DNA of 64,000 nt. Origin: Allobosea thiooxidans (GTDB lineage Bacteria; Pseudomonadota; Alphaproteobacteria; Rhizobiales; Beijerinckiaceae). Positions 1 to 64,000 of this stretch are shown piece after piece. Positions within the stretch are counted from its first letter, which is position 1. Every line of letters starts with the position of its first letter. Position numbers and translations under genes: made by a program. The stretch is taken from assembly GCF_900168195.1 (NCBI RefSeq), contig NZ_FUYX01000007.1, positions 1 through 64,000 on the forward strand. Reading direction: 5' to 3'. The notes beneath the pieces were generated by a model, which made no database searches, was not told the origin of the DNA, and was given only the letters and a program-made list of their open reading frames with translations.

Positions 1-292
1 TCATGTGCGGGAACAGCGCGTAGTTCTGGAAGACCATGCCGAAGCCGCGCTCTTCCGGCCTCAAAGGGTCGATGCGCTTGTCGTCGAGCCAGATGCCGCC
101 GCCGGTCGCCGGCAGCAGGCCGGCGATCAGGTTGAGCGTCGTCGACTTGCCGCAGCCCGAAGGCCCGAGCAGCGCGATGAACTCGCCCTTGCCGATCGTC
201 AGCGAGACGTCCTTGAGCGCGTTGTGGGTGCCGAAGTCACGGCTCAGGCGATCGAGCCGAAGCTCGCGGAACGAGGCTGCGTTGATGGTCAT
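1..292 (-). CDS. ABC transporter ATP-binding protein (5' part, runs off the window)
   Basis: This is the N-terminal 97 residues of an import-type ABC ATPase. It starts MTINAASF, has the Walker A motif GPSGCGKST near residue 45 and the Q-loop region (MVFQNYALFPHM) at the window edge; the signature motif and Walker B lie outside. It is downstream of, and on the same strand as, the solute-binding protein at 382-1572, with 89 bases between them, so the two should be one importer operon whose permeases lie beyond the left edge. The ATG at 292 is the first good start, although the frame stays open upstream. The substrate cannot be read from this fragment. Confidence 0.9.
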   Translation of the reverse strand, partial: MTINAASFRELRLDRLSRDFGTHNALKDVSLTIGKGEFIALLGPSGCGKSTTLNLIAGLLPATGGGIWLDDKRIDPLRPEERGFGMVFQNYALFPHM

Positions 293-381
293 GGCTTCCG
301 GATTCTGCAGAACGGTGTCGAAGGATGCCCGACGGCGGACACCGGCCTGAATACCGGAGCCCGCCGCCGCTAGGCCAGTCC

Positions 382-1572
382 CTACTTCTTCTTGGCGCCG
401 CCGACCTGCTCGTCCCAGATGCGGAAGGCGATGACCATCTTGTCGGGGTCGAGCGGGGTTTCCATCGGATTGTCGGCGATCAGCTTCTCGTATTCCGGCC
501 GGCCGAACTCGGCGATGGCCTTCTGGCTGGAGGCCGGGGCCATCGAGAGCGGCACGTCCTTCACCGCCGGGCCCGGATAGAAATAGCCCTCGTCATAGGT
601 GAAAGCCTGCTGCGCGGGCGTCAGCATGTGGCGGATCAGGTCGAGCAGCACCGCGAGCTTCTCGCCGGAGACACCCTTGGGGATCATCATGTACTGGGCG
701 TCCGTGACCCAGTGGAAGCCCTTCAGCGCCTGAATCTTGGCTTCCTTCGGCACGATGCCGAGCACGCGCGGGTTGATGTCCCAGCCGGTGGTCGAAACGA
801 TGATGTCGCGCGTGCCGTCGCCGAGTTCCTTCATCGTCGCACCGGTGCCGCCCGGGTAGTACTCGATGTTCTCGCCGAGCTCCTTGAGATAGGCCCAGGT
901 CTTGTCCCAGCCCTTCTCCGGATCCTTCGGATCCTTGTCGCCAAGGAGATAGGGCAGCCCCATGATCCAGGTGCGGCCAGGGCCGGAATTGGCCGGGCGG
1001 GCATAGAGGAAGCGGTTCTTGTTCTGCTTCGTCCAGGCCAGGAGCTCCTCGGCCGTGGTCGGCACGTTCTTGACCTTGTCCGGCATGTATTCGAGCAGCG
1101 GGCCGGAGGGATAATAGACCATCGCCATGGCCTGGCCCTGCCCGAGATTGTGCATGGCGAGCGCCGGCTTGAGGTAGATGTCCTCCGGCTTCGGCAGCTC
1201 GGCCTGCAGGCGCGGCAGCAGATCGACCCAGAGCTTCTGGTCGATACCGGCCGAGAGCACGTCGAGACCGCCGATGACGAAGTCGATATCGGAACGGCCG
1301 GCGTTCTGCTGGGCCTTCAGCTTGGCCGGCAGCTCGGGCGCCGGGGCCTTGGTGAAGACCATCCGCGAGACGGCCTTGGGATTGGCCTTGGCATAGTTCT
1401 CCAGCGGCGCCTGGACCAGGGCCAGGGCGCCGCCGACATCGATGACGCTGATCGTGAGCGGCGACGCGGGGAGCTTGAGCTGCTGCGCGAAGGCGCCCGG
1501 CGCATGCGCCGCGACGCCAAGACCGGCGATACCACCAATGAAATGACGCCGGTTGATGTTGTCCTGACTCAT
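382..1572 (-). CDS. ABC transporter extracellular solute-binding protein
   Basis: A 396-residue periplasmic binding protein of the family-1 (polyamine/iron-like) fold. The chosen ATG at 1572 gives MSQDNINRRHFIGG, with a twin-arginine-like RRHF motif followed by a hydrophobic segment ending near AFAQ. A clear GGAGGG ribosome site lies just upstream, so the longer frame to 1647 is not needed. It precedes the ATPase gene and is divergent from a GntR/FCD regulator, with a palindromic operator candidate in the shared promoter region. Because that regulator is followed by mannonate dehydratase, a sugar acid or related substrate is possible, but this is inference. Confidence 0.88.
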   Translation of the reverse strand: MSQDNINRRHFIGGIAGLGVAAHAPGAFAQQLKLPASPLTISVIDVGGALALVQAPLENYAKANPKAVSRMVFTKAPAPELPAKLKAQQNAGRSDIDFVIGGLDVLSAGIDQKLWVDLLPRLQAELPKPEDIYLKPALAMHNLGQGQAMAMVYYPSGPLLEYMPDKVKNVPTTAEELLAWTKQNKNRFLYARPANSGPGRTWIMGLPYLLGDKDPKDPEKGWDKTWAYLKELGENIEYYPGGTGATMKELGDGTRDIIVSTTGWDINPRVLGIVPKEAKIQALKGFHWVTDAQYMMIPKGVSGEKLAVLLDLIRHMLTPAQQAFTYDEGYFYPGPAVKDVPLSMAPASSQKAIAEFGRPEYEKLIADNPMETPLDPDKMVIAFRIWDEQVGGAKKK

Positions 1573-1693
1573 GGTCTGTCCCTCCACATGGCTTTCGTCT
1601 TCTTGTGACTCGGCCCCGGGTCGCCGCCTCCGGGACTGGCTCATCAATCCACCCCACGTATAAAGTTGACGCAGGGCCGGATTAATCGGTATC

Positions 1694-1705
1694 CTAGTAT
1701 ACTAG
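1694..1705. promoter_or_regulatory. Palindromic operator candidate for the GntR/FCD regulator
   Basis: The 12-base perfect palindrome CTAGTATACTAG lies between the divergent solute-binding protein and regulator genes, 18 bases before the regulator ATG. A GTATAC core with flanking dyad symmetry is typical of operators bound by FCD-type GntR proteins. By position it could control both transcription units. Seen in sequence; the binding is inferred. Confidence 0.55.
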
Positions 1706-1722
1706 TCGACCAGAGCTTGGCA

Positions 1723-2418
1723 ATGGGCACTCCTGCAGCAAGGCAGACCACCGACCAGATCTACCGCGCGCTGCGAGGAGACATCCTGAGCACCACGCTG
1801 CGTCCCGGCGAAGCCATGTCGGAAGCGCGCATGGCCGTGCGCTTCGGGGTCAGCCGCACGCCGGTGCGCGAGGCGTTCAAGCGGCTGGCCGAGGAAGGCT
1901 TCCTCTCGGTCGTGCCGCAGGTCGGCACCTTCGTCGCGCCGATCGACATCGCCTCCGTCTATGACAGCCAGTTCGTGCGCGAGACGCTGGAATGCCGCAC
2001 GGTCGTGCTCGCCGCCCGGCATATCGACGATGCCGGCAAGGCGACGCTGGAGCGCCATATCCGCCAGCAGGAGCGCGATCTCGCCACCGGCGACCAGGCC
2101 GCCTTCTTCCGCCATGACGATGCGTTCCACGCCGAGATATCGCGGCTCGCCGGCCATCCGGCGGTCTGGAGCCTGATCGAGAGCGTCAAGGCGCAGCTCG
2201 ACCGTGTGCGCTGCCTGTCGCTCGAAAGCGCGGCCTGGCCGGACATGATCATGCGGGAGCATCGCGGCATCGCCGAGAGCATCAGCAACGGCAGCGAGGC
2301 CGAGGCCGAGAAGGCGATGCGCGCCCATCTGCGCACCGTCTTCGCCGCGATCGAGAACATCGCACGGAAGCATGTCGACGCCTTTGCCGGCTCGGCCCCG
2401 CCAATCCGGCTCGACTGA
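1723..2418 (+). CDS. GntR family transcriptional regulator, FCD (FadR-like) type
   Basis: A 231-residue regulator with an N-terminal winged helix (about residues 10-75; FGVSRTPVREAFKRLAEEG is the classic GntR recognition helix region) and a C-terminal all-helical FCD ligand domain (about 85-215). The FCD metal/ligand positions include the HDDAFHAEIS segment and EHRGIAE. ATG 1723 was chosen over a TTG at 1666 because the longer start would overlap the promoter and the palindrome at 1694-1705. It is followed after 47 bases by uxuA, so it is probably an UxuR-like regulator of hexuronate/mannonate use and of the divergent importer (inference). Confidence 0.88.
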   Translation: MGTPAARQTTDQIYRALRGDILSTTLRPGEAMSEARMAVRFGVSRTPVREAFKRLAEEGFLSVVPQVGTFVAPIDIASVYDSQFVRETLECRTVVLAARHIDDAGKATLERHIRQQERDLATGDQAAFFRHDDAFHAEISRLAGHPAVWSLIESVKAQLDRVRCLSLESAAWPDMIMREHRGIAESISNGSEAEAEKAMRAHLRTVFAAIENIARKHVDAFAGSAPPIRLD

Positions 2419-2465
2419 CGAGCCGATCGATCTTCCCAGAATAATACCGCGAAGGAAACGCGACC

Positions 2466-3662
2466 ATGGAACAATGCTGGCGCTGGTTCGGGCCGGACGA
2501 CGTCGTGACTCTGGCGCAGGCCAGGCAGGCCGGCGCGACCGGCATCGTCAACTCGCTGCACCAGATTCCCTATGGCGTGGTGTGGAGCGTCGAGGAGATC
2601 GAGAAGCGCCAGGAGATCGTCCGCAGCGACAAGAGCCTCGGCCTCGAATGGAAGGTGGTCGAGAGCCTGCCGATCCATGAGAGCGTCAAGATCGGCGAAG
2701 GTGACCTCGAACCCATCTTCGAGAACTACCGCCAGTCGATGCGCAACCTCGCCGCCTGCGGCCTGCAGGTGATCTGCTATAACTTCATGCCCGTATTGGA
2801 CTGGACCCGCACCGAGCTTGCCCACAAGCTGCCGGGCGGCGGCACGGCGCTGCGCTTCAACCTGCACGAATATGTCGCGCTCGACCATTTCATGCTGAAG
2901 CGCAAGGGCGCCGAGGAAGGCCATACGGCCGAAGTTATGGACAAGGCCAAGGCCTGGTTCGACAACTCGACGCAGGCCGATCGCGACCGGCTGCTCTCCA
3001 GCGTCATGGCGGGCCTGCCCGGTGCCTTCGACCGCTACGACCTGCCCGGCCTCGCCCGCATCCTCGAGCGCTATGCCGGCATGACGCATGACAAGCTGCG
3101 CGCCAATCTCAAGCGCTTCCTCGAGGCGATCATCCCGACTGCCGAGGAGGTCGGCATCCGCATGTGCATCCATCCGGACGACCCGCCGCGCTCGCTCTTC
3201 GGCCTGCCGCGGATCTGCTCGACCGAGGACGACATCGCCTTCATCCTCGGCTCGGTCGAATCCCCCGCGAACGGCCTGACCCTGTGCTCGGGCTCGCTCG
3301 GGGCGAACCCGAAAAACGACGTGCCCGGCATCGCCCGCCGCTTCGCCGACAAGATCTGGTTCGCGCATCTGCGCAACGTCGCCAAGGACCCGGACGGCTC
3401 CTTCATGGAAGCCGAACATCTCGGCGGGGATACCGACATGGTCGCGCTGGTCGATGCGCTGATGGCCGAGGAGCAGCGCCGGAAGGCTGAAAGCCATCCG
3501 CATTGGCAGATCCCGATGCGGCCCGACCACGGCCACGAACTGCTCGACGATGTCGGCAAGGGCAGCTTCCCGGGCTATCCGGCCGTCGGGCGCCTGCGCG
3601 GGCTGGCGGAACTCCGCGGCGTGATGACCGCGCTGGCGCAGGTCAAGGGCTACGCGGCCTGA
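2466..3662 (+). CDS. uxuA: Mannonate dehydratase
   Basis: A 398-residue protein, the usual length of UxuA, which dehydrates D-mannonate to 2-keto-3-deoxygluconate in hexuronate breakdown. Family sequence is clear from the start (MEQCWRWFGPDD, GIVNSLHQIPYGVVW) and at the metal/substrate site (CIHPDDPPRSLFGLPRI near the centre, MRPDHGHE near the C-terminus). It is a cytoplasmic TIM-barrel enzyme. It follows the GntR/FCD regulator in the same direction and is ended by a strong hairpin terminator. No other hexuronate enzyme (UxuB, UxaC, KdgK) is in the window. Confidence 0.93.
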   Translation: MEQCWRWFGPDDVVTLAQARQAGATGIVNSLHQIPYGVVWSVEEIEKRQEIVRSDKSLGLEWKVVESLPIHESVKIGEGDLEPIFENYRQSMRNLAACGLQVICYNFMPVLDWTRTELAHKLPGGGTALRFNLHEYVALDHFMLKRKGAEEGHTAEVMDKAKAWFDNSTQADRDRLLSSVMAGLPGAFDRYDLPGLARILERYAGMTHDKLRANLKRFLEAIIPTAEEVGIRMCIHPDDPPRSLFGLPRICSTEDDIAFILGSVESPANGLTLCSGSLGANPKNDVPGIARRFADKIWFAHLRNVAKDPDGSFMEAEHLGGDTDMVALVDALMAEEQRRKAESHPHWQIPMRPDHGHELLDDVGKGSFPGYPAVGRLRGLAELRGVMTALAQVKGYAA

Positions 3663-3668
3663 AACGCG

Positions 3669-3693
3669 AAAGGCGGGCCGAAGGCCCGCCTTT
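3669..3693 (+). terminator. Intrinsic terminator after uxuA
   Basis: Perfect 11-base-pair stem (AAAGGCGGGCC / GGCCCGCCTTT) with a 3-base loop, starting 7 bases after the uxuA stop and ending in a short T run. It also has A residues on its 5' side, so it could act in both directions. Confidence 0.8.
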
Positions 3694-3708
3694 GCAAGAG
3701 GTCACAGC

Positions 3709-3808
3709 CGTCATTCTCGGGCGAAGCGAAGCGCAGACCCGGGAATCTCTTGCAGAAGGGGGCGCGTTCTCGTCCTGAGATGCTCGGGCCAAGCCCGAGC
3801 ATGACGCC
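3709..3808. repeat. Dispersed palindromic repeat, family B (full copy)
   Basis: About 100 bases made of two modules: one around TCTCGGGCGAAGCGAAGCG and a perfect 10-base-pair hairpin at 3780-3802 (ATGCTCGGGC / GCCCGAGCAT). The same two modules occur in reverse orientation at 58572-58679, and the hairpin module alone at 48900-48928. The whole element begins and ends with inverted GTCAT-like ends. On the minus strand the second hairpin lies 18 bases after the ureE stop and may serve as its 3' hairpin. Confidence 0.8.
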
Positions 3809-3819
3809 CAGCATCTGCC

Positions 3820-4515
3820 TCAATGATCGTGGGAATGGCCCTTGTGGCCATGCGCGGCACCGTGGCCGTGGCCATGATCGTGATGGCCATGGCCGTGATG
3901 GTCGTGGTCATGGCCGCAGCCGCAACCCTCGCCATGGGCATGCTTGTGATCATGATCGTGCTTGTGGCCATGCGCGTGATCATGGCCATGGTGCTCATGG
4001 TGATGTCCGTGGCCATGATCGTGACCATGATGATGGTCATGGTGATGATGGTCGTGCCCGCAGCCGCAATCGTCGCCATGGGCATGGTGATGAACCTCGG
4101 GCTCCGGCTGGAACGGGCGCTCCACCTCCGCCATGGCGCAACCCTGCCCGCGGACCAGCTCGGCCAGGGACGGATCGGCGGGGACATAGAGCGCGTCGGC
4201 CGTCATCTCGGCCGGGACATGGTGGCCGCCGAGATGCCAGGCGAGGCGCACCAGCCGCAGCGGGTTCTCGGCGCGGACCTCCAGGAGCTTCTCCGGCGCG
4301 GCCTTGACCTGCACGAGGCGGCCGTCCTCCAGCTTCAGCGCGTCGCCGTCGTTGAACGAGGTCGGCTTGTCGAGCGAGATCGCGAATTCCAGGCCGCCCT
4401 CCGCCGTCACCGTCACCCCGTCGAGGCTGCGGTCGCGATGGCCGAGGCTCAACGTATCGACGACGCGGTCGGCGCGGACGGCGGGCTTGCGAAGGACGGA
4501 AGTGGCGCGAAGCAT
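3820..4515 (-). CDS. ureE: Urease accessory protein UreE with long histidine-rich tail
   Basis: A 231-residue UreE, the nickel-binding metallochaperone that delivers Ni to apo-urease with UreD/F/G. Residues 1-140 are the normal two-domain UreE core, with the typical GLEFAISL, LKLEDGRLVQV, RLAWHLGGHHVP and AEVERPFQPE segments; the histidine in WHLGGHH matches the conserved metal site. The last 90 residues contain 44 histidines, plus two CGCGHDH clusters, a nickel-storage type tail much longer than in most UreE. ATG 4515 gives the family-like start MLRATSVL; ATG 4530 and GTG 4545 are also possible. No urease structural or other accessory gene is adjacent. Confidence 0.9.
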   Translation of the reverse strand: MLRATSVLRKPAVRADRVVDTLSLGHRDRSLDGVTVTAEGGLEFAISLDKPTSFNDGDALKLEDGRLVQVKAAPEKLLEVRAENPLRLVRLAWHLGGHHVPAEMTADALYVPADPSLAELVRGQGCAMAEVERPFQPEPEVHHHAHGDDCGCGHDHHHHDHHHGHDHGHGHHHEHHGHDHAHGHKHDHDHKHAHGEGCGCGHDHDHHGHGHHDHGHGHGAAHGHKGHSHDH

Positions 4516-4625
4516 ATGCGGCGATCCCATGCTGGGGCCCGGCACAATATGCGCCCGAGCCCGGATCGCAGCTTAGTAGCACAAACCGGCGGCCGTGCTA
4601 CCAAGCGCAGATGTCACAGATGGTC

Positions 4626-5663
4626 TCAGCGCGGCAGCGCCTTGACCTCGGTGTCGAACTTCTTGAGCAGGCGCGAGCGCTCGGCCGGCGAGCCCCAGCG
4701 CGGGGTGTCGTAGTCGATCAGCTTCATCTCGGCGAATTTCGGCGCGTCCGGCGACAGCAGCGAATTCTTGTTCGACGGGATCGAGTTGATCTTCAGCTTC
4801 GCGTTGATGTTCTGGGCATCGGGCGAGAGCGTGAAATCGACGAATTTGCGCGCGGCCTCCGGGTTCTTGCCGCCCTTGATGATCGAGACCGAGCCGGTCT
4901 CGTAGCCGGTGCCCTCGCAGGGGGCGACGGTTTCGATCGGCGCGCCCTGCAGCTTCTGCGTCAGCATGTCGTGGATGAAGGCGATGCCGACCGCCGTCTC
5001 GCCGAGCGCAGCCGCCTTCACCGGCGCGATGCCGGACTTGGTGTACTGGCTGATGTTCTTGTGCAGGCTCTTGAGGAACTCGAAGCCCTTCTCCTCGCCG
5101 AGGCGCTGAACCGTCGTCGCCAGGAAGACATAGGCCGTGCCGGAAGAGCTCGGATCGGCGATCTGGACCTCGTCGCGCAGCTTCGGATCAAGCAGGTCCG
5201 CCCAGCATTTCGGCGCGGCGATGCCCTTCTTCTTCAGCACCTCGGTGTTGTAGCCGACGCCGAGCGCGCCGAGATAGATGCCGTTGGTGCGGAACTTCGA
5301 CTGCTCGGCATGGCGCTGCGCCCAATCGTGCAGCTCGGGCAGCTTCGGCGACTTGTACTCGTCCAGGAGCCCCTCCTCCGCGGCCTGCAGATGCGGCTCG
5401 CCCGGGCCGCCCCACCAGACATCGCCGCGGGGGTTGGAGGCCTCGGCCTTGACCTGGGCATAGACCTCCCCCGTGCTCTTGCGCACCATCGAGACCTTGA
5501 TGCCGGTCGCCTTCTCGAACATCGCCGCGCCCTCGCGGCACTGCTCTTCCAGGATCGAGCAGTAAACCGTGACCTGCCCCTGAGCCAAGGCCGGCTGCGC
5601 CGCAGCGGACAGCATCAACCCGGCCAGAAGCGCGCCAGCGGGCGCCAGACGCGAAGCAACCAT
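4626..5663 (-). CDS. ABC transporter solute-binding protein, iron/AfuA-like
   Basis: A 345-residue secreted binding protein with a cleavable signal peptide (MVASRLAPAGALLAGLMLSA, cleavage likely after ALA). The mature protein begins QVTVYCSILEEQC and has the FbpA/AfuA-like layout (DVWWGGPGEPHLQA, YNTEVLKKKGI, ADPSSSGTAY). Three in-frame ATGs follow GGGGAGG directly; 5663 gives the best spacing. No permease or ATPase is adjacent, so it is an orphan here or supplied from elsewhere. Ferric iron, 2-aminoethylphosphonate or another substrate of this family is possible; I cannot choose. Confidence 0.82.
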   Translation of the reverse strand: MVASRLAPAGALLAGLMLSAAAQPALAQGQVTVYCSILEEQCREGAAMFEKATGIKVSMVRKSTGEVYAQVKAEASNPRGDVWWGGPGEPHLQAAEEGLLDEYKSPKLPELHDWAQRHAEQSKFRTNGIYLGALGVGYNTEVLKKKGIAAPKCWADLLDPKLRDEVQIADPSSSGTAYVFLATTVQRLGEEKGFEFLKSLHKNISQYTKSGIAPVKAAALGETAVGIAFIHDMLTQKLQGAPIETVAPCEGTGYETGSVSIIKGGKNPEAARKFVDFTLSPDAQNINAKLKINSIPSNKNSLLSPDAPKFAEMKLIDYDTPRWGSPAERSRLLKKFDTEVKALPR

Positions 5664-5777
5664 CATCATCCTCCCCAATGGATTCCTTTGCCGACGAAAA
5701 GACCGACGGCAGGGAGAGGAGTCAAGCGGCGGTCGAGCAGCCCCCTCCTGCAGGGCTGTCGAGGGTCTTCTGTCCTG

Positions 5778-6638
5778 CTAGTCCGTCGTTTCCGGCCGGT
5801 CGGGAGAAGAGGCTTCGACCGGCGCCGGCTTCTTCTTGGCCGCCGGCTTCTTGCGCCGCTTCGGTTTCGCCTTCGGCAGCTGCGCCTCCTGCAGCATCTC
5901 GAGCTGGACCTGCTGGATCTCGGCGAGGCGCTGCCATTGCCGCGTGACGAGGTGATCCATCTTCTCGTGCAGGTGCCGGATCTCGAGCTCGGCCTTGAGA
6001 TTGACCTGATAGTCGTTGAGCGAGCGCAGGCGGTCCTTCGTCTCCTGCCGCTTCTGGCTCATCATGATGATCGGCGCCTGCACCGCAGCCAGGCAGGACA
6101 GCACGAGGTTGAGCAGGATGAAGGGATAGGGGTCGAAGGCGCCCGCCTGCCCGATCGCGGCGTTGATCGCCATCCACACGACCAGCACGACGCCAAAGCT
6201 GATCAGGAAGGCCCAGGATCCGCCGAAGCTCGCGAGGTTGTCCGAGAACCTTTCGCCCAGCGTGCGGCGCTCCTCGAAATCGTCCTCGACGTTCTCGGCG
6301 ATAGTCTCCTGCCGGGCGATGCTCTCGGCCACCTCCCGGTCGAGATCGGAATATTCGCCGTGCTCCTCGCGCAGGATCTCCTCGACATAGCGCGTGCGAT
6401 AGCGCGCCAGCTCCTTCAGGCTGATCAGCGCATGGTCGGGCAGTTCTGGAAAGTCGGCCCGGATATGATCGACAAGGGCGGGCCGCAGCGTGCCGATCTC
6501 GACCAGGTTCCGGCGCGCCATCTCCTGGCCGCTGATGGCGCAGATGCCGCGCTTCTTGCCGGCGGAGCCGGTGGTGCCCGGCGCCTCGATCACGGCAGCC
6601 GGCGGACCGGCGGGGGTTTCGTCGACCTGCTTCGTCAT
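5778..6638 (-). CDS. DUF1003 membrane protein
   Basis: A 286-residue protein of the DUF1003 family. The central domain (about residues 110-215) has the family core RTLGERFSDNLASFGGSWAF and DPYPFILLNLVLSCLAAVQAP, with two transmembrane helices. The N-terminus carries a short region with GICAISGQEM, and the C-terminus is a lysine/proline/alanine-rich basic tail after a likely coiled coil (about 215-255). The function of the family is unknown. It is a single gene between an orphan binding protein and a small acidic protein. Confidence 0.85.
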   Translation of the reverse strand: MTKQVDETPAGPPAAVIEAPGTTGSAGKKRGICAISGQEMARRNLVEIGTLRPALVDHIRADFPELPDHALISLKELARYRTRYVEEILREEHGEYSDLDREVAESIARQETIAENVEDDFEERRTLGERFSDNLASFGGSWAFLISFGVVLVVWMAINAAIGQAGAFDPYPFILLNLVLSCLAAVQAPIIMMSQKRQETKDRLRSLNDYQVNLKAELEIRHLHEKMDHLVTRQWQRLAEIQQVQLEMLQEAQLPKAKPKRRKKPAAKKKPAPVEASSPDRPETTD

Positions 6639-6708
6639 GCCTTCTTCCCCGTCGCGGCAGCGCGCCGCGCCCGGTCGCGGCGCGGAAGCGCCCGCGCCGG
6701 CCCTGTTC

Positions 6709-6734
6709 GCCCGAAGGAGCAGGCTCCTCCGGGC
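6709..6734 (-). terminator. Hairpin downstream of the 102-residue acidic protein gene
   Basis: Inverted repeat GCCCGAAGGAG / CTCCTCCGGGC (one mismatch) with a 4-base loop, 25 bases after the stop at 6759 on the minus strand. There is no strong T run, so termination is only likely. Confidence 0.45.
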
Positions 6735-6758
6735 TGCCGTCCGGCCAGACCGCCAGCG

Positions 6759-7067
6759 TCAGGCCTTGGCCTTCTCCTCGCTTTCCGCGTCATCCTCGGC
6801 GGAATCCTCTTCCGCGTCATCATCCTCATCCTCGTCCTCGGCATCGAGGTCCAGATATTCGTAACCGAAAACGATCTCGCCGGTTTCAGGGTCGAAGGCG
6901 CTGACGGAGGAATCCTCGAACGCCTGGATCAGCATTTCGGCATCGTCCGGCCCGTGGACATCGAAGCGACGCAGGGTCTCCGCGCCCTCGGCCTTGACGA
7001 CGAGTTCGACCGACCAGTTCCGCCCGGCGGTATCGTAGATGCATTTCAGGCCCTGGATCGCCAGCAT
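6759..7067 (-). CDS. Small protein with a strongly acidic C-terminus
   Basis: A 102-residue protein that I do not recognise. ATG 7067 follows a GGAGAG ribosome site; the longer frame to 7184 reads through non-conserved sequence. Residues 1-70 look like a compact alpha/beta domain (MLAIQGLKCIYDTAGRNWSV, ELVVKAEGAETLRRFDVHG, FDPETGEIVFGYEYLDLD). Residues 71-102 are almost all Asp, Glu, Ala and Ser, ending EEKAKA. Such tails often mark nucleic-acid mimics or solubility tails, but no function is claimed. Confidence 0.65.
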   Translation of the reverse strand: MLAIQGLKCIYDTAGRNWSVELVVKAEGAETLRRFDVHGPDDAEMLIQAFEDSSVSAFDPETGEIVFGYEYLDLDAEDEDEDDDAEEDSAEDDAESEEKAKA

Positions 7068-7202
7068 GGTGCTCTCTCCTGAGATTGATCCGATGCGCCA
7101 ACGCGCGCCGGACCAGATGCCCCAGATGCGTGACGGACACGCGACGCCGCCCGCAAGCCGGCGGGAGAAGTCACTAGCCGGCACCCCTTCGGACAGGCCG
7201 CG

Positions 7203-8117
7203 TCAGTGCGGCGCCTGCGCCAGGAAGCGCTCGACCTCGTCGCGCCGGGGGGCGCCGCTGCGGCCGCCGAAACGCGTGCATTTGATCGCCGCCGCAGCCG
7301 AGGCGAAGCGGATCGCGGAGGGCTCGTCCTGCCCCTCGGCGAGGGCGAGCGTGAAGGCGCCGTGCCAGACATCGCCGGCTCCGAGCGTATCCACCGTCTC
7401 CACCGCGAAAGCCGGCATATGCCGCACCTCGCCGTCTTCGACGAAGAGCACCCCGTCCTTGCCGAGCGTCACCGCCAGCCAGGTCGGGACGCCGGCCGCG
7501 AGGCGGGCGAGTCCGGCGCGCGGGTCCTCCTCGCCGGAGATCTCGCGCAGGGCCTGCTGGCTGAAGGCGACATGGCTCGCGGTTCCGACGAGGTCCGGAT
7601 GCGGCGGCTTGCGATCCCCGTCGAGCACGCCGGGAACGCCGGCGGCACGAGCGAGCTTCAGCGCTGCCAGCGCCCCCTCCCCCCAGCGCGTATCGGCGAG
7701 CACCGCGCCCGCTCCCTTCGGAAGCCTGCGCGGCAGCCAGGCGACATCCTCCGGCATGGCCGGATCGGAATAGGAGATCACCATGCGCTCGCCCTGCGCG
7801 TCGACGAGGATGGCGGAGACCGGCGAGCGCAGCCCGGCAACACGGCGCGCAAAACCGGTGTCGATGCCCTCCGCCTGCAGATCCGCGACGATCTGATCCC
7901 CGGTCAGGTCGTCGGCGAGCCGCGTCGCCAGCCAGCAGGCGCCGCCGAGCCGCGCAATGGCGACAGAGGCATTGCCGGCGCAGCCGCCGCCGACCACGGC
8001 AAGCCCGCGCGAACGATATTTCTCGCCACGCGTCGGCATCGTCTCGACACTGTAGACATAGTCGAGCGTGGCGATGCCGAGGCAGAAGACGCCGGTGCGA
8101 GCGGGTTCAGGAGCCAA
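7203..8117 (-). CDS. PfkB family carbohydrate kinase
   Basis: A 304-residue ribokinase-superfamily kinase. It has the N-terminal family signature (VVGGGCAGNASVAIARLGG, residues 41-59) and the C-terminal signature DTLGAGDVWHGAF (243-255) whose Asp249 is the expected catalytic base. The sequence style resembles sulfofructose kinase/2-keto-3-deoxygluconate-type kinases, but the sugar is not determinable. The only usable start near the conserved N-terminus is TTG at 8117, overlapping the last 11 bases of the PIN-domain gene, so it is probably translationally coupled to the toxin-antitoxin genes. Confidence 0.85.
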   Translation of the reverse strand: MAPEPARTGVFCLGIATLDYVYSVETMPTRGEKYRSRGLAVVGGGCAGNASVAIARLGGACWLATRLADDLTGDQIVADLQAEGIDTGFARRVAGLRSPVSAILVDAQGERMVISYSDPAMPEDVAWLPRRLPKGAGAVLADTRWGEGALAALKLARAAGVPGVLDGDRKPPHPDLVGTASHVAFSQQALREISGEEDPRAGLARLAAGVPTWLAVTLGKDGVLFVEDGEVRHMPAFAVETVDTLGAGDVWHGAFTLALAEGQDEPSAIRFASAAAAIKCTRFGGRSGAPRRDEVERFLAQAPH

Positions 8118-8517
8118 AGCGCTGGCCTTCGATATCCGTATGGCCGAAATCGTCGCCCTTATAGGCGAGCTTCATGCCGGCGGCCCGGGCGGAGGCATAG
8201 GCGAAGCAATCGCCCATGTTCAAGCGCGCAGGATGGCGGGTCGAACGGTGGTAGACTGCTGCACAAGCGTGGGCGATCCGGCCGACGGTATCATCGATCG
8301 CGACAACGCGAATCCTGGCATCGTCCAGGAAGTCCCGTACGATTCTGTATCCTTCGTCGATGCGGAAGCCCTTCACCGCTGCCAGGCGCATCGACGCCTC
8401 GAACAGGGCGAGAGGCGACGTCACGACCTCACTCTCGTCGACGAGCAATGCCCTGATCGAGGGAGCCTCAGGCTCTTCCAGCAGGTTCGCCACGATGATG
8501 GAGGCATCCAGAAACAT
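8107..8517 (-). CDS. vapC: PIN-domain ribonuclease toxin (VapC-like)
   Basis: A 136-residue PIN-domain protein, the length of VapC toxins, which cleave RNA with Mg2+. The acidic active-site set is present: Asp4 (MFLDASII), Glu40 (LALFEAS), Asp103 (MGDCFAYA) and Asp122/123 (YKGDDF). Its ATG overlaps the antitoxin stop at 8517, as in most vapBC operons. The downstream kinase gene overlaps its 3' end. Confidence 0.9.
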   Translation of the reverse strand: MFLDASIIVANLLEEPEAPSIRALLVDESEVVTSPLALFEASMRLAAVKGFRIDEGYRIVRDFLDDARIRVVAIDDTVGRIAHACAAVYHRSTRHPARLNMGDCFAYASARAAGMKLAYKGDDFGHTDIEGQRFGS

Positions 8518-8762
8518 CAGGCGTCGCCGTACTCGCGGTCGAAGAACTCCTTGTGGGTCAGGCCATCGTCGACGGTCGGGTAAGCCCCCAGCCTTTCCTG
8601 CGCCCTGCGCGTCGCCTCATCGACCTGCCGGCGCCGCTCCTCGCGGCGCTTCAGCTCGCGCTCCACAGCCATGCCGATGGCGGCCTGCAGACTGATACCG
8701 TCGCGCTCCGCGAGCTCGCGGACCATGCGGTCGATCTTCGGATCGCGAACGAGAATACCCAT
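8517..8762 (-). CDS. vapB: VapB-like antitoxin
   Basis: An 81-residue antitoxin of the Rv0623/transcription-factor type: MGILVRDPKIDRMVRELAER at the N-terminus forms the ribbon-helix-helix DNA-binding part, and the C-terminal region (YPTVDDGLTHKEFFDREYG) would bind the toxin. ATG 8762 was chosen because it has a GGAGG site at the right distance and fits family starts; two upstream in-frame ATGs lie inside the operator palindrome. It is co-transcribed with vapC and probably represses the operon through the palindrome at 8767-8801. Confidence 0.88.
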   Translation of the reverse strand: MGILVRDPKIDRMVRELAERDGISLQAAIGMAVERELKRREERRRQVDEATRRAQERLGAYPTVDDGLTHKEFFDREYGDA

Positions 8763-8766
8763 CGCT

Positions 8767-8801
8767 GCCTCCATGATATCATTAAATGATATCATGGAGG
8801 C
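8767..8801. promoter_or_regulatory. 35-base perfect palindrome, autoregulatory operator of vapBC
   Basis: A perfect dyad of 17+1+17 bases immediately upstream of vapB. It contains two copies of the self-complementary decamer ATGATATCAT separated by TAA/TTA, and its outer arms include the GGAGG ribosome site of vapB. A dimeric or tetrameric VapB-VapC complex would be expected to bind here, blocking both transcription and possibly ribosome loading (inference). Confidence 0.75.
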
Positions 8802-8826
8802 TATCGCGCGCCAAACGCGGAGGCGC

Positions 8827-9276
8827 TTACCAGCTGCCGGTGTTCGGCATGCTCAGCCACGGCTCGGCCGGGGCCTTCGGCTCGCCCTTCTGGAGCAGCT
8901 CGATCGAGATGTTGTCGGGCGAGCGGATGAAGGCCATGTTGCCGTCGCGCGGCGGGCGGTTGATCGTGATGCCGGCCTTCATCAGCTTGTCGCAGGTCGC
9001 GTAGATGTCGTCGACCTCATAGGCGAGATGGCCGAAATTGCGGCCGCCGGTATAGGTTTCCGGATCCCAGTTATAGGTCAGCTCCAGCGTCGGCCGGCCG
9101 CGCGAGGCGCCGGCACGGGCAGCGTCGAGATCGTCGGTCGCGGCGAGGAAGACCAGGGTGAAGCGGCCTTTCTCGTTCTCGATGCGGCGGGTTTCGACCA
9201 AGCCGAACTTGTTGACGTAGAAATCCAGCGCCTGATCCAAATCGGTCACGCGCACCATGGTGTGGAGATAACGCAT
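8827..9276 (-). CDS. gloA: Lactoylglutathione lyase (glyoxalase I)
   Basis: A 149-residue glyoxalase I, which converts the methylglyoxal-glutathione hemithioacetal to S-lactoylglutathione. The E. coli-type metal ligands are all found: His5 ([10 protein letters not shown]), Glu65 (TLELTYNW), His83 (FGHLAYEV) and Glu126 (ISIELLQ). The C-terminus is about 15 residues longer than in E. coli. It is a cytosolic single-gene unit upstream of the vapBC operator on the same strand. Confidence 0.93.
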
Positions 9277-9390
9277 CGTCTTTCCTCGCTGACCTCGCTG
9301 AGGGGGAGCAGGGTTGATCCATTGCCCAAATCAGGCAAGAGCATCGGCGTTCCGAGTGAACTCGCCAAGACACCACCATCAGGACGAGCC

Positions 9391-10830
9391 ATGACCACAA
9401 CGCAAGACGGGCCTGCCATGGTCCCGGCTGAGCGCGCCACACCGGCCCAGATCGCGCAGATCAAGCAGCGCGCCGCCATCCTCTCGGTGATGGCGACGAT
9501 CCTGCTGACGGCCGCGAAGATGGTCGGCGCCATCATTTCCGGCTCGCTCGCCCTGCTGACCGACGCGCTGCAGGGGCTGGTCGACGTCGGCTCGACGCTG
9601 TTCACATGGTTCGCGGTGCGCGCCTCCGACAAGCCGGCCGACGATGAGCATCATTACGGCCATGGCAAGGTCGAGGCGCTTGCCGCGCTGGTCGAGACCG
9701 CGATCCTGTTCACGCTCGCGGGCGCGATCCTGTGGGAGGCGGGCAACCGGCTCTGGAACAGCGTGATCGAGCATGTCGCGGTGACGCCGCTCGTCATCGG
9801 CGTTCTGGTTCTCTCGATGATCGTGGACGCCATCCGCTGGCGCTCGCTGACCAAGGTCGCCAAGGAGACGGGCAGCGAGGCCCTGGCCGGCGAGGCCACC
9901 CATTTCTCCGCCGACTTCATCGGCTCGACGCTGGTGCTCGTCGGCCTGATCGGCGTCTGGTACGGCTTCGAGCGGGCCGACACCGCCGCCGCCTTCGCCA
10001 TCGCCGCCTACACCGCGTTCTCGGCCTACCGGCTCGCCCGGCGCGTGCTCGACACGCTGATGGACACCGCCCCCGAAGGTGTCGGCGAAAAGCTGCGAGA
10101 GATCGCGCGGCGCGTGCCGGGCGTGGTCGGCATCAACTGGCTCCGCGTCCGGCCGACCGGCGGGCGTGTCCATGGCGAGATCGGCATCAGCGTCTCGCGG
10201 ACCCTGCCGCTCGAACGCGTCACCGCGATCAAGGCCGAACTCGGCCAGGCCCTGCAGGCGGCCGAGCCGGATGCCGCGATCACGATCACGGCCGATCCGG
10301 TGCAGGTCGACGACGAGACCGTGCTGGAGCGCGTGCTGCTGATCGCGCTGAAGCTCAAGATTCCCGTGCACCACGTCACCGTGCACAGCATCGGCGAGAA
10401 ATTGTCCGTCAGCCTCGACATGGAGGTCGACGCCGCGCTGCCGCTCGGCGAGGCGCACGAGGTCGCGACCCGGCTCGAAAACGCGATCCGCGCGGAGTTC
10501 GGCGGCGAGACCGAGGTCGAGACCCATATCGAGCCGATGGAGACCGGCCAGCCAGCCGGCCACAACGCGGCCTGGGAGACAGTCGAGGACATCGGCAAGG
10601 CGCTCGCCGGCGAGGCGGCGAAGCTTTCCGGCCCGATCCACGACATCCACAGCGTGCGCGTCCGGCAGACGGCCAAGGGGCTCGTCGTCAACTACCACTG
10701 CCGGGTCGATCCGGCGCTGAACGTCGCCGCCGTGCACGACGCCGTCGATGCGATCGAACGGGCGGTGCGGCTCGCGCGCCCCCAGGTCTGCCGGCTGGTG
10801 AGCCATGCGGAGCCGGCCGTCGCGTCCTGA
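9391..10830 (+). CDS. Cation diffusion facilitator transporter with extended C-terminus
   Basis: A 479-residue CDF-family metal/proton antiporter; typical members have about 300 residues. Residues 25-225 form the six-helix membrane domain, with the conserved DDEHHYGHGKVEAL loop at 84-97. The transport site has Asp65 on TM2 and His171/Asp175 on TM5 (HFSAD), but the usual Asp/His four residues before Asp65 is Gln61. The C-terminal 250 residues read as three successive ferredoxin-like cytoplasmic domains (about 228-303, 306-385, 395-475) instead of one. ATG 9391 fits family length. The metal is not predictable. Confidence 0.87.
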   Translation: MTTTQDGPAMVPAERATPAQIAQIKQRAAILSVMATILLTAAKMVGAIISGSLALLTDALQGLVDVGSTLFTWFAVRASDKPADDEHHYGHGKVEALAALVETAILFTLAGAILWEAGNRLWNSVIEHVAVTPLVIGVLVLSMIVDAIRWRSLTKVAKETGSEALAGEATHFSADFIGSTLVLVGLIGVWYGFERADTAAAFAIAAYTAFSAYRLARRVLDTLMDTAPEGVGEKLREIARRVPGVVGINWLRVRPTGGRVHGEIGISVSRTLPLERVTAIKAELGQALQAAEPDAAITITADPVQVDDETVLERVLLIALKLKIPVHHVTVHSIGEKLSVSLDMEVDAALPLGEAHEVATRLENAIRAEFGGETEVETHIEPMETGQPAGHNAAWETVEDIGKALAGEAAKLSGPIHDIHSVRVRQTAKGLVVNYHCRVDPALNVAAVHDAVDAIERAVRLARPQVCRLVSHAEPAVAS

Positions 10831-10838
10831 GAACGCGT

Positions 10839-10945
10839 CGATCGTCATTGCTAGGAGCGAAGCAACGAAGCAATCCAGGGGCCGCTGGCTCGAACGGTTC
10901 AGCCCAGTCCTCTGGATTGCTTCACTGCGCTCGCAATGACGATCG
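10839..10945. repeat. Dispersed palindromic repeat, family A
   Basis: About 107 bases with inverted ends CGATCGTCATTGC / GCAATGACGATCG and inner inverted AAGCAATCCAGG / TCTGGATTGCTT arms around a variable centre. Related copies are at 43497-43596, 48948-49047 and 56750-56851. It sits between the stop of the cation transporter and pepN and would fold as a long hairpin. Confidence 0.88.
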
Positions 10946-10965
10946 AGAGGCTTTAGATACGAAGC

Positions 10966-13611
10966 ATGCGCACCGACGATGCTCCGCTGATCCGCCTCGA
11001 GGATTACCGCCCCTCCGACTGGCTGATCGACACGGTCGATCTCGACATCAGCCTGCATCCGCAGAAGACGCGCGTGCGGGCACTGATCGCGCTCCGCCCC
11101 AACCCGGAAGGGCAGCCGGGCGCGCCGCTCACGCTCGATGGCGACGAGCTCGCGCTGAAGGCGCTCAGCCTCGACGGCAAGCCGCTCGACGCCTCGGCCT
11201 TCACCGTGACGCCGCAGGCGTTGACGATCCCAGCCCCGCCGCCGCACGACTTCACGCTGACCATCGAGACCGAGGTCGACCCCTCCGCCAACACCAAGCT
11301 GATGGGGCTCTACCGCTCGTCCAAGGTCTACTGCACGCAATGCGAGGCGGACGGCTTCCGCCGCATCACCTATTTCCTCGACCGGCCGGACGTGATGAGC
11401 GTCTACACGGTCAGGCTGGAGGCGGCGAAGGCCGAGGCGCCGGTGCTGCTCTCCAACGGCAATCTGGTGGCGACCGGCGAGATGCCGGGCAGCGACCGGC
11501 ATTTCGCGGTCTGGCACGATCCGCACCCCAAGCCGGCCTATCTCTTCGCGCTGGTGGGCGGTGCCCTCGACCATGTCCGGCAGGACTACGTCACCGCCGA
11601 CGGCCAGAAGGTCGAGCTCGCCGTCTATGTCGAGCCCGGCAAGGCCGGGCGCGCCGGCTGGGCGCTCGATTCGCTGGTGCGCTGCATGCGCTGGGACGAA
11701 AAGGTCTTCGGCCGCAACTATGATCTCGACGTGTTCAACGTCGTCGCCGTGTCCGACTTCAATATGGGGGCGATGGAGAACAAGGGCCTCAACATCTTCA
11801 ACGACAAATACGTCCTCGCCGATCCGCAGACCGCGACCGACGGCGACTATGCCGCGATCGAAGCGATCATCGCGCATGAGTACTTCCACAACTGGACCGG
11901 CAACCGCATCACCTGCCGCGACTGGTTCCAGCTCTGCCTGAAGGAAGGACTCACCGTCTTCCGCGACCAGGAGTTCTCGTCGGACGAGCGCTCCCGGCCG
12001 GTGAAGCGCATCGCCGATGTGCGCACCCTGCGCTCGACCCAGTTCTCGGAGGATGCAGGCCCCCTCGCCCATCCGGTCCGGCCGCGCGCCTATAAGGAAA
12101 TCAACAACTTCTACACGCCGACCGTCTACGAGAAGGGCGCGGAGGTGATCCGCATGCTCAAGGTCATGATCGGCGACGACGCCTTCCGGCGCGGCATGGA
12201 CCTCTATTTCGAGCGCTGCGACGGCACCGCCGCGACGATCGAGGAGTTCCTCGCCTGCTTCGCCGAGAGCTCGGGCCAGGACCTCGCCCATTTCGCCCGC
12301 TGGTACGAGCAGGCCGGCACCCCGACCATCACCGCCTCCGGCCGCTACGACGCGGCGGCCAAGCGCTACACGCTCGACCTCAAGCAGAGCACGCCGCCGA
12401 CGCCCGGCCAGGCCGAGAAGCTGCCGGTCGTCCTGCCGATCCGGCTCGGCCTCGTCGGCGCGCTGGGCGACCTGCCGCTGCAGACCAGCTCGAACGCCTA
12501 TGCCGGCGACGGCCTCGTCGTGCTCGACGACGCGGCCCTCTCGATCACCTTCGAGGAGGTGACCGAGGCGCCGACCCCCTCGCTGATGCGCGGCTTCTCG
12601 GCGCCGGCCCGGCTCGATCTCGACCTGCCGGACGCGGCGCTGCTGCGCCTGTTCTCGACCGACAGCGACGCCTTCAATCGCTGGCAATCCCTGCAGACCA
12701 TAGCCGTCCGCGCCCTCGTCGCGGCCGGCAAGCCCGGTTCGAACCAGCAGGCGCTGGCCGCGACCGCCGGCGCCCTCGGCGCGGCGTTCGACGGCTTCCT
12801 GAAGACCGATGCGCTCGCCGACCCGGCTTTCGCCGCGCAGGTGCTGCGCTTGCCGTCGCCGGCCGACATCGCCCGCGAGATCGGCCGCGACGTCGATCCC
12901 GACGCTGTGTTCGCCGCCCATCGCAGCCTCTCGGCCGCAATCGGCGAGGCCCTGCTCGGCAACCTGCCCGGCCTGCGCGCCGCCCTGGCGACGACCGGCC
13001 CCTATCGCCCCGATGCAGCCTCCGCCGGCCGCCGGGCCCTGCGCAACGAATTGCTGGGGCTTGCCGCGCTGGCCGAACCCGCCGAAGGAGCCCGCCTCTG
13101 CGAGGAGCAATTCGCCGCCGCCGACAACCTGACCGACCGCCTCGCCGCGCTCGCCGCCATGACGCTCGTCCCCGGCGCGCGACGCGAGGCGCTGATCGAC
13201 CGCTTCGCCGAAGCCTATGCCGGCGAGCCGCTGGTGCTCGACAAGTGGCTGATGGCGCAGGCGCTGATCCCCGAATCCGAGACGCTGGAGCGGGTGAAGC
13301 GGCTGATGCAGCACCCGGCTTTCTCGCTCGGCAATCCGAACCGGGTGCGCGCGCTGATCGGCGGCTTCGCCGCCAATCTCACCCAGTTCAACCGCGCCGA
13401 CGGCGAGGGCTACGGCTTCGTCTCCGATATCGTCATCGCGCTGGACCGGAGCAACCCGCAGGTCGCCTCGCGCCTGCTCGGCTCGTTCAAGAGCTGGCGC
13501 ATGCTGGAACCGGGCCGCAGGCGGCTCGCGCAGGAGGCCCTGGGCACCGTCGCGCGGACGCCGAACCTGTCGCGGGATGTCGCGGACATCGCCGAAAGGG
13601 CGCTCGCCTGA
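10966..13611 (+). CDS. pepN: Aminopeptidase N
   Basis: An 881-residue M1 zinc aminopeptidase, the expected size for proteobacterial PepN, acting in cytosolic peptide breakdown. The exopeptidase motif GAMEN (about residue 268) and the zinc motif HEYFHNW (His304, Glu305, His308) with the third ligand Glu in LKEGLT (about 327) are present. The C-terminal two-thirds are the DUF3458 beta and helical domains. The gene stands alone between a family A repeat and pleC. Confidence 0.96.
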   Translation: MRTDDAPLIRLEDYRPSDWLIDTVDLDISLHPQKTRVRALIALRPNPEGQPGAPLTLDGDELALKALSLDGKPLDASAFTVTPQALTIPAPPPHDFTLTIETEVDPSANTKLMGLYRSSKVYCTQCEADGFRRITYFLDRPDVMSVYTVRLEAAKAEAPVLLSNGNLVATGEMPGSDRHFAVWHDPHPKPAYLFALVGGALDHVRQDYVTADGQKVELAVYVEPGKAGRAGWALDSLVRCMRWDEKVFGRNYDLDVFNVVAVSDFNMGAMENKGLNIFNDKYVLADPQTATDGDYAAIEAIIAHEYFHNWTGNRITCRDWFQLCLKEGLTVFRDQEFSSDERSRPVKRIADVRTLRSTQFSEDAGPLAHPVRPRAYKEINNFYTPTVYEKGAEVIRMLKVMIGDDAFRRGMDLYFERCDGTAATIEEFLACFAESSGQDLAHFARWYEQAGTPTITASGRYDAAAKRYTLDLKQSTPPTPGQAEKLPVVLPIRLGLVGALGDLPLQTSSNAYAGDGLVVLDDAALSITFEEVTEAPTPSLMRGFSAPARLDLDLPDAALLRLFSTDSDAFNRWQSLQTIAVRALVAAGKPGSNQQALAATAGALGAAFDGFLKTDALADPAFAAQVLRLPSPADIAREIGRDVDPDAVFAAHRSLSAAIGEALLGNLPGLRAALATTGPYRPDAASAGRRALRNELLGLAALAEPAEGARLCEEQFAAADNLTDRLAALAAMTLVPGARREALIDRFAEAYAGEPLVLDKWLMAQALIPESETLERVKRLMQHPAFSLGNPNRVRALIGGFAANLTQFNRADGEGYGFVSDIVIALDRSNPQVASRLLGSFKSWRMLEPGRRRLAQEALGTVARTPNLSRDVADIAERALA

Positions 13612-13836
13612 GGGAATCGCCCGGATGGTTAACGGCGAGCTGTCCAAAAGATTAACGTTTCATTACTCGCACAGGATTCATTGCACGGATAATACAACCC
13701 TGAGGCGAATTCGACACTGCTGACTCAACTCAGAGCTAGACAAACCGGGTCGCTCGGATTCAACTGACAGTGATTCGCGGGGATGCGGCACGTCTCCCGA
13801 TCTTACTGACGGTAAAGTTCCGAAGGGGGACCGGGC
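13612..13836. promoter_or_regulatory. pepN-pleC intergenic region with a CtrA half-site candidate
   Basis: The 225 bases hold no gene that I can see. The 8-mer TTAACCAT, a described CtrA half-site, is on the minus strand at 13625-13632, and a second TTAACG lies at 13652-13657 on the plus strand. No TTAA-N7-TTAA full site is present. The region should carry the pleC promoter, which I cannot place with confidence. Confidence 0.35.
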
Positions 13837-16134
13837 ATGTCGCGTGCCAACGCGGGCTGCGCACCTGTGCGCGCCGATACGATTCTGGGTGTAGCAAGGT
13901 CGCTGACCCATCCGTGGTATCAGCGCTTCGAAAGCTTCGAGCCCGCGTTCCGAACCCTCATCCCCACCCTCGTCGGGGCCTTCCTGGTCATCCTCGGCAT
14001 GGGCGCGATCCTGCAGACCGCCGCGATGCGCGACGACGCATTGGCGGATGCCGCCGGCGACATGGATCTGGTCGCCGCGCTGGTCGCCCGCGAACTCGAC
14101 AACGCGACACTGGCGGGCAAGGAACCCGCCGCCGTCCTCGCCGCGCTGACCGCCCGCCACCTCGCCGCCCATGGCCGCATCGTCCATGTCAGCGGCGCCG
14201 ATGGCCGCGTCATCGCCAGCGAGCCGGTGATCGGCCAGACCCAGCGCACCCTCGTCGATTTCCTGGGCCAGACGCAGCCCCTCACCGTCTTCGGCGACCG
14301 CGCCGGCGTGATGCGCATCAACCTTCCCAACGGGGCCGACGTCTTCGCCAGCGTGCGCAACCTCGCCGCCCCCCTCGGCCAGGTCGCGGTGCTGCAGCCG
14401 GTCTCGCGCGCCCTCTCGGTCTGGCAGATTCGCCGCTCGGGCCTCGCCATCCTGTTCGGCGCGGCCGGGCTCGTCCTCGGCGTCATCACGCTGGCCTTCA
14501 TGCTGCAGTCGAAGCGCGCCAGCGCCGCCGACGAGGATTGCGACTGCGTGCGCGAGCGCATCGACACCGCCCTCAACCGCGGGCATTGCGGCCTCTGGGA
14601 CTGGGACCTCGCCCGCGGCCGGATCTACTGGTCGGATTCGATGTATGCGCTGCTCGGCTACGACCGGGCCGGCGAGTACATGTCCTTCGGCGAGGTCTCG
14701 AGCTTCATCCATCACGAGGACGTCGATCTCTACGCCCTGGCCGACGCGATCAGCCGCGGCGAGGCGAGCCATCTCGACCAGGAATTCCGCGTCCGCGCCA
14801 TCACGGGCGAGTGGCTCTGGCTCAAGGCCCGCGCCGAGCTGGTCATCGACCGCCGCACCCGCTCGCGCCACCTCGTCGGCATCGTTGTCGACATCTCCGA
14901 GCAGCGCCGCATGGCGGAACGCACCGCCACCGCCGACGCCCGCCTGCGCGACGCCGTCGAGGCGATTTCGGAAGCCTTCGTGCTCTGGGATGCCGACAAC
15001 CGCCTCGTGCTCTGCAACGCCAAGTACCAGCAGCTCCACCAGCTCCCGGCCGAGGCCCTGCAATCCGGCGCGAGCCATGACGAGATCATGGCCCTCTCGG
15101 CCCAGCCGCAGATCGACCGCGAGCCGACGCGGGTGCAGCGTGGCAACGGCGGCTCCTCGTCCTATGAGGCGCGGCTCTCGGATGGCCGCTGGCTCCAGAT
15201 CAACGGCCGCCGCACCAAGGATGGCGGCTCGGTCTCGGTCGGCACCGACATCACCAAGCTCAAGCAGCAGGAAGAGCGGCTGACGCAATCCGAGCACCAG
15301 CTCCTGATGCACGTCACCGACCTCAAGGCGTCCCGCCAGAAGCTCGAAGCCCAGGCCCAGCAACTCGCCGACCTCGCCGAGCGCTATCTCGAGCAGAAGG
15401 CGGCGGCCGAGAGCGCCAACCGCGCCAAGTCCGAATTCCTCGCCAATATGAGCCATGAGCTGCGCACGCCGCTCAACGCCATCATCGGCTTCTCCGAGAT
15501 CATGGAGAACGGCCTCTTCGGCCCGCTCGGCGAGAAGTACACCGACTATGTCCGCGACATCCGCTCCAGCGGCGGCTACCTGCTCAGCATCATCGACGAC
15601 ATCCTCGACATGTCGCGCCTCGAATCCGGCAAGATCCGGCTCGAGCGCAGCGAGATCGCCATCGGCCCGGTGCTCGACCAGGCCCTGCGCAAGGTGCAGC
15701 CGGAGATCGAGCGCAAGCAGCTGGTGCTCAACATCGAGGGCCCGCTCGACACCCATCTCGAAGCCGATCCGCGCGCGCTCTACCAGATCCTCGGCAACCT
15801 GCTCGACAACGCTGCCAAATTCACGCCGGAAGGCGGGCGGATCGCGGTCCGCACCCGCCATGTTCCCGGCGCGCTCAACATCTTCATCGAGGATACCGGC
15901 ATCGGCATCCCCAAGGAGAAGATCGACCGCGTCGGCCGGCCCTTCGAGCAGGTCGAGGGCGATCTGGTGCGCAGCTACAAGGGCTCGGGCCTCGGCCTCG
16001 CCATCGCCCGCTCGCTGACCGAGCTGCACGGCGGATCGCTCCGCCTGCGCTCGGCGATGGGCGCCGGCACGATCGTCATGGTCCACCTGCCGCTCGACGG
16101 CGGCGCCGACCGCGTCACGGCGCAGGCGGCCTAG
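13837..16134 (+). CDS. pleC: PAS-domain sensor histidine kinase, PleC-type
   Basis: A 765-residue membrane histidine kinase. Order: TM1 (about 40-60), periplasmic sensor region, TM2 (about 205-225), PAS (about 240-360), second PAS-like domain (about 370-490), coiled coil, HisKA with phospho-acceptor His540 in FLANMSHELRTPLNAIIGF followed by SEIMENGLFGPLG, then HATPase_c (DNAAKF, DTGIGIP, GSGLGLAI). The H-box plus FGPLG sequence is characteristic of the PleC/DivJ/PdhS kinases that act on DivK/PleD in alphaproteobacterial cell polarity. Position next to glnE also matches pleC in other Hyphomicrobiales. DivJ- or PdhS-like identity cannot be excluded. Confidence 0.8.
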   Translation: MSRANAGCAPVRADTILGVARSLTHPWYQRFESFEPAFRTLIPTLVGAFLVILGMGAILQTAAMRDDALADAAGDMDLVAALVARELDNATLAGKEPAAVLAALTARHLAAHGRIVHVSGADGRVIASEPVIGQTQRTLVDFLGQTQPLTVFGDRAGVMRINLPNGADVFASVRNLAAPLGQVAVLQPVSRALSVWQIRRSGLAILFGAAGLVLGVITLAFMLQSKRASAADEDCDCVRERIDTALNRGHCGLWDWDLARGRIYWSDSMYALLGYDRAGEYMSFGEVSSFIHHEDVDLYALADAISRGEASHLDQEFRVRAITGEWLWLKARAELVIDRRTRSRHLVGIVVDISEQRRMAERTATADARLRDAVEAISEAFVLWDADNRLVLCNAKYQQLHQLPAEALQSGASHDEIMALSAQPQIDREPTRVQRGNGGSSSYEARLSDGRWLQINGRRTKDGGSVSVGTDITKLKQQEERLTQSEHQLLMHVTDLKASRQKLEAQAQQLADLAERYLEQKAAAESANRAKSEFLANMSHELRTPLNAIIGFSEIMENGLFGPLGEKYTDYVRDIRSSGGYLLSIIDDILDMSRLESGKIRLERSEIAIGPVLDQALRKVQPEIERKQLVLNIEGPLDTHLEADPRALYQILGNLLDNAAKFTPEGGRIAVRTRHVPGALNIFIEDTGIGIPKEKIDRVGRPFEQVEGDLVRSYKGSGLGLAIARSLTELHGGSLRLRSAMGAGTIVMVHLPLDGGADRVTAQAA

Positions 16135-16163
16135 TTTCCGGCCGCCGCGGCCGCATGATTCAC

Positions 16164-16290
16164 GCCATTCCGGGGCAGGCCTCAGGCCTGGCCCGGAACC
16201 CGGAGCCGAGGCCTTTCGCGGCAACGTCCCGCGAAGCGAGCATCGGTTCCGGCTTCCGGGTTCTTCGCAGCAGCGAAGCCCCGGAATGGC
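16164..16290. repeat. Complex palindromic element (family C, single copy)
   Basis: Perfect 13-base outer arms (GCCATTCCGGGGC at 16164-16176 and its complement at 16278-16290) enclose several smaller inverted repeats (CAGGCCT/AGGCCTG, TCGCGG/CCGCGA, AACCCGG/CCGGGTT). It would fold as a branched, cruciform-like structure. It lies between the convergent ends of pleC and glnE and could stop transcription from both sides. Confidence 0.75.
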
Positions 16291-16320
16291 GGAATATCCC
16301 AGGTTGCGAGCTGCCCGGAC

Positions 16321-19275
16321 TCAGCCGGCCTTCGCCTTCGACAGGATGCGGGTGAAGATCGCCCGCACGCCCGAGCGGACCTCGTCGAGCTCGGCCTTCA
16401 GCACCTTGGCGTCCGGTCGGCCGACCGCCGTCGCGATCCGGCGCAGGACCCGGGGCGGCACGGCCTTCGGATCGAAGGCCTCCTCGACCGTGAAGCGCTG
16501 CCAGAGCTGGACATCGCCGATCAGGCGATGCGCCTCCAGGAGCACCGACGCATCCCCTTCCGCGAGCAGCCCCGCCGCACGCGCGGCGACGAAGACCGCG
16601 GCCGTGTCGTTGACGATCAGGCTGGGGTGATCGCTTGCATAGGCGAGCAGCAGGAACTGGGCGAGGAAGTCGAGATCGGTCAGGCCTCCGGCCGCGAGCT
16701 TCAGGTCCCACGGGTCCTTCTCGCCCTTTTCCCTGGCGATCAAGGCCCGCATCTCGGCGACGGCCGCAGCAACCTTCGCGGGCTCACGCTTGCGGGAGAG
16801 GATCGCCCGGATCGAGGCCTCGGCCCGCTTGGCCAGACCGGCATCGCCGGCGACGACGCGGGCGCGCGTCAGCGCCATCTCCTCCCAGATCTCCGCCTCG
16901 CCGGCGTGATAGGCCTCGAAGCCGGCGAACTGGGTGGCGGCGGGACTCTTGTTGCCGGTCGGTCGCAGCCGCATGTCGACCTGGTAGAGCGTGCCGCGCC
17001 GTGTCGGCACCGTCAGCGCTGCGACGAGGCGCTGGGTGAAGCGGATATGCCAGGTGACCGGGTCGAGGCTCCGGGCGCCATTGCTCGAAGCCGCGTCCTC
17101 CGGGCGGTCATAGAGCAGGATCAGATCGAGATCGGAGGACGGGGTCAGCTCACCGGCGCCGAGCCTGCCGAGCCCGAGCACCACAGTCTCCGCGCCTTCG
17201 ATCACGCCGTGATCGGCGGCGAAGGAGGCGCGCGTATCGGCGAAGGCAACCCGCAGGCAGGATTCGGCGACGGCGCAATAGGCCTGCCCTGCCCCCTCGG
17301 CGGCATAGACGCCGGAGAGCAGGCGCGCGCCGACGAGGAAATTCTCCTGCCGGGCGGCGTCGCGCATCCGGTCGAGCCCATCCTCGACGCTCGGGGGCGG
17401 CGAGCCGACATAGCTGCGGATGCGGCGCTCCAGCGTGTCGACGTCGAGCACGGCCTGGCCGAAGGCCGGATCGATGACGCCGTCGAGCACATGCGGATGC
17501 AGCGCCGCGACCTTGGCGAGGCGTGGCGCGCTGCCCAGGATCTCGGCGAAGAGCGTCAGCAGGGAATCGTGGGAGCGCAGCAGCGTCAGCAGCTCGACCG
17601 CGGCCGGCATCCGCACGAAGGCGTTGTCGAGATGGGCGAGCGCACCATCGGGATCGGCGGTGCGGCCGAGCGCGACGAGCAGCGCCGGCGTCAGCTCGGT
17701 CAGCACTTCGCGGGCGCGGGCGCTGGTGACGGCGGCGCGGCGGCCGAAATGCCAGCCGCGCACCGTCTCCGCCGCGATCACGCCGTCGCGGAAGCCGAGC
17801 TTGCCCAGCGTCTCGACCGTCTCGGGATCGGGCTCCGAACCGGTGAAGCTCAGCGTGCCGGCCTCGGAAGCCAGGCTCGGCCCTTCCTCGAACAGCAGGG
17901 CGTAATGCCCCTCGACGCGCCTGGCATGGGCGGTCAACGCCTTGCCGAATGCAGCCGTGGAGGGATAGCCGCTGAAGCGGGCAAAGGCTTCGAGATCGCC
18001 CGCCGGCTTGGGCAGGGTCTGCGTCTGCTCGTCGTCGCGCATCTGCAGACGGTGCTCGATCATCCGCAGCCAGCGATAGGATTCGGAGAGCTCATCGCGC
18101 GCCTGCGGCGTGATCCAGCCCTCATTCGTCAGCTCCCTGAGCATGTCGAGCGTCCGCGGCCCGCGCAGTGCCGGGCGCCTGCCGCCGAAAACGAGCTGCT
18201 GCGTCTGGACGAAGAACTCGATCTCGCGGATGCCGCCGCGCCCGAGCTTCACGTTGTGGCCCGCGACGGCGACGGTCTCGTGGCCCTTCACCGTCTGGAT
18301 CTGGCGCTTCATCGCGTGGATGTCGGCGATGGTCGCGAAGTCGAAATATTTGCGCCAGATGAAGGGCGCGAGATCGCCAAGGAAGCGCAGGCCGAGCGCG
18401 GTGTCCCCCGCGATGGGACGCGCCTTGATCATGGCGGCGCGTTCCCAATTCTGCCCGACGGTCTCGTAATAGGAATAGGCCGAGGGCAGCGCGATCGCGA
18501 CATGGGTCGAGGCCGGGTCGGGCCGCAGCCGCAGATCGACGCGGAAGACGTAACCGTCCGGCGTGCGCTCCTGGATGATGCGCGCGATCTGCTGGGTCAG
18601 CTTGACGAAGAAGCTCGACGGCTCGCCGACACCGGCAGCCTCCGCCGCCTCGGGGTCGAAGAAGACGACGATGTCGATGTCGGAGGAATAGTTGAGCTCG
18701 CCGGCGCCGTGCTTGCCGAGCGCCAGCACGACGAGACCCGAGCCGGGGCCGGGATCGGCGGGGTCGGCCAGATTGATGCGGCCGAGATCGGCGGCCTGAC
18801 GCAGCACATGATCGGTCGCGAGCCGCACGGCCGCGTCGGCGGTCGCGGTCAGCGCCGCCGTCACGGTCTCGACGTCCCAGACACCGCCGATATCGGCGAG
18901 CGCGATCAGGAGCGCCATGGCGCGGCGGAAGCGGCGCAGCTCGCGCATCAGGTCGGGCGTCTCGCAGCCGGCCGCGGCGAAGGCCTCGATGCCGGCGAGC
19001 AGCGCGTCGCGGCGCGCCTCCGGCGCCTCGATCAGGCAGGCGAGCAGACCTTGCGGATCGAAGCGCATCACCTGCGACAGGAAGGGCGAGTGTGCCAGCA
19101 CGCCGGCGACCAGCGCCGCGCTATGCGGGTGCTCCGCCAGATGCCGCTTCAGCGCCTCCGCCGCCGCCTCGTCATGCAACCGTTCGATCAGCTCGCGCGC
19201 CAGCAGCGCCTCGGCCTTGGCGCGCGCCGGCAACACCGGTGCCGCGCCAAGCCTGTCACAGAGCCGCTCAGCCAT
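16321..19275 (-). CDS. glnE: Bifunctional glutamine synthetase adenylyltransferase/deadenylase
   Basis: A 984-residue GlnE that adds and removes AMP on glutamine synthetase under control of PII proteins. Both nucleotidyltransferase halves are visible: the deadenylylase motif GELNYSSDIDIVVFF (Asp199/Asp201) and the adenylyltransferase motif GELTPSSDLDLILLYD (near residue 720). It is the last gene of the run response regulator-kinase-glnE on the minus strand, 11 bases after the kinase stop, so it is likely co-transcribed. Confidence 0.96.
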   Translation of the reverse strand: MAERLCDRLGAAPVLPARAKAEALLARELIERLHDEAAAEALKRHLAEHPHSAALVAGVLAHSPFLSQVMRFDPQGLLACLIEAPEARRDALLAGIEAFAAAGCETPDLMRELRRFRRAMALLIALADIGGVWDVETVTAALTATADAAVRLATDHVLRQAADLGRINLADPADPGPGSGLVVLALGKHGAGELNYSSDIDIVVFFDPEAAEAAGVGEPSSFFVKLTQQIARIIQERTPDGYVFRVDLRLRPDPASTHVAIALPSAYSYYETVGQNWERAAMIKARPIAGDTALGLRFLGDLAPFIWRKYFDFATIADIHAMKRQIQTVKGHETVAVAGHNVKLGRGGIREIEFFVQTQQLVFGGRRPALRGPRTLDMLRELTNEGWITPQARDELSESYRWLRMIEHRLQMRDDEQTQTLPKPAGDLEAFARFSGYPSTAAFGKALTAHARRVEGHYALLFEEGPSLASEAGTLSFTGSEPDPETVETLGKLGFRDGVIAAETVRGWHFGRRAAVTSARAREVLTELTPALLVALGRTADPDGALAHLDNAFVRMPAAVELLTLLRSHDSLLTLFAEILGSAPRLAKVAALHPHVLDGVIDPAFGQAVLDVDTLERRIRSYVGSPPPSVEDGLDRMRDAARQENFLVGARLLSGVYAAEGAGQAYCAVAESCLRVAFADTRASFAADHGVIEGAETVVLGLGRLGAGELTPSSDLDLILLYDRPEDAASSNGARSLDPVTWHIRFTQRLVAALTVPTRRGTLYQVDMRLRPTGNKSPAATQFAGFEAYHAGEAEIWEEMALTRARVVAGDAGLAKRAEASIRAILSRKREPAKVAAAVAEMRALIAREKGEKDPWDLKLAAGGLTDLDFLAQFLLLAYASDHPSLIVNDTAAVFVAARAAGLLAEGDASVLLEAHRLIGDVQLWQRFTVEEAFDPKAVPPRVLRRIATAVGRPDAKVLKAELDEVRSGVRAIFTRILSKAKAG

Positions 19276-19286
19276 CTCGCCCTCCC

Positions 19287-20789
19287 TCAGAGGGACGGCA
19301 CGCCAGCAGGGTTTGCGGCGGCTGTCGAGGCCGCAGGCTCGGAAGCCGCAGGCGTTTCCACAGGCTTGGCCTCAGCCGCCGGCAAAACGATGACGACGCG
19401 TAAGCCCGGCGCATTGTCGTCGAGACGCAACTGGCCGCCATGCAGGCGCACCACGCCGGCGGCCAGGGAGAGGCCGAGCCCGAAGCCGGGCTTGCTGCGG
19501 CTGGTGTCGAGCCGGACGAAACGGTCGAGCACGCGCCCGCGATCGGGTTCCGGAATGCCCGGTCCGTGATCCGCGACGGAGAGCTCGATCGAAGTCCCGT
19601 TCCGCCGCGCCGCGACGGCGACGACGCCGTCCCCGCCCTGCGCGGGTCCGCCATATTTCAGGGCATTGTCGACCAGATTGGCGAGAGCCTGGCCGATCAG
19701 CTCGCGATTGCCGAAGACGCGCAGGCCGGGCTCGACCTCGCCGACGAGCGAGAGCCCCGCCTCCTCGGCCAGCGGCTCGTAGAGCTCGGCCATCCCCGAG
19801 ACGATCTCGGAGAGATCGAGCTCGGCCATGTTGTCGCTGACCCGGCCGGCCTCCAACCGCGCCAGCATCAGCAGGGCGTTGAAGACGCGGATGAGGTTGT
19901 CCGCCTCCTCGATCGCGCCATCGAGCGCGGCTCGCAGCTCGTCGGGGGATCTGGAGCTGCGCAGCGCCTCCTCCGCCCGGTTGCGCAGGCGCGTCAGCGG
20001 CGTCTTGAGGTCATGGGCGATGTTGTCGGTGACTTGCTGCATGCCGGTCATCAACTCGCCGATGCGGTCCAGCATGGCGTTCAGGTTGAGCGCCAGGCGA
20101 TCGAGTTCGTCATCCGTCCCCGCGATGGAGAGGCGGCCCTTGAGATCGCCCGCCATGATCGCATGCGCCGTCTCGCTCATCCCGTCGACGCGCTTCAGCA
20201 CGCGCCGGGCCACGAACCAGCTGGCGAAGCAGCCGAGGATGAAGACCAGGGCGAGCGACCAGCCGGCGGCGCGGCGGATGACGATGCCGAGCCGCTGGCG
20301 CTCCTCCAGGTCGCGACCGACGAGCAGGCGGAACCCTGCCGGCAGCATGAAGACGCGCACGAGCGCGCGGCTCGGCGTATCCACGGTCTCGCTGGAACGG
20401 GCATATTCGATCTCGCTCTCGCCGGTGCGGTCGAGCGTGCCGGGTGGGATCGCCTCGACATTGCCGGCGATGCGCTCGCCCACCGGAGTGGTGACGAGAT
20501 AGAGCGAGGCGCCCGGCCCGCGGGAGCGGCGCTCGATGATGTTGACGAGCCGCCGGATGCCGCCCTGGCGCTGTTGCTCGGCAAGGCCCTGGATCTCCGC
20601 ATCGATGGTCGAGCGGATCTGGTCGGTCAGCAGGCGCTGGGCGTTCCAGGCGACGTAGCCGAGCACGAAGGCGGCGAAGAGCGCGAAGATGACGAGATAG
20701 GCCGCCGTCAGCTTGAAGGCCGTCGTGCGGAACAGCGTCGGCAGGAAGCGCTGGCGCATGCGCGCCGGAACATCAGCGGGCGTTGTCAC
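19287..20789 (-). CDS. Sensor histidine kinase of an OmpR-type two-component pair
   Basis: A 500-residue kinase with TM1 (about 25-47), periplasmic loop, TM2 (about 175-195), HAMP, HisKA with His259 (DNIAHDLKTPLTRL) and HATPase_c (DNALKYG, DHGPGIP, GFGLGLSL). The start given is GTG 20789, overlapping the response regulator gene by 17 bases; ATG 20759 is an alternative. The C-terminus ends in an Ala/Pro-rich tail. It pairs with the regulator at 20773-21456. The signal is unknown; the conserved position after degP suggests envelope stress sensing (inference). Confidence 0.88.
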   Translation of the reverse strand: MTTPADVPARMRQRFLPTLFRTTAFKLTAAYLVIFALFAAFVLGYVAWNAQRLLTDQIRSTIDAEIQGLAEQQRQGGIRRLVNIIERRSRGPGASLYLVTTPVGERIAGNVEAIPPGTLDRTGESEIEYARSSETVDTPSRALVRVFMLPAGFRLLVGRDLEERQRLGIVIRRAAGWSLALVFILGCFASWFVARRVLKRVDGMSETAHAIMAGDLKGRLSIAGTDDELDRLALNLNAMLDRIGELMTGMQQVTDNIAHDLKTPLTRLRNRAEEALRSSRSPDELRAALDGAIEEADNLIRVFNALLMLARLEAGRVSDNMAELDLSEIVSGMAELYEPLAEEAGLSLVGEVEPGLRVFGNRELIGQALANLVDNALKYGGPAQGGDGVVAVAARRNGTSIELSVADHGPGIPEPDRGRVLDRFVRLDTSRSKPGFGLGLSLAAGVVRLHGGQLRLDDNAPGLRVVIVLPAAEAKPVETPAASEPAASTAAANPAGVPSL

Positions 20790-21456
20790 GGACCATGTAT
20801 CCGGCGCCGCGAATGGTGTGGATCATCGGCTGCTCGAAGCCCTTGTCGACCTTGGCGCGCAGGCGGCTGACATGCACGTCGATGACGTTGGTCTGGGGGT
20901 CGAAATGATAATCCCAGACGTTCTCCAGCAGCATGGTGCGGGTCACGACCTGTCCGGCATGCTTCATCAGATATTCGAGCAGCCGGAACTCGCGCGGCTG
21001 CAGGGCGATTTCCTGCCCCTCGCGCGTGACGCGATGGGCCAGCCGGTCGAGCACCAATTCGCCGACACGATAGGTGGTGGGCTCGGCCGCGGGCGCACCG
21101 CGGCGGCGCGCCAGCACCTCGACGCGGGCCAGCAGCTCGGAAAAGGCATAGGGCTTGGGCAGGTAGTCGTCGCCGCCGGCGCGCAGGCCCTTCACCCGGT
21201 CGTCGACCTGGGCCAGCGCGGAGAGGATCAGGGCCGGCGTCTCGTCCTTCTGCTCGCGCAGCGAGCGGATCAGGGAGAGGCCGTCGAGTCGCGGCAGCAT
21301 GCGGTCGATGACCAGCACGTCATAGCCGCCGCCCTCGGCCATGGCATAGCCCTGCAGCCCGTCCGCAGCATGGTCGGCGACATGGCCGACCTCGCGGAAC
21401 GCCTTGGTCAGATAGGCCGCTGCCTCGGCATCGTCTTCGACAATCAGGAGTCGCAT
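20773..21456 (-). CDS. OmpR/PhoB-family response regulator
   Basis: A 227-residue regulator: receiver domain (1-115) with phosphorylation site Asp51 (VLVIDRMLP) and Lys in LPKPYAF, then a winged-helix DNA-binding domain (about 130-225; LQPREFRLLEYLMKHAGQVV, NVIDVHVSRLRAKVD, IHTIRGAGYMV). It is encoded directly before its cognate kinase. The promoter must lie in the 170 bases up to degP, which also contain the degP terminator. Confidence 0.92.
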   Translation of the reverse strand: MRLLIVEDDAEAAAYLTKAFREVGHVADHAADGLQGYAMAEGGGYDVLVIDRMLPRLDGLSLIRSLREQKDETPALILSALAQVDDRVKGLRAGGDDYLPKPYAFSELLARVEVLARRRGAPAAEPTTYRVGELVLDRLAHRVTREGQEIALQPREFRLLEYLMKHAGQVVTRTMLLENVWDYHFDPQTNVIDVHVSRLRAKVDKGFEQPMIHTIRGAGYMVRDNAR

Positions 21457-21486
21457 GGGCGAACCCTATCCCAAGAAACACGAAAA

Positions 21487-21519
21487 CGGCAGGCCGGAGG
21501 ATACGCATCCGGCCTGCCG
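21487..21519 (-). terminator. Intrinsic terminator between degP and the response regulator
   Basis: Perfect 12-base-pair stem (CGGCAGGCCGGA / TCCGGCCTGCCG) with a 9-base loop. Read on the minus strand it is followed by GTTTTCGTG. It lies about 110 bases after the degP stop and 31 bases before the regulator start. Confidence 0.75.
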
Positions 21520-21627
21520 CCGCGACGGCTGGTCCCTCGGCTGGGGCGACAGAAACCGAGGAACCTGCCTGCTTCGCTCGAGCACGGAGAATCCGGCCGG
21601 ATTTCTTCAACCCGGCCGGGCCCGGCT

Positions 21628-22800
21628 CTACGCCGCCGGCTGGCGGCCGACCTCGAAGGTCACGTCACGGGACTTGCCTTCGCGGAACAACGTGATCGTG
21701 GCCTTGGCACCGGGCGCGAAGGTCGCGATCTTGCGGGACAGGTCACGAGCGTCCTTGACTGCCTCGCCATTGACGGCGGTGATGGTGTCGCCGCGGCGGA
21801 TGCCGGCCTTGGCAGCCGGGCCATCACCCTGCGCCTCGGCGACGAGCGCGCCCTTGGCTTCCTTCAGGCCGATGGCATCGGCCATCTCGGCATTGACCGG
21901 CTGGATCTGCACGCCGATGAAACCGCGCGCCACCGAGCCATCCTTCTTCAGCGACTCGACCACCTGCTTGACCGTGGAGGCCGGGATCGCGAAGGCGATG
22001 CCGACATTGCCGCCGGAGGGCGAGAAGATCGCGGTGTTGACGCCGACGACTTCGCCGTTCTGGTTGAAGGTCGGGCCACCCGAATTGCCGCGATTGATCG
22101 GCGCATCGATCTGGATGAAGTCGTCATAGGGACCGGAGCCGATGTCTCGGCCCTGGGCCGAGACGATGCCGGCCGTGACCGTGCCGCCCAGACCGAAGGG
22201 ATTGCCGATCGCCAGCACCCAGTCGCCGATGCGCGCCTTGGCGCCGGAGAGCGGCACGAAGGGATAGTCGCCGCCGTCCTTCACCTTCAGCAGGGCGAGG
22301 TCGGTGCGCGGATCGGTGCCGACGACCTTGGCGTCCAGCGTCTTGCCGGAGTCGGTGACGAGCTGGACCTCCACGGCGTTCTCGACGACGTGGTTGTTGG
22401 TCACGACATAGCCGTCCTGGCTGACGAAGAAGCCGGAGCCCTGGGCCATGCCCTGGCGCGGCTGCGGACGGTTCGGGCGGGCGCCCTCGCCGAATTCGCG
22501 GAAGAAGCGGCGCAGCTGCGGCGGCAGGTCGTCAAGGCTCTGCTCGCCATTCTCGCTCGCGACCTGCGTCTTGACGCGGACGGAGACCACGGCCGGCTTC
22601 ACCTTGTCGACGAGATCGGCGAAGGAAGGCAGCCCGACCTGCGTGCCGGAGAGCTGGATCGGCTGGGCGACGGCGTTGTGGTTCTGCATCAGCGCGCTGT
22701 CGGCGATGCCGGCCGCGAGGCCGATGCCGAGGATGGCGGTGCCGGCGAGAAGAGCGCCGCGCTTCAGGATGGACTTACGGGTCTCGTTCTGTGTCGTCAT
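21628..22800 (-). CDS. degP: DegP/HtrA-family periplasmic serine protease, single PDZ
   Basis: A 390-residue Do-like protease. Residues 1-45 are a signal/anchor region (RGALLAGTAILGIGLAAG). The catalytic triad is His137 (VVTNNHVVEN), Asp167 (RTDLALLKV) and Ser240 (RGNSGGP). One PDZ domain follows (about 290-385; GFIGVQIQPV, GIRRGDTITAVNG). Classical DegP has about 470 residues and two PDZ domains, so this is DegS-length but with the normal position beside cyc/ccm genes seen in rhizobia. Role: quality control of envelope proteins. Confidence 0.9.
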   Translation of the reverse strand: MTTQNETRKSILKRGALLAGTAILGIGLAAGIADSALMQNHNAVAQPIQLSGTQVGLPSFADLVDKVKPAVVSVRVKTQVASENGEQSLDDLPPQLRRFFREFGEGARPNRPQPRQGMAQGSGFFVSQDGYVVTNNHVVENAVEVQLVTDSGKTLDAKVVGTDPRTDLALLKVKDGGDYPFVPLSGAKARIGDWVLAIGNPFGLGGTVTAGIVSAQGRDIGSGPYDDFIQIDAPINRGNSGGPTFNQNGEVVGVNTAIFSPSGGNVGIAFAIPASTVKQVVESLKKDGSVARGFIGVQIQPVNAEMADAIGLKEAKGALVAEAQGDGPAAKAGIRRGDTITAVNGEAVKDARDLSRKIATFAPGAKATITLFREGKSRDVTFEVGRQPAA

Positions 22801-22921
22801 GGTTTGAACCTCGTTGAGCGACAGGGACTACCCTGCTCGTGAGGTGCAACATGGAGCCGGCCGCGTTACGCGGCTTTCGCCCCGACATGACGATTTCGTA
22901 AGGTTCGCGCCTGGCGCGGCT

Positions 22922-23392
22922 TCAGCCCTGCTCGTCCCGCAGCAGCTTTTCGACGCGACTGCGTTCGTCCTCGGTCAGCGGCGAAACAGCTCCGGCATCT
23001 GCCGCGGGGCTGCGTCGGCCCCGGCGCCAGACGAAGATGGCACCGGCAGCCAGGATCAGGAACGGCGCGGCCCAGAGCAGCAGCGTCTGCGCATTGAAGG
23101 GCGGCCGCAGCAGCACGAAATCCCCGTAACGGGCGACGACGAAATCGACCACCGCCTTGTCGCTGTCGCCGGCGACGAGCCGCTCGCGCACCAGAATCCG
23201 GAGGTCGCGCGCCAGCGGCGCATCGGAATCGTCGATCGACTGGTTCTGGCAGACGAGGCAGCGCAGCCCGCCGGACAGGGCGCGCGCACGCTGCTCGAGC
23301 ACGGGGTCCGGTAGGATCTCGTCCGGCTGCACCGCCGGCGCAGCCACGGCGGTCAGCAGCAGGAAACCGATGGCGAGGGCGATCCGACGCAT
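22922..23392 (-). CDS. ccmH: Cytochrome c-type biogenesis protein CcmH (CycL)
   Basis: A 156-residue protein with N-terminal signal sequence, the redox motif LRCLVCQNQSIDDS (Cys pair near residues 45-48) that keeps apocytochrome c thiols reduced for haem ligation, and a C-terminal membrane helix (about 100-122) with a short cytoplasmic tail. It is the last gene of the ccmI-ccmE-ccmF-ccmH operon, 4 bases after ccmF. Confidence 0.95.
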   Translation of the reverse strand: MRRIALAIGFLLLTAVAAPAVQPDEILPDPVLEQRARALSGGLRCLVCQNQSIDDSDAPLARDLRILVRERLVAGDSDKAVVDFVVARYGDFVLLRPPFNAQTLLLWAAPFLILAAGAIFVWRRGRRSPAADAGAVSPLTEDERSRVEKLLRDEQG

Positions 23393-23396
23393 CGCT

Positions 23397-25376
23397 CTAC
23401 TCCGCCGGCTGCGGGGCGGCGGCGGCGGGCGTCGCGCGCTTCGGTGCCGCCAGCCGGAAACGCCGGTCGGTCAGCGAGAGGCCGCCGCCGAGGGCCATGA
23501 CGATCGAGCCGATCCAGATCAGCAGGATCAGCGGCTTGTCGTAGAGGCGTACCGCGACGCCGCCATCCTGCGCCTCACCCAGGCTGACATAGGCCTGGCT
23601 CAGCCAGTCCGTGCGGATTCCCGCTTCGGTGGTCGGCATGCTGCGGGCGGTATAGATGCGCTTCGACGCTTCGAGCGGTGCGAGCTCCTTCTCGCCGGAG
23701 AAGAGCTGGAAGCGGGCGACCTCGGCCCGGAAATTAGGCCCTGTCCGCGGCGAGACGCCTTCCAGGACGACCGTATAGCGCCCGCTGGTGAGCCGTTCGC
23801 CCGGCTTGAGGACCGCGATGGCCTCGCTGCTCCAGGCCGCGGCGGCGATCCCGATGATGCTGATGCCGACGCCAGCATGGGCGAGCGCCGTCCCCCAGGC
23901 CGAGCGCGGCAGCCCCTTCGCCCGCGACAGCATGGCGCGCCAGCCGCTGGCCCGGGCGACGATGCGCTCGCCGAGATCGACCGCAGCACCGAGGACCAGG
24001 AAGACGCCGAGCCCGATCCCGAGTGGCGCCAGGACCGGCCCGCCATGGGTGAAGGCGATCAGCGCCAGCGCGACGAGCACGGAGACGCCGAAAGCGGCGG
24101 CATTGCGCTGGGCCGCGCCGAGCAGGTCGCCGCGCTTCCAGGCGAGCGACTGGCCGATCGGCAGGATCAGCAGCAGCGGCACCATCACCGGGACGAAGGT
24201 GGCGTTGTAGAAGGGGGCGCCGACCGAGATCTTGTCGCCGGTCACCATCTCCAGAACCAGCGGATAGAGCGTGCCGACGAAAACGGTGGCGCAGGCCGTG
24301 GCCAGGAAGATGTTGTTGACGACGAGCGCGCCCTCGCGGGAGACCGGCGCGAACAGCCCGCCCTGCCGCAGCAGCGGCGCGCGCCAGGCGAAGAGTGCGA
24401 GCGAGCCGCCGACGAAGAACACCAGGATCAGCAGGATGAAGACGCCGCGGGCGGGATCGCTGGCGAAGGAATGCACCGAGGTCAGCACGCCGGAGCGGAC
24501 GATGAAGGTGCCGAGCAGCGACAGCGAGAAGGTCAAGATCGCCAGCAGGATCGTCCAGACCTTGAGCGCATCGCGCTTCTCCATCACCACCGTGGAGTGA
24601 ATCAGCGCCGTGCCGGCGATCCAGGGCATGAAAGAAGCGTTCTCGACCGGATCCCAGAACCACCAACCGCCCCAGCCGAGCTCGTAATAGGCCCAGTAGG
24701 AGCCCATCGCGATGCCGAGCGTCAGGAAGGTCCAGGCCAGCAGCGTCCAGGGCCGCACGGCACGCGCCCACATGGCGTCGATGCGCCCGTCGATCAGCGC
24801 GGCGACCGCGAAGGCATAGGTGATCGAGAAGCCGACATAGCCGACATAGAGCAGCGGCGGATGGATCGCGAGGCCGAGATCCTGAAGGATCGGGTTGAGA
24901 TCCTGCCCCTCGGCCGGGGCCGGCGAGAGCCGCTGGAACGGGTTGGAGGTGAACAGGGTGAAGGCGAGGAAGGCGACCGCGACCAGGCCCTGCGCAGACA
25001 GCGCGCCTGCCCGCAGGCGCGGCGGCAGCGTGTTGCGCGACAGCGCGACAAGTGCCCCGAACAGGGTCAGGATCAGCACCCACAGCAGCATCGAGCCTTC
25101 GTGGTTTCCCCAGACCGAGGTGAATTTATAGATCAGCGGCTGCGCCGAATGCGAGTTGGCGACGACGTTGGAGACGGAGAAATCCGAGCGAACATAGGAG
25201 GCGACCAGCGCCGCGAAGGACAGCGCGACCAGCGCGAAGCTGATCAGCGCCGCGCTGCTGCCGACCGAGGCCAGAGCCCTGTCCTGGCGCACGACGCCCC
25301 AGAACGGCACCAACACCTGGATGACGGAAACGCCGAGCGCGAGCGCCAGCGCATAGTGACCGATCTCGACGATCAT
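23397..25376 (-). CDS. ccmF: Cytochrome c haem lyase subunit CcmF (CycK)
   Basis: A 659-residue polytopic membrane protein. The haem-handling WWD domain WGGWWFWDPVENASFMPW is intact near residue 235, with multiple transmembrane helices on both sides and histidines in conserved periplasmic loops (for example NHEGSM). It transfers haem from CcmE to apocytochrome c together with CcmH and CcmI. Its start lies 7 bases after the ccmE stop. Confidence 0.96.
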   Translation of the reverse strand: MIVEIGHYALALALGVSVIQVLVPFWGVVRQDRALASVGSSAALISFALVALSFAALVASYVRSDFSVSNVVANSHSAQPLIYKFTSVWGNHEGSMLLWVLILTLFGALVALSRNTLPPRLRAGALSAQGLVAVAFLAFTLFTSNPFQRLSPAPAEGQDLNPILQDLGLAIHPPLLYVGYVGFSITYAFAVAALIDGRIDAMWARAVRPWTLLAWTFLTLGIAMGSYWAYYELGWGGWWFWDPVENASFMPWIAGTALIHSTVVMEKRDALKVWTILLAILTFSLSLLGTFIVRSGVLTSVHSFASDPARGVFILLILVFFVGGSLALFAWRAPLLRQGGLFAPVSREGALVVNNIFLATACATVFVGTLYPLVLEMVTGDKISVGAPFYNATFVPVMVPLLLILPIGQSLAWKRGDLLGAAQRNAAAFGVSVLVALALIAFTHGGPVLAPLGIGLGVFLVLGAAVDLGERIVARASGWRAMLSRAKGLPRSAWGTALAHAGVGISIIGIAAAAWSSEAIAVLKPGERLTSGRYTVVLEGVSPRTGPNFRAEVARFQLFSGEKELAPLEASKRIYTARSMPTTEAGIRTDWLSQAYVSLGEAQDGGVAVRLYDKPLILLIWIGSIVMALGGGLSLTDRRFRLAAPKRATPAAAAPQPAE

Positions 25377-25383
25377 GCCCGGC

Positions 25384-25899
25384 TCACGGCTTGGCTGCGG
25401 GAGAGGCGGGCGCGGCGCTGCCGTCCGGCTGCCAATGCCCCTGCTTCTTCAGCGCGTCGGCGACCTCGCGCGGCATATAGGTCTCGTCGTGCTTGGCGAG
25501 GACGGAATCGGCCTTGAAGCGCCCCGCTCCCTCGAACACGCCTTCGGTGACGACGCCCTGCCCTTCCCGGAAGAGATCGGGCAGCAGGCCGTCATAGGTC
25601 ACCCTGACAGAGCTCGTGCTGTCGGTCACGGCGAAGCTGACGCGTTGCCCCGGGCCGCGCTGGACCGAGCCGGCCTCGACGAGGCCGCCGAGGCGCATGC
25701 GCGTGCCCGGCGCGACGCCCTTCTCGGTGATCTCGGTCGGCCCGTAGAAGAAGACGATGGTGTCGCGCATCGCGAAGAGGACGAGCCCCGCCGCGAAGAA
25801 CAGGACGGCTCCGGCCGCCGCGATCAGCACCAGCCGGCGCTGCTTGCGCGTCAGGCGGCGCTTGGCCGGCACGGGCCGAACCGGCTGGGCGATGCTCAT
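25384..25899 (-). CDS. ccmE: Cytochrome c-type biogenesis haem chaperone CcmE (CycJ)
   Basis: A 171-residue membrane-anchored periplasmic chaperone: one TM helix (about 25-48) after a basic N-terminus ([12 protein letters not shown]), a beta-barrel (OB-like) domain, and the covalent haem-binding HxxxY motif in [10 protein letters not shown] near residue 138. The flexible C-terminal tail is Ala/Pro-rich. Its ATG overlaps the ccmI stop (ATGA). Confidence 0.96.
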
Positions 25900-26999
25900 G
25901 GGGTGGCCTCCTTCAGGGCCAATTCATCGGCCAGGGCATCGATCGCGGCAAGCGCCGCGGCGTCCTGCGACAATCTCTCGCGCGCGGTCTTCACCGCCGC
26001 CCGCGCGGCTTCCTTATCGCCGAGGACGGCGCGGGCACGGATCAGGCGGCTCCATTCCGGCAAGGTGCCGCCGCCGGCGCTCAGCCGCTCGGCGAGGCCT
26101 TCCACCATGCCCTTGATCGCCTGCTGGCGCTCGGCCTCCGGCAGGGCAGCAACCGCCTTGCGGCCGGCATCGGCCTGCATCTGCGCGATGCGGGCGCGCA
26201 CGGCACCGGCCCATTCGGCCTGCGGCGGGGCGTCGGCCAGAAGCTGCTCCAGGGCGGCGATCGCGCCGTCACCGTCGCCATCCTGCTCCTTGGCCTGCGC
26301 GAGATAGAAACGTGCCCGCGCATTCCTGGGATCGAGCTTGAGCGCCTCGGACAGCGCCTCGCGCGCGGCGGCAGTGACGACGCCCCCGGCTTCGAGGATG
26401 CGCGCCTCGCCGAGCCCCGCGAGAAGCTCCGTGTCCGGCTTGCCGTAGCGCGCGGTCGCGGCGAAGGCCTTGGCCGCATCCTCGTAGCGACCCTGCCGGA
26501 GATAGATCGGGGCGATCAGCGACCAGCCCTTGGCGTCGGTCGGATTGGCCGCGAGATGCGCCTCCATCCGGGCTAGGACGATGGCGAAATCCTGCTGCTG
26601 GCCGCCCTTCTGCAAACGCGCCGCCAAGGGCTGGTCGGAGAAACCGGGCGAGCCGTAGAGGCCGTAGACCAGCAGGGCCAGAAGCGGAACGATGGACAAC
26701 ATCAGGGCCGAGCTTGCCCGGCGGCGTCGCAGCGAGGGCTCCGTCTCTCCGGCCGGGCCGGTTTCGTCGCCCGCCGCGCGCAGCAGGCGGCGGGCCGCCT
26801 CGGCGCGCGCCGCCTCGGCCTCCCCGGTTGCGATGAGGTTGCGGCCGAGATCGCGATCGATCTCCTTGAGCTGGGCGCGATAGAGGCTTTTCGCGTCCGC
26901 CACATCGGCGAACCCCTGGAGCCGCCCATGGCTCAGCGGCCAGAGCAAGGCGAAGATCGCCGCTCCGGTCATGGCCGCAAAAATTGCCCAGATCATCAT
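25896..26999 (-). CDS. ccmI: Cytochrome c-type biogenesis protein CcmI (CycH)
   Basis: A 367-residue protein with two N-terminal membrane helices (about 1-20 and 95-115) separated by a cytoplasmic loop, then a periplasmic TPR region (about 140-300; [41 protein letters not shown]) that presents apocytochrome c to CcmF/H. It is the first gene of the ccm operon. Confidence 0.92.
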
Positions 27000-27067
27000 G
27001 CGGCGTTCTTAGCCAATAGTGCGGCCCGATTCATGGCGACAAAGGGTCACGCGGGATTCGAATTGAT

Positions 27068-28441
27068 CTAGATCGAAGGCAAAACCAGCCTCGCGCGCAA
27101 GCCCCCCAGCGGGGCGCGCTGCAAGACCAGCTCCCCGCCATAGAGCTTGGCCAGGTCGACGACGATCGAGAGCCCCAGGCCAGAGCCGGGCGTCGCCTCG
27201 TCGAGCCTGCGCCCGCGCTTCAGGACCTCGGCCATCGCCTCCTCGGGCAGGCCCGGACCGTCATCGTCGATCAGCAGCGCCATCTGCTCGTCGTCTCCGG
27301 CGTTGCCGTCGAGCGTCACTTCGACGGTGCTGCTCGCCCATTTGAAGGCATTGTCCAGCAGGTTGCCGAGCATCTCCTCCAGATCCTGCTTCTCGCCGCG
27401 GAAGCGTGCCCGCGCCGGCACGCCATGCGAGCCGGTGATTCCCTTGTCCTGCGAGATCTTCATGAAGGTGCGCAGCAGCGCATCGAGGGAGGGCGCAACT
27501 TCGGTCACGCCGCCCAATGCGCCCGAGAGCGCCGCCGCCCGCGCCCGGTCGAGATAATACTGGACCTGGTCGCGCATGATCGCGGCCTGGGTCCGCACCG
27601 TCTGCGGAAGCTGTCCCTCGCCGGCTCCCGCCTCGTTCATCATCACGCTGAGTGGCGTCTTGAGGGCATGGGCGAGGTTGCCGACCTGCGTGCGGGCGCG
27701 GTCCAGGATCTCGTGGTTGGCGTCGATCAGCTGATTGAGCTCGCTCGCGAGCGGGGCGAGGTCCGGCGGATACTGGCCATGGATGCGCGGGCTTTCGCCC
27801 GTCCTCACCGCGCCGACCGCCGTCCGCAGCCTGACCAGCGGACGCAGGCCGAAGCGAACCTGCACCAGGGTCGAAGCGACGAGCGCCAGCCCGAGCAGCA
27901 GGAAGGTCATCGCCAGCGCGAAGCGGAAATCCTGGATATCGCCTTCGATCTCGTCGGCGGGAGCGGCGACTGCGACGGTGAAGCGGCCATCCTCGCCGAC
28001 GTCGATCTCGCGCTCGAGGACGCGCAGCAGGCGGTCATCGGGGCCGGAAACATAGCTCTCGCGCAGGCCGCGCGCATTCGGCGCGATCGACTGGTCGAGC
28101 AGCTTGGGAAGCTGCCCGCCGACCAGCGAGCGCGAGGCGCGGACATTCGGCCGCTCGCCGTCGAGCCGCGTGATCTGCCAGTACCAGCCGGTCAGCGGCA
28201 GGTCGAAGCGCGGCTCGCCGAGATCGCCGATCGTCTGCCGCTCGGTTTCCGGCGGCGCCGCCAGGTCGGCGACGAGCTGCTTGATGTAGACCGAAAGGCG
28301 CTCGTCGAAGCCGCGCTCGGCCGAGCGGCGATAGAAGGTGGTGAGGCCGACGCCGGCCAGCACCAGGATCAGGACGCAGCAGAAGGCTGCCGACAGAAAC
28401 AGCCGCGTTCCCAGCGAGTATCGGTGGGATTTGAGGGCCAT
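27068..28441 (-). CDS. feuQ: Sensor histidine kinase, FeuQ/PhoQ-like
   Basis: A 457-residue kinase: TM1 (about 12-35), periplasmic sensor region with DLPLTGWYWQITRLDG, TM2 (about 175-198), HAMP-like linker, HisKA with His258 (GNLAHALKTPLSVMMNEA) and HATPase_c (DNAFKWA, DDDGPGLP, GSGLGLSI). The AHALKTPL box and the periplasmic LTGWYWQI segment are typical of the FeuQ/PhoQ group found in Hyphomicrobiales. It is encoded 9 bases after its response regulator. Confidence 0.82.
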   Translation of the reverse strand: MALKSHRYSLGTRLFLSAAFCCVLILVLAGVGLTTFYRRSAERGFDERLSVYIKQLVADLAAPPETERQTIGDLGEPRFDLPLTGWYWQITRLDGERPNVRASRSLVGGQLPKLLDQSIAPNARGLRESYVSGPDDRLLRVLEREIDVGEDGRFTVAVAAPADEIEGDIQDFRFALAMTFLLLGLALVASTLVQVRFGLRPLVRLRTAVGAVRTGESPRIHGQYPPDLAPLASELNQLIDANHEILDRARTQVGNLAHALKTPLSVMMNEAGAGEGQLPQTVRTQAAIMRDQVQYYLDRARAAALSGALGGVTEVAPSLDALLRTFMKISQDKGITGSHGVPARARFRGEKQDLEEMLGNLLDNAFKWASSTVEVTLDGNAGDDEQMALLIDDDGPGLPEEAMAEVLKRGRRLDEATPGSGLGLSIVVDLAKLYGGELVLQRAPLGGLRARLVLPSI

Positions 28442-28450
28442 CTCCCGTGA

Positions 28451-29119
28451 TCAGACTTTTTCCGGAGCGGCGGCGATATAGCCGAGGCCCCGGACGGTCT
28501 CGATGATCTCGACGCCGAGCTTCTTGCGCAGCCGGCCGACGAAGACCTCGATCGTGTTCGAGTCGCGGTCGAAATCCTGATCGTAGAGGTGCTCGACCAG
28601 CTCGGTGCGGGAGACCACCCTGCCCTGATGGTGCATCAGATAGGAGAGCAGACGGTATTCGTGCGAGGTCAGCTTGACGGGGTTGCCGTCGACCACGACG
28701 CGGCTCGCGCGGGTGTCGAGCCGGACGGGGCCGCAGACCAGCTCCGAAGTGGCATGACCGGCCGCGCGTCGCAGCAAGGCACGGACCCGCGCCAGCAGTT
28801 CCTCGATATGGAACGGCTTGACGACATAGTCGTCGGCGCCGGCGTCGAAGCCGCCGACCTTGTCGCTCCAGCGGTCGCGCGCGGTGAGGATCAGCACCGG
28901 CATGGTCTTGCCGGCCCGGCGCCAACCCTGCAGCACGGCGACGCCGTCGACCTTGGGCAGGCCGAGATCGAGGATGACGGCGTCATAGGGTTCGGTCTCG
29001 CCGAGATAGAGCCCCTCCTCGCCGTCGAAGGCCTTGTCGACGGCATAGCCCGCATTTTCCAGCGCGGTCACGATCTGGCGGTTGAGGTCCTTGTCGTCCT
29101 CGACGACGAGCAGTCTCAC
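28451..29119 (-). CDS. feuP: Response regulator, FeuP-like
   Basis: A 222-residue OmpR-family regulator: receiver with Asp51 (AVILDLGLP) and Lys in VVKPFHIEEL, then winged helix (LTSHEYRLLSYLMHHQGRVV, NTIEVFVGRLRKKLG, IETVRGLGYIA). In Sinorhizobium FeuP/FeuQ controls cyclic glucan export and envelope functions (established for that genus; transfer to here is inference). It lies between a small PepSY-like gene and its kinase, all on the minus strand. Confidence 0.85.
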   Translation of the reverse strand: MRLLVVEDDKDLNRQIVTALENAGYAVDKAFDGEEGLYLGETEPYDAVILDLGLPKVDGVAVLQGWRRAGKTMPVLILTARDRWSDKVGGFDAGADDYVVKPFHIEELLARVRALLRRAAGHATSELVCGPVRLDTRASRVVVDGNPVKLTSHEYRLLSYLMHHQGRVVSRTELVEHLYDQDFDRDSNTIEVFVGRLRKKLGVEIIETVRGLGYIAAAPEKV

Positions 29120-29159
29120 GGTCGTTTCGCTCCAGTTGGGAAAGGTATCCGCCGATCGG

Positions 29160-29495
29160 TCAGCGGATGGTGGCGATCTTGCCGGATTGCCCTTCCAGCG
29201 TCACGCGCGCAACCCGTCCGTCGCGCTTCAGCGTCGTGACGACATAGACGAATTCGTCGCCCTGCCGGCAAAGCCGGATGCGCACGACCTCCCCGGGGGC
29301 CGCGTGGCGGGCGTGGCGCGAAGCCTCCGCCGGCTGCATGACGCGCCCCTCGGCCACGGCATCGCGCGTCTCCTCGGAGGACAGGCACGACATCGGCGTC
29401 GCATCATCGACGCGGATGATCGGCATCGGCGAGGACGTCAGGAGCGCGAAAGCGAGGATCGGTTCGATCAGCATCATCGACATGGCTAATCCCAT
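29160..29495 (-). CDS. Small secreted PepSY-like protein, possible FeuN-type regulator
   Basis: A 111-residue protein with a hydrophobic N-terminus (MGLAMSMMLIEPILAFALL), then about 85 residues whose last part (GEVVRIRLCRQGDEFVYVVT, LKRDGRVARVTLEGQSGKI) reads as a PepSY fold. ATG 29495 is the first ATG; 29483 is an alternative. It precedes feuP by 40 bases. In Sinorhizobium the small periplasmic FeuN, encoded just upstream of feuPQ, restrains FeuQ; this gene has the right place and type, but homology cannot be proved by eye. Confidence 0.65.
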   Translation of the reverse strand: MGLAMSMMLIEPILAFALLTSSPMPIIRVDDATPMSCLSSEETRDAVAEGRVMQPAEASRHARHAAPGEVVRIRLCRQGDEFVYVVTTLKRDGRVARVTLEGQSGKIATIR

Positions 29496-29545
29496 CCGCG
29501 TGAATGCGCCATGAATGCACCATCCCGTCCACAACCCAGCCTAGT

Positions 29546-32500
29546 TCAAGCCACGGCGATCCGTCCACGCCATTCGCGCCCCGGCCCCACGGCGGCGCTG
29601 ATCTGGGCCAGCGACAGGCTGAGTTCCGCCTGCGTCGCGCCGAAATCGGCGAGTTCCACCGCCGCCGGATAGAGCCACGCCGGTGCATTCACGATTTCGG
29701 TACGGACCGGTACGCCGCCGGCGAGAAGGCGAATCTCGTATCGCTCGCTCTCCTCGCCGAGCGGCACCTCGGCCAGATCCCAGGAATCCCCGTCGATCCG
29801 GGTTCGCCGGATCCAGCTGAGGAGAATCCCGTCCCCGCCGCGCCGCGCCCGCGGCCGGACCGGCGAGAAGGGCAGCAGCGCATCCCCCCGCGGCGTAAGA
29901 GCGAGTTCCACCATGGTGGGGTCGCCGACATCGTGGCGGGCCGGGCCGATGCGGTAGCGGCGTTCCCGGCCGATATCGGCGAGATCGCTCGTCAAGGTCA
30001 CGGCCGATCCGTCGAGGACGACGATGCGGGCTCCGGCCGGCAGGTGACGGGAAGCCGCCGCCTCCGAGCCGCCGAGGCCGCGCACGAAGCCGGAGAGGCG
30101 GAAGCGCTGCGTGCCGACGAGTTCGGCCTGCGCGGCAGTCACGATCTCGACCTCGCCGTCCGCCCCGATCAGGGCCAGGGCGTTGGCGCCGGAGAGAGCT
30201 GCCTCGGGCGACACGGAGGAGAGCGCCCCGCCGCGCAGCCTGACCTCGAGCACGTTGCTCCGTTCGCTTCGCCAGAGCGGGCCGGGCGGAAACGCCGTCA
30301 GCGTTTCGCCGACGATCGACGGCGCCTCGACGAAGCCGTGACGATCGAACTGCCCGGTGCCATCCGCGCCCCAGATCGCCAGCGCCCCCGGCCAGGGCGA
30401 TGCGAAAGCGGCGAGCGAGAGCAGCGCGGGCGGCTGCGCCACGACGAACGGCAGGGAAAGCGGCACGACCAGAGGCCGCCCCGGGAGAGGCGGCGGCGTC
30501 CGCGGCGGGCGATCGCCCCCCTTGGCGCCGGCGCTGGAATAGATCGCCGGCTCGACCGCCCGCGCGCTGACCTGCCGGGTCGCGGCGTCGGCGATCCGCA
30601 CGATCCGGAACAGCCGGCGGTCGCCATCCACCGGCACGGAGACGACATCACCCGGCTCGAGATCGAGGCAGCGCGGCGAAAGTTCGCATTCGAGCGTCTC
30701 CCGCGCGGCCCAGGCCTCCTGCAGCCGCTGATCGGCCAGCCGCCTTCCCTCGGCCGCGCGGGTCACGATGGCGGTCTCGACGGCGACCTCCCGCCTTGCG
30801 GCGCCCGCCAGGCGGCGGGAGCGTGCGGCTGCGCGGCGATAATCGCTGTCGCTATCCCCGAAGCCGAGGCGCAGTTCCAGCGGCAGCTCGGTTTCCTGGC
30901 TGCGGCGCAGGGTGAACGGCTCCCCGTCGCGGCCCGGTACGAAATCGTCAGGCCCGAGCAGCCGCGCGACCTTGCCGCCCCGGGCCTCGAAACGCAGCCG
31001 CCCCGCGCTCATCACCGCATCGAAGCCGAAGGTCTGGGCGAGCGGTTCGAGCGCCTGGCGGGCCGACAACGGACGGTCTAGCACATAGCCGTCCACGAAG
31101 CCGTCGACGGCCATGCCGTCCGCAGGCGGCAGGCCGAAATCGGCGAGCAATCCGGCGACGAGGCAATCGATGGGCGTGCCCTCGAGGCGGCCGTTCAGCC
31201 AGTGCCCGGTCTCGAAGGCGGCGCCATCCGCCCAGATCCCGCCGAGATCCGGGAAGGCCGGGAACGGCCTCGCGTCCCAGTTCCAGACGACGATGCGCGC
31301 CGGATCGATCATCCGGATGCCGGTGACCGGATCGACCGGATTCCGCGCGGGGTCGAACCCGGCACGGGACGGGTCGAAGCCGGAGATGATCGCCGCCAGC
31401 CCGCGCGCCTGGACCAGATCGTCGCGCGCGCCGCTCGAGAACGGGGGCAGGCCGCCCTCGGCGGAACGGGGATCGGGGAAGACGTTGGGCGCATTGGCAC
31501 CCTTGTCGACGGCCGGCACGCCGATCTCGGTCAGCCAGATCGGCTTTCCGCCCGGCAGGAAGGGCGTCGCCGTCGTCTCCACTCCAGCGACGCGGCGAAC
31601 ATGCGGATGGCTCCACCAGCCGCGAAGATCCTTCGGCCGGAACAGCCAGGGCTTGCCGTAGGCGCCGTCCGTGATCGGCAGACGCGCCTGCGCGCTGCGG
31701 CCCGCCTCGTCGGCATAGTACCAATCATAGGCCTCGCCAGAGGTCAAGCGGCCGCGCAGATAGGCGATATCGGCGGGGCCGCGTGCGATGGCGGCATCGG
31801 CATGGTCACCTGAGTCGCGCCAATCCGAGAGCGGCGGATAGAAATCGATGCCGATCGCCCCGATCGCGGGCGAAGCCCAGAGCGGATCGAGCGGGAAATC
31901 GACCGTCTGCGCTGCGTCGCGAACATCGGCGCCGTATTCGGTCCAGTCGGCGGCATAGGTCAGCGTCGCAGCGGGCAGGATGGTGACGACATCCTGTGCG
32001 ATCGCCGCGAGCTGATCGGCCATCGGATAGCCGGCGGCGCCGCGCAGATGCGTGAGCTCGACCATCTCGGAGCCGATCACGAAGCCCTCCACGCCGCCGG
32101 CCGCCTGCGCCAGCATCGCGCAATGCATCACGAGGCGGCGATAGGACCATTCGTCCGGCTTGGCGCAGGCGACGGCGCCGCCGACGAGCGACATGTCGGC
32201 CGGGCCGACCGTGCCGGTGAAGGCTGCGATCTGCGCCGCGACGGCGGCCGTGCCCTCCGGGCTCCCCACCCGCCCCCGCGCCGGATCGCAGGTGATCCGG
32301 CCCCGCCAGGGGTAGCGCGGCTGGCCGACGCTTCCGGTCCAGGGATCGGGCAGGCCATTGTCCGGCGGGATGTCCATCATCAGGAAGGGGTAGAGGACGA
32401 CCTCGAGCCCGTAGTCGACGCGCAGCCGCCGGATCAGCGCGACGACGCTCTCGTCGGAAGGCGTGCCACCGAAGGCCGGGCGGCCGTCGATCTGGCTGAC

Positions 32501-33463
32501 GGGCCGCGCCGCGGAGCGCGTCAGCCCCGCGACGGACCAGTTGGCGCCGACCGTCGGCTTGTGCGGGATCTCGACGCGCGGCGCGACGCTGCAGGCGCCG
32601 GCCCGCAGGTCGTCGCCGAACCACGTCACGACCAGCGAGACGGTGCGCAGCCGGGGGCAGAGCGCGAAGAGATGGCCGAGCGCGGTGTCGACATCCGAAC
32701 CGCCATAGAGCTGGTGGCGCGTCAGGCTCTCGCTCACCCCGGGTTCGGGCTCGTGGCTGACGGGCCGCGTGTCGTAGACGAACTCGCCCGCACCGGGGAT
32801 CAGCGAGACCGCGCGGATCATGCCGCCCAGCCCGTCGACCGCCCGGACGACCTCGAAATCGAACTGCGGCACGCGGTTGCCGTATTCGGCAAGCGGAAAG
32901 CGCTCGAAGACGACATAGGCGAGGCCGCGATAGGCCGGGGCCTCGCCGGCTTCCTTCGCGGCGATGAGCGGGTCGGGTTCCTGCGTCTCACGGCCGTGAT
33001 GGACGCGCATCGTCACCGTGGCGGCATCGAGCTCGCGCCCGTCGACCCAAATGCGCCTGATGAAGGCGACCGGCCCCTCGCAGAGGCCGATCGCGAGATT
33101 GGCGTAGTAGCTGTAGGTCGATTCGTAGGTCTTCCGGGCGCGACCGCCCTTGCCGCCGCTCTTGCTGCGGGCGACCGAGACCGTAACCTCCTCCTCGAAG
33201 CGCGTCGCCCAGATCAGCTGGCCACCGAGCCGCGCACGACCGTAGAGGCGCGGGATCGGCGCGCCCTCGGTGGCGGCGAGCCCGTTGACCTCCTTCAGGC
33301 GCGGCCCGTCGACGATCTTGTTGCCGCCGGCGCCACCGAGCCAGGCCTGGTCGATCGTCGCACCGGCCAATCCGCCCAGCGCCTGTCCGATCGCGCCGCC
33401 GGCCGGGCCGCCGAGCGCGGTGCCCAGCGCCGCGCCCGCGACCTGGAGAAGAAGCGTCGCCAT
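29546..33463 (-). CDS. GTA gp15 homologue: baseplate megatron/host-specificity protein
   Basis: A 1,305-residue protein, the length of Rhodobacter GTA gp15. The N-terminus (MATLLLQVAGAALGTALGG) is Gly/Ala-rich; the middle holds the GTA TIM-barrel-like domain (GIDFYPPLSDWRDSGDHADA, KPIWLTEIGVPAVDKGANAP, about residues 400-780), then the phage tail-protein domain and C-terminal baseplate repeats. It builds the tail tip and fibre base of the particle. ATG 33463 overlaps the gp14 stop by one base. It is the last gene of the GTA cluster. Confidence 0.93.
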   Translation of the reverse strand: MATLLLQVAGAALGTALGGPAGGAIGQALGGLAGATIDQAWLGGAGGNKIVDGPRLKEVNGLAATEGAPIPRLYGRARLGGQLIWATRFEEEVTVSVARSKSGGKGGRARKTYESTYSYYANLAIGLCEGPVAFIRRIWVDGRELDAATVTMRVHHGRETQEPDPLIAAKEAGEAPAYRGLAYVVFERFPLAEYGNRVPQFDFEVVRAVDGLGGMIRAVSLIPGAGEFVYDTRPVSHEPEPGVSESLTRHQLYGGSDVDTALGHLFALCPRLRTVSLVVTWFGDDLRAGACSVAPRVEIPHKPTVGANWSVAGLTRSAARPVSQIDGRPAFGGTPSDESVVALIRRLRVDYGLEVVLYPFLMMDIPPDNGLPDPWTGSVGQPRYPWRGRITCDPARGRVGSPEGTAAVAAQIAAFTGTVGPADMSLVGGAVACAKPDEWSYRRLVMHCAMLAQAAGGVEGFVIGSEMVELTHLRGAAGYPMADQLAAIAQDVVTILPAATLTYAADWTEYGADVRDAAQTVDFPLDPLWASPAIGAIGIDFYPPLSDWRDSGDHADAAIARGPADIAYLRGRLTSGEAYDWYYADEAGRSAQARLPITDGAYGKPWLFRPKDLRGWWSHPHVRRVAGVETTATPFLPGGKPIWLTEIGVPAVDKGANAPNVFPDPRSAEGGLPPFSSGARDDLVQARGLAAIISGFDPSRAGFDPARNPVDPVTGIRMIDPARIVVWNWDARPFPAFPDLGGIWADGAAFETGHWLNGRLEGTPIDCLVAGLLADFGLPPADGMAVDGFVDGYVLDRPLSARQALEPLAQTFGFDAVMSAGRLRFEARGGKVARLLGPDDFVPGRDGEPFTLRRSQETELPLELRLGFGDSDSDYRRAAARSRRLAGAARREVAVETAIVTRAAEGRRLADQRLQEAWAARETLECELSPRCLDLEPGDVVSVPVDGDRRLFRIVRIADAATRQVSARAVEPAIYSSAGAKGGDRPPRTPPPLPGRPLVVPLSLPFVVAQPPALLSLAAFASPWPGALAIWGADGTGQFDRHGFVEAPSIVGETLTAFPPGPLWRSERSNVLEVRLRGGALSSVSPEAALSGANALALIGADGEVEIVTAAQAELVGTQRFRLSGFVRGLGGSEAAASRHLPAGARIVVLDGSAVTLTSDLADIGRERRYRIGPARHDVGDPTMVELALTPRGDALLPFSPVRPRARRGGDGILLSWIRRTRIDGDSWDLAEVPLGEESERYEIRLLAGGVPVRTEIVNAPAWLYPAAVELADFGATQAELSLSLAQISAAVGPGREWRGRIAVA

Positions 33464-33894
33464 CAGTCGGTCACTCCGGGAAAGGAAAAGGCATGGCTGA
33501 GATGACGCCGCCACCAGGGCGTGAAGGCGACCTCGGCGACGGCGGCGCCGTCATGGGCATGGATGATGCGATCCGGCTCGCTCAGGACGGCGCAGTGCTT
33601 GGCCGGAAGGTGCTCGCGCCAGCGGAAGAGCAGCACGTCGCCGGGCCTTTCCGCTCCGAGGGCGATCGGCACGAGATGGCGCAGCGCGGCAGCCGCCAGC
33701 GTTTCCTGCCGCAGGCTTTCGGCCCAGTGAGGGCTATAGGGAGGCGGCGGCTCCGGCTCCTCGCCCAGAAGGTCGCGCCAGACGCCGCGGACGAGGCCGA
33801 GGCAGTCGCAGCCGACGCCGCGCAGCGAGGCCTGGTGGTGATAGGGTGTGCCGAGCCAGTGCCGCGTCGCCTCGACGATCGCGCCGCGCCTCAT
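33463..33894 (-). CDS. GTA gp14 homologue: NlpC/P60 cell-wall peptidase
   Basis: A 143-residue tail-tip peptidase. The catalytic cysteine is Cys31 in GVGCDCLGLVRG and the histidine is His100 (AKHCAVL), the NlpC/P60 pair; a second cysteine (Cys29) stands two residues before. In Rhodobacter GTA the equivalent is a baseplate peptidase thought to open peptidoglycan for DNA entry. Its start overlaps the gp13 stop (33891-33894). Confidence 0.92.
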   Translation of the reverse strand: MRRGAIVEATRHWLGTPYHHQASLRGVGCDCLGLVRGVWRDLLGEEPEPPPPYSPHWAESLRQETLAAAALRHLVPIALGAERPGDVLLFRWREHLPAKHCAVLSEPDRIIHAHDGAAVAEVAFTPWWRRHLSHAFSFPGVTD

Positions 33895-34772
33895 CGGAAC
33901 AGGCTCCCGCCATCGAGCGCTCCGTCGCCGGGACGGACGCCGCCGATGATGAAGTCGGCGGTTGGCATATGCGGGAAGCCGCGGAAGTTGACGCCGTTGC
34001 CGAACTTGGCCCGGCAGGTGGCGAAGCTCTTGTCGCAGCCCGGCGTGACGCTGAAGCCGTCGCCCGGCCGGATCGTCGCGGCCGGAACCTGCCAGAGCTG
34101 AAAGGCGGCGCGACCGCCTTCGATGCCGTGGCGTTTCACCTCGGTGGCGAAGCCGGCATTGCCGCCGCCGGTGAAGACGAGCCGGCCACCGGTGAAATGA
34201 CCGTCCGGAAAGGAGGATAGCCCCGCGGCGGAGAGGCCGAGGCGCCCGTCGCTCGTCTCGACATGCGACGCGGCGGGCACGAGCGCGACGCCGCAGTGCG
34301 CATCGCCCAGATCGGCGGAGCAGGAGCGCAGGTAGAGCCGGCCACGCTCCTCGTCGAAGGCCTTGGCGAAGCTGCGCACCTCGGCCGTGAAGCCGATCTC
34401 GCCGCGCCTCACCTCGCCGACGAAGCCCTCCTCCAGCAACAGCCGCTGCTCGGGCGCGGCCCAGTTGACCAGCCAGATGCGCAGGCGCGCGTCGTCATAG
34501 AGGCCGCCCGCCAGATCCGCCTCGTTCAGGCCGGCCGCGGCGAAGGCTCCGGCGACCTCGCCGCCGCCGATGGCGAAGCCGAGCTCGGCCGTCGTCTCGG
34601 CCGCCTCCAGCCCGGTCGCCGCCTGGAAGGCGACGCTGTCGAAGGAAAGCGGCCGGTCATGGTCGGTGAAGCCGAGCACCAGGCCGTCGCGGCGCGTCAG
34701 GCTCCAGCAGCGGCACAATGTGGTCGCGCCGCCTTCGAGATGGACGGCGAGCGCCGCGGGTATGTCACGCAT
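33891..34772 (-). CDS. GTA gp13 homologue: baseplate hub (DUF2163)
   Basis: A 293-residue DUF2163/BR0599-type protein. The N-terminal half is the hub fold (LSLTRRDGLVLGFTDHDRPL); the C-terminal half has cysteines 151, 160, 246 and 253 in CSADLGDAHC and GCDKSFATC, followed by GNGVNFRGFPHMP. The Rhodobacter GTA hub has been reported to carry an iron-sulfur cluster, and these four cysteines fit such a site. The start ATG 34772 overlaps gp12 by 8 bases. Confidence 0.92.
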   Translation of the reverse strand: MRDIPAALAVHLEGGATTLCRCWSLTRRDGLVLGFTDHDRPLSFDSVAFQAATGLEAAETTAELGFAIGGGEVAGAFAAAGLNEADLAGGLYDDARLRIWLVNWAAPEQRLLLEEGFVGEVRRGEIGFTAEVRSFAKAFDEERGRLYLRSCSADLGDAHCGVALVPAASHVETSDGRLGLSAAGLSSFPDGHFTGGRLVFTGGGNAGFATEVKRHGIEGGRAAFQLWQVPAATIRPGDGFSVTPGCDKSFATCRAKFGNGVNFRGFPHMPTADFIIGGVRPGDGALDGGSLFR

Positions 34773-35421
34773 GGTGCCGGCCTCGGGGAACGATCTCGAT
34801 GACGGGAATGCGCGGGATCTCGCCGGCCTCGAAGGCGGAGAGGTCGACCTCGATGGCGTCGATGTCGAAGCGCACGGGAACGTCGAAGCAGAAGCCGGCG
34901 CTGACCATCGCGCCGGGCGGCGGAATCGCACCCGGCGTGAAGTCGATACGCCCCGTCGTCATATCGCAGGCGAAGCTCGTGGCGGCCTGCTCGACGCCAT
35001 CGAGCGCGATCCGGACGGTGCCGTCGCAGGGCTTGGTGATCGTGCGGCGATAGGCGGACGGGCCGGCGCCATAAGTCTTGCAAAGCTGGAAGACTGCCGT
35101 GGTGCCGTCCCCGGTCCCGATCACCTGATCGGTGGCAGCCGGCTCCTGCGACGGAAGGCAGCTCTTCCAGTCCAGCCGATCGTGCCAGCGAAAGCCGTAG
35201 AGCCGGCCGCAGCGCTCCTCGAAGAAGCCCACCACGGCCGCAAGGGCGTCGAGGCTGCGCACGCCGAGCCCGGCGTCGTAGCACCGCCGCGAATGGGCCC
35301 AGCGGCTGTTGCGGACCTCACGGCCCGAGGCGAGCGCGACGATCTGCGTGAGACGCTCCGGCCCGCCGCGCGCGCCGCGAGCGATATCGGTGGGAAAACG
35401 GACCTCGTGGAAATCGCTCAT
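34765..35421 (-). CDS. GTA gp12 homologue: distal tail protein (DUF2460)
   Basis: A 218-residue DUF2460 protein (MSDFHEVRFPTDIARGARGG, RWAHSRRCYDAGLGVRSLD, FRWHDRLDWKSC). In Rhodobacter GTA this forms the distal tail ring between tail tube and hub. It lies 12 bases downstream of the tape-measure gene. Confidence 0.93.
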   Translation of the reverse strand: MSDFHEVRFPTDIARGARGGPERLTQIVALASGREVRNSRWAHSRRCYDAGLGVRSLDALAAVVGFFEERCGRLYGFRWHDRLDWKSCLPSQEPAATDQVIGTGDGTTAVFQLCKTYGAGPSAYRRTITKPCDGTVRIALDGVEQAATSFACDMTTGRIDFTPGAIPPPGAMVSAGFCFDVPVRFDIDAIEVDLSAFEAGEIPRIPVIEIVPRGRHHA

Positions 35422-35433
35422 GGCCCGTCCCGC

Positions 35434-36027
35434 TCAGAGCGCCCGGCTGCCGCGCGCGACGGCGCGGGCGATCGCCGCCGAGACCTGCGCTTCCGAACGA
35501 CGGAAGCTCTCGGCATCGGGCGTCGAGACCTGGACGACGACGCTGAGCGGCCGCGACGAGCCGCCGGCGGCGCGAACACCGAGACGCCCGTCCGGGCCGC
35601 GCGACAGCGGCATGATAGCCTCGGCGCCACGCTCTCCCATCAGGCCGAGCCCGCGCCCCGTGGGGAAATAGGAGGGCGAGGCGACGATGCCGCCCTCGGC
35701 GAAGGGCGCGACCGGAACGCTGCCGCCGAAGGAGCCGAAGCCGCCGCCGCCGAAGAGACCGGCAATGCTCTTCGCACCGGCACCGAGCAGATCCGACAAC
35801 CCGGTCTGCAGCGGTTTCAGCGCGTTCTTGAGCAGGCCGTCGGTCAGCGAGCGGCCGAGGCTGCGCAGCACGTCCTCGAAGCGCTTGCCCTCGACCGCTC
35901 CGCGCGTGAACGCGTTTACGATCGACTTGCCAAAGCTTTCCGAGGATCGGCTCAAAGATTGAGTCAGCGAATCCATCGCTCGCAGATCGGACAGGCGGGC
36001 GGAATCGACGATATCGTCGCTGGCCAT
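35434..36027 (-). CDS. GTA gp11 homologue: short tail tape-measure protein
   Basis: A 197-residue protein, like the small tape-measure protein of GTAs. It has an amphipathic N-terminal part, the KSIVNAFTRGAVEGKRFEDV segment, a Gly-rich hydrophobic stretch (about 78-105) and the phage tape-measure C-terminal motif FAEGGIVASPSYFPTGRGLG followed by GERGAEAIMPL. Length fits a tail of a few tens of nanometres. ATG 36027 follows an AGAGG site. Confidence 0.9.
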   Translation of the reverse strand: MASDDIVDSARLSDLRAMDSLTQSLSRSSESFGKSIVNAFTRGAVEGKRFEDVLRSLGRSLTDGLLKNALKPLQTGLSDLLGAGAKSIAGLFGGGGFGSFGGSVPVAPFAEGGIVASPSYFPTGRGLGLMGERGAEAIMPLSRGPDGRLGVRAAGGSSRPLSVVVQVSTPDAESFRRSEAQVSAAIARAVARGSRAL

Positions 36028-36064
36028 GGGGCATCCTCTTGAGAAATTGCTTGAAGACTCTGCG

Positions 36065-36226
36065 TCAGGCATCCGGATAGGCGGCCATCAAGGCCGCCAG
36101 CGCGGCGCGATCGGTCGTCGTGCCCCCGGCGCCGCGATGCGCCCGCAAGGCCGCGGCGATCTCGCGCGGGGTCGCCGCCCAGAATTGCTCGGGCGGCCAG
36201 CCCAGCCGGCCGAGCCCGAAGGCCAT
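36065..36226 (-). CDS. GTA gp10.1-like small tail assembly chaperone
   Basis: A 53-residue frame (MAFGLGRLGWPPEQFWAATP, REIAAALRAH, ending MAAYPDA) matching in type the small rcc01693-like tail assembly protein that follows gp10 in GTA clusters. Homologous frames usually start a little earlier; the in-frame sequence before ATG 36226 (APAAFPWDEV) also looks coding, but has no ATG, GTG or TTG up to an upstream stop. Either the ATG is right or a rare start (CTG at 36256-36258) or coupling to the gp10 stop is used. Confidence 0.7.
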   Translation of the reverse strand: MAFGLGRLGWPPEQFWAATPREIAAALRAHRGAGGTTTDRAALAALMAAYPDA

Positions 36227-36258
36227 GACCTCGTCCCAGGGAAAGGCCGCCGGAGCCC

Positions 36259-36603
36259 TCAGGCCTCCGGCGGCTGCGGAGGGCGGGCCTCCCCGTCATC
36301 GCCGAAGGTCGCCTCGAGCAGAGCGATCGCCGCCTTGATCGCGCCGTTCAGCCCTCCGTCGAAAGAGAGGCCCGCCACGTCCTCGTCGCGGATCGCCCTG
36401 CCGGCCCCGCGCAGGCCGGCCGCGAGGATGCGGATGATGTCGCCGGCCGAAAGACGGCCGGTGACGAAGCGCTCGCCCAGAGCCGGCAGGCTGTCGACGG
36501 CGAAGGCCTGCTCGAGCTCGGCGAGCGCGCCGAGCGTGAGGCGCATCGGCAGCGCCTCGCCCTCGACCAGGAGCGCGGCCTCGCCGCGGTGACGGTTCGC
36601 CAT
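36259..36603 (-). CDS. GTA gp10 homologue: tail assembly chaperone
   Basis: A 114-residue GTA-family protein (MANRHRGEAALLVEGEALPM, LTLGALAELEQAFAVDSLPA, GRLSAGDIIRILAAGLRG). The start at 36603 has an AGGGAG site at proper distance; ATG 36609 is alternative. It follows the major tail protein and precedes the gp10.1-like frame, the usual order. Confidence 0.9.
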   Translation of the reverse strand: MANRHRGEAALLVEGEALPMRLTLGALAELEQAFAVDSLPALGERFVTGRLSAGDIIRILAAGLRGAGRAIRDEDVAGLSFDGGLNGAIKAAIALLEATFGDDGEARPPQPPEA

Positions 36604-36613
36604 GGCCATCTCC

Positions 36614-37024
36614 CTAGAGCGCGGTGAAAGCGAGCTGCCCGGCGGATTCCAGCGAGAGGTCGAAAGTCACCTCCCCGGCATGGTCTCCGCGATATTCGAG
36701 GCCCGTCAGCTGGAACGGCCCGGCGATCATGCCGAAATCGGGCACCACGACCTGCCAGTCCCGGATCGCCCCGTCGAAGAAGATCTGGCGCACGAGCGCG
36801 TCGGACGCCTCGTCCTTGAAGATTCCCGAACCGCTGATGCTGGCGCGGCGCATGCCGGCGCCTGCCAGCAATTCGCGCCAGCGCCCCGCTGATTCCGCAT
36901 GCGTCACATCGACGATCTCGGCGTTGAACGCGATCTGCCGCGCCCGCAGCCCCGCCACGGCGGCGAACGCGCCGGCCCCATCCGCCGCCTTGAGCAGCAG
37001 ATCCTTGCCCTTCTGTGCCACCAT
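36614..37024 (-). CDS. GTA gp9 homologue: major tail protein
   Basis: A 136-residue tail tube protein (MVAQKGKDLLLKAADGAG, AGLRARQIAFNAEIVDVTHA, GMRRASISGSGIFKDEASD), the size and sequence style of GTA/lambdoid tail tube proteins of the TIGR02126 type. It polymerises around the tape measure. Confidence 0.93.
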   Translation of the reverse strand: MVAQKGKDLLLKAADGAGAFAAVAGLRARQIAFNAEIVDVTHAESAGRWRELLAGAGMRRASISGSGIFKDEASDALVRQIFFDGAIRDWQVVVPDFGMIAGPFQLTGLEYRGDHAGEVTFDLSLESAGQLAFTAL

Positions 37025-37042
37025 GCGGCTTCTCCTTCGCTA

Positions 37043-37453
37043 TCAGGGTGTTTCGGTGACCGCCCGGAACCGGACCGTCACATGACCGAGCCCGGTACGG
37101 GGCTCGCGGGCGAGCCGGCTCGACAGCCAGCGCAGATTGACGAGCCGGTGCCCGGCCGGCGTCAGGTGGGCTTCGTCGAGAGCGGCGACGATCAGGCCGG
37201 CCGCCTCCAGCGCCTGGCGCGAGGAGGCGCTTTCGGCGGCCCAGACGACGAGCGCGAGCTCTTGCTCGCAACCGCGATCGCTGCCGGTCGACCAGTCGCG
37301 CGCCTCGACCTCGCCATGGACGACATAGAGCCCGCCCGCCGCCCGCGGCGCCTCGTCATGGACCCGGCCGGGGCCCATCAGCGCCGTCAGCGCCGGATCG
37401 CCCTCCAGGCGGGCCTGTATCGCCGCACGCAAGGCCAGGATCGCGTCGCTCAT
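37043..37453 (-). CDS. GTA gp8 homologue: tail terminator (DUF3168)
   Basis: A 136-residue DUF3168 protein (MSDAILALRAAIQARLEGDP, ALTALMGPGRVHDEAPR, RLAREPRTGLGHVTVRFRAV). It caps the tail tube at the head side. ATG 37453 overlaps the gp7 stop (ATGA), indicating translational coupling. Confidence 0.92.
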   Translation of the reverse strand: MSDAILALRAAIQARLEGDPALTALMGPGRVHDEAPRAAGGLYVVHGEVEARDWSTGSDRGCEQELALVVWAAESASSRQALEAAGLIVAALDEAHLTPAGHRLVNLRWLSSRLAREPRTGLGHVTVRFRAVTETP

Positions 37454-37788
37454 GGCTTGATCTCCTCGACCAGGCAGACGAGGCGCCGGCGCGAGCCGTC
37501 GGGGTCGGCCACGGCGCGGATGTCGAAGACGCGCTCTCCGTCGCGCAGCCGCTTGCCGGTATCGAGATCGCCGCGCCAGCGCAGGCTCACGCGGTGGGAT
37601 GCGGCCTGCCCCGGGCGCCCGCGGCGCCAGCTCTCGGCGCCGGAGAGCCATTCGACCTGCGCCCAGAAGGCGGCCACCGCGGCGAAGACCTGCGTGGTGC
37701 CCCCGATACCGTCCGGCGTCGCCGTCGGCGCTTCGAGGACGAGCCTGCGCCTCAGGCTGCCGATGGACGGAGCGATGTCGCCGGCCAT
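37450..37788 (-). CDS. GTA gp7 homologue: head closure/stopper protein
   Basis: A 112-residue phage head-tail adaptor (MAGDIAPSIGSLRRRLVLEA, FWAQVEWLSGAESWRRGRP, HRVSLRWRGDLDTGKRLRDG), the stopper ring between connector and tail. It begins 3 bases after the gp6 stop. Confidence 0.91.
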   Translation of the reverse strand: MAGDIAPSIGSLRRRLVLEAPTATPDGIGGTTQVFAAVAAFWAQVEWLSGAESWRRGRPGQAASHRVSLRWRGDLDTGKRLRDGERVFDIRAVADPDGSRRRLVCLVEEIKP

Positions 37789-37791
37789 GGC

Positions 37792-38361
37792 TCAGAGCCT
37801 CCCGCGGCGAAACGGGGCGACCAGCGCGGCGATCGCGCCGGGAAGCCCGCGCGCATCGCGGCTGGCGACATCGCCGCGCTCCTCGAACCAGCGGGCGGCA
37901 AGCCGCAGCACCGCCTGGCGCAAGGGCGCGGGGACGGCGGCGGCATTCGCCCCATAGCCTGCGACAACATCGATCTCGATCGCGCCGTGGCTGCGCCCGA
38001 TCTCCGGAACCTCCCCGATGACGCGAATGAGGGGCGGATCGGTGTTCCGCTCCAGCGACAGCGCCGCCTCGGCGACCGGCTGCGGCGCGCCGAGCAGGTC
38101 GTAGACCCGGGCCGCCTCGATCCGCGCTATCGGCGACAGCGGCAGGCGGATCTCGTCACGGGATGGCCAGCGGTCGAGGACGATCCGCCAGGGCTGCTCG
38201 ATCAGGCAGCGGCCCGCCGCGGCCTCGATCATCAGCCGCGCCGCCGTGATCAGCGTGGCAAGCAGATCGTCCTCATCGGTCTGGTCGAGGCGCAGGAACT
38301 GCCGGGCTTCGGCGAGCGTGACCGGCTCGGTCGCCGGCGGGGCCAAGGCAAGGGGGATCAT
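37792..38361 (-). CDS. GTA gp6 homologue: head-tail connector
   Basis: A 189-residue connector/adaptor (PVTLAEARQFLRLDQTDEDD, AARLMIEAAAGRCLIEQPWR, LRQAVLRLAARWFEERGD). It is the first gene of the tail-side block and is separated from the capsid gene by two opposite-strand protease genes. Its ATG has a GGAG site. Its own promoter, if any, must lie between 38362 and 38446, where I see only a weak TTGAAC-like -35. Confidence 0.9.
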   Translation of the reverse strand: MIPLALAPPATEPVTLAEARQFLRLDQTDEDDLLATLITAARLMIEAAAGRCLIEQPWRIVLDRWPSRDEIRLPLSPIARIEAARVYDLLGAPQPVAEAALSLERNTDPPLIRVIGEVPEIGRSHGAIEIDVVAGYGANAAAVPAPLRQAVLRLAARWFEERGDVASRDARGLPGAIAALVAPFRRGRL

Positions 38362-38420
38362 GGGCGCTCCGGTTCGAAGGATCGTTTGCGAGGTTCAATT
38401 GCGCGGCGCGGCGCGCTATC

Positions 38421-38444
38421 AGCGTTCCCTCGGAGAGGAACGCT
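38421..38444 (+). promoter_or_regulatory. Hairpin covering the ribosome site of the first protease gene
   Basis: Inverted repeat AGCGTTCC / GGAACGCT with an 8-base loop ends two bases before the ATG at 38447. The likely Shine-Dalgarno GGAGAGG (38432-38438) lies in the loop and 3' arm, so folding would hide it. A translational control role is inference. Confidence 0.45.
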
Positions 38445-38446
38445 CG

Positions 38447-39220
38447 ATGCGCATCGCCACCTGGATCATCGCCGTAGGGCTCGGCTTCACCGTCTGCGGA
38501 TTCGCTGCCTTGCCCGCGCAAGCCGTCGTCGGCGGACACGAGGACGGCCCGGCCGCGGGCTCGACCCTGATGGTCCTGAACGCGCGCGGCGGCGTCTGCA
38601 CCGGGATCGTGCTCGCGCCCCGCGTCGTCCTGACAGCAGCGCATTGCGCCGGCGGCGGCGCCGAGATGCGCGTCCACTGGCGCGAGGGCGGCGAGCCCGT
38701 GCTGGTGCCACCAGCCGCGGTCGAGCTGCATCCGGAATTCGACGCCGGAGCGATCCAGAGCCGCCGCCGCTCCGTCGACCTGGCGCTCGTCCGCCTGCCC
38801 ACCCCGTTGCCGAGCCGCTTCACGGCGGCCGAGCTCGTGGACGGGCCCCTGCCGCGCGTGGGCAGCTCGATCACGCTCGCCGGCTACGGCGTGGCCCGGG
38901 AAGGCGAGGCCCGCAGCACGGGGACCTACCGTTCCGCCGCGCTGACGGCCGTAGAACCCTATGGCCCGGGGCGGATCCTGCTCTGGGCGGCAGATCCGGC
39001 CGGCGCGGGCAAGCGCCCCGGGGCCAGCGCCTGCCAGGGCGATTCGGGCGGCCCGATGGTCTCGGAGAGCGGCATCGTCGCGGTGACGAGCTGGTCGACC
39101 GGCCCGAAGGGGCGCAACTGCGGCCTGCTCAGCCAGGGCGTCCTGGTCGCGCCCCAACGGTCATGGATCGATGCGACGCTTTCGCGCTGGGGCGAGAGCG
39201 CGCGTTGGACCGGCCGTTGA
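38447..39220 (+). CDS. Secreted S1-family serine protease (copy 1)
   Basis: A 257-residue chymotrypsin-fold protease with a signal peptide ending ALPAQA26, directly followed by VVGG, the activated N-terminus of S1 proteases. The catalytic triad is His66 (LTAAHC), Asp111 (SVDLALVRL) and Ser200 (CQGDSGGP). The residue equivalent to chymotrypsin 189 is Ser194, so trypsin-like Lys/Arg specificity is not expected. It lies on the plus strand inside the minus-strand GTA cluster, next to a paralogue. Start ATG 38447 follows GGAGAGG. Confidence 0.93.
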   Translation: MRIATWIIAVGLGFTVCGFAALPAQAVVGGHEDGPAAGSTLMVLNARGGVCTGIVLAPRVVLTAAHCAGGGAEMRVHWREGGEPVLVPPAAVELHPEFDAGAIQSRRRSVDLALVRLPTPLPSRFTAAELVDGPLPRVGSSITLAGYGVAREGEARSTGTYRSAALTAVEPYGPGRILLWAADPAGAGKRPGASACQGDSGGPMVSESGIVAVTSWSTGPKGRNCGLLSQGVLVAPQRSWIDATLSRWGESARWTGR

Positions 39221-39280
39221 ATTGGGCTGGACTGTGCAGCGCCACATCCTAGATTGATCTGCCCGTCACCGGTTCGTCTC

Positions 39281-40126
39281 ATGATCCCGCGCTCGTCATT
39301 CGCCTTCCTGTTCTCCGCAGCCCTGCTTCTGGCGGCACAGCCGGCCGCGGCCGTCGTCGGCGGCGTCGATTCGCGTGACCGACAGGGCGCCCGCGCCTGG
39401 ACGGTGCGGGTGGAAACCAGCCGTGGGGAGCTCTGCTCGGGCGCGGTGATCGCGCCCGAGATCGTCTTGACGGCGGCGCATTGCCTCATGGGCGGCGGCT
39501 CGATCAGCGTCGTCAGCCTCGACTCCCGTTTCAGGGCGAGGCGTCAGATGGTCGTCGCCGTCCTGCCGCATCCAAGCTTCGTGCCCGGCACGACGCCGCG
39601 CACCCAGCCGGGCACGGACCTGGCCCTGCTGCGCCTGGCCGAGCCGCTGCCGGGCGACATCGAGCCGCTGTCGGTCGGCGGCAATCTCTGGCAGGGCGAG
39701 ACCGTCACCATGGCCGGCTTCGGCCTCTCGGCCGAAAACAACAAGCGCACGGCCCGCCGCCTGCGCGAGACGCAGCTGGTCAATGCCGGCAACTACACGA
39801 CCCAGAACACGGTGAAGGTCGCGGTCGACGTCGCGGCACGGGGCGAGACCCCCGGCGCCGGCGCCTGCCGCGGCGATTCCGGCGGCCCGGTGCTGCGCGG
39901 GAACACACGCTCGCGCGACCTCGTCGGCATCGTGAGCTGGTCGAGCGGCCCCTTGCGCACGCAGGCCCGGCGCATCTGCGGCGGCTTCACCGCGATCACG
40001 CCGATCGGAGAATACCGCCGCTGGATCGCCGAGGGCAGCGCGCGGCTTCTCGGCCTCGGAGGCGAGGTGCCGCAGGAGGAGCCGGTTCAGCCGCGCGCCG
40101 CGTTCAGCTGGTGGTTCTCGCGCTGA
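39281..40126 (+). CDS. Secreted S1-family serine protease (copy 2)
   Basis: A 281-residue paralogue of the upstream protease. The signal peptide ends AQPAAA24, followed directly by VVGG. Triad: His67 (LTAAHC), Asp113 (GTDLALLRL), Ser200 (CRGDSGGP). The position-189 equivalent is Gly194, again not Asp, so small or hydrophobic P1 residues are more likely. It ends 4 bases from the convergent capsid gene stop at 40131. The tandem pair probably arose by duplication; role in GTA biology is not known. Confidence 0.93.
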   Translation: MIPRSSFAFLFSAALLLAAQPAAAVVGGVDSRDRQGARAWTVRVETSRGELCSGAVIAPEIVLTAAHCLMGGGSISVVSLDSRFRARRQMVVAVLPHPSFVPGTTPRTQPGTDLALLRLAEPLPGDIEPLSVGGNLWQGETVTMAGFGLSAENNKRTARRLRETQLVNAGNYTTQNTVKVAVDVAARGETPGAGACRGDSGGPVLRGNTRSRDLVGIVSWSSGPLRTQARRICGGFTAITPIGEYRRWIAEGSARLLGLGGEVPQEEPVQPRAAFSWWFSR

Positions 40127-40130
40127 GCGA

Positions 40131-41378
40131 TCAGGCCGCGAACTTGAGCCCCTTGATCGCCGCGAAGTCCTGGACGCCGCCACCGACCCGCTTGGTCGTG
40201 TAGAACAGCACATAGGGCTTGGCGGAGTACGGGTCGCGCAGGATCCGGACGCCGGCCCGGTCGACCACGAGATAACCGCGCCGGAAGTCGCCGAAGGCGA
40301 TCGAGACTGCATTCGCGGCGATGTTGGGCATGTCCTCCGCCTCGACCAGCGGGAAACCGAGCAGCGTTGCCGGCGCGCCGGCCGAGGCCGGCGGCTGCCA
40401 GAGGTAGTTCCCGTTGGCGTCCTTGAACTTGCGGATCGCGCCCTGCGTCTTGCGGTTCATCACGAAGGAGGCGTTCTGACGGTAGCCGGCCTTCAGCGCA
40501 TAGACCAGGTCGACCAGCACATCGGCGGGGTTCGAGGCCGGGAAGGCGCCGGCGACGCCGGTGTTCAGCACGCCGATATTGCCCCAGCTCCAGCTCGCAT
40601 CGGCCACCGCCGGATAGGCCAGGAAGCCCTTGGGCTTGTCGACGCCGTCGCCATTGACGAAGGCGGCGCCCTCCTGCTCGGCGAAGGCGCTCTCGACCTC
40701 CTCCGCGATCCACTGGTCGATATTGACGATGGCGTCGTCGAGCAGGGTCTGCGTCGCGGCCGGCATGGCGTAGAGTTCCATGGCCGGGAAGGAGAGCTCG
40801 GCCAGCGTCGGCGAAGCTGTCTGCGGGCGCGCCGCGGTCTCCGCCACCCAGCCGGCGGCCGGGCCGGTGGTGGAGAACGCCTTCCGGTAGGTGCCGGAGG
40901 AGATGGTGCGCACCGTCGCCAGGGAGCGGATCGGTGAGACGGCGGCCAGGCGGCGCAGGATCTCGCCCTCGACGGTGGAGGGCGCGAGATAGCCGCCATC
41001 CGGACCGGAGCCGGCCGAAAGCGCCTTGGCTTCCAGCCGCTTCAGCCCGCCGGCCTCGCCGGTGCGGACATAGGCCGCGAAGGCGGCCTTGTGCTCCGCG
41101 ACGAACGGATCCCGCGGCGCGCCCTCCTGCCCGAGCGCCGGACGGCCGCGCTCCAGTGCCAGCCGGTCGATGCGGCGCATCGTGTCGTCGAGCGCGGCAT
41201 CCATCCGGGCGAGCTTCTCCTCGGTCAGCGGATCGGCGCCATCGCGGGCTTCGATCTCCGCGAGGCGCTCGTCATTGGCGGCGCGATAGTTCTCCAGCGT
41301 GTAGCGCAGATCCTCGAAGGCGAGCGCGAGATCGGCGCCGGCCGCCTTGGTCTCGGGCGCGGAAAGGGATTGGGTCAT
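40131..41378 (-). CDS. GTA gp5 homologue: HK97-type major capsid protein
   Basis: A 415-residue HK97-fold capsid protein. The first about 105 residues are a helical delta region (coiled-coil character) expected to be removed by the gp4 protease; the mature part starts near LSAGSGPDGGYLAPSTVEGE. Typical capsid segments follow (FSTTGPAAGWVAETAARP, AFVNGDGVDKPKGFLAYP, NASFVMNRKTQGAIRKFKD, DFRRGYLVVDRAGVRILRD). Confidence 0.95.
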   Translation of the reverse strand: MTQSLSAPETKAAGADLALAFEDLRYTLENYRAANDERLAEIEARDGADPLTEEKLARMDAALDDTMRRIDRLALERGRPALGQEGAPRDPFVAEHKAAFAAYVRTGEAGGLKRLEAKALSAGSGPDGGYLAPSTVEGEILRRLAAVSPIRSLATVRTISSGTYRKAFSTTGPAAGWVAETAARPQTASPTLAELSFPAMELYAMPAATQTLLDDAIVNIDQWIAEEVESAFAEQEGAAFVNGDGVDKPKGFLAYPAVADASWSWGNIGVLNTGVAGAFPASNPADVLVDLVYALKAGYRQNASFVMNRKTQGAIRKFKDANGNYLWQPPASAGAPATLLGFPLVEAEDMPNIAANAVSIAFGDFRRGYLVVDRAGVRILRDPYSAKPYVLFYTTKRVGGGVQDFAAIKGLKFAA

Positions 41379-41401
41379 GGCTTCTCCTCGTGGTGGTGGG
41401 T

Positions 41402-41905
41402 TCAGGCGAAGGCGACGGGCTGGCAGGCCTTGACCGCGGCGATCCGCGCCTGCGGCAGCATCGGGAAGGTGACGATCGAGATCTCCCAGAGATCGACGCG
41501 CTCGAGCCGGCGCAGCCCGCTGCGCGGCTCGGTGCGGGCCTTTTCGGGGCGAAAGCCGATCGAAAGGCCGTCGATCGCGCCGTCGAGCATCAGGGCATGG
41601 ATCTCGCGAGCGCGGGCGACGGCGAGCGAGAGGCGCCCGCGCACGAACAGGCCGCGGCTGTCCTCGACCAGGCTGAGCCAGCGGCCGAGCGGCTCGGCCG
41701 GATCATGCTGCCAGAGCAGCCTGACGCCGGCTGCCCCCCGGCGAAGCAGGCTGTCGCGGAAGGCGCCCGGCTCGACCACGTCCTTGCCGAGATCGGGAAT
41801 GCGGAACAGGCTGGCATAGCCCGCGAAGCTGCCATCCGGCGCGATGCGGGACGGCTGCAGCGGCAAGAGCTTGGACTCGAGCGGCAGGCGGGAGAGCGCA
41901 TTCAT
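41402..41905 (-). CDS. GTA gp4 homologue: HK97-family prohead protease
   Basis: A 167-residue prohead maturation protease (FAGYASLFRIPDLGKDVVEP, RLLWQHDPAEPLGRWLSLVE, IDGLSIGFRPEK). The His in LLWQHD and Ser in GLSIGF are the expected catalytic residues of the family. ATG 41905 overlaps the preceding small gene (ATGA) and it lies 23 bases before the capsid gene. Confidence 0.93.
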   Translation of the reverse strand: MNALSRLPLESKLLPLQPSRIAPDGSFAGYASLFRIPDLGKDVVEPGAFRDSLLRRGAAGVRLLWQHDPAEPLGRWLSLVEDSRGLFVRGRLSLAVARAREIHALMLDGAIDGLSIGFRPEKARTEPRSGLRRLERVDLWEISIVTFPMLPQARIAAVKACQPVAFA

Positions 41906-42081
41906 CGACCGCCCTCGCCGTTCCTGCCGGACTGCGACTGCCCGCGCTCCAGCCGTGCCAGATTGCCGACGAACCGGCTGAAGATGTCCGCCGTCACGCC
42001 CTCTGGCCGGCCCCGCGCGGGTTGCACCCGCCCGGCGGCCGGCCGTCTCGGCGGAGGTTTCGCCTCGCGGCTGCCCTTCAT
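41902..42081 (-). CDS. Small basic GTA-cluster protein (gp3.5 position)
   Basis: A 59-residue frame (MKGSREAKPPPRRPAAGRVQ, PARGRPEGVTADIFSRFVGN, LARLERGQSQSGRNGEGGR). It begins with a basic, Pro/Arg-rich stretch and has one likely helix (ADIFSRFVGNLARLER). Both ends overlap neighbours by ATGA junctions, which supports real translation. The position matches the small gene between portal and protease in Rhodobacter GTA; function unknown. Confidence 0.72.
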   Translation of the reverse strand: MKGSREAKPPPRRPAAGRVQPARGRPEGVTADIFSRFVGNLARLERGQSQSGRNGEGGR

Positions 42082-42278
42082 GATTGATCCCCCTCATGGC
42101 GTGCGTTGAAGCGGTTGAGCTCGCGGACGAACTCGTCGAAGCGGCGGTTCGCCGCCGCGAGTTCCCGCAGGACGAGCCAGGCCAGGCCGGAGGCGCTGGC
42201 GGCCCAGAGCAGCAGGCCGAGATGGCCGACATCGGCCCGGCCGATGAAGGCCGCGACGATCTGGTCGAGCAGGTTCAT
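42078..42278 (-). CDS. Small single-helix membrane protein in the GTA cluster
   Basis: A 66-residue protein (MNLLDQIVAAFIGRADVGHL, GLLLWAASASGLAWLVLREL, AAANRRFDEFVRELNRFN) with one transmembrane helix at about 18-40 and a charged C-terminal helix. ATGA overlaps at both ends link it to portal (upstream) and the 59-residue gene. Similar small membrane proteins are found in rhizobial GTA clusters as far as I recall; function unknown. Confidence 0.78.
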   Translation of the reverse strand: MNLLDQIVAAFIGRADVGHLGLLLWAASASGLAWLVLRELAAANRRFDEFVRELNRFNARHEGDQS

Positions 42279-43456
42279 GGTGGCTCCCTTCCCGGGGCAC
42301 GCCGGCCGTAGCCGACCGCCTCGCGCTTCTCGTCGTCGTCCAGGAAACTCGCCGCCCCGAGGCGGCGCCAAAGCGATTCCCGCTCGTCGGCCAGGGCCTC
42401 GACGGCATCGAGATCGGGCTCGAGCATGAGCTCGCTGTCGAAGGCGGGGCCGAGCCATTGCGCCAGCGACTGCGCCGTGCGCTTCACCAGCGGGATCACG
42501 GTCTGGCGCCAGAGCGCGCGGTTCGCCTCGGCGAAATTCGCGTGGGTATTGTCGCCGGCCAGGCCGAGCAGCAGCGGCGGCACGCCGAAGGCGAGCGCGA
42601 TCTCACGCGCCGCGACACCCTTGGCCGCGACGAAATCGAGCTCGGCCGGCGTCAAGGACAGGGGTTTCCAGTCGAGGCCGCCTTCGAGCAGCAGGGGGCG
42701 GCCGGCATTGCGGGCACCCTGGAACGAATCCTCCAGCTCCTGCTTCAGCCGCTCGAACTGGGCCTCGGTCAGCGCCGCGCCTTCCGGCCCGTCATAGACC
42801 AGCGCGCCGGAGGGTCGCGCGGCATTGTCGAGCAGCGCCTTGTGCCAGTTGCTCGCTGCATTATGGATGTCGAGCGAGACGGCGGCCGCCTCGATCGGGG
42901 ACAGGCCGTAATGGTCGTCGACCGGGTGGAACAGCGTCAGATGCAGGATCGGCGGCTGCCCGCCCTCGCCTTGCCGGAAGCGCACCGTGTCGCCGCCGAC
43001 GGTGTAGTCATAGGCCTCGGACCAGCCGTCGCGGCCCGGGACCACGCGCATCCGGTCGGGCCTGAGCGCATAGAGCTCGCGCGGCTCGCGGCCAGTGCTC
43101 ACCGCCTCGACATAGGCGTTGCCGGCGACCAGCAGGTGGCCGAACAGCATCTCGCGGAAGGCGATGCCGCCCTGGCGCGGATTGGGCCGGTCGACCAAAG
43201 CGAGCGCCGGATGCTCCGGCACCTCGCGGTTTCCGACCTTGGCGACCAGCGGCGTCTGGGCGGCAGCCTCGGCGATCAGGCGCACGCAGCGATGCACAAC
43301 CGGGTTGCGCTCATAACCCTCCCGCGCCAGGGCGACATAGTCCCGCGGCGTCCAGACCGCGCGCCCAGCCTCGTGCAGGGCGATGAGCGGCCCGACGCGC
43401 GAGCGCTTCTGGTCCGGCGCGGCACGACCGCGCAGGTTGCGAAGGAAATCGAACAT
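42275..43456 (-). CDS. GTA gp3 homologue: portal protein
   Basis: A 393-residue HK97-type portal (MFDFLRNLRGRAAPDQKRSR, NPVVHRCVRLIAEAAAQTPL, GHLLVAGNAYVEAV, FGVPPLLLGLAGDNTHANFA). It forms the dodecameric DNA entry ring. ATG 43456 was chosen by family start; the frame runs open upstream through a dispersed repeat. It is separated from the terminase stop by 146 bases that contain that repeat. Confidence 0.94.
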   Translation of the reverse strand: MFDFLRNLRGRAAPDQKRSRVGPLIALHEAGRAVWTPRDYVALAREGYERNPVVHRCVRLIAEAAAQTPLVAKVGNREVPEHPALALVDRPNPRQGGIAFREMLFGHLLVAGNAYVEAVSTGREPRELYALRPDRMRVVPGRDGWSEAYDYTVGGDTVRFRQGEGGQPPILHLTLFHPVDDHYGLSPIEAAAVSLDIHNAASNWHKALLDNAARPSGALVYDGPEGAALTEAQFERLKQELEDSFQGARNAGRPLLLEGGLDWKPLSLTPAELDFVAAKGVAAREIALAFGVPPLLLGLAGDNTHANFAEANRALWRQTVIPLVKRTAQSLAQWLGPAFDSELMLEPDLDAVEALADERESLWRRLGAASFLDDDEKREAVGYGRRAPGREPP

Positions 43457-43496
43457 GGATCTCTCGCTGTTGGAGCGTGAAACAGGGCTCGGCGGG

Positions 43497-43596
43497 CGCG
43501 ATTGCGAGCGCGGCAAAGCAATCCAGGAGGGCCGGGTGAAACGGCTAGCCCGGTCCTCCTGGATTGCTTCGTCGCTGGCGCTCCTCGCAATGACGA
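43497..43596. repeat. Dispersed palindromic repeat, family A, inside the GTA cluster
   Basis: Arms GATTGCGAGCG...AAGCAATCCAGGAGG and CCTCCTGGATTGCTT...CTCGCAATGAC with variable centre, the same family as at 10839, 48948 and 56750. It lies between terminase and portal, so the operon transcript would carry a roughly 90-base hairpin at this point. Confidence 0.85.
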
Positions 43597-43602
43597 GGCG
43601 GG

Positions 43603-44949
43603 TTACATCCCCCTCACCCGCGGCCGGGCCTTCGGTGCCAGCATCAGGTGGGTCAGGGCCCAGACGAGCGCGTCGAGTCGGTCGGGCGAGCGACCATTGT
43701 CGAGGCCGGACGGGCCGAAGGAACACATCTCGTCCTCCAGCGCCGGAAAGGCGCCGGCATGACGCACCCGCCCCTGGGCATAGAGGGCCGCTACCGGCTC
43801 GGCGCGGAGATATTTGCCGCGCGTCGCCCTGACGGAGACGACGGGGACGCCGGCATCGACCTCGCGGATGATGCTCTCGACCATCTCGCCGCCCTGGTTG
43901 ATCTCGACCACCAGCGCATCCGCCTCGTGGCGCCGATAGAGCGCCACTGCCCGTTCCGCCCATTCATGCGGCCTGGCGCCGGCAAGCGTCGCATCCTCGA
44001 GGACATGGCCGATGCCCCCGGCATCGATGCCCGCGACCACCAGTCCGCAGCGATCGGCCCGCCGGGACGAGGAAGCCGGCGGATCGACCGCGACGGCGAT
44101 ACGCGCCAACGCCGGCGGCGCGCCTTCCCGCGCGTCCTCGATCTGCGTGCGCGTCCAGAGCGCGTCGGGGCTTTCCTCGACGATCTCGCCGTCGAGCTCC
44201 TGCCGCCCGAGGCGCGTCCCGCCATAGGTTTCCGTGACGGTGCGGACGAATTCCGCCGCCAGATTGTAACAGTTGTCGCGCGTCCTCGCCCGGCTCACCG
44301 CGACATGCGGCTCGACGAGAAGGCGTTTCACCAGCGGCACCGGCCGCGGCGTCGTGGTGACGACCTGCCGCGGATGATCGCCGAGGCGCAGGCCGAATTG
44401 CAGCATGTCCCAGCACTCCTGAAGGTTCGGCCATTTCGCCAGTTCATCCGACCAGGCCGCGCCGAATTGCGGGCCGCGTAGCGCCTCCGGATCCTCGGCT
44501 GAGAAGACCTGAGCGATCGCGCCGGTCGGCCATTCCAGGCGACGCAGCGACGGCATCCAGGACGGGCGCTCCCAGCGGGTATGGATCGCGAGCAGCCCGG
44601 AGATGCCCTCGATCATCACGTCGCGGACCTGGCCTTGCGTCTCGCCGACCAAGGCGATCCGTCCCGTCGGCCTGTCGGCGAAGGGCGGATGGCCAAGCGC
44701 CATGCCCTTGACCCATTCGGCGCCGGTGCGTGTCTTGCCCGCGCCGCGCCCGCCGAGGACGAGCCAGATCGGCTTCGGCGGTTCGAGCGGCTGCTGATCC
44801 CCGCGCGACCAGAGCCGCCAGAATTCCTGCAGGACCTCCCCATCTTCGGCTCCGAGCTCAGGCAGCATCTCCGGGATCAGCCTGGCCCAGCTCGCGATCG
44901 GCAAGCGCCTCAAGACGTCGAGCAAGCTCCTGACGGAGCTGTGCGACAT
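43603..44949 (-). CDS. GTA gp2 homologue: terminase large subunit
   Basis: A 448-residue packaging motor. The ATPase domain has Walker A GGRGAGKTRTGAEW (near residue 68) and a Walker B/coupling region (QFGAAWSDELAKW); the nuclease domain has Asp in AVAVDPPASS and ADALVVEINQGGEMV. In GTAs this subunit packages headfuls of host DNA. ATG 44949 overlaps the gp1-like gene by 92 bases; ATG 44868 would leave an 11-base overlap but shorten the N-terminus. Confidence 0.94.
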   Translation of the reverse strand: MSHSSVRSLLDVLRRLPIASWARLIPEMLPELGAEDGEVLQEFWRLWSRGDQQPLEPPKPIWLVLGGRGAGKTRTGAEWVKGMALGHPPFADRPTGRIALVGETQGQVRDVMIEGISGLLAIHTRWERPSWMPSLRRLEWPTGAIAQVFSAEDPEALRGPQFGAAWSDELAKWPNLQECWDMLQFGLRLGDHPRQVVTTTPRPVPLVKRLLVEPHVAVSRARTRDNCYNLAAEFVRTVTETYGGTRLGRQELDGEIVEESPDALWTRTQIEDAREGAPPALARIAVAVDPPASSSRRADRCGLVVAGIDAGGIGHVLEDATLAGARPHEWAERAVALYRRHEADALVVEINQGGEMVESIIREVDAGVPVVSVRATRGKYLRAEPVAALYAQGRVRHAGAFPALEDEMCSFGPSGLDNGRSPDRLDALVWALTHLMLAPKARPRVRGM

Positions 44950-45244
44950 GTCGCAGACCGTCAGCGGCAGAGAACTCATCCGTCGGCTTGTCCTTCTTCG
45001 CGGCCTGCGGCTCCTCGATCGCGGCGAGCTCGCGCACCGTGCGGGCGAGCGTCGCCAGCGCCTTGGCATCGGTCTCGCTCGCGGCCGCGCCTTGCGGCAG
45101 ATCGGCGAGATGCTCCTCATGAGCGTCGAGCTGGCGTTTGGCGGCGCGCCAGAGCTGGCCCACCACGGCCCGCCGGGAGACCGGAGCGCGCTTTCGCTTC
45201 TCCACCGGCGGCAGTGGCGCCGCCGTGCCATCCTCCTCGGCCAT
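44858..45244 (-). CDS. GTA gp1-like protein: small terminase
   Basis: A 128-residue mostly helical protein (MAEEDGTAAPLPPVEKRKRA, SRRAVVGQLWRAAKRQLDAH, LATLARTVRELAAIEEPQAA). It has the position and size of gp1, shown in Rhodobacter to be a small terminase. ATG 45244 follows GGGGAGA; an in-frame ATG at 45316 would add 24 residues but spans the leader hairpin. It is the first gene of the GTA cluster. Confidence 0.82.
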   Translation of the reverse strand: MAEEDGTAAPLPPVEKRKRAPVSRRAVVGQLWRAAKRQLDAHEEHLADLPQGAAASETDAKALATLARTVRELAAIEEPQAAKKDKPTDEFSAADGLRHVAQLRQELARRLEALADRELGQADPGDAA

Positions 45245-45271
45245 GCCTTGTCTCCCCGGATCGCAGGCACG

Positions 45272-45303
45272 AAAAAGCCGCCGGCTGGAGAGCGCGGCGG
45301 CTT
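45272..45303 (-). terminator. Intrinsic terminator in the GTA leader
   Basis: Read on the minus strand: stem AAGCCGCC / GGCGGCTT (8 pairs, more with wobble) with a 13-base loop, followed by a run of T (the stem's final TT plus TTT). It is about 100 bases after the LOG gene stop and 28 bases before the gp1 start, downstream of the promoter at 45334-45362. It may end the upstream operon, act as a GTA attenuator, or both. Confidence 0.65.
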
Positions 45304-45333
45304 CGTTCGGGCACATTTCGTGAGCGTTCCCGA

Positions 45334-45362
45334 TCTCTACACGATCAGCGTCACGATGTCAA
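45334..45362 (-). promoter_or_regulatory. Sigma-70-like promoter of the GTA cluster
   Basis: On the minus strand TTGACA (45362-45357) and TAGAGA (45339-45334) are separated by exactly 17 bases; the -10 box ends 90 bases before the gp1 ATG. Just upstream are an inverted repeat CTACA-ACC-TGTAG (45373-45385) and the palindrome AGATGCATCT (45384-45393), possible activator or repressor sites. Confidence 0.6.
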
Positions 45363-45404
45363 GATAATATTCCTACAACCTGTAGATGCATCTCGCAGGA
45401 CGGC

Positions 45405-45986
45405 TCAGGTCTGGTCCTTCTCGATCCATTTGTAGGTCGCGGCCGGAACATAGGCTTCCATCCGGTCGAGCAGCGTCGCCGGCTCGGTATCGGTCATCGC
45501 CATGGCGCGGTGGCCCTGCTTCAGGAAGCCGGCCTCGACGGTCTGGTCGAGGAAGGTCGCGAGCGGATCGTAGAAACCGGCGACGTTGAGCAGGCCGAGC
45601 GGCTTGGCATGGATGCCGAGCTGGCCCCAGGTCCAGATCTCGAACAGCTCCTCGAAGGTGCCGATGCCGCCGGGCATGGCGATGAAGCCCTCCGAGAGCG
45701 CCGCCATGCGCGCCTTGCGCGTGTGCATGGTGTCGACGACCTCGAGCCGGGTCAGACCGACATGGCCGACCTCCTTGTCCTTGAGCGCCTGGGGAATGAC
45801 GCCATGGACCTCGCCACCAGCCTCCATCGCGGCATTGGCGACGATGCCCATCAGGCCGACCGCGCCACCGCCATAGACCAGCGTCAGGCCGCGCCGGGCG
45901 ATCTCCGCGCCCATGGCGCGGGCGCCGGCGGCGTAGACGGGATCATTGCCGGGATTGGAGCCGCAGAAGACGCAAACCGATCTCAT
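45405..45986 (-). CDS. LOG-family cytokinin riboside 5'-monophosphate phosphoribohydrolase
   Basis: A 193-residue TIGR00730/LOG protein with the lysine-decarboxylase-like Rossmann fold. Motifs: [36 protein letters not shown] and the signature [20 protein letters not shown]. It hydrolyses nucleoside monophosphates such as isopentenyl-AMP or AMP (family knowledge). Its ATG overlaps the stop of the M20 peptidase gene, so both are one operon. Confidence 0.93.
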
Positions 45987-47365
45987 GAACCGAGAGCCTG
46001 CAGGATACGGGCCCAGGAGCGCTGGCCCTTGTGGAAGGAGGACAGGTCGTATTTCTCGTTGGGCGAGTGGACGCGGTCATCGTCGAGGCCGAAGCCGACG
46101 AAGAGCGTGTCGATGCCCAAGGTGCGCTTGAAGTCGCCGCCGACCGGGATCGAGCCGCCGCTGCCGATCGAGACCACGCGCCCGCCCCACTCGTCCGCGA
46201 GCGCCTTGCGCGCCTTCTGGAGCACCGGCGAATCCACGGGCACCGCCAGCGCGGGAGAGCCGGAATGGCTGATGAACTCGGCCGTCACGTCCTCCGGCAG
46301 GCGGTCGCGGATGAACTGCTGGAAGGCGGCCGCGATCTTCGCCGGATCCTGGTCGCCGACAAGCCTGAACGAGACCTTGGCCGAGGTCTGGCCGGGAATG
46401 ACGGTCTTGCTGCCCTCCCCCGTATAGCCGCCCCAGATGCCGTTGACGTCGCAGGTCGGTCGCGACTGGATCTGCTCGATCAGCATGCGCCCCTTCTCGC
46501 CGATGGAGTGCTTGAGGCCGATCTGGCCGAGGAATTCCGCTTCGGTGAGGTTGAGATCGGCCCATTCCGCCTTCTGGGCGTTGGTGGGCTCATGCACCCC
46601 CTCATAGAAGCCGGGGATGGTGATGCGGCCGGTCTCGTCATGGATCTCGGCGAGGATCTTCGCGAGGATATGGATCGGGTTCGCCGCAGCGCCGCCGAAC
46701 AGGCCCGAATGCAGGTCGCGGTCGGCCGCCGTCAGCGTCACCTCCTGATAGACCATGCCGCGCAGCGTCGAGGTGATGAGCGGCGTCTCGCGATCCCACA
46801 TGCCGGTGTCGCAGACCAGCGCGTAGTCGGCCTTCAGCTCCGCCGCATTGGCCTTGATGTAGCCAGGCAGATTGACCGAGCCCGACTCCTCCTCGCCCTC
46901 GACGAGGATCGTGAGGCCGATCGGCAGGTCGCCGGTCTCGGCCAGCGTGGCGCGCACGGCCTCGATGAAGGTCATGACCTGGCCCTTGTCGTCGCAGGCG
47001 CCGCGGGCCGAGATGACCTTGCGGCCGGGCGCCAGCTCACGGACGACCGGCTTGAACGGGTCGGTATCCCAAAGGTTCAGCGGGTCGACCGGCTGGACGT
47101 CGTAATGCCCATAGAACAGCGCATGCGGCGCGCCGGGCTTGGGCCGATGCGCCAGGACGACGGGATGTCCGCCGGTCTCGCGCAGTTCGGCCTTGAAGCC
47201 GAGCGACTCCAGATCGGCCCGCAGCCATTCGGCAGCGGCGCGCGTCTGGGCATTGAACGCCGGGTCGGTCCCGATCGAGGGAATCTCCAGCCAGGACGAC
47301 AGCCGCGAGAGCGAAGCGTCGAGATCGGTGTCGAGGCGGGAGAGAATGGCGGGAAGCTTGGTCAT
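45983..47365 (-). CDS. M20-family dipeptidase/metallopeptidase
   Basis: A 460-residue M20 peptidase (ArgE/DapE/CNDP group). Metal-site segments: [37 protein letters not shown], and a C-terminal substrate/metal segment GSGGSIPV. The lid domain is in the middle. ATG 47365 fits family N-termini ([20 protein letters not shown]); ATGs at 47374 and 47440 are alternatives. Cytosolic dipeptide hydrolysis is likely; exact substrate unknown. Confidence 0.9.
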
Positions 47366-47461
47366 GGCGGCCATCGGATGCGAGTCAGATGACGCCATCA
47401 TGGCAAGGGCAACGGCGGGCGTCAGCCCATAATCGCGCATTGCCGTCCAGCCCGCGCATAA

Positions 47462-47478
47462 TTGATAACGCTTCGCAA
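47462..47478. promoter_or_regulatory. Candidate metal-regulator site upstream of mntH
   Basis: Imperfect dyad TTGATAA-CGC-TTCGCAA in the mntH upstream region, with a TTGACA at 47484-47489 that could be a -35 box. In alphaproteobacteria the Fur-family regulator Mur controls mntH from similar AT-rich dyads. Match is weak. Confidence 0.3.
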
Positions 47479-47545
47479 CTGCATTGACAACCGGAGGAGC
47501 GGCAGGTAGTGCTCAACTGCGAACCAGTCGCAGCAAGGCAGAATC

Positions 47546-48889
47546 ATGTCGCAGGGCGCACCGGAATCCTCCACGATCTGGCTTCGATCGCGGGGCGAAC
47601 CGTCTCTGACGGACGTCTTCCGCACCATCGCGATCACGCCGACATCCTCGTCCTGGCGCAAGTTCCTCGCCTTCTTCGGCCCGGGCTACCTCGTCGCGGT
47701 CGGCTATATGGACCCCGGCAATTGGGCGACCTCGCTCGCCGGCGGCGCCCAGTACGGCTACGCGTTGCTCGTGGTCGCGCTCGTCTCGAACATCATGGCG
47801 ATCATCCTGCAGTCGCTCTGCGCGCGGCTCGCCGTCGCCACCGGCCGCGACCTCGCCCAGGCATGCCGCGACGCCTACCCGCCCTATATGGCCTGGCCGC
47901 TCTGGCTCTTGGCCGAGCTCGCGATCTGCGCGACCGACCTCGCCGAGGTCATCGGCACGGCGATCGGCCTCAATCTGCTCTTCGGCATCCCGCTCGAGAT
48001 CGGCGTGCTGATCACCGCCTTCGACGTCTTCATCATCCTGTGGCTGCAGACACGCGGCTTCCGCTGGATCGAGGCCTTCATCATCACGCTGCTCGGCGTC
48101 ATCGCGCTGTGCTTCGGCATCCAGATCGCGCTCGCCGATCCGAACTGGGGCGAGGTGATCCGCGGTTTCGCGCCGACGACCGAGATCGTGACCAACCCGA
48201 ACATGCTCTACATCGCGCTCGGCATCATCGGCGCGACGGTGATGCCGCATAACCTCTATCTGCACTCGGGCATCGTGCAGACCCGCGCCTATGGCCACAC
48301 CCTGCCGGAGAAGCGCGAGGCGCTGAAATTCGCGACCATCGACTCCACCGTCGCTCTCTGCTTCGCGCTGCTGATCAACGCCTCGATCCTGATCCTCGCC
48401 GCCGCGACCTTCCACAAGGCCGGGCACGCCGATGTCGCCGAGCTCGGCCGAGCGCAGGAACTGCTGACGCCGCTGCTCGGCGCCTCGATCGCGCCCTCGC
48501 TCTTCGCCATAGCCCTGCTCTGCTGCGGCCTGAATTCGACGGTCACCGCGACCATGGCGGGGCAGATCGTGATGGAAGGCTTCCTGCGCATCCGCCTGCC
48601 CGCCTGGATGCGGCGGCTGGTGACGCGTCTCGTCGCCATCGTGCCGGCGATCGCGGTCACCCTGATCTATGGCGAGGGACAGACGGCGAAGCTGCTGATC
48701 CTGAGCCAGGTCGTGCTCAGCCTGCAATTGCCCTTCGCGGTCGTGCCGCTGGTGATGTTCACGGCTTCGAAGGAGAAGATGGGCGCGCTCGTCGCGCCGC
48801 GCTGGCTCAGCCTGATCGCCGGCACCATCGCCGCGATCATCATCGTGCTGAACCTCAAGCTGCTCTTCGACCTCGCGACGGGGGCGTGA
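47546..48889 (+). CDS. mntH: Nramp-family manganese/divalent metal transporter
   Basis: A 447-residue proton-coupled metal importer with 11 predicted membrane helices. Metal-site motifs: TM1 [15 protein letters not shown] (DPGN) and TM6 [14 protein letters not shown] (MPH), plus [13 protein letters not shown]. It should import Mn2+. It is transcribed alone, divergent from the M20 peptidase gene. Confidence 0.95.
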
Positions 48890-48899
48890 CCCGGCACCG

Positions 48900-48928
48900 T
48901 CATGCCCGGGCTTGACCCGAGCATCTCA
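48900..48928. repeat. Dispersed repeat, family B hairpin module
   Basis: CATGCCCGGGCTTGACCCGAGCAT followed by CTCAG, the same hairpin module as at 3780-3808 and 58576-58603. It lies just after mntH and may act as its 3' hairpin. Confidence 0.75.
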
Positions 48929-48947
48929 GGACCAGCCCCCCTCCTCT

Positions 48948-49047
48948 CGTCATTGCGAGCGAAGCGAAGCAATCCAGGGAGACCGGGCGCACCCCTTCAA
49001 CCCAGTCCCCCTGGATTGCTTTGTCGCTTCGCTCCTCGCAATGACGG
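48948..49047. repeat. Dispersed palindromic repeat, family A
   Basis: Outer arms CGTCATTGCGAGCGAAGCGA / CTCGCAATGACG and inner AAGCAATCCAGGG / CCCTGGATTGCTT around a variable centre. It sits between the convergent ends of mntH and the HerA-like ATPase. Confidence 0.88.
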
Positions 49048-49066
49048 TGGAGACGTGGCCGGCGCC

Positions 49067-50605
49067 TCAGCGCTTGCCCGACATCGAGCCCAGAATGCCG
49101 CGCAGGATCGCGTTGCCGACCTGGCGGCCGATCGACGTCGCGGCCGAGCGCGCCGCCGAGGTGATGACCTTCTCGGCCATGCTCTGCGGCAACGGCCCGC
49201 CACGCGAACCAGGCCCGGTCTTCGGGCGCTGCTGGGGAGCGCCGCCGCCGAGCCAGCCGCCGATCGTGTCGAGGATGCCGCCTCCCCCCTGCGTCGACGC
49301 CTCGACCGGTGAACCGTCCGGATTGAGGTTCTTGCGCTTCATCAGCTCTTCATAGGCCGACTCGCGGTCGATCATGGTGTCGTACTTGCCCTTCTCGGGC
49401 GAGGCGTTGATCGCCTGCAGGCGCTGCTGCGGCGTGCAGGGGCCGACCTGCGCCATCGGCGGAGCGATCAGCGCGCGCTCGACCATTTCCGGCGAGCCCT
49501 TGCCCTCCAGCATTGAGACCAGCGCCTCGCCGACGGCGAGCTGGCTGATCGCCTCCTCGGTCTTGATCTTCGGGTTCTGGCGGAAGGTCTCGGCGGCGGC
49601 ACGCACGGCCTTCTGGTCGCGCGGTGTGAAGGCGCGCAGCGCGTGCTGGACGCGGTTGCCGAGCTGGGCCAGCACCGTATCGGGGATGTCGAGCGGGTTC
49701 TGCGTGACGAAATAGACGCCGACACCCTTCGAGCGGATCAACCGGACCACCTGCTCGACCGCGGTCAGCAGCGCCTTGGGCGCGCCGTTGAAGAGCAAAT
49801 GCGCCTCGTCGAAGAAGAAGACCAGCTTGGGCTTGTCGAGGTCGCCAACCTCCGGCAGCTGCTCGAACAGCTCGGAGAGCAGCCAGAGCAGGAAGGTCGC
49901 GTAGAGCCGCGGATTGTTCATCAGCTTGTCGGCAGCGAGGATGTTGACGATGCCGCGGCCGTCGCGATCCGTCTTCATCAGGTCGTTGATGTCGAGCGCC
50001 GGTTCGCCAAAGAAGAGATCGCCCTTCTGGTTCTCCAGCACGAGCAGCGCGCGCTGGATCGTGCCGACCGTCGCCGAAGTGACATTGCCGTATTTGGTGG
50101 TCAGCTCCTGCGCGTTCTCGGCGATGAAGGTCAGGATCGCGCGCAGATCCTTCAGGTCGAGCAGCAGCAGCTTCTGCTCGTCGGCGATGCGGAAGGCGAT
50201 GTTGAGCACGCCCTCCTGCGTATCGTTGAGATCGAGCAGACGGGCCAGCAGCAGCGGCCCCATCTCGGATATCGTGGCGCGGACCGGGTGCCCCTGCTCG
50301 CCGAACACGTCCCAGAACACGGTGGTGAACTGATCCGGCTCGTATGTCAGCCCGAGCTCCTTGGCGCGGTTGACGAAGGCCGGCTTGGAATCGCCCGGCG
50401 CGACGATGCCGGAGAGATCCCCCTTGATATCGGCGGCGAAGACCGGGACGCCGTTGCGGGCGAAGCCTTCGGCCATCACCTGCAGGGTCACCGTCTTGCC
50501 GGTGCCGGTCGCGCCCGTCACGAGGCCGTGGCGGTTGGCGAGCTTGAGCAGCAGGTTCTCGGGCTTGCCGCTCTTGCCGATCAGAATCGCGCCGTCATTC
50601 GCCAT
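49067..50605 (-). CDS. HerA/DUF853-family ATPase (YjgR-like)
   Basis: A 512-residue P-loop ATPase of the DUF853 group. Walker A is [12 protein letters not shown] (near residue 33), Walker B region [14 protein letters not shown], and an arginine-finger region [19 protein letters not shown]. The C-terminus is Gly/Pro-rich ([20 protein letters not shown]). These are HerA-FtsK-like hexameric ATPases of uncertain role. ATG 50605 fits family starts; ATG 50629 is possible. Confidence 0.9.
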
Positions 50606-50758
50606 CGTATCCGTCCATCCGGTTTTCATCGTGTCGCCGTTAGGATGTAACCAAACGTCGCAGAAGGCGGAAGCCCGCGGCCGTTGGAATCAGATCGTAA
50701 ATATGTAAACTATTTTTTGGAGGCTTCGCGGCGAAGCCGTTTGGGAGGGCTTGGCTCC

Positions 50759-51145
50759 ATGGAAGAATTGCTCACGCGTGTCGCTGCGGCGGCCGGAATC
50801 AACGAGGAACTCGCCCGCAAGGCGGTCGGCATCATCCTCGCGTTTCTGCAGAAGGAAGGCCCGCCGGCCGAGATCGGCCAGTTGTTGGGCGCGCTGCCGG
50901 GCGCGCAGGAACTCGCCGATTCCGAAGGCGGCGCCAAGGGCGGCATGCTCGGCGCCATCGGCGGACTGATGGGCGGAGGCGGCGGCGTGATGGCGCTCGG
51001 CGGCCAGCTCATGGGCGCCGGCCTGTCGATGGGCCAGATCCAGAGCGTATCCAAGGAAATGTTCGCCGTCGGCCGCGAAAAGGCGGGCGAGGACGCGATG
51101 GGCGCCATCGTCGGCGCGATTCCGGGCCTCGGCCAGTTCGTCTGA
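50759..51145 (+). CDS. Small glycine-rich protein of unknown function
   Basis: A 128-residue protein: helical N-terminus (MEELLTRVAAAAGINEELAR, KAVGIILAFLQKEGPPAEIG), a Gly/Met-rich hydrophobic middle (MLGAIGGLMGGGGGVMALGG) and a conserved-looking end (KEMFAVGREKAGEDAMGAIV, GAIPGLGQFV). Members with this layout are common in Hyphomicrobiales and resemble DUF2267/YidB-like small proteins; I am not sure of the family. ATG 50759 follows GGGAGGG. A compact hairpin (50722-50738) lies in the leader. Confidence 0.7.
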   Translation: MEELLTRVAAAAGINEELARKAVGIILAFLQKEGPPAEIGQLLGALPGAQELADSEGGAKGGMLGAIGGLMGGGGGVMALGGQLMGAGLSMGQIQSVSKEMFAVGREKAGEDAMGAIVGAIPGLGQFV

Positions 51146-51156
51146 CCCGGTCCATC

Positions 51157-51200
51157 GGCGGCATCGCGGCGTGGCCGGACAGGCCCGCCGCGATGCCGCC
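51157..51200 (+). terminator. Strong hairpin after the glycine-rich protein gene
   Basis: Perfect 15-base-pair stem (GGCGGCATCGCGGCG / CGCCGCGATGCCGCC) with a 14-base loop, 12 bases after the stop at 51145. The following sequence has few T residues, so it could be a terminator or an mRNA-stabilising hairpin. Confidence 0.55.
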
Positions 51201-51310
51201 CATGCATTTCTGCACCTTCCCTGCGACGAAGTAGGGATGGCGGTGCGCGCCCGCCCATGGCAATCAGCGCTCCACGGCTGCACATTGTGCGGAGAGGAGC
51301 ATCGGCGCGC

Positions 51311-53284
51311 ATGAACTCGGCTGCCCCATCCGACCTTCCCTATCTCGACGCCTTCCCGGCGCCGTCGCACGACGCGTGGCGCATGGCGGTCGACAAGGTC
51401 CTGAAGGGGGCCGATTTCGAGAAACGGCTGGTCGCGCGCAGCGCCGACGGCATCCGTATCGAGCCGCTCTATCCCGCCGCCGTTCCCGCCGGGCGCGCCT
51501 TGCGCGCCGAGCCCGGCCGCTGGCACGTCGCGGCCCGCCTCGACCATCCGCTGCCGCAGCAGGCGCGCGAGCTTGCCCTCGCCGACCTCGAGGGCGGTGC
51601 GGACGCGCTGACCATCAGCTTCGCCGGAGCGCGGGCGGCACGCGGCTACGGCCTCGTCGCCGACGATGTCGCTGCGCTCGACGCCGCCCTCGACGGCGTG
51701 ATGCTCGATCTCGTCCGGCTGCGGCTCGATCCCGCGCCCCAGGGACGGATCAACGCCCTGCTGCTCGCCGCGCTGATCGAGAAGCGCGGCCATGCCCCCG
51801 CCGAAATCGCGGTGGAGTTCGGGCTCGACCCCATCGGCGTCCTCTCCAGCCACGGCTCGCTCGCCGCGCCCTGGCCCGAGATCGGGCGCCGGCTCGCGGA
51901 CACCATCCGGGCCCTCAAGGATCGTGGCTTCACCGGCCCGTTCATCGCGATCGACAGTCGCCCCTATCACGAGGCCGGCGCCAGCGAGGCCCAGGAGCTC
52001 GGCGCGGCTCTCGCCACCGCCGTCGCCTATCTGCGCGCGCTCGAGGCGCAGGGGATGGCGCTGTCCGAGGCGCGCGACGCCCTCGCCTTCACGCTGGTCG
52101 CGGATACCGACGAATTCGTCACCGTTGCCAAGCTTCGCGCGGCGCGCCTGCTCTGGAACCGCGTGCAGCAGGCCTGCGGGCTGACGCCCAGGCCGGCACA
52201 GATCCATGCCGAAACCGCCTGGCGTTCGCTGACGCGGCGCGACCCCTGGGTCAATCTGCTGCGCGGAACCGTCGCCGCCTTTTCGGCCGGTGTCGGCGGC
52301 GCCGACTCGCTTGCGGTCCAGCCTTTCACCGCGGCGCTTGGACTGCCCGATGCGTTTGCGCGCCGGATCGCCCGCAACACCCAGCTCATCCTGCTGGAGG
52401 AAGCCAATCTCTGGCGCGTCGCCGACCCCGCCGCCGGCTCGGGCGGTTTCGAGGCCCTGACGCAGGCGCTGTGCGACGAGGCCTGGTCGACCTTCCAGGC
52501 GATCGAACGGCAGAGCGAGGACGGCCTGCGCGGCATCGTGGCCGCACTCACCAACGGTCATGTCCGGAAGGCGCTCGCCGACCAGCGCGCGCGCCGCGCG
52601 AAAGCGATCGCGACCCGCCGCGAGCCGATCACCGGGACGAGCGAGTTCCCCAACCTGCGCGAGGATGCGGTCGCCGTGCTTGATGTGGCGCCGGTCGCGC
52701 AAGCGCGCCTGCGCTCGCTCGGCACGGCCGAACGCAACCAGGGCGAGCTGATCCGCTCGCTCGTGGAAGGCGCCGACCGCGCAGAGGCGCTGGTTCCCGC
52801 CGGCGAAACCTTGCGGAGCGAGCCCCTGCCATCCGCCCGGCAGGCGGAGCCGTTCGAGGCGCTGCGCGACAAGGCCGATGCGCTGCCGCAGCGGCCCGTC
52901 GTCTTCCTCGCCACGCTCGGCCCGATCGCCGACTTCACGGCGCGCGCCGGCTTCGCCCGCAACCTGTTCGAGGCCGGCGGCCTCGCCGCGCCGAGCGGCG
53001 ACGGCTTCGCTCGGGAAGGCGCCACCGATCTCGACGCGCTGGTCGGCGCCTTCCGCGCCTCCGGCGCGAAACTCGCCTGCCTTTGCGGGACCGATGCCGC
53101 CTATGGCAGCGAGGGCAGCGCCGCGGCCGAAGCGCTCGCCAAGGCTGGCGCCACGGTCTGGCTCGCCGGCCGCCCGACGGAAAGCGAGGCGGCACTGAAC
53201 AAGGCCGGCGTGTCGTCGTTCATTTATATGGGCTGCGACGTCGTCGAGACGCTCGAGCGCGCGCAGGCCGCCGCGACCGCCTGA
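51311..53284 (+). CDS. mutA: Methylmalonyl-CoA mutase small subunit
   Basis: A 657-residue MutA, the catalytically inactive partner of MutB. It has the TIM-barrel part ([59 protein letters not shown]) and a degenerate C-terminal B12-like domain without the DxHxxG motif. ATG 51311 has a GGAGAGGAG site. The heterodimer interconverts methylmalonyl-CoA and succinyl-CoA. thiD separates it from mutB. Confidence 0.94.
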
Positions 53285-53296
53285 CCGGAGAACGAA

Positions 53297-54115
53297 TTGA
53301 CCGCCATCGCCCTCACCATCGCCGGCTCGGATTCGAGCGGAGGCGCCGGGATCCAGGCCGATCTCAAGACCTTCGCGGCGCATCAGGTCTACGGCGCCAG
53401 CGTCATCGTGGCGCTGACGGCGCAGAACACCCAGGGCGTCAGCGCGATCCACGCCGTGCCGCGCGACTTCGTGGCGAAGCAGATGGATGCCGTGTTCGAG
53501 GACCTCGACGTCGGCGCGGTCAAGATCGGCATGCTGGCGACGGCGGAGCTGATCGAGACGGTCGCGAACGGGCTGAAACGGCACGGCGCGAAGAATGTCG
53601 TGCTCGACCCGGTGATGATCGCAGCCTCCGGCGCGCGGCTACTGGAGGCCTCGGCAGTCGAAGCGATCCGCAAGCATCTCTTCCCGCTCGCCACGCTGAT
53701 CACCCCGAACCTGCCCGAGGCGGCAGCGCTGCTGGGCTCGAGCATCGCCGAGACAGAGCAGGCGGTGGACGAGCAGGCCGAGAAGCTCGCTGCGCTGGGC
53801 GCTGCCAATGTCCTGATCAAGGGCGGCCATGGCAGCGGCGACATCAGCAGCGACCTCCTGCTGCTCGCCGGAGGCGCGCGCCAGCGCTTCAACGCGCCGC
53901 GGCTGGAAACCCGCAACACCCACGGCACCGGCTGCACGTTATCCTCGGCCATTGCCGCGAACCTCGCCAAGGGGCTGCCGCTGCCGGAGGCCATCGGCCA
54001 CGCCAAGACCTATATCTCGGCGGCGATCGCAGCCGCCGACGAGGTCGCTGTTGGCCACGGCCACGGACCGGTGCATCATTTCCACCATTGGTGGGGCAAG
54101 GGTTTGTACCCATGA
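53297..54115 (+). CDS. thiD: Hydroxymethylpyrimidine/phosphomethylpyrimidine kinase
   Basis: A 272-residue ribokinase-fold ThiD. Family motifs: [67 protein letters not shown] and the anion-hole motif [20 protein letters not shown]. It phosphorylates HMP and HMP-P in thiamine synthesis. The start is TTG 53297 with GGAG upstream; there is no alternative near the conserved N-terminus. It lies between mutA (12 bases) and mutB (16 bases), probably in one transcript. Confidence 0.94.
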
Positions 54116-54131
54116 CCGACGGGAGACAGCC

Positions 54132-56300
54132 ATGACCGCGATCCCGGATTTCACGAAGCTCGCCTTCTCCGGCACCCGAACGGCTGCGCCGGCAGAGCTG
54201 TCGGCGGCCGAGCCCTGGCAGACGCCGGAGGACATCCCGGTCAAGCCGCTCTACACGGCGGCCGACCGTGACGGCCTGCCCTTCGTCGAGACGCTGCCGG
54301 GCATCGCGCCTTATCTGCGCGGCCCCTATCCCACCATGTACGTCAACCAGCCCTGGACGATCCGGCAATATGCCGGCTTCTCCACGGCCGAGGATTCGAA
54401 CGCCTTCTATCGGCGCAACCTCGCAGCCGGCCAGAAGGGCCTCTCGGTCGCCTTCGATCTCGCCACCCATCGCGGCTATGACAGCGACCATCCGCGCGTG
54501 GCCGGCGATGTCGGCATGGCGGGCGTCGCGATCGACTCGATCTACGACATGCGCACGCTGTTCTCCGGCATCCCGCTCGATCAGATGAGCGTGTCGATGA
54601 CGATGAACGGCGCCGTGCTCCCGATCCTAGCGCTCTACATCGTCGCGGCGGAAGAACAGGGCGTGCCGCAGGCCAAGCTCTCCGGGACCATCCAGAACGA
54701 CATCCTCAAGGAGTTCATGGTCCGCAACACCTATATCTACCCGCCCTCACCCTCGATGCGGATCATCGGCGACATCTTCGCCTTCACCTCGGCCAACATG
54801 CCGAAGTTCAACTCGATCTCGATCTCCGGCTACCACATGCAGGAGGCCGGGGCGACGCAGGACCTCGAGCTCGGCTACACGCTGGCCGACGGCGTCGAGT
54901 ACATCCGCGCCGGCCAGCGGGCGGGGCTCTCGGTCGACGTCTTCGCGCCGCGCCTGTCCTTCTTCTGGGCCATCGGCATGAACTTCTTCATGGAAGTCGC
55001 CAAGATGCGCGCCGCCCGGCTGATCTGGGCGAAGCTGGTCAAGGATTTCGGCGCGACCAACGAGAAGTCCCTGCCCTTGCGCACCCATTGCCAGACCTCC
55101 GGCTGGTCGCTGACGGCGCAGGACGTGTTCACCAACGTGCCGCGCACGATGATCGAGGCGATGGCGGCGACGCAGGGGCACACCCAGTCGCTGCACACCA
55201 ACGCGCTCGACGAGGCGCTGGCGCTGCCGACCGATTTCTCGGCCCGCATCGCCCGCAACACCCAGATCCTGCTGCAGCAGGAGAGCGGCACGACCCGGAT
55301 CATCGATCCCTGGGGCGGCTCCTACTATGTCGAGCGGCTGACCGCGGAACTCGCCGAGAAAGCCTGGGGCCATATCAGGGAAGTCGAGGCGCTCGGCGGC
55401 ATGGCCAAGGCGATCGAGGCCGGCATCCCGAAGCTTCGGATCGAGGAGGCCGCCGCCAAGACGCAGGCGCGCATCGACGCCGGCCAGCAGGCGATCATCG
55501 GCGTCAACTGCTTCAAGCCGGAGAACGAGGCTTCGATCGAGGTGCTCAAGGTCGACAACGCCGCGGTCCGCGCCCAGCAGCTCGACAAGCTGAAGCGCCT
55601 CAAGGCCGAGCGCAGCGAGGCCGAGGTCGAGGCCGCGCTGACGGCGCTGACCAATGGCGCGGCCGGCAACGGCAACCTGCTCGACCTCGCGGTCAAGGCG
55701 GCGCGCGCCAAGGCGACGGTCGGCGAGATCTCGCTGGCGATGGAAAAGGTCTTCGGACGCCACCGTGCGGAGATCAAGGCGATCTCGGGCGTCTACAAGC
55801 GGGAGGTCGGCGAGATGAACCCAGCCGTCACGCGGGTGCAACTGATGTGCGAGGCCTTCGAGGAAGCGGATGGACGCCGCCCGCGCATCCTGGTTGCCAA
55901 GATGGGGCAGGACGGGCACGACCGCGGCCAGAAGGTCATCGCTTCCGCCTTCGCCGATCTCGGCTTCGACGTCGATATCGGCCCGCTCTTCGCCACGCCC
56001 GACGAGGCGGCGCGGCAGGCTGTCGAGAACGATGTCCATATCGTCGGGGTCTCGTCGCTCGCGGCGGGTCATCTGACGCTGGTGCCGGAGCTGAAGGCGG
56101 CGCTCGCCAAGGCCGGCCGGCCCGACATCATGATCGTCGTCGGCGGCGTCATCCCGCCGCAGGATTTCGACGCGCTGATCGCGGCCGGCGCCTCGGCGAT
56201 CTTCCCGCCCGGCACCGTCATCGCCGATGCCGCCGAGAAGCTGCTGGAAGAGCTCAACCAGCGCCTTGGCTACGCCCAGCACACGGTCGCTGCGGAATAA
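54132..56300 (+). CDS. mutB: Methylmalonyl-CoA mutase large subunit
   Basis: A 722-residue catalytic subunit. The TIM barrel ([58 protein letters not shown]) is followed by the cobalamin-binding domain with DGHDRG (His596, the lower axial Co ligand) and the GVSSLAAGH and [10 protein letters not shown] loops. It works in propionate and branched-chain amino-acid use. Last gene of mutA-thiD-mutB. Confidence 0.97.
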
Positions 56301-56301
56301 C

Positions 56302-56337
56302 AAAAAAGGCGGGCGCTGCCCTCAGGCCGCGCCCGCC
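56302..56337. terminator. Bidirectional terminator between mutB and the small secreted protein gene
   Basis: Stem GGCGGGCGC / GCGCCCGCC (9 pairs, 12-base loop) preceded by AAAAAA. On the minus strand this gives a canonical hairpin plus T6 for the gene at 56365-56637; on the plus strand it would follow mutB by 7 bases. Confidence 0.8.
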
Positions 56338-56364
56338 CCATGATCACGACCGACGTGGCGACAC

Positions 56365-56637
56365 TTACCGCCAGCCGTAACCATAGCCATAGCGCGGCGG
56401 GGGCGGCCGCATGCCGTAACCGTCATAGTAGCGATGCCAGCGGCGCTGCCCCCAGAAGCCGTGCACGGCAGGCGGCGCCGGGCGCCAGCCATAGCCATAG
56501 GCAGGGCGCTCATAGGAGCGCTCGTAGCGGCCGCCGAAGGCCTGGGCGTCGCCGGTGCCGGCGAAGGTCGAAGCAGCGAGTACGGCACCCCCCAGTGCAA
56601 GGGCGGCCAAACCGATCCGGGCGCGATTGCCAAGCAT
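56365..56637 (-). CDS. Small secreted Gly/Tyr/Pro/Arg-rich protein
   Basis: A 90-residue protein with a signal peptide ([19 protein letters not shown], cleavage likely near AQA) and a mature part rich in Tyr, Gly, Arg and Pro (YERSYERPAYGYGWRPAP, WHRYYDGYGMRPPPPRYGYG). It resembles small basic envelope proteins common in Hyphomicrobiales, but I do not assign a family. ATG 56637 is the family-like start. An 11-base-pair hairpin (56698-56729) lies upstream in its leader region. Confidence 0.72.
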   Translation of the reverse strand: MLGNRARIGLAALALGGAVLAASTFAGTGDAQAFGGRYERSYERPAYGYGWRPAPPAVHGFWGQRRWHRYYDGYGMRPPPPRYGYGYGWR

Positions 56638-56697
56638 GGTCTCATGTCCTGTTCCGGCAGGGATCGCCCTGCCACGGATCGGACATTCGCAGGTCGT

Positions 56698-56729
56698 GGC
56701 TGAACGGGCTTTGAGGGCCCCGTTCAGCC
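56698..56729 (-). other. Hairpin in the leader of the small secreted protein gene
   Basis: Perfect inverted repeat GGCTGAACGGG / CCCGTTCAGCC with a 10-base loop, about 60 bases before the ATG at 56637. No T run follows, so it is more likely a leader or operon-end hairpin than a terminator of its own. Confidence 0.4.
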
Positions 56730-56749
56730 GCCGTTTATCCAGGAGCCAC

Positions 56750-56851
56750 GCCGTCATTGCGAGGAGCAAAGCGACGAAGCAATCCAGGAGGGATTGGACG
56801 AAAGGTCCAGCCAAATCCCCTGGATTGCTTCGCTGCGCTCGCAATGACGGA
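56750..56851. repeat. Dispersed palindromic repeat, family A
   Basis: Outer arms GCCGTCATTGCGAG / CTCGCAATGACGG and inner AAGCAATCCAGG / CCTGGATTGCTT with a variable centre. It follows the potI stop by about 20 bases on the minus strand and may form the 3' end of the pot transcript. Confidence 0.88.
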
Positions 56852-56871
56852 TAATTTCGATCGAAAGCGGC

Positions 56872-57660
56872 CTAACTGCCGGCCAATTGCTCGCGCTTCA
56901 AAAGCAGAGAAGCGGCGATCACGACGAGCGCCACCGCCCCGATCATGATCGTGCAGGCGGCGTTGATCTCGGGCGAGACGCCGAGCTTGACCGCCGAATA
57001 GAGCCGCATCGGCAGCGTCGTCGCGCCGGGGCCAGTGGTGAAGCTCGCGATGACGAGGTCGTCGAGCGAAAGCGTGAAGGCGAGCATCCAGGCCGCCGCC
57101 ACGGCCGGCCAGATCAGCGGCAGCGTCACCGTCCAGAAGGTTACGAAGGGCGTGGCGCCCAGATCCTGCGCCGCTTCCTCCAGCGAGCGATCGAAGCCGG
57201 CGAGCCGCGACTGCACGACGATGCAGGCGAAGCCGAGGCTGAAGGTCGCGTGCGCGACCGTGACGGTCCAGAAGCCGCGTTCGACATCGACGGCGACGAA
57301 GAGCAGCAGCAGCGACAGGCCCGTCACCACTTCGGGCATGACGAGCGGCGCCAGCACCATGCCGGAGAACAACGTGCGCCCGCGGAAGCGGCCGTGACGG
57401 GCCAGCGCCAGCGCGGCGAGCGTGCCGAGCACCGTCGCCAGCGTCGCCGAAACGAAGCCAAGACGGATCGAGAGCCAGGCGGCATCGAGCAGCGGCTCGT
57501 TCTGCATCAGCGCGCCATACCAATGCGTCGAGAAGCCGCCCCAGACCGTGACCAGCCGCGAAGCGTTGAAGGAATAGGCGACGAGCGTCAGGATCGGCAG
57601 GTAGAGGAACGCGAAGCCGACGATCAGCGCGAGGATCAATCCGGGGCCGAGCCTTGTCAC
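56872..57660 (-). CDS. potI: Putrescine ABC transporter permease PotI
   Basis: A 262-residue inner-membrane permease with six helices and the EAA loop (EEAAQDLGATPFVTFWTVTL, PLIWPAVAAAW). It pairs with PotH. ATG 57660 overlaps the potH stop (ATGA). Last gene of potFGHI. Confidence 0.92.
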   Translation of the reverse strand: MTRLGPGLILALIVGFAFLYLPILTLVAYSFNASRLVTVWGGFSTHWYGALMQNEPLLDAAWLSIRLGFVSATLATVLGTLAALALARHGRFRGRTLFSGMVLAPLVMPEVVTGLSLLLLFVAVDVERGFWTVTVAHATFSLGFACIVVQSRLAGFDRSLEEAAQDLGATPFVTFWTVTLPLIWPAVAAAWMLAFTLSLDDLVIASFTTGPGATTLPMRLYSAVKLGVSPEINAACTIMIGAVALVVIAASLLLKREQLAGS

Positions 57661-58559
57661 GCCGCCATCTCCCGCCGCAGGCGCGCCCGCTGGAGCAGGA
57701 CGAGCGGCAGCACCAGCACCACGAGCAGCACCACCGCCACCGCCGAAGCCAGCGGCCAGTCACGGTTCGAGAAGAACTCGCTCCAGAGCACCTTGCCGAT
57801 CATCACCGTATCGGGGCCGCCGAGCAGATCCGGGATGACGAACTCGCCCACCGCCGGGATGAAGACCAGGGCCGATCCGGCAAGGATGCCGGGCAACGAG
57901 AGCGGCAGCGTCACCGTGAAGAAGGCCGTGACCGGCGTCGCGCCGAGATCGGCCGCCGCTTCGAGCAGGCCGCGATCGAGCTTTTCCAGCGTCGCGAAGA
58001 GCGGCAGCACCATGAAGGGCAGATAGGAATAGACCATGCCGAGCAGCACGGCCGTCTCGGTGTTGAGCAGGCGCAAGGGTTCGCCCTCGAGGCCGATCAA
58101 GGCAAGGGCCTGATCGAGCAGCCCGTCCGGCCGGAGGATGCCGATCCAGGCGTAGACGCGGATCAGAAAGGAGGTCCAGAACGGCAGGATGACGAAGACG
58201 AGCAGGATGCCGCGCCAGCGCGCCGGCACTGATGCCATCGCATAGGCCAGCGGATAGCCGATCGCGAGAGCGAAGACGGTGGTCAGCGCCGCGATGCGCA
58301 GGGAATAGAGATAGCTTTGCCAGTAGAGCGGGTCATCGCCGAGCAGGCTGAAATTCGCCAGGTCGAGCTGGGAGAGGAATTCGCCGATCTGGGCGATGCC
58401 CTCCCAATGCGGCGCATAGGGCGGCAGGGCCGTCGCCGCCTGCGAGAAGGCCATGCGCAGGACGATGGCGAAGGGCGCCAGGAAGAACAGCGCGAGCCAG
58501 AGATAGGGCACGGCCACGACGAGGCGGCGCAGCCGCTGCAGCGAAGCGACCGCGCTCAT
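57657..58559 (-). CDS. potH: Putrescine ABC transporter permease PotH
   Basis: A 300-residue permease with six helices, the EAA loop (EAAADLGATPVTAFFTVTLP, LSLPGILAGSALVFIPAVGE) and the PotB/PotH-like segment FVIPDLLGGPDTVMIGKV. It lies downstream of potG, separated by 136 bases that hold a family B repeat. Confidence 0.93.
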   Translation of the reverse strand: MSAVASLQRLRRLVVAVPYLWLALFFLAPFAIVLRMAFSQAATALPPYAPHWEGIAQIGEFLSQLDLANFSLLGDDPLYWQSYLYSLRIAALTTVFALAIGYPLAYAMASVPARWRGILLVFVILPFWTSFLIRVYAWIGILRPDGLLDQALALIGLEGEPLRLLNTETAVLLGMVYSYLPFMVLPLFATLEKLDRGLLEAAADLGATPVTAFFTVTLPLSLPGILAGSALVFIPAVGEFVIPDLLGGPDTVMIGKVLWSEFFSNRDWPLASAVAVVLLVVLVLPLVLLQRARLRREMAA

Positions 58560-58571
58560 GGCGCAACCTTG

Positions 58572-58679
58572 CCGTCATGCTCGGGCTTGACCCGAGCATC
58601 TCGTGCTGGAGAGGGCAACCGCACCTCCTTCTGCCTGAGATTCTCGGGTCTGCGCTTCGCTTCGCCTGAGGATGACGCC
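58572..58679. repeat. Dispersed palindromic repeat, family B (full copy)
   Basis: Hairpin module TCATGCTCGGGCTTGACCCG... at 58575-58603 and module GATTCTCGGGTCTGCGCTTC... at 58637-58677, the same order as the reverse complement of 3709-3808. It lies inside the pot operon between potG and potH, where it could lower expression of the permeases relative to the upstream genes (inference). Confidence 0.8.
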
Positions 58680-58695
58680 CCTGACCCAGCCCCCC

Positions 58696-59865
58696 TCATG
58701 GCGGCAGGACCACGCCGGCCTCGACATCCCAGGAGAGCCAGACTTCGTCTTCCCAGGCGAAGGGCCGCGCCAGCCGGCGCGTGCGGTTGGCGAGCGCCAC
58801 CTTGACGAGCTGCCCGCCCTCTCCTTGCTCATTGTTCTGGCCGAGCATCACCTGGATCATGGTGAAGTCGCCGAGATAGCCGATGTCCCAGATCTCGCCG
58901 GCGACCTTGTTGACCGCCTGCGCCGGCTCGTCATGAGCGATCTCGATCTTCTCCGGCCGGATGCCGACGACGAGTGGCTCGCCGGGCTTTAGAGCCGGCG
59001 CCTCCTCGTCCAGCTCGACGGTTCCGACGAACGGCACCTCGGCCCGAACCAACTCGCCCTCGACGGCGGCGATCCTGCCTTCGAAGATGTTGATGTCGCC
59101 GACGAATTCCGCGACGTGGCGATTGGCCGGCGCCTCGTAGATCACATCGGGCGGACCGATCTGGACGAGCTTGCCATGGTCCATCACCGCCATGCGGTCG
59201 GCCATGGTCATGGCCTCGTCCTGGTCGTGGGTGACGACCATGAAGGTCAGGCCGAGCTCGCTCTGCAGATCCATCAGCTCGAACTGGGTCTGCTCGCGCA
59301 GCTTCTTGTCGAGCGCAGCCATCGGCTCGTCCAGCAGCAGCAGCTTCGGGCGCTTGGCGAGCGAGCGGGCGAGCGCGACGCGCTGGCGCTGGCCTCCGGA
59401 GAGCTGGTGCGGCTTGCGCCCGCCGAAGCCGGAGAGCTTGACCAGAGCCAGCATCTCCTCGACGCGCCGGTCGATCTCGGCGCGCGGCAGCCCCTCGCGC
59501 TTCAGCCCGTAAGCGATATTGCTCGCCACCGTCAGATGCGGGAACAGCGCATAGGACTGGAACATCATGTTGATCGGCCGCAGATGCGGCGGGATGCCGG
59601 TGATGTCCTGCCCGTCGAGCAGGATCCTGCCCTCGTCCGGCGTCTCGAAGCCGGCAAGCATGCGCATCAGCGTGGTCTTGCCGCAGCCGGAGGGCCCGAG
59701 CAGCGCGAAGAACTCGCGCGGATAGAGCGCGAGCGAGAGATCGCCGACCGCGGTGACGTCGCCGAAGCGCTTGGTCACACCCTGAAACGAGACCAGCGGC
59801 CTGGCTGCCGGGTCGTTCCAGGGCTGAAAGGCCCGGCGCACGCTGCCGGGCGAGGTCTTCTTCAT
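58696..59865 (-). CDS. potG: Putrescine ABC transporter ATP-binding protein PotG
   Basis: A 389-residue ATPase: Walker A GPSGCGKTT, Q-loop MMFQSYALFPHLTV, signature LSGGQRQRVALARSL, Walker B LLLLDEPMAALD, H-loop VVTHDQDEAM, then the TOBE regulatory domain (about 300-389; VVGIRPEKIEIAHD). ATG 59865 fits the family start. It follows potF by 25 bases. Confidence 0.94.
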   Translation of the reverse strand: MKKTSPGSVRRAFQPWNDPAARPLVSFQGVTKRFGDVTAVGDLSLALYPREFFALLGPSGCGKTTLMRMLAGFETPDEGRILLDGQDITGIPPHLRPINMMFQSYALFPHLTVASNIAYGLKREGLPRAEIDRRVEEMLALVKLSGFGGRKPHQLSGGQRQRVALARSLAKRPKLLLLDEPMAALDKKLREQTQFELMDLQSELGLTFMVVTHDQDEAMTMADRMAVMDHGKLVQIGPPDVIYEAPANRHVAEFVGDINIFEGRIAAVEGELVRAEVPFVGTVELDEEAPALKPGEPLVVGIRPEKIEIAHDEPAQAVNKVAGEIWDIGYLGDFTMIQVMLGQNNEQGEGGQLVKVALANRTRRLARPFAWEDEVWLSWDVEAGVVLPP

Positions 59866-59890
59866 TCCGGTTGCCCCCGTCGAGAGCCGA

Positions 59891-61003
59891 TCACTTGCCG
59901 GTCTTGACGCGGGTCCAGAGCCGGTTGACCAGCCGCTGGGACTTCTGGTCATAGGGCGTGATCGTATAGAGCCGCCCCATCACCTCGTCCGACGGATAGA
60001 TGCCGGGATTGTCGCGTACCGCCGCCGAGAGCAGCGGCTTGGCCGCAATATTGCCGCTGGCATACTGGATGAAGTCCGAGTTCTTCGCCGCCATCTCGGG
60101 CTTGTTCACGAAGTCCATGAACTTCAGCGCCGCCTCGACATTGGCCGCATCCTTCGGGATCACGAAGGAATCGAACCACATCAGCGCGCCTTCCTTCGGG
60201 ATCGAATAGGCGATCTCGACGCCGTTCTTGGCCTCCTCGGCGCGCTTCTTCGCCTGGAGGATGTCGCCGGAATAGCCGACGGCCAGGCAGATATCGCCGT
60301 TGGCCAGAGCGTTGATGTACTCGGAGGAGTGGAACTTCTGGATGTGCGGGCGGATCTTGCGCAGCAGCTCGCCGGCCTTGTTGAGATCCGCTTCCTTCTT
60401 GGAATCGGGGTCGAGCCCGAGATAGCGCAGCGCGGCCGGGAACATCTCCTCGACCGCGTCGAGCACATGGACGCCGCAGTTCGAGAGCTTCTTCAGCTGC
60501 TCCGGCTCGAAGACGATCTTCCAGCTGTCGACCGCAGCGTCCGGGCCGAGCCGCTCCTTGATCTTGGCGGTGTTGTAGCCGACCGCCGTGGTGCCCCACA
60601 TGTAGTTCACGGCGTATTTGTTGCCGGGATCGTACTTGGCGAGGCGGGTCTGGATCTCAGGCCAGAGGTTCTTGAGGTTCGGCGCCTTCTCGCGGTCCAC
60701 CGGCTGGTAGAGGCCGAGCGGAATGTGGCGCGGCAGGAAGGAAGCGGTGACGACGATGAGGTCGTAGCCGGTCTTGCCGGCCAACAGCTTGGTCTCAACC
60801 GTCTCCATCTGGTCGAAGGTGTCGTAGACGACGGTGATGCCGGTTTCCTTCTTGAAGGCGTCGAGCACCTCCGGATCGACATAATCCGACCAGTTGAAGA
60901 TGCGCAGCTGCTTGTCCTGCGCGGCCGCCGGCGCGGCGAGAAGTCCCAGTCCGATCGCACAGGCGGCGATCGCCTCGGTCAGGCGCTTCGTCGTCTTACC
61001 CAA
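59891..61003 (-). CDS. potF: Putrescine-binding periplasmic protein PotF
   Basis: A 370-residue solute-binding protein with signal peptide (AACAIGLGLLAAPAAAQ) and the polyamine-binding start LRIFNWSDYVDPEVLDAFKK, followed by YDLIVVTASFLPRHI and VNYMWGTTAVGYN. It is the first gene of potFGHI, divergent from the DUF3750 gene; the 197-base gap should hold both promoters. Confidence 0.94.
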   Translation of the reverse strand: MGKTTKRLTEAIAACAIGLGLLAAPAAAQDKQLRIFNWSDYVDPEVLDAFKKETGITVVYDTFDQMETVETKLLAGKTGYDLIVVTASFLPRHIPLGLYQPVDREKAPNLKNLWPEIQTRLAKYDPGNKYAVNYMWGTTAVGYNTAKIKERLGPDAAVDSWKIVFEPEQLKKLSNCGVHVLDAVEEMFPAALRYLGLDPDSKKEADLNKAGELLRKIRPHIQKFHSSEYINALANGDICLAVGYSGDILQAKKRAEEAKNGVEIAYSIPKEGALMWFDSFVIPKDAANVEAALKFMDFVNKPEMAAKNSDFIQYASGNIAAKPLLSAAVRDNPGIYPSDEVMGRLYTITPYDQKSQRLVNRLWTRVKTGK

Positions 61004-61200
61004 TCTGCCCCTCCATCAAGCTCAGGCGCGCGCACGCTAGCAGCTTTCCCCCCGGCATCAACCGCCAACGGGCGCGACCGAACGCCCGCGCACAGGCAAT
61101 GCCCTTCGAGAGCTGCGACGCTCGGCGCGGAGGCCGGCTGACGCAAGCGTGATCGGCCCCGTTCTTGCCGCCCGGCGCCGGCCTGCACATACCCTTGCGG

Positions 61201-61938
61201 ATGCGCCTCGCCCGCCGCCTCCTGCTGTTCTTCGCCCTCGCCTTCCTGCTGCCGGTCGCAAGCCATGCCGGCTGGTGGATCTGGCAGAGCCATGCGCCGG
61301 ACTGGCGGCGCGCCGACTGGACGAGCGCGAAGCTGCTGCCGGCCGCGGCAGTCGCGCCCGAGGCGACGATCCATGTCTTCGCCGCCCGCGTCGGGCGCTG
61401 GCGCGGCATCTTCGCGCATCATTCCTGGATCGTGGTGAAGGAGCGCGGCGCCGACGCCTATACGCGCTTCGATGTCGTCGGCTGGGGCATGCCGGTGCGC
61501 GTCAACCATCGCGAGGCCGATGGGCGCTGGTTCGGCAACATGCCCGAACTCGTGACCGAGATCAGAGGCGAGGCTGCCGAGCGCCTGATCCCGCAGATCC
61601 GCGGGGCGGTCGCGAGTTATGCCTATTCGAACCCCGGCAGCTATCTCGCCTGGCCGGGGCCGAACTCGAACAGCTTCGTGCAGCATATCCTGGCGGAGGC
61701 GCCGGAGCTCCGGCAGGCGCTGCCGCCGACCGCCATCGGCAAGGACTGGCGTGCAGACGGGGTCTTCGCCGGCCTCACCGCCAGCCGCACCGGCATCCAG
61801 GCCTCGCTCTACGGGGTCGCCGGCCTGACCGTCGGCTGGGTCGAAGGCATCGAGATCAACCTGCTTGGCCTCGTCGCCGGGGTCGACCTGCGCAGCCCGG
61901 CGCTGAAGCTGCCGGGCTGGGGACGGGTCGGGGTCTAG
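61201..61938 (+). CDS. DUF3750 family protein
   Basis: A 245-residue protein with an N-terminal membrane or signal segment (MRLARRLLLFFALAFLLPVA) and the DUF3750 domain (IHVFAARVGRWRGIFAHHSW, FDVVGWGMPVRVNHREADGR, YPGSYLAWPGPNSNSF-like segment near 150, then SRTGIQASLYGVAG). The His and Asn-Ser residues in these segments recall NlpC-like hydrolases, but the family is uncharacterised. ATG 61201 is chosen over an upstream alternative start at 61165. Confidence 0.85.
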   Translation: MRLARRLLLFFALAFLLPVASHAGWWIWQSHAPDWRRADWTSAKLLPAAAVAPEATIHVFAARVGRWRGIFAHHSWIVVKERGADAYTRFDVVGWGMPVRVNHREADGRWFGNMPELVTEIRGEAAERLIPQIRGAVASYAYSNPGSYLAWPGPNSNSFVQHILAEAPELRQALPPTAIGKDWRADGVFAGLTASRTGIQASLYGVAGLTVGWVEGIEINLLGLVAGVDLRSPALKLPGWGRVGV

Positions 61939-61941
61939 AAC

Positions 61942-61966
61942 TTCGAGGCGGTCAAACCGCCTCGAA
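61942..61966. terminator. Convergent hairpin between the DUF3750 gene and the PLP enzyme gene
   Basis: Perfect 11-base-pair stem TTCGAGGCGGT / ACCGCCTCGAA with a 3-base loop, 3 bases after the DUF3750 stop. It overlaps the last codons of the minus-strand PLP gene. Confidence 0.6.
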
Positions 61967-63235
61967 AGCCTGTGCCAGGTCCGAGATCAGGTCCTCGATG
62001 TTCTCGATGCCGACCGAGATGCGGATCAGCGCGTCCGTCAGCCCGATCTCCTCGCGCAGCTCCCGGGCGACGCCGGAATGGGTCATCGCCGCGGGGTGCG
62101 AGACCAGCGTCTCGGTGCCGCCGAGACTAACGGCGAGCTTCATGATCTGGAGATTGTCGAGCAGCGCGAAGGCCTCCTTCTCGCCGCCCTTGACGTCGAA
62201 GGCGAAAGTCGAGCCCGCCGCGCTGCACTGCCGGTCGAAGACGGCCTTGCGCGGATCGCTGTCCTTAAGGTTGCCGAGGTAATGGACCTTCGCCACCTTC
62301 GGGTGGTTTTCGAGATAATCCGCCACCAGCTTGGCATTCTCGTTGGCGCGGCTCATGCGGATGTCGAGCGTCTCCAGCGAGCGCATCAGCATCCAGCAGG
62401 AATTCGGGTCGGCTTGCGTGCCGAGCGAGCCGCGCCAGGCCTTCACCTGCCGCACCAGCGCCTCGGAGCCGCTGATCGAGCCGCCGACGAGGTCGGAATG
62501 GCCGCCGACATATTTCGTCAGCGACAGCAGGGTGAGGTCGGCGCCGAGCTTGAGCGGCTTCTGGTATTTCGGGCCGAGCAGCGTGTTGTCGACGACGACG
62601 GGCGGGCGATGCCCCTGCGACTGCTCCAGCTCGTCGGCGATCGCCTTGCAGGCGGCGAGATCGACGAGGCCGTTGGTCGGGTTGGCCGGCGTCTCGACCA
62701 GGATCATCGCGACGCGCCCCTTGGCGGCAGCGGCCTTCGCGACCTGCCGCATCTGCCCGATGTCGAGCCCGTCGGTGAAGCCGAAGGGCGTGATGCCGAA
62801 GGCGCCCATCTGGTTCTTGAGCAGCGTCTCCGTGCCGCCATAGAGCGGGCGGGAGTGAAGGATCGTGTCGCCGGGGCGCAGGAAGGCGAAGCAGGTGGTG
62901 GCGATCGCCGCCATGCCGGAGGCGAAGACGGCGCATTTCTCGGCCTCGTCCCAGATCGCCAGGCGATCCTCGAGGATCTCCATGTTCGGATGGTTGAAGC
63001 GCGAATAGACGAGGCCGGGCTTCTCGCCGGGCTTCGGCTGGCGCCGGCCCGAGGTGAAGTCGAAGAAGTCCTTGCCCTGCTGGGCATTCTCGAAGACGAA
63101 GGTCGAGGTCAGGAAGACCGGCGGCTTGAGCGAGCCTTCCGACATCGCCGGCGAATAGCCGAAGCCCATCATCAGCGTCTCGGGATGCAGCCTGCGATTG
63201 GCGATCCGATCCTTGTGATAGCTGTCTTCGCTCAT
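61952..63235 (-). CDS. Cys/Met metabolism PLP-dependent enzyme (cystathionine gamma-synthase/methionine gamma-lyase family)
   Basis: A 427-residue fold-type I enzyme. PLP lysine is Lys241 in LLSLTKYVGGHSDLVGG; other family segments are LVYSRFNHPNMEILEDRLA, FASGMAAIATTCFAFLRPGD, ETPANPTNGLVDL and LGGTETLVSHPAAMTHSG. The N-terminal extension and the ENAQQGKDFFDF segment are typical of a proteobacterial subgroup labelled cystathionine gamma-synthase family; lyase action on methionine is also possible. It is divergent from an Lrp-type regulator that probably controls it. Confidence 0.9.
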   Translation of the reverse strand: MSEDSYHKDRIANRRLHPETLMMGFGYSPAMSEGSLKPPVFLTSTFVFENAQQGKDFFDFTSGRRQPKPGEKPGLVYSRFNHPNMEILEDRLAIWDEAEKCAVFASGMAAIATTCFAFLRPGDTILHSRPLYGGTETLLKNQMGAFGITPFGFTDGLDIGQMRQVAKAAAAKGRVAMILVETPANPTNGLVDLAACKAIADELEQSQGHRPPVVVDNTLLGPKYQKPLKLGADLTLLSLTKYVGGHSDLVGGSISGSEALVRQVKAWRGSLGTQADPNSCWMLMRSLETLDIRMSRANENAKLVADYLENHPKVAKVHYLGNLKDSDPRKAVFDRQCSAAGSTFAFDVKGGEKEAFALLDNLQIMKLAVSLGGTETLVSHPAAMTHSGVARELREEIGLTDALIRISVGIENIEDLISDLAQAFEAV

Positions 63236-63380
63236 GGCGTCCTCCTTCGAGGCCGGCGGACCCGGCCGATAGCTGCCGCTCAGGATATTCCTATCATGGC
63301 GCCATTGCTTGACCGATGAGGCTCATCGTGCAGTGCTCTCTGCAGCTTCCTGCTCAAATTATCTCACTTCGGAGCATATC

Positions 63381-63839
63381 ATGCTCGACACGATCGACCG
63401 GCGCATTCTCGCCGTGCTGCGCGAGGACGGGCGGATCACCAATCAGGACCTCTCCCAGCGCGTCGGGCTCTCGCCGACACCGTGCCTGCGCCGGCTGAAG
63501 CGGCTGGAGGAGACCGGAGTGATCCAGGGTTATGCCGCAGTCGTCGACCCCAAGGCCTATGGCCTGCCCTTCAGCGTCTTCGTCTCGGTGCGGCTGACCC
63601 AGCAGAACCAGGAGCAGATCACCGAGTTCGAGAAGGCCGTCGAGGGCTGGAGCGAGGTCGCCGAATGCTACCTGATGACCGGATCGCAGGATTATCTCCT
63701 GCGCGTCGTCACCGACGGCATCGAGGGCTATGAGCGCTTCCTGAAGCAGAAGGCGACGCGGCTGAAATGCATCCAGTCGGTCGAATCCAACTTCGCGCTG
63801 GCGACGATCAAGAAGCGATCCGGGCTGCCCCCGATCTGA
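63381..63839 (+). CDS. Lrp/AsnC family transcriptional regulator
   Basis: A 152-residue regulator: N-terminal helix-turn-helix (LDTIDRRILAVLREDGRITN, LSQRVGLSPTPCLRRLKRLE) and C-terminal RAM ligand domain (about 70-145; EVAECYLMTGSQDYLLRVVT). ATG 63381 follows GGAGC. An AAATTAT core of the kind found in Lrp sites lies at 63356-63362 in the shared promoter region. It likely senses an amino acid related to the divergent PLP enzyme. Confidence 0.92.
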   Translation: MLDTIDRRILAVLREDGRITNQDLSQRVGLSPTPCLRRLKRLEETGVIQGYAAVVDPKAYGLPFSVFVSVRLTQQNQEQITEFEKAVEGWSEVAECYLMTGSQDYLLRVVTDGIEGYERFLKQKATRLKCIQSVESNFALATIKKRSGLPPI

Positions 63840-63844
63840 AGGCG

Positions 63845-64000
63845 TCAGGCGCCGCCGCGATCCATCGCGCGGCGCACGACCTGCGTGACCTCGCTGTTGG
63901 ACAGGAACAGGTCGTGCCGCAGCATGCTCCAGCCGCGGCCGGAGGTGTCCGCGACACGCACGCCGAGCGCCTCCAGGCGCGAGCGGTCGGCGGCACCGGC
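63845..64000 (-). CDS. C-terminal 51 residues of an unidentified protein
   Basis: The frame is open from the window edge to a TGA at 63845. It ends with RLEALGVRVADTSGRGWSML, RHDLFLSNSEVTQVVRRAM and DRGGA. The HDLFLSN segment resembles the end of some alpha/beta hydrolases, but this is too little to assign. It converges with the Lrp-type gene (5 bases apart). Confidence 0.6.
   Translation of the reverse strand, partial: AGAADRSRLEALGVRVADTSGRGWSMLRHDLFLSNSEVTQVVRRAMDRGGA

Follow-up and report, generated by a model that had tools for sequence, protein, structure and literature searches.

The window, by which we mean the whole 64,000-nucleotide stretch of DNA analysed here, carries on its minus strand a complete head-tail cluster of the Rhodobacter capsulatus gene transfer agent (RcGTA) type (29546-45316; identified by Pfam, NCBIfam and tblastn conservation), and the gp5/gp6 junction of this cluster is interrupted by two intact plus-strand S1 protease genes, prA and prB. 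The features of the locus are listed below, with the evidence in brackets.

27068-29119, minus: flanking two-component system, D3 kinase (27068-28441) and D2 regulator (28451-29119)
29546-33514, minus: gp15, GTA megatron or baseplate multidomain protein (Pfam GTA_TIM, Phage-tail_3, Rcc01698_C; NCBIfam GTA_megatron)
33463-33894, minus: gp14, NlpC/P60 peptidase (Pfam NlpC/P60; TIGR02219)
33891-34931, minus: gp13, baseplate hub, real start probably within the ORF (Pfam phiJL001 Gp84 / BR0599; TIGR02218)
34765-35421, minus: gp12, distal tail, Rcc01695 family (Pfam DUF2460; TIGR02217)
35434-36027, minus: gp11, tape measure (NCBIfam RcGTA_tape E 7e-47, under cut-off)
about 36068-36280, ends approximate, minus: candidate gp10.1 (unscanned open frame)
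36259-36609, minus: gp10 (Pfam Phage_TAC_11, GTA-gp10)
36614-37024, minus: gp9, tail tube (Pfam, NCBIfam)
37043-37471, minus: gp8, tail completion, start approximate (Pfam, scanned as ORF 37043-37651)
37450-37788, minus: gp7, head completion (Pfam, NCBIfam)
37792-38361, minus: gp6, head-tail connector (Pfam; TIGR02215, 172 bits)
38362-38446, no strand: gap between the divergent gp6 and prA, holding a conserved promoter-like stretch ahead of prA (33-row alignment)
38447-39220, plus: prA, S1A serine protease, 257 aa, apparent signal peptide (Pfam Trypsin E 6e-23; triad alignment)
39281-40126, plus: prB, S1A serine protease, 281 aa, apparent signal peptide, C-terminal SWWFSR tail (Pfam Trypsin E 7e-30; triad alignment; AF2 model fold match)
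40131-41378, minus: gp5, HK97-type major capsid protein (Pfam Phage_capsid E 7e-98; NCBIfam)
41402-42232, minus: gp4, prohead protease, real start within the ORF (Pfam Peptidase_S78; NCBIfam)
42078-42458, minus: small gene between gp3 and gp4, conserved from near residue 61 (tblastn conservation in relatives)
42275-43963, minus: gp3, portal, real start within the ORF (Pfam)
43603-45270, minus: gp2, large terminase, real start within the ORF (Pfam)
44858-45316, minus: gp1, small terminase position (tblastn conservation in the genus; no NCBIfam match)
45405-45986, minus: LOG-family gene U1, which in Bosea borders the locus on its other side (flank)

Judged by the order gp1 to gp15 on one strand, which bears out the earlier note, and by the GTA-specific model GTA_megatron (gp15 scored 1628 bits, cut-off 800), the cluster, known here from its genes alone, is RcGTA-like. 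There was no Pfam match for gp11, which scored 160 bits against NCBIfam RcGTA_tape, below the cut-off of 220, while gp1 and the small gene after gp3 were recognised solely through conservation in relatives (tblastn), and the open frame at about 36068-36280 is a candidate gp10.1. The immediate neighbours scanned were the two-component system, the LOG protein and an M20 peptidase. The insertion parting gp5 from gp6, previously put at 1.8 kb with two plus-strand S1 proteases, measures 1,769 bp and both of its genes match Pfam Trypsin; prB (end 40126) converges on gp5 (stop 40131) across a 4 bp gap, and prA (start 38447) diverges from gp6 (start 38361) across an 85 bp gap.

The protease pair

Likely ATG starts are at 38447 for prA and 39281 for prB, and the trypsin family is the only Pfam domain in either product. 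The His-Asp-Ser catalytic triad is complete in all 91 prA rows of the alignment and in 91 of 92 prB rows (loci of the window's genus plus the named loci L088-L142 and L146, with loci of the families f20, f36 and f50 left out), and in one genome (G009) prB is split by a frameshift. Trypsin specificity depends on Asp at residue 189; this residue is Gly in 80, Ser in 10, Ala in 1 and never Asp in the 91 prA rows, and Gly in all 92 prB rows, and lacking Asp189 the enzymes are more likely to be elastase- or chymotrypsin-like in specificity than trypsin-like. Both proteins have a hydrophobic leader ending A-x-A ahead of VVGG, and with these putative signal peptides, read by eye, they look exported. 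An AF2 model, made for prB alone, matches the chymotrypsin fold and contributes nothing beyond that fold. Matches of prB to the PADLOC defence proteins LmuA and Avs1b were rejected as weak, partial and lying over shared protease sequence (prA had no PADLOC match), and the NCBIfam identities FusH and MarP were rejected because the matches fell below cut-off and covered shared protease sequence.

Distribution of the insertion

The gp5-gp6 junction was compared in relatives, as the earlier note had proposed, and in all 89 fetched loci holding a protease, gp5 and gp6 (a redundant set in which some genomes are counted twice) the protease lies between gp5 and gp6, on the strand opposite to the structural genes. 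These loci come from Bosea, Methylobacterium, Methylorubrum, Microvirga, Enterovirga and others, some relatives having a single copy. Linkage is absolute in the inspected loci; a gene is unlikely to leave a conserved cluster anyway. A protease is present in 36 of the 37 genomes examined of the window's genus (all 30 of those bearing gp5) and in 109 of 111 Methylobacterium genomes (88 of 88 with gp5); such constancy in gp5-bearing genomes is also predicted by a functional link. The A and B copies each follow taxa in the tree, so that the pair predates the split of Bosea, Methylobacterium and Microvirga, and in place of the single-strain insertion with degraded genes that would have told against the earlier note, it is old, widespread and intact.

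The GTA also occurs without the proteases: among 397 genomes of the order, at least 164 match gp5 but contain no member of the protease family (gp5 at E 1e-80 in 259 genomes, protease family at E 1e-10 in 95). Five protease-free gp5 loci were inspected, one of them (G274) in the window's family, and gp5 and gp6 are 83-177 bp apart in four (G048, G040, G046, G274) and 507 bp apart in G051. Neither gp5 nor the junction pair was found in two Methylobacterium genomes (G463, and G514 which is 70% complete) and two of f20 (G220, and G315 which is 85% complete). G029, considered as a genome without both, was set aside as uninformative because its contig begins inside gp6.

Retention of the proteases after loss of the GTA

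Proteases were found with no gp5 or gp15 match genome-wide in G001, G008, G020, G032 and G013, and with no gp5 and only fragments of gp15 in G030. Further cases are the MAG L099, a Methylobacterium clade, G243 and G330 of f20, G086 and G157 of f50, and Bradyrhizobium, where the four genomes checked have no gp15 match, a single weak (27%) gp5 match in one genome, and one protease kept. Within Methylobacterium 21 of the 23 genomes without gp5 still hold a protease, and the proteases are more durable than the GTA around them (109 against 88 of 111). At least five GTA state changes are required on the pair-bearing tree, with up to three more GTA-loss lineages beyond it, and at least three changes are required within the window's genus on two trees (one of them limited to the 23 loci that have two or more of four flanking genes).

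Relics of the cluster flank the pair in G030 (C-part of gp2, N-part of gp6, C-part of gp15) and in L099 (C-part of gp5, N-part of gp6, a piece of gp15), and their presence on both sides of intact proteases indicates separate left and right deletions; the pair was retained after such two-sided deletion repeatedly. In G020 (E 3e-6) and G013 (E 2e-7, two segments), and more weakly in G032, G008 and G001, a relic of the gp15 C-terminus lies between prA and D2, and the first codons of gp6 remain upstream of prA in G013, G020 and G032. This search, at lax settings, gave many chance matches, mostly to gp13, and only matches lying where a relic should be, on the right strand, were counted. The D3/D2 two-component system stays next to the proteases after GTA loss.

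All seven named GTA-less Methylobacterium genomes searched have a gp15-like gene elsewhere (two in G254) and one has a 40% gp5-like gene. The gp15 matches were rejected as retained GTA, since in G432, the sole case fetched, the match belongs to a separate gp11-gp15-like tail module of 31-60% identity. In G186 (f50) the proteases have no GTA neighbours, but a gp5 match (E 4e-112) lies elsewhere in the genome, and G186 was not accepted as GTA-less.

Purifying selection on the proteases continues past GTA loss, without clear relaxation. Pairwise Nei-Gojobori dN/dS (used with no model test) was 0.06-0.12 for prA and 0.13-0.20 for prB among the GTA-less Bosea clade, 0.07/0.06 among GTA-less f20 genomes and 0.12 in Bradyrhizobium. 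In Methylobacterium (only pairs with dS 0.1-0.6) it was 0.29/0.21 without the GTA against 0.34/0.28 with it, and sister pairs gave 0.10 and 0.09 (G013/G036) and 0.05 and 0.05 (G030/G033). Across the branch of GTA loss in the Bosea clade values were 0.28-0.39 for prA and 0.21-0.35 for prB, compared with medians of 0.25 and 0.27 in 358 GTA-bearing pairs, so that selection may have relaxed mildly there.

Transcription across the junction

A conserved stretch in the gp6/prA gap (in the window GTT, 17 nt, GCGCTAT) was seen in the alignment, from which genus rows G026, G030 and G033 were left out and in which the G009 row is misplaced. All five GTA-less genomes in the alignment keep it as well, and this links it to prA. 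The gap gave no sigma-70 consensus promoter and no terminator match when scanned, the stretch being called promoter-like by eye. The earlier note held that transcription of the tail genes must either cross the proteases or restart within 38362-38446; this dilemma is real, and for the second course we found no evidence, as an independent gp6 promoter is unsupported by a stretch common to GTA-less genomes and lacking a sigma-70 consensus (an unusual promoter being possible).

Function of the proteases

The suggestion that the proteases may be passengers has held, as GTA clusters exist without them and, in several lineages that lost the GTA, they have stayed intact and under constraint. We consider that prA and prB are probably host genes of the moron type, carried since ancient times as a passenger unit in the GTA late cluster and doing work independent of the GTA; from retention alone, a host function is the most likely. 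On this view a gene for a secreted S1 protease was inserted in reverse orientation between gp5 and gp6 of an ancestral GTA in the Hyphomicrobiales, and had been duplicated by the time Bosea, Methylobacterium and Microvirga last shared an ancestor. Both proteins would be exported via the Sec route, and a signal-peptidase cut between A-x-A and VVGG would free a chymotrypsin-type N-terminus, giving active protease with no separate propeptide; its substrate, in the envelope or beyond the cell, may have nothing to do with GTA particles. Expression would come from their own promoter in the 85-bp gap, and transcription begun on the gp1 side would read through the antisense protease genes to the tail genes, perhaps aided by antitermination as described for GafZ of Caulobacter, with antisense silencing of the proteases in GTA-producing cells as a possible by-product.

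Both the linkage and the retention after GTA loss would also be accounted for by recipient-side factors, surface-acting proteases which allow or block DNA uptake from GTA particles and are kept by non-producers that still meet their neighbours' particles. Such a role in entry could apply to GTA-less cells, since a cell that makes no particles may still take up DNA from them; the proteins look exported, and receiving non-producers are discussed as cheaters in the available passages of PMC10883770. We nevertheless think it unlikely, as retention is deep, these proteases are missing from most of the order's GTA-bearing genomes, and the four Bradyrhizobium genomes keep one protease without a GTA, so that particles would need a source in another lineage.

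A role in GTA release, also raised by the earlier note, is unsupported, since GTA-less cells keep the proteases under constraint. That they help particles to mature or exit the cell, comparably to the LypABC peptidases of Caulobacter, fits the absolute linkage in the GTA-bearing loci inspected and has a precedent in the available part of PMC13236601, where the peptidase activities of LypA and LypC are required for GTA-driven lysis. However, the GTA occurs without prA and prB, these are single-domain proteins with an apparent signal peptide whereas LypA and LypC are multidomain and encoded about 2.4 Mb from the GTA, and the opposite orientation would place the proteases antisense to the late transcript, and we regard such a role as quite improbable. 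We give similarly little credence to the idea that the proteases are the recipient half or gatekeeper of GTA exchange, trimming the surface and kept by non-producing receivers, with the antisense layout shutting them off in the few producers so that producing and receiving become mutually exclusive through gene orientation alone.

It is very improbable that the pair is cargo protecting the cluster, a useful gene in mid-GTA making single large deletions costly and GTA loss slower; the remnants on either side of intact proteases in G030 and L099 would fit, but the GTA was lost repeatedly anyway, and this would be an effect rather than a function, compatible with moron-like host genes. That the pair is an assembly artefact or a recent, neutral insertion confined to one strain, for which the G009 frameshift is all that could be cited, is refuted by the comparative data and can virtually be dismissed, given the triad counts and the presence of a protease in 36 of 37 and 109 of 111 genomes, single-contig assemblies included.

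GTA clusters are usually regarded as self-contained, and GTA losses as simple erosion. Here an unrelated gene pair has sat inside a GTA since before several genera split and has repeatedly survived the cluster, so marking former GTA loci and offering natural 'GTA off, protease on' comparisons, and it raises the regulatory question of how RNA polymerase passes from head to tail genes over 1.8 kb of opposing genes.

Relation to other systems

In RcGTA gp5 and gp6 are adjacent. The cluster in the window has the same structural genes, order and single strand as RcGTA and its alphaproteobacterial homologues, and differs by the divergent protease pair between these two genes. No report of S1 proteases in a GTA head-tail cluster was found in the literature searched, which took in a minority of subscription papers; the available passages of PMC13236601, PMC10883770, PMC11409702 and PMC7363004 describe none, and the terms looked for are absent from PMC9765227 and PMC6821227. 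Caulobacter LypABC, a CARD-NLR-like control of GTA release, likewise ties trypsin-like serine peptidases to GTA biology, but LypA and LypC carry ATPase and endonuclease domains according to the passages available of PMC13236601. Domains of the LypABC type (CARD-like, ATPase, endonuclease) are absent from prA and prB by Pfam. The S1A peptidases Saccharopolyspora erythraea trypsin (5dk1) and Fusarium oxysporum trypsin (1try) share their fold and triad with prA and prB at about 25% identity, and differ in that residue 189 of the latter is Gly or Ser rather than the Asp of trypsins.

Prophage morons are extra transcription units in reverse orientation within phage structural clusters, with their own promoter and a host function. 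The pair resembles them in its reverse orientation and in being dispensable to its type of carrier and kept when the carrier decays, and may likewise have its own promoter and serve the host. It differs in sitting in a GTA, in being conserved as an insertion throughout several genera and families, and in lasting longer than the cluster that carried it.

The protease pair within the GTA cluster

The window opens contig C12 of a 5.37 Mb genome and carries, on its minus strand, a complete RcGTA-type head-tail cluster, most genes of which are backed by Pfam and NCBIfam models. The earlier note had described this gene transfer agent (GTA) cluster as split by two opposite-strand serine proteases, and the gene models and strands agree with this:

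44858-45316, minus strand, gp1, first gene of the cluster
39281-40126, plus strand, prB, 281 amino acids, Pfam Trypsin match
38447-39220, plus strand, prA, 257 amino acids, Pfam Trypsin match
29546-33514, minus strand, gp15, last gene of the cluster

In the window prA and prB share approximately 35% identity, and in both, as judged by eye, an A-x-A directly before VVGG closes a hydrophobic leader. prB and gp5 converge, with stops 4 bp apart, while prA and gp6 diverge across an 85 bp gap.

Spread of the junction proteases

The protease was found in 36 of 37 genomes of the window's genus, Bosea (in the sole exception, G029, the contig breaks inside gp6), and in 109 of 111 Methylobacterium genomes, 108 of them with two copies, gp5 being found in 88 of the 111. 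Genome G254 was taken as Methylobacterium as it nests among named members in two trees; G500 is a member. Among the best 80 of at least 416 confirmed places, the protease was also seen in named loci of Methylorubrum, Microvirga, Enterovirga and a Salinarimonadaceae MAG, and as one copy in Rhodopseudomonas and Bradyrhizobium. When 385 genomes were drawn evenly across the class, 5 matched at E 1e-25; the genome of the window is one of the 5, and all belong to two families of its order. At the laxer E 1e-10, 397 genomes of the order gave 95 matches in many families, the weaker of which are other trypsin-like proteins. Of that order sample 259 genomes matched gp5, so that at least 164 (259 minus 95) matched gp5 but not the protease.

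Comparison of the gp5-gp6 junction in relatives, which the earlier note had proposed, showed an insertion shared by several genera: the protease lies between gp5 and gp6 on the opposite strand in 89 of 89 fetched loci having all three (three sets of 30, 47 and 12, in which some genomes enter twice and the gap reaches up to 9.7 kb). Five loci, fetched because searches had shown no protease, have gp5 and gp6 without it; four are from other families, and the fifth, G274, belongs to the family of the window and has 83 bp between gp5 and gp6. The GTA cluster at a Rhodopseudomonas palustris 2.1.18 locus (L149) seems to be rearranged or interrupted: nearly 10 kb separate its gp5 from gp6, and there is a gp2-like match immediately past the protease.

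Loss of the GTA with retention of the proteases

In six Bosea genomes (G001, G008, G020, G032, G013 and G030) the proteases have the LOG gene on one side and the two-component system on the other, these being the two borders of the GTA locus in Bosea, and no working GTA is present. The first four form a single clade on the protease tree. Genome-wide searches of all six found no gp5, and no gp15 in five, with fragments only in G030. In G030, gp2 and gp15 each persist as their C-part and gp6 as its first third, along with a fragment resembling gp1. In a MAG locus (L099) gp5 is reduced to its C-part, gp6 to its N-part and gp15 to a piece. The gp15 C-terminus was matched in the interval from prA to the regulator gene, in G020 by two segments (E 3e-6) and in G013 also by two (E 2e-7), one of the G013 segments extending into prA and perhaps being a chance hit; G032 (0.02), G008 (0.01) and G001 (0.12) gave weaker in-place matches. 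The first codons of gp6 are kept upstream of prA in G013, G020 and G032, and were not found there in G001 or G008. At these loci the loss of the GTA can be seen as deletion. GTA-bearing sisters are G036 for G013 and G033 for G030. By parsimony, GTA state changed 3 times in the genus, whether the tree was built from flanking genes (23 genomes, with G020 poorly placed) or from the proteases (34 genomes), and 5 times when 67 pair-bearing loci were used; such changes alone have no direction, which the relics supply.

Elsewhere, proteases without a GTA were found in a Methylobacterium clade (seven named loci plus G254, G541 and G542), in G243 and G330 of family f20, in G086 and G157 of family f50, and in Bradyrhizobium. 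The two-component system that follows gp15 in GTA-bearing relatives adjoins the proteases in 8 of the 10 Methylobacterium loci, and does so too in the f20 and f50 genomes. Genome-wide gp5 and gp15 searches gave no match in four f50 genomes (G086, G157, G123 and G234), and the GTA loss in f50 is putative. Counting against loss, the seven named Methylobacterium all have a gp15-like gene elsewhere and one has a 40% gp5-like gene. Methylobacterium frigidaeris (L194, G432:C16) has no GTA where its proteases lie, and elsewhere in its genome it has a distinct gp11-gp15-like tail module at 31-60% identity. Twenty-one of 23 gp5-less Methylobacterium genomes keep the protease, the locus having been inspected in G254, G541 and G542, and some others (G450, G522) possibly being contig breaks. 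As counter-cases, neither pair nor gp5 match was found in G463 and G514 (Methylobacterium) or in G220 and G315 (f20).

The two-component system itself, a PmrA/PhoP-like response regulator and kinase (window 27068-29119), follows gp15 and stands beside the proteases after loss in several families; its regulator is conserved at 87-99% within the genus and about 80% across families.

Selection and ancestry

All 91 prA rows and 91 of 92 prB rows of a redundant set retain the catalytic His, Asp and Ser, the lone exception being the frameshifted prB of G009. This gene (L048) is apparently split, possibly by sequencing error, and is intact in the close relative G031. The case that the earlier note had set against its own reading, an insertion unique to one strain with degraded genes, is contradicted both by the spread within the genus and by the near-universal triad.

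The proteases show low dN/dS among GTA-less genomes (pairs share branches, so that pair counts are not independent). In the GTA-less Bosea clade pairwise values were 0.06-0.12 for prA and 0.13-0.20 for prB (6 pairs), compared to 0.05-0.17 and 0.01-0.30 in five GTA-bearing pairs of similar divergence. Across the Bosea loss branch they were 0.28-0.39 and 0.21-0.35 (8 comparisons), against medians of 0.25 and 0.27 in 358 GTA-bearing pairs, and a mild relaxation of selection around GTA loss in Bosea is possible. Methylobacterium medians for GTA-less versus GTA-bearing pairs were 0.29 (24 pairs) versus 0.34 (115) for prA and 0.21 (28) versus 0.28 (181) for prB. The GTA-less f20 pair gave 0.07 and 0.06, and Bradyrhizobium 0.12 (55 pairs from 11 loci, of which three were checked for GTA absence genome-wide and a fourth for gp5 alone).

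In a maximum likelihood tree of 95 sequences, prA and prB of Bosea, Methylobacterium and Microvirga branch as two matching series, each tracking the taxa, so the duplication is older than these three genera. Where other genera of family f1 have one copy at this junction, it falls on the prA side, a pattern that an earlier duplication followed by loss of prB would also fit. The f20 pairs and f36 singles are deeper branches; several deep branches are long or weak, with a program warning on long branches that meet, and a separate origin of the f20 pair is possible.

Inserts in gp5 and the tail of prB

In two Bosea genomes an insert, of about 59 kb in one and about 23 kb in the other, breaks gp5 at a shared position:

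G003:C43:15291-74729, gp5 insert, loci L209, L210 and L042
G017:C13:8440-31281, gp5 insert, loci L211 and L056

Referred to the intact G014 gp5, both right halves begin at base 960, and the left half ends at 962 in G003 (a 2-bp overlap) and at about 962 in G017. Within about 100 bp of one junction of each lies an ORF of 659 or 696 codons with a serine recombinase domain. The inserts resemble a large element of the serine integrase type whose attachment site is gp5, the gene for the GTA major capsid protein, in which case the GTA would be switched off. In Methylobacterium L212 (G500) and L213/L214 (G515) gp5 is interrupted near query residue 335, close to the Bosea insert site and a candidate for the same site; among the matches listed at these junctions there was no tyrosine or serine recombinase.

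The C-terminus of prB (window 40106-40126) carries, after a variable linker, a near-invariant S-W-W-F-x-R tail in most genomes of the genus. It is absent from G026, G030 and G033, and Methylobacterium copies have other endings, such as W-M-A-R-P. In the structure model the tail (residues 262-281) is disordered; it may serve as a docking or localisation signal.

Regulation and role of the pair

Part of the gp6-prA gap is conserved across 33 aligned rows of the genus; it reads GTT, 17 nt, GCGCTAT in the window, and each block is at least 90% conserved. This stretch is present in all five GTA-less rows, which links it to prA rather than gp6. The earlier note had allowed a fresh start of the tail genes within 38362-38446; the stretch found there is tied to prA, and consensus scans of window 37700-40400 found no sigma-70 promoter and no terminator. 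In Caulobacter, according to PMC13236601, GafZ enables RNA polymerase to read through terminators inside the GTA cluster, and by analogy an equivalent may act here.

Either the GTA or the proteases can occur without the other, and of the two it is the proteases that last longer in these genera. The role of passenger, one of those raised in the earlier note, is favoured by their retention after GTA loss; a part in GTA production is unlikely, and one on the recipient side of transfer is possible. The best-supported reading is that the pair is an ancient host protease unit with a GTA-independent function, resembling the morons of phage-type structural clusters, extra host-serving genes set in the opposite orientation.
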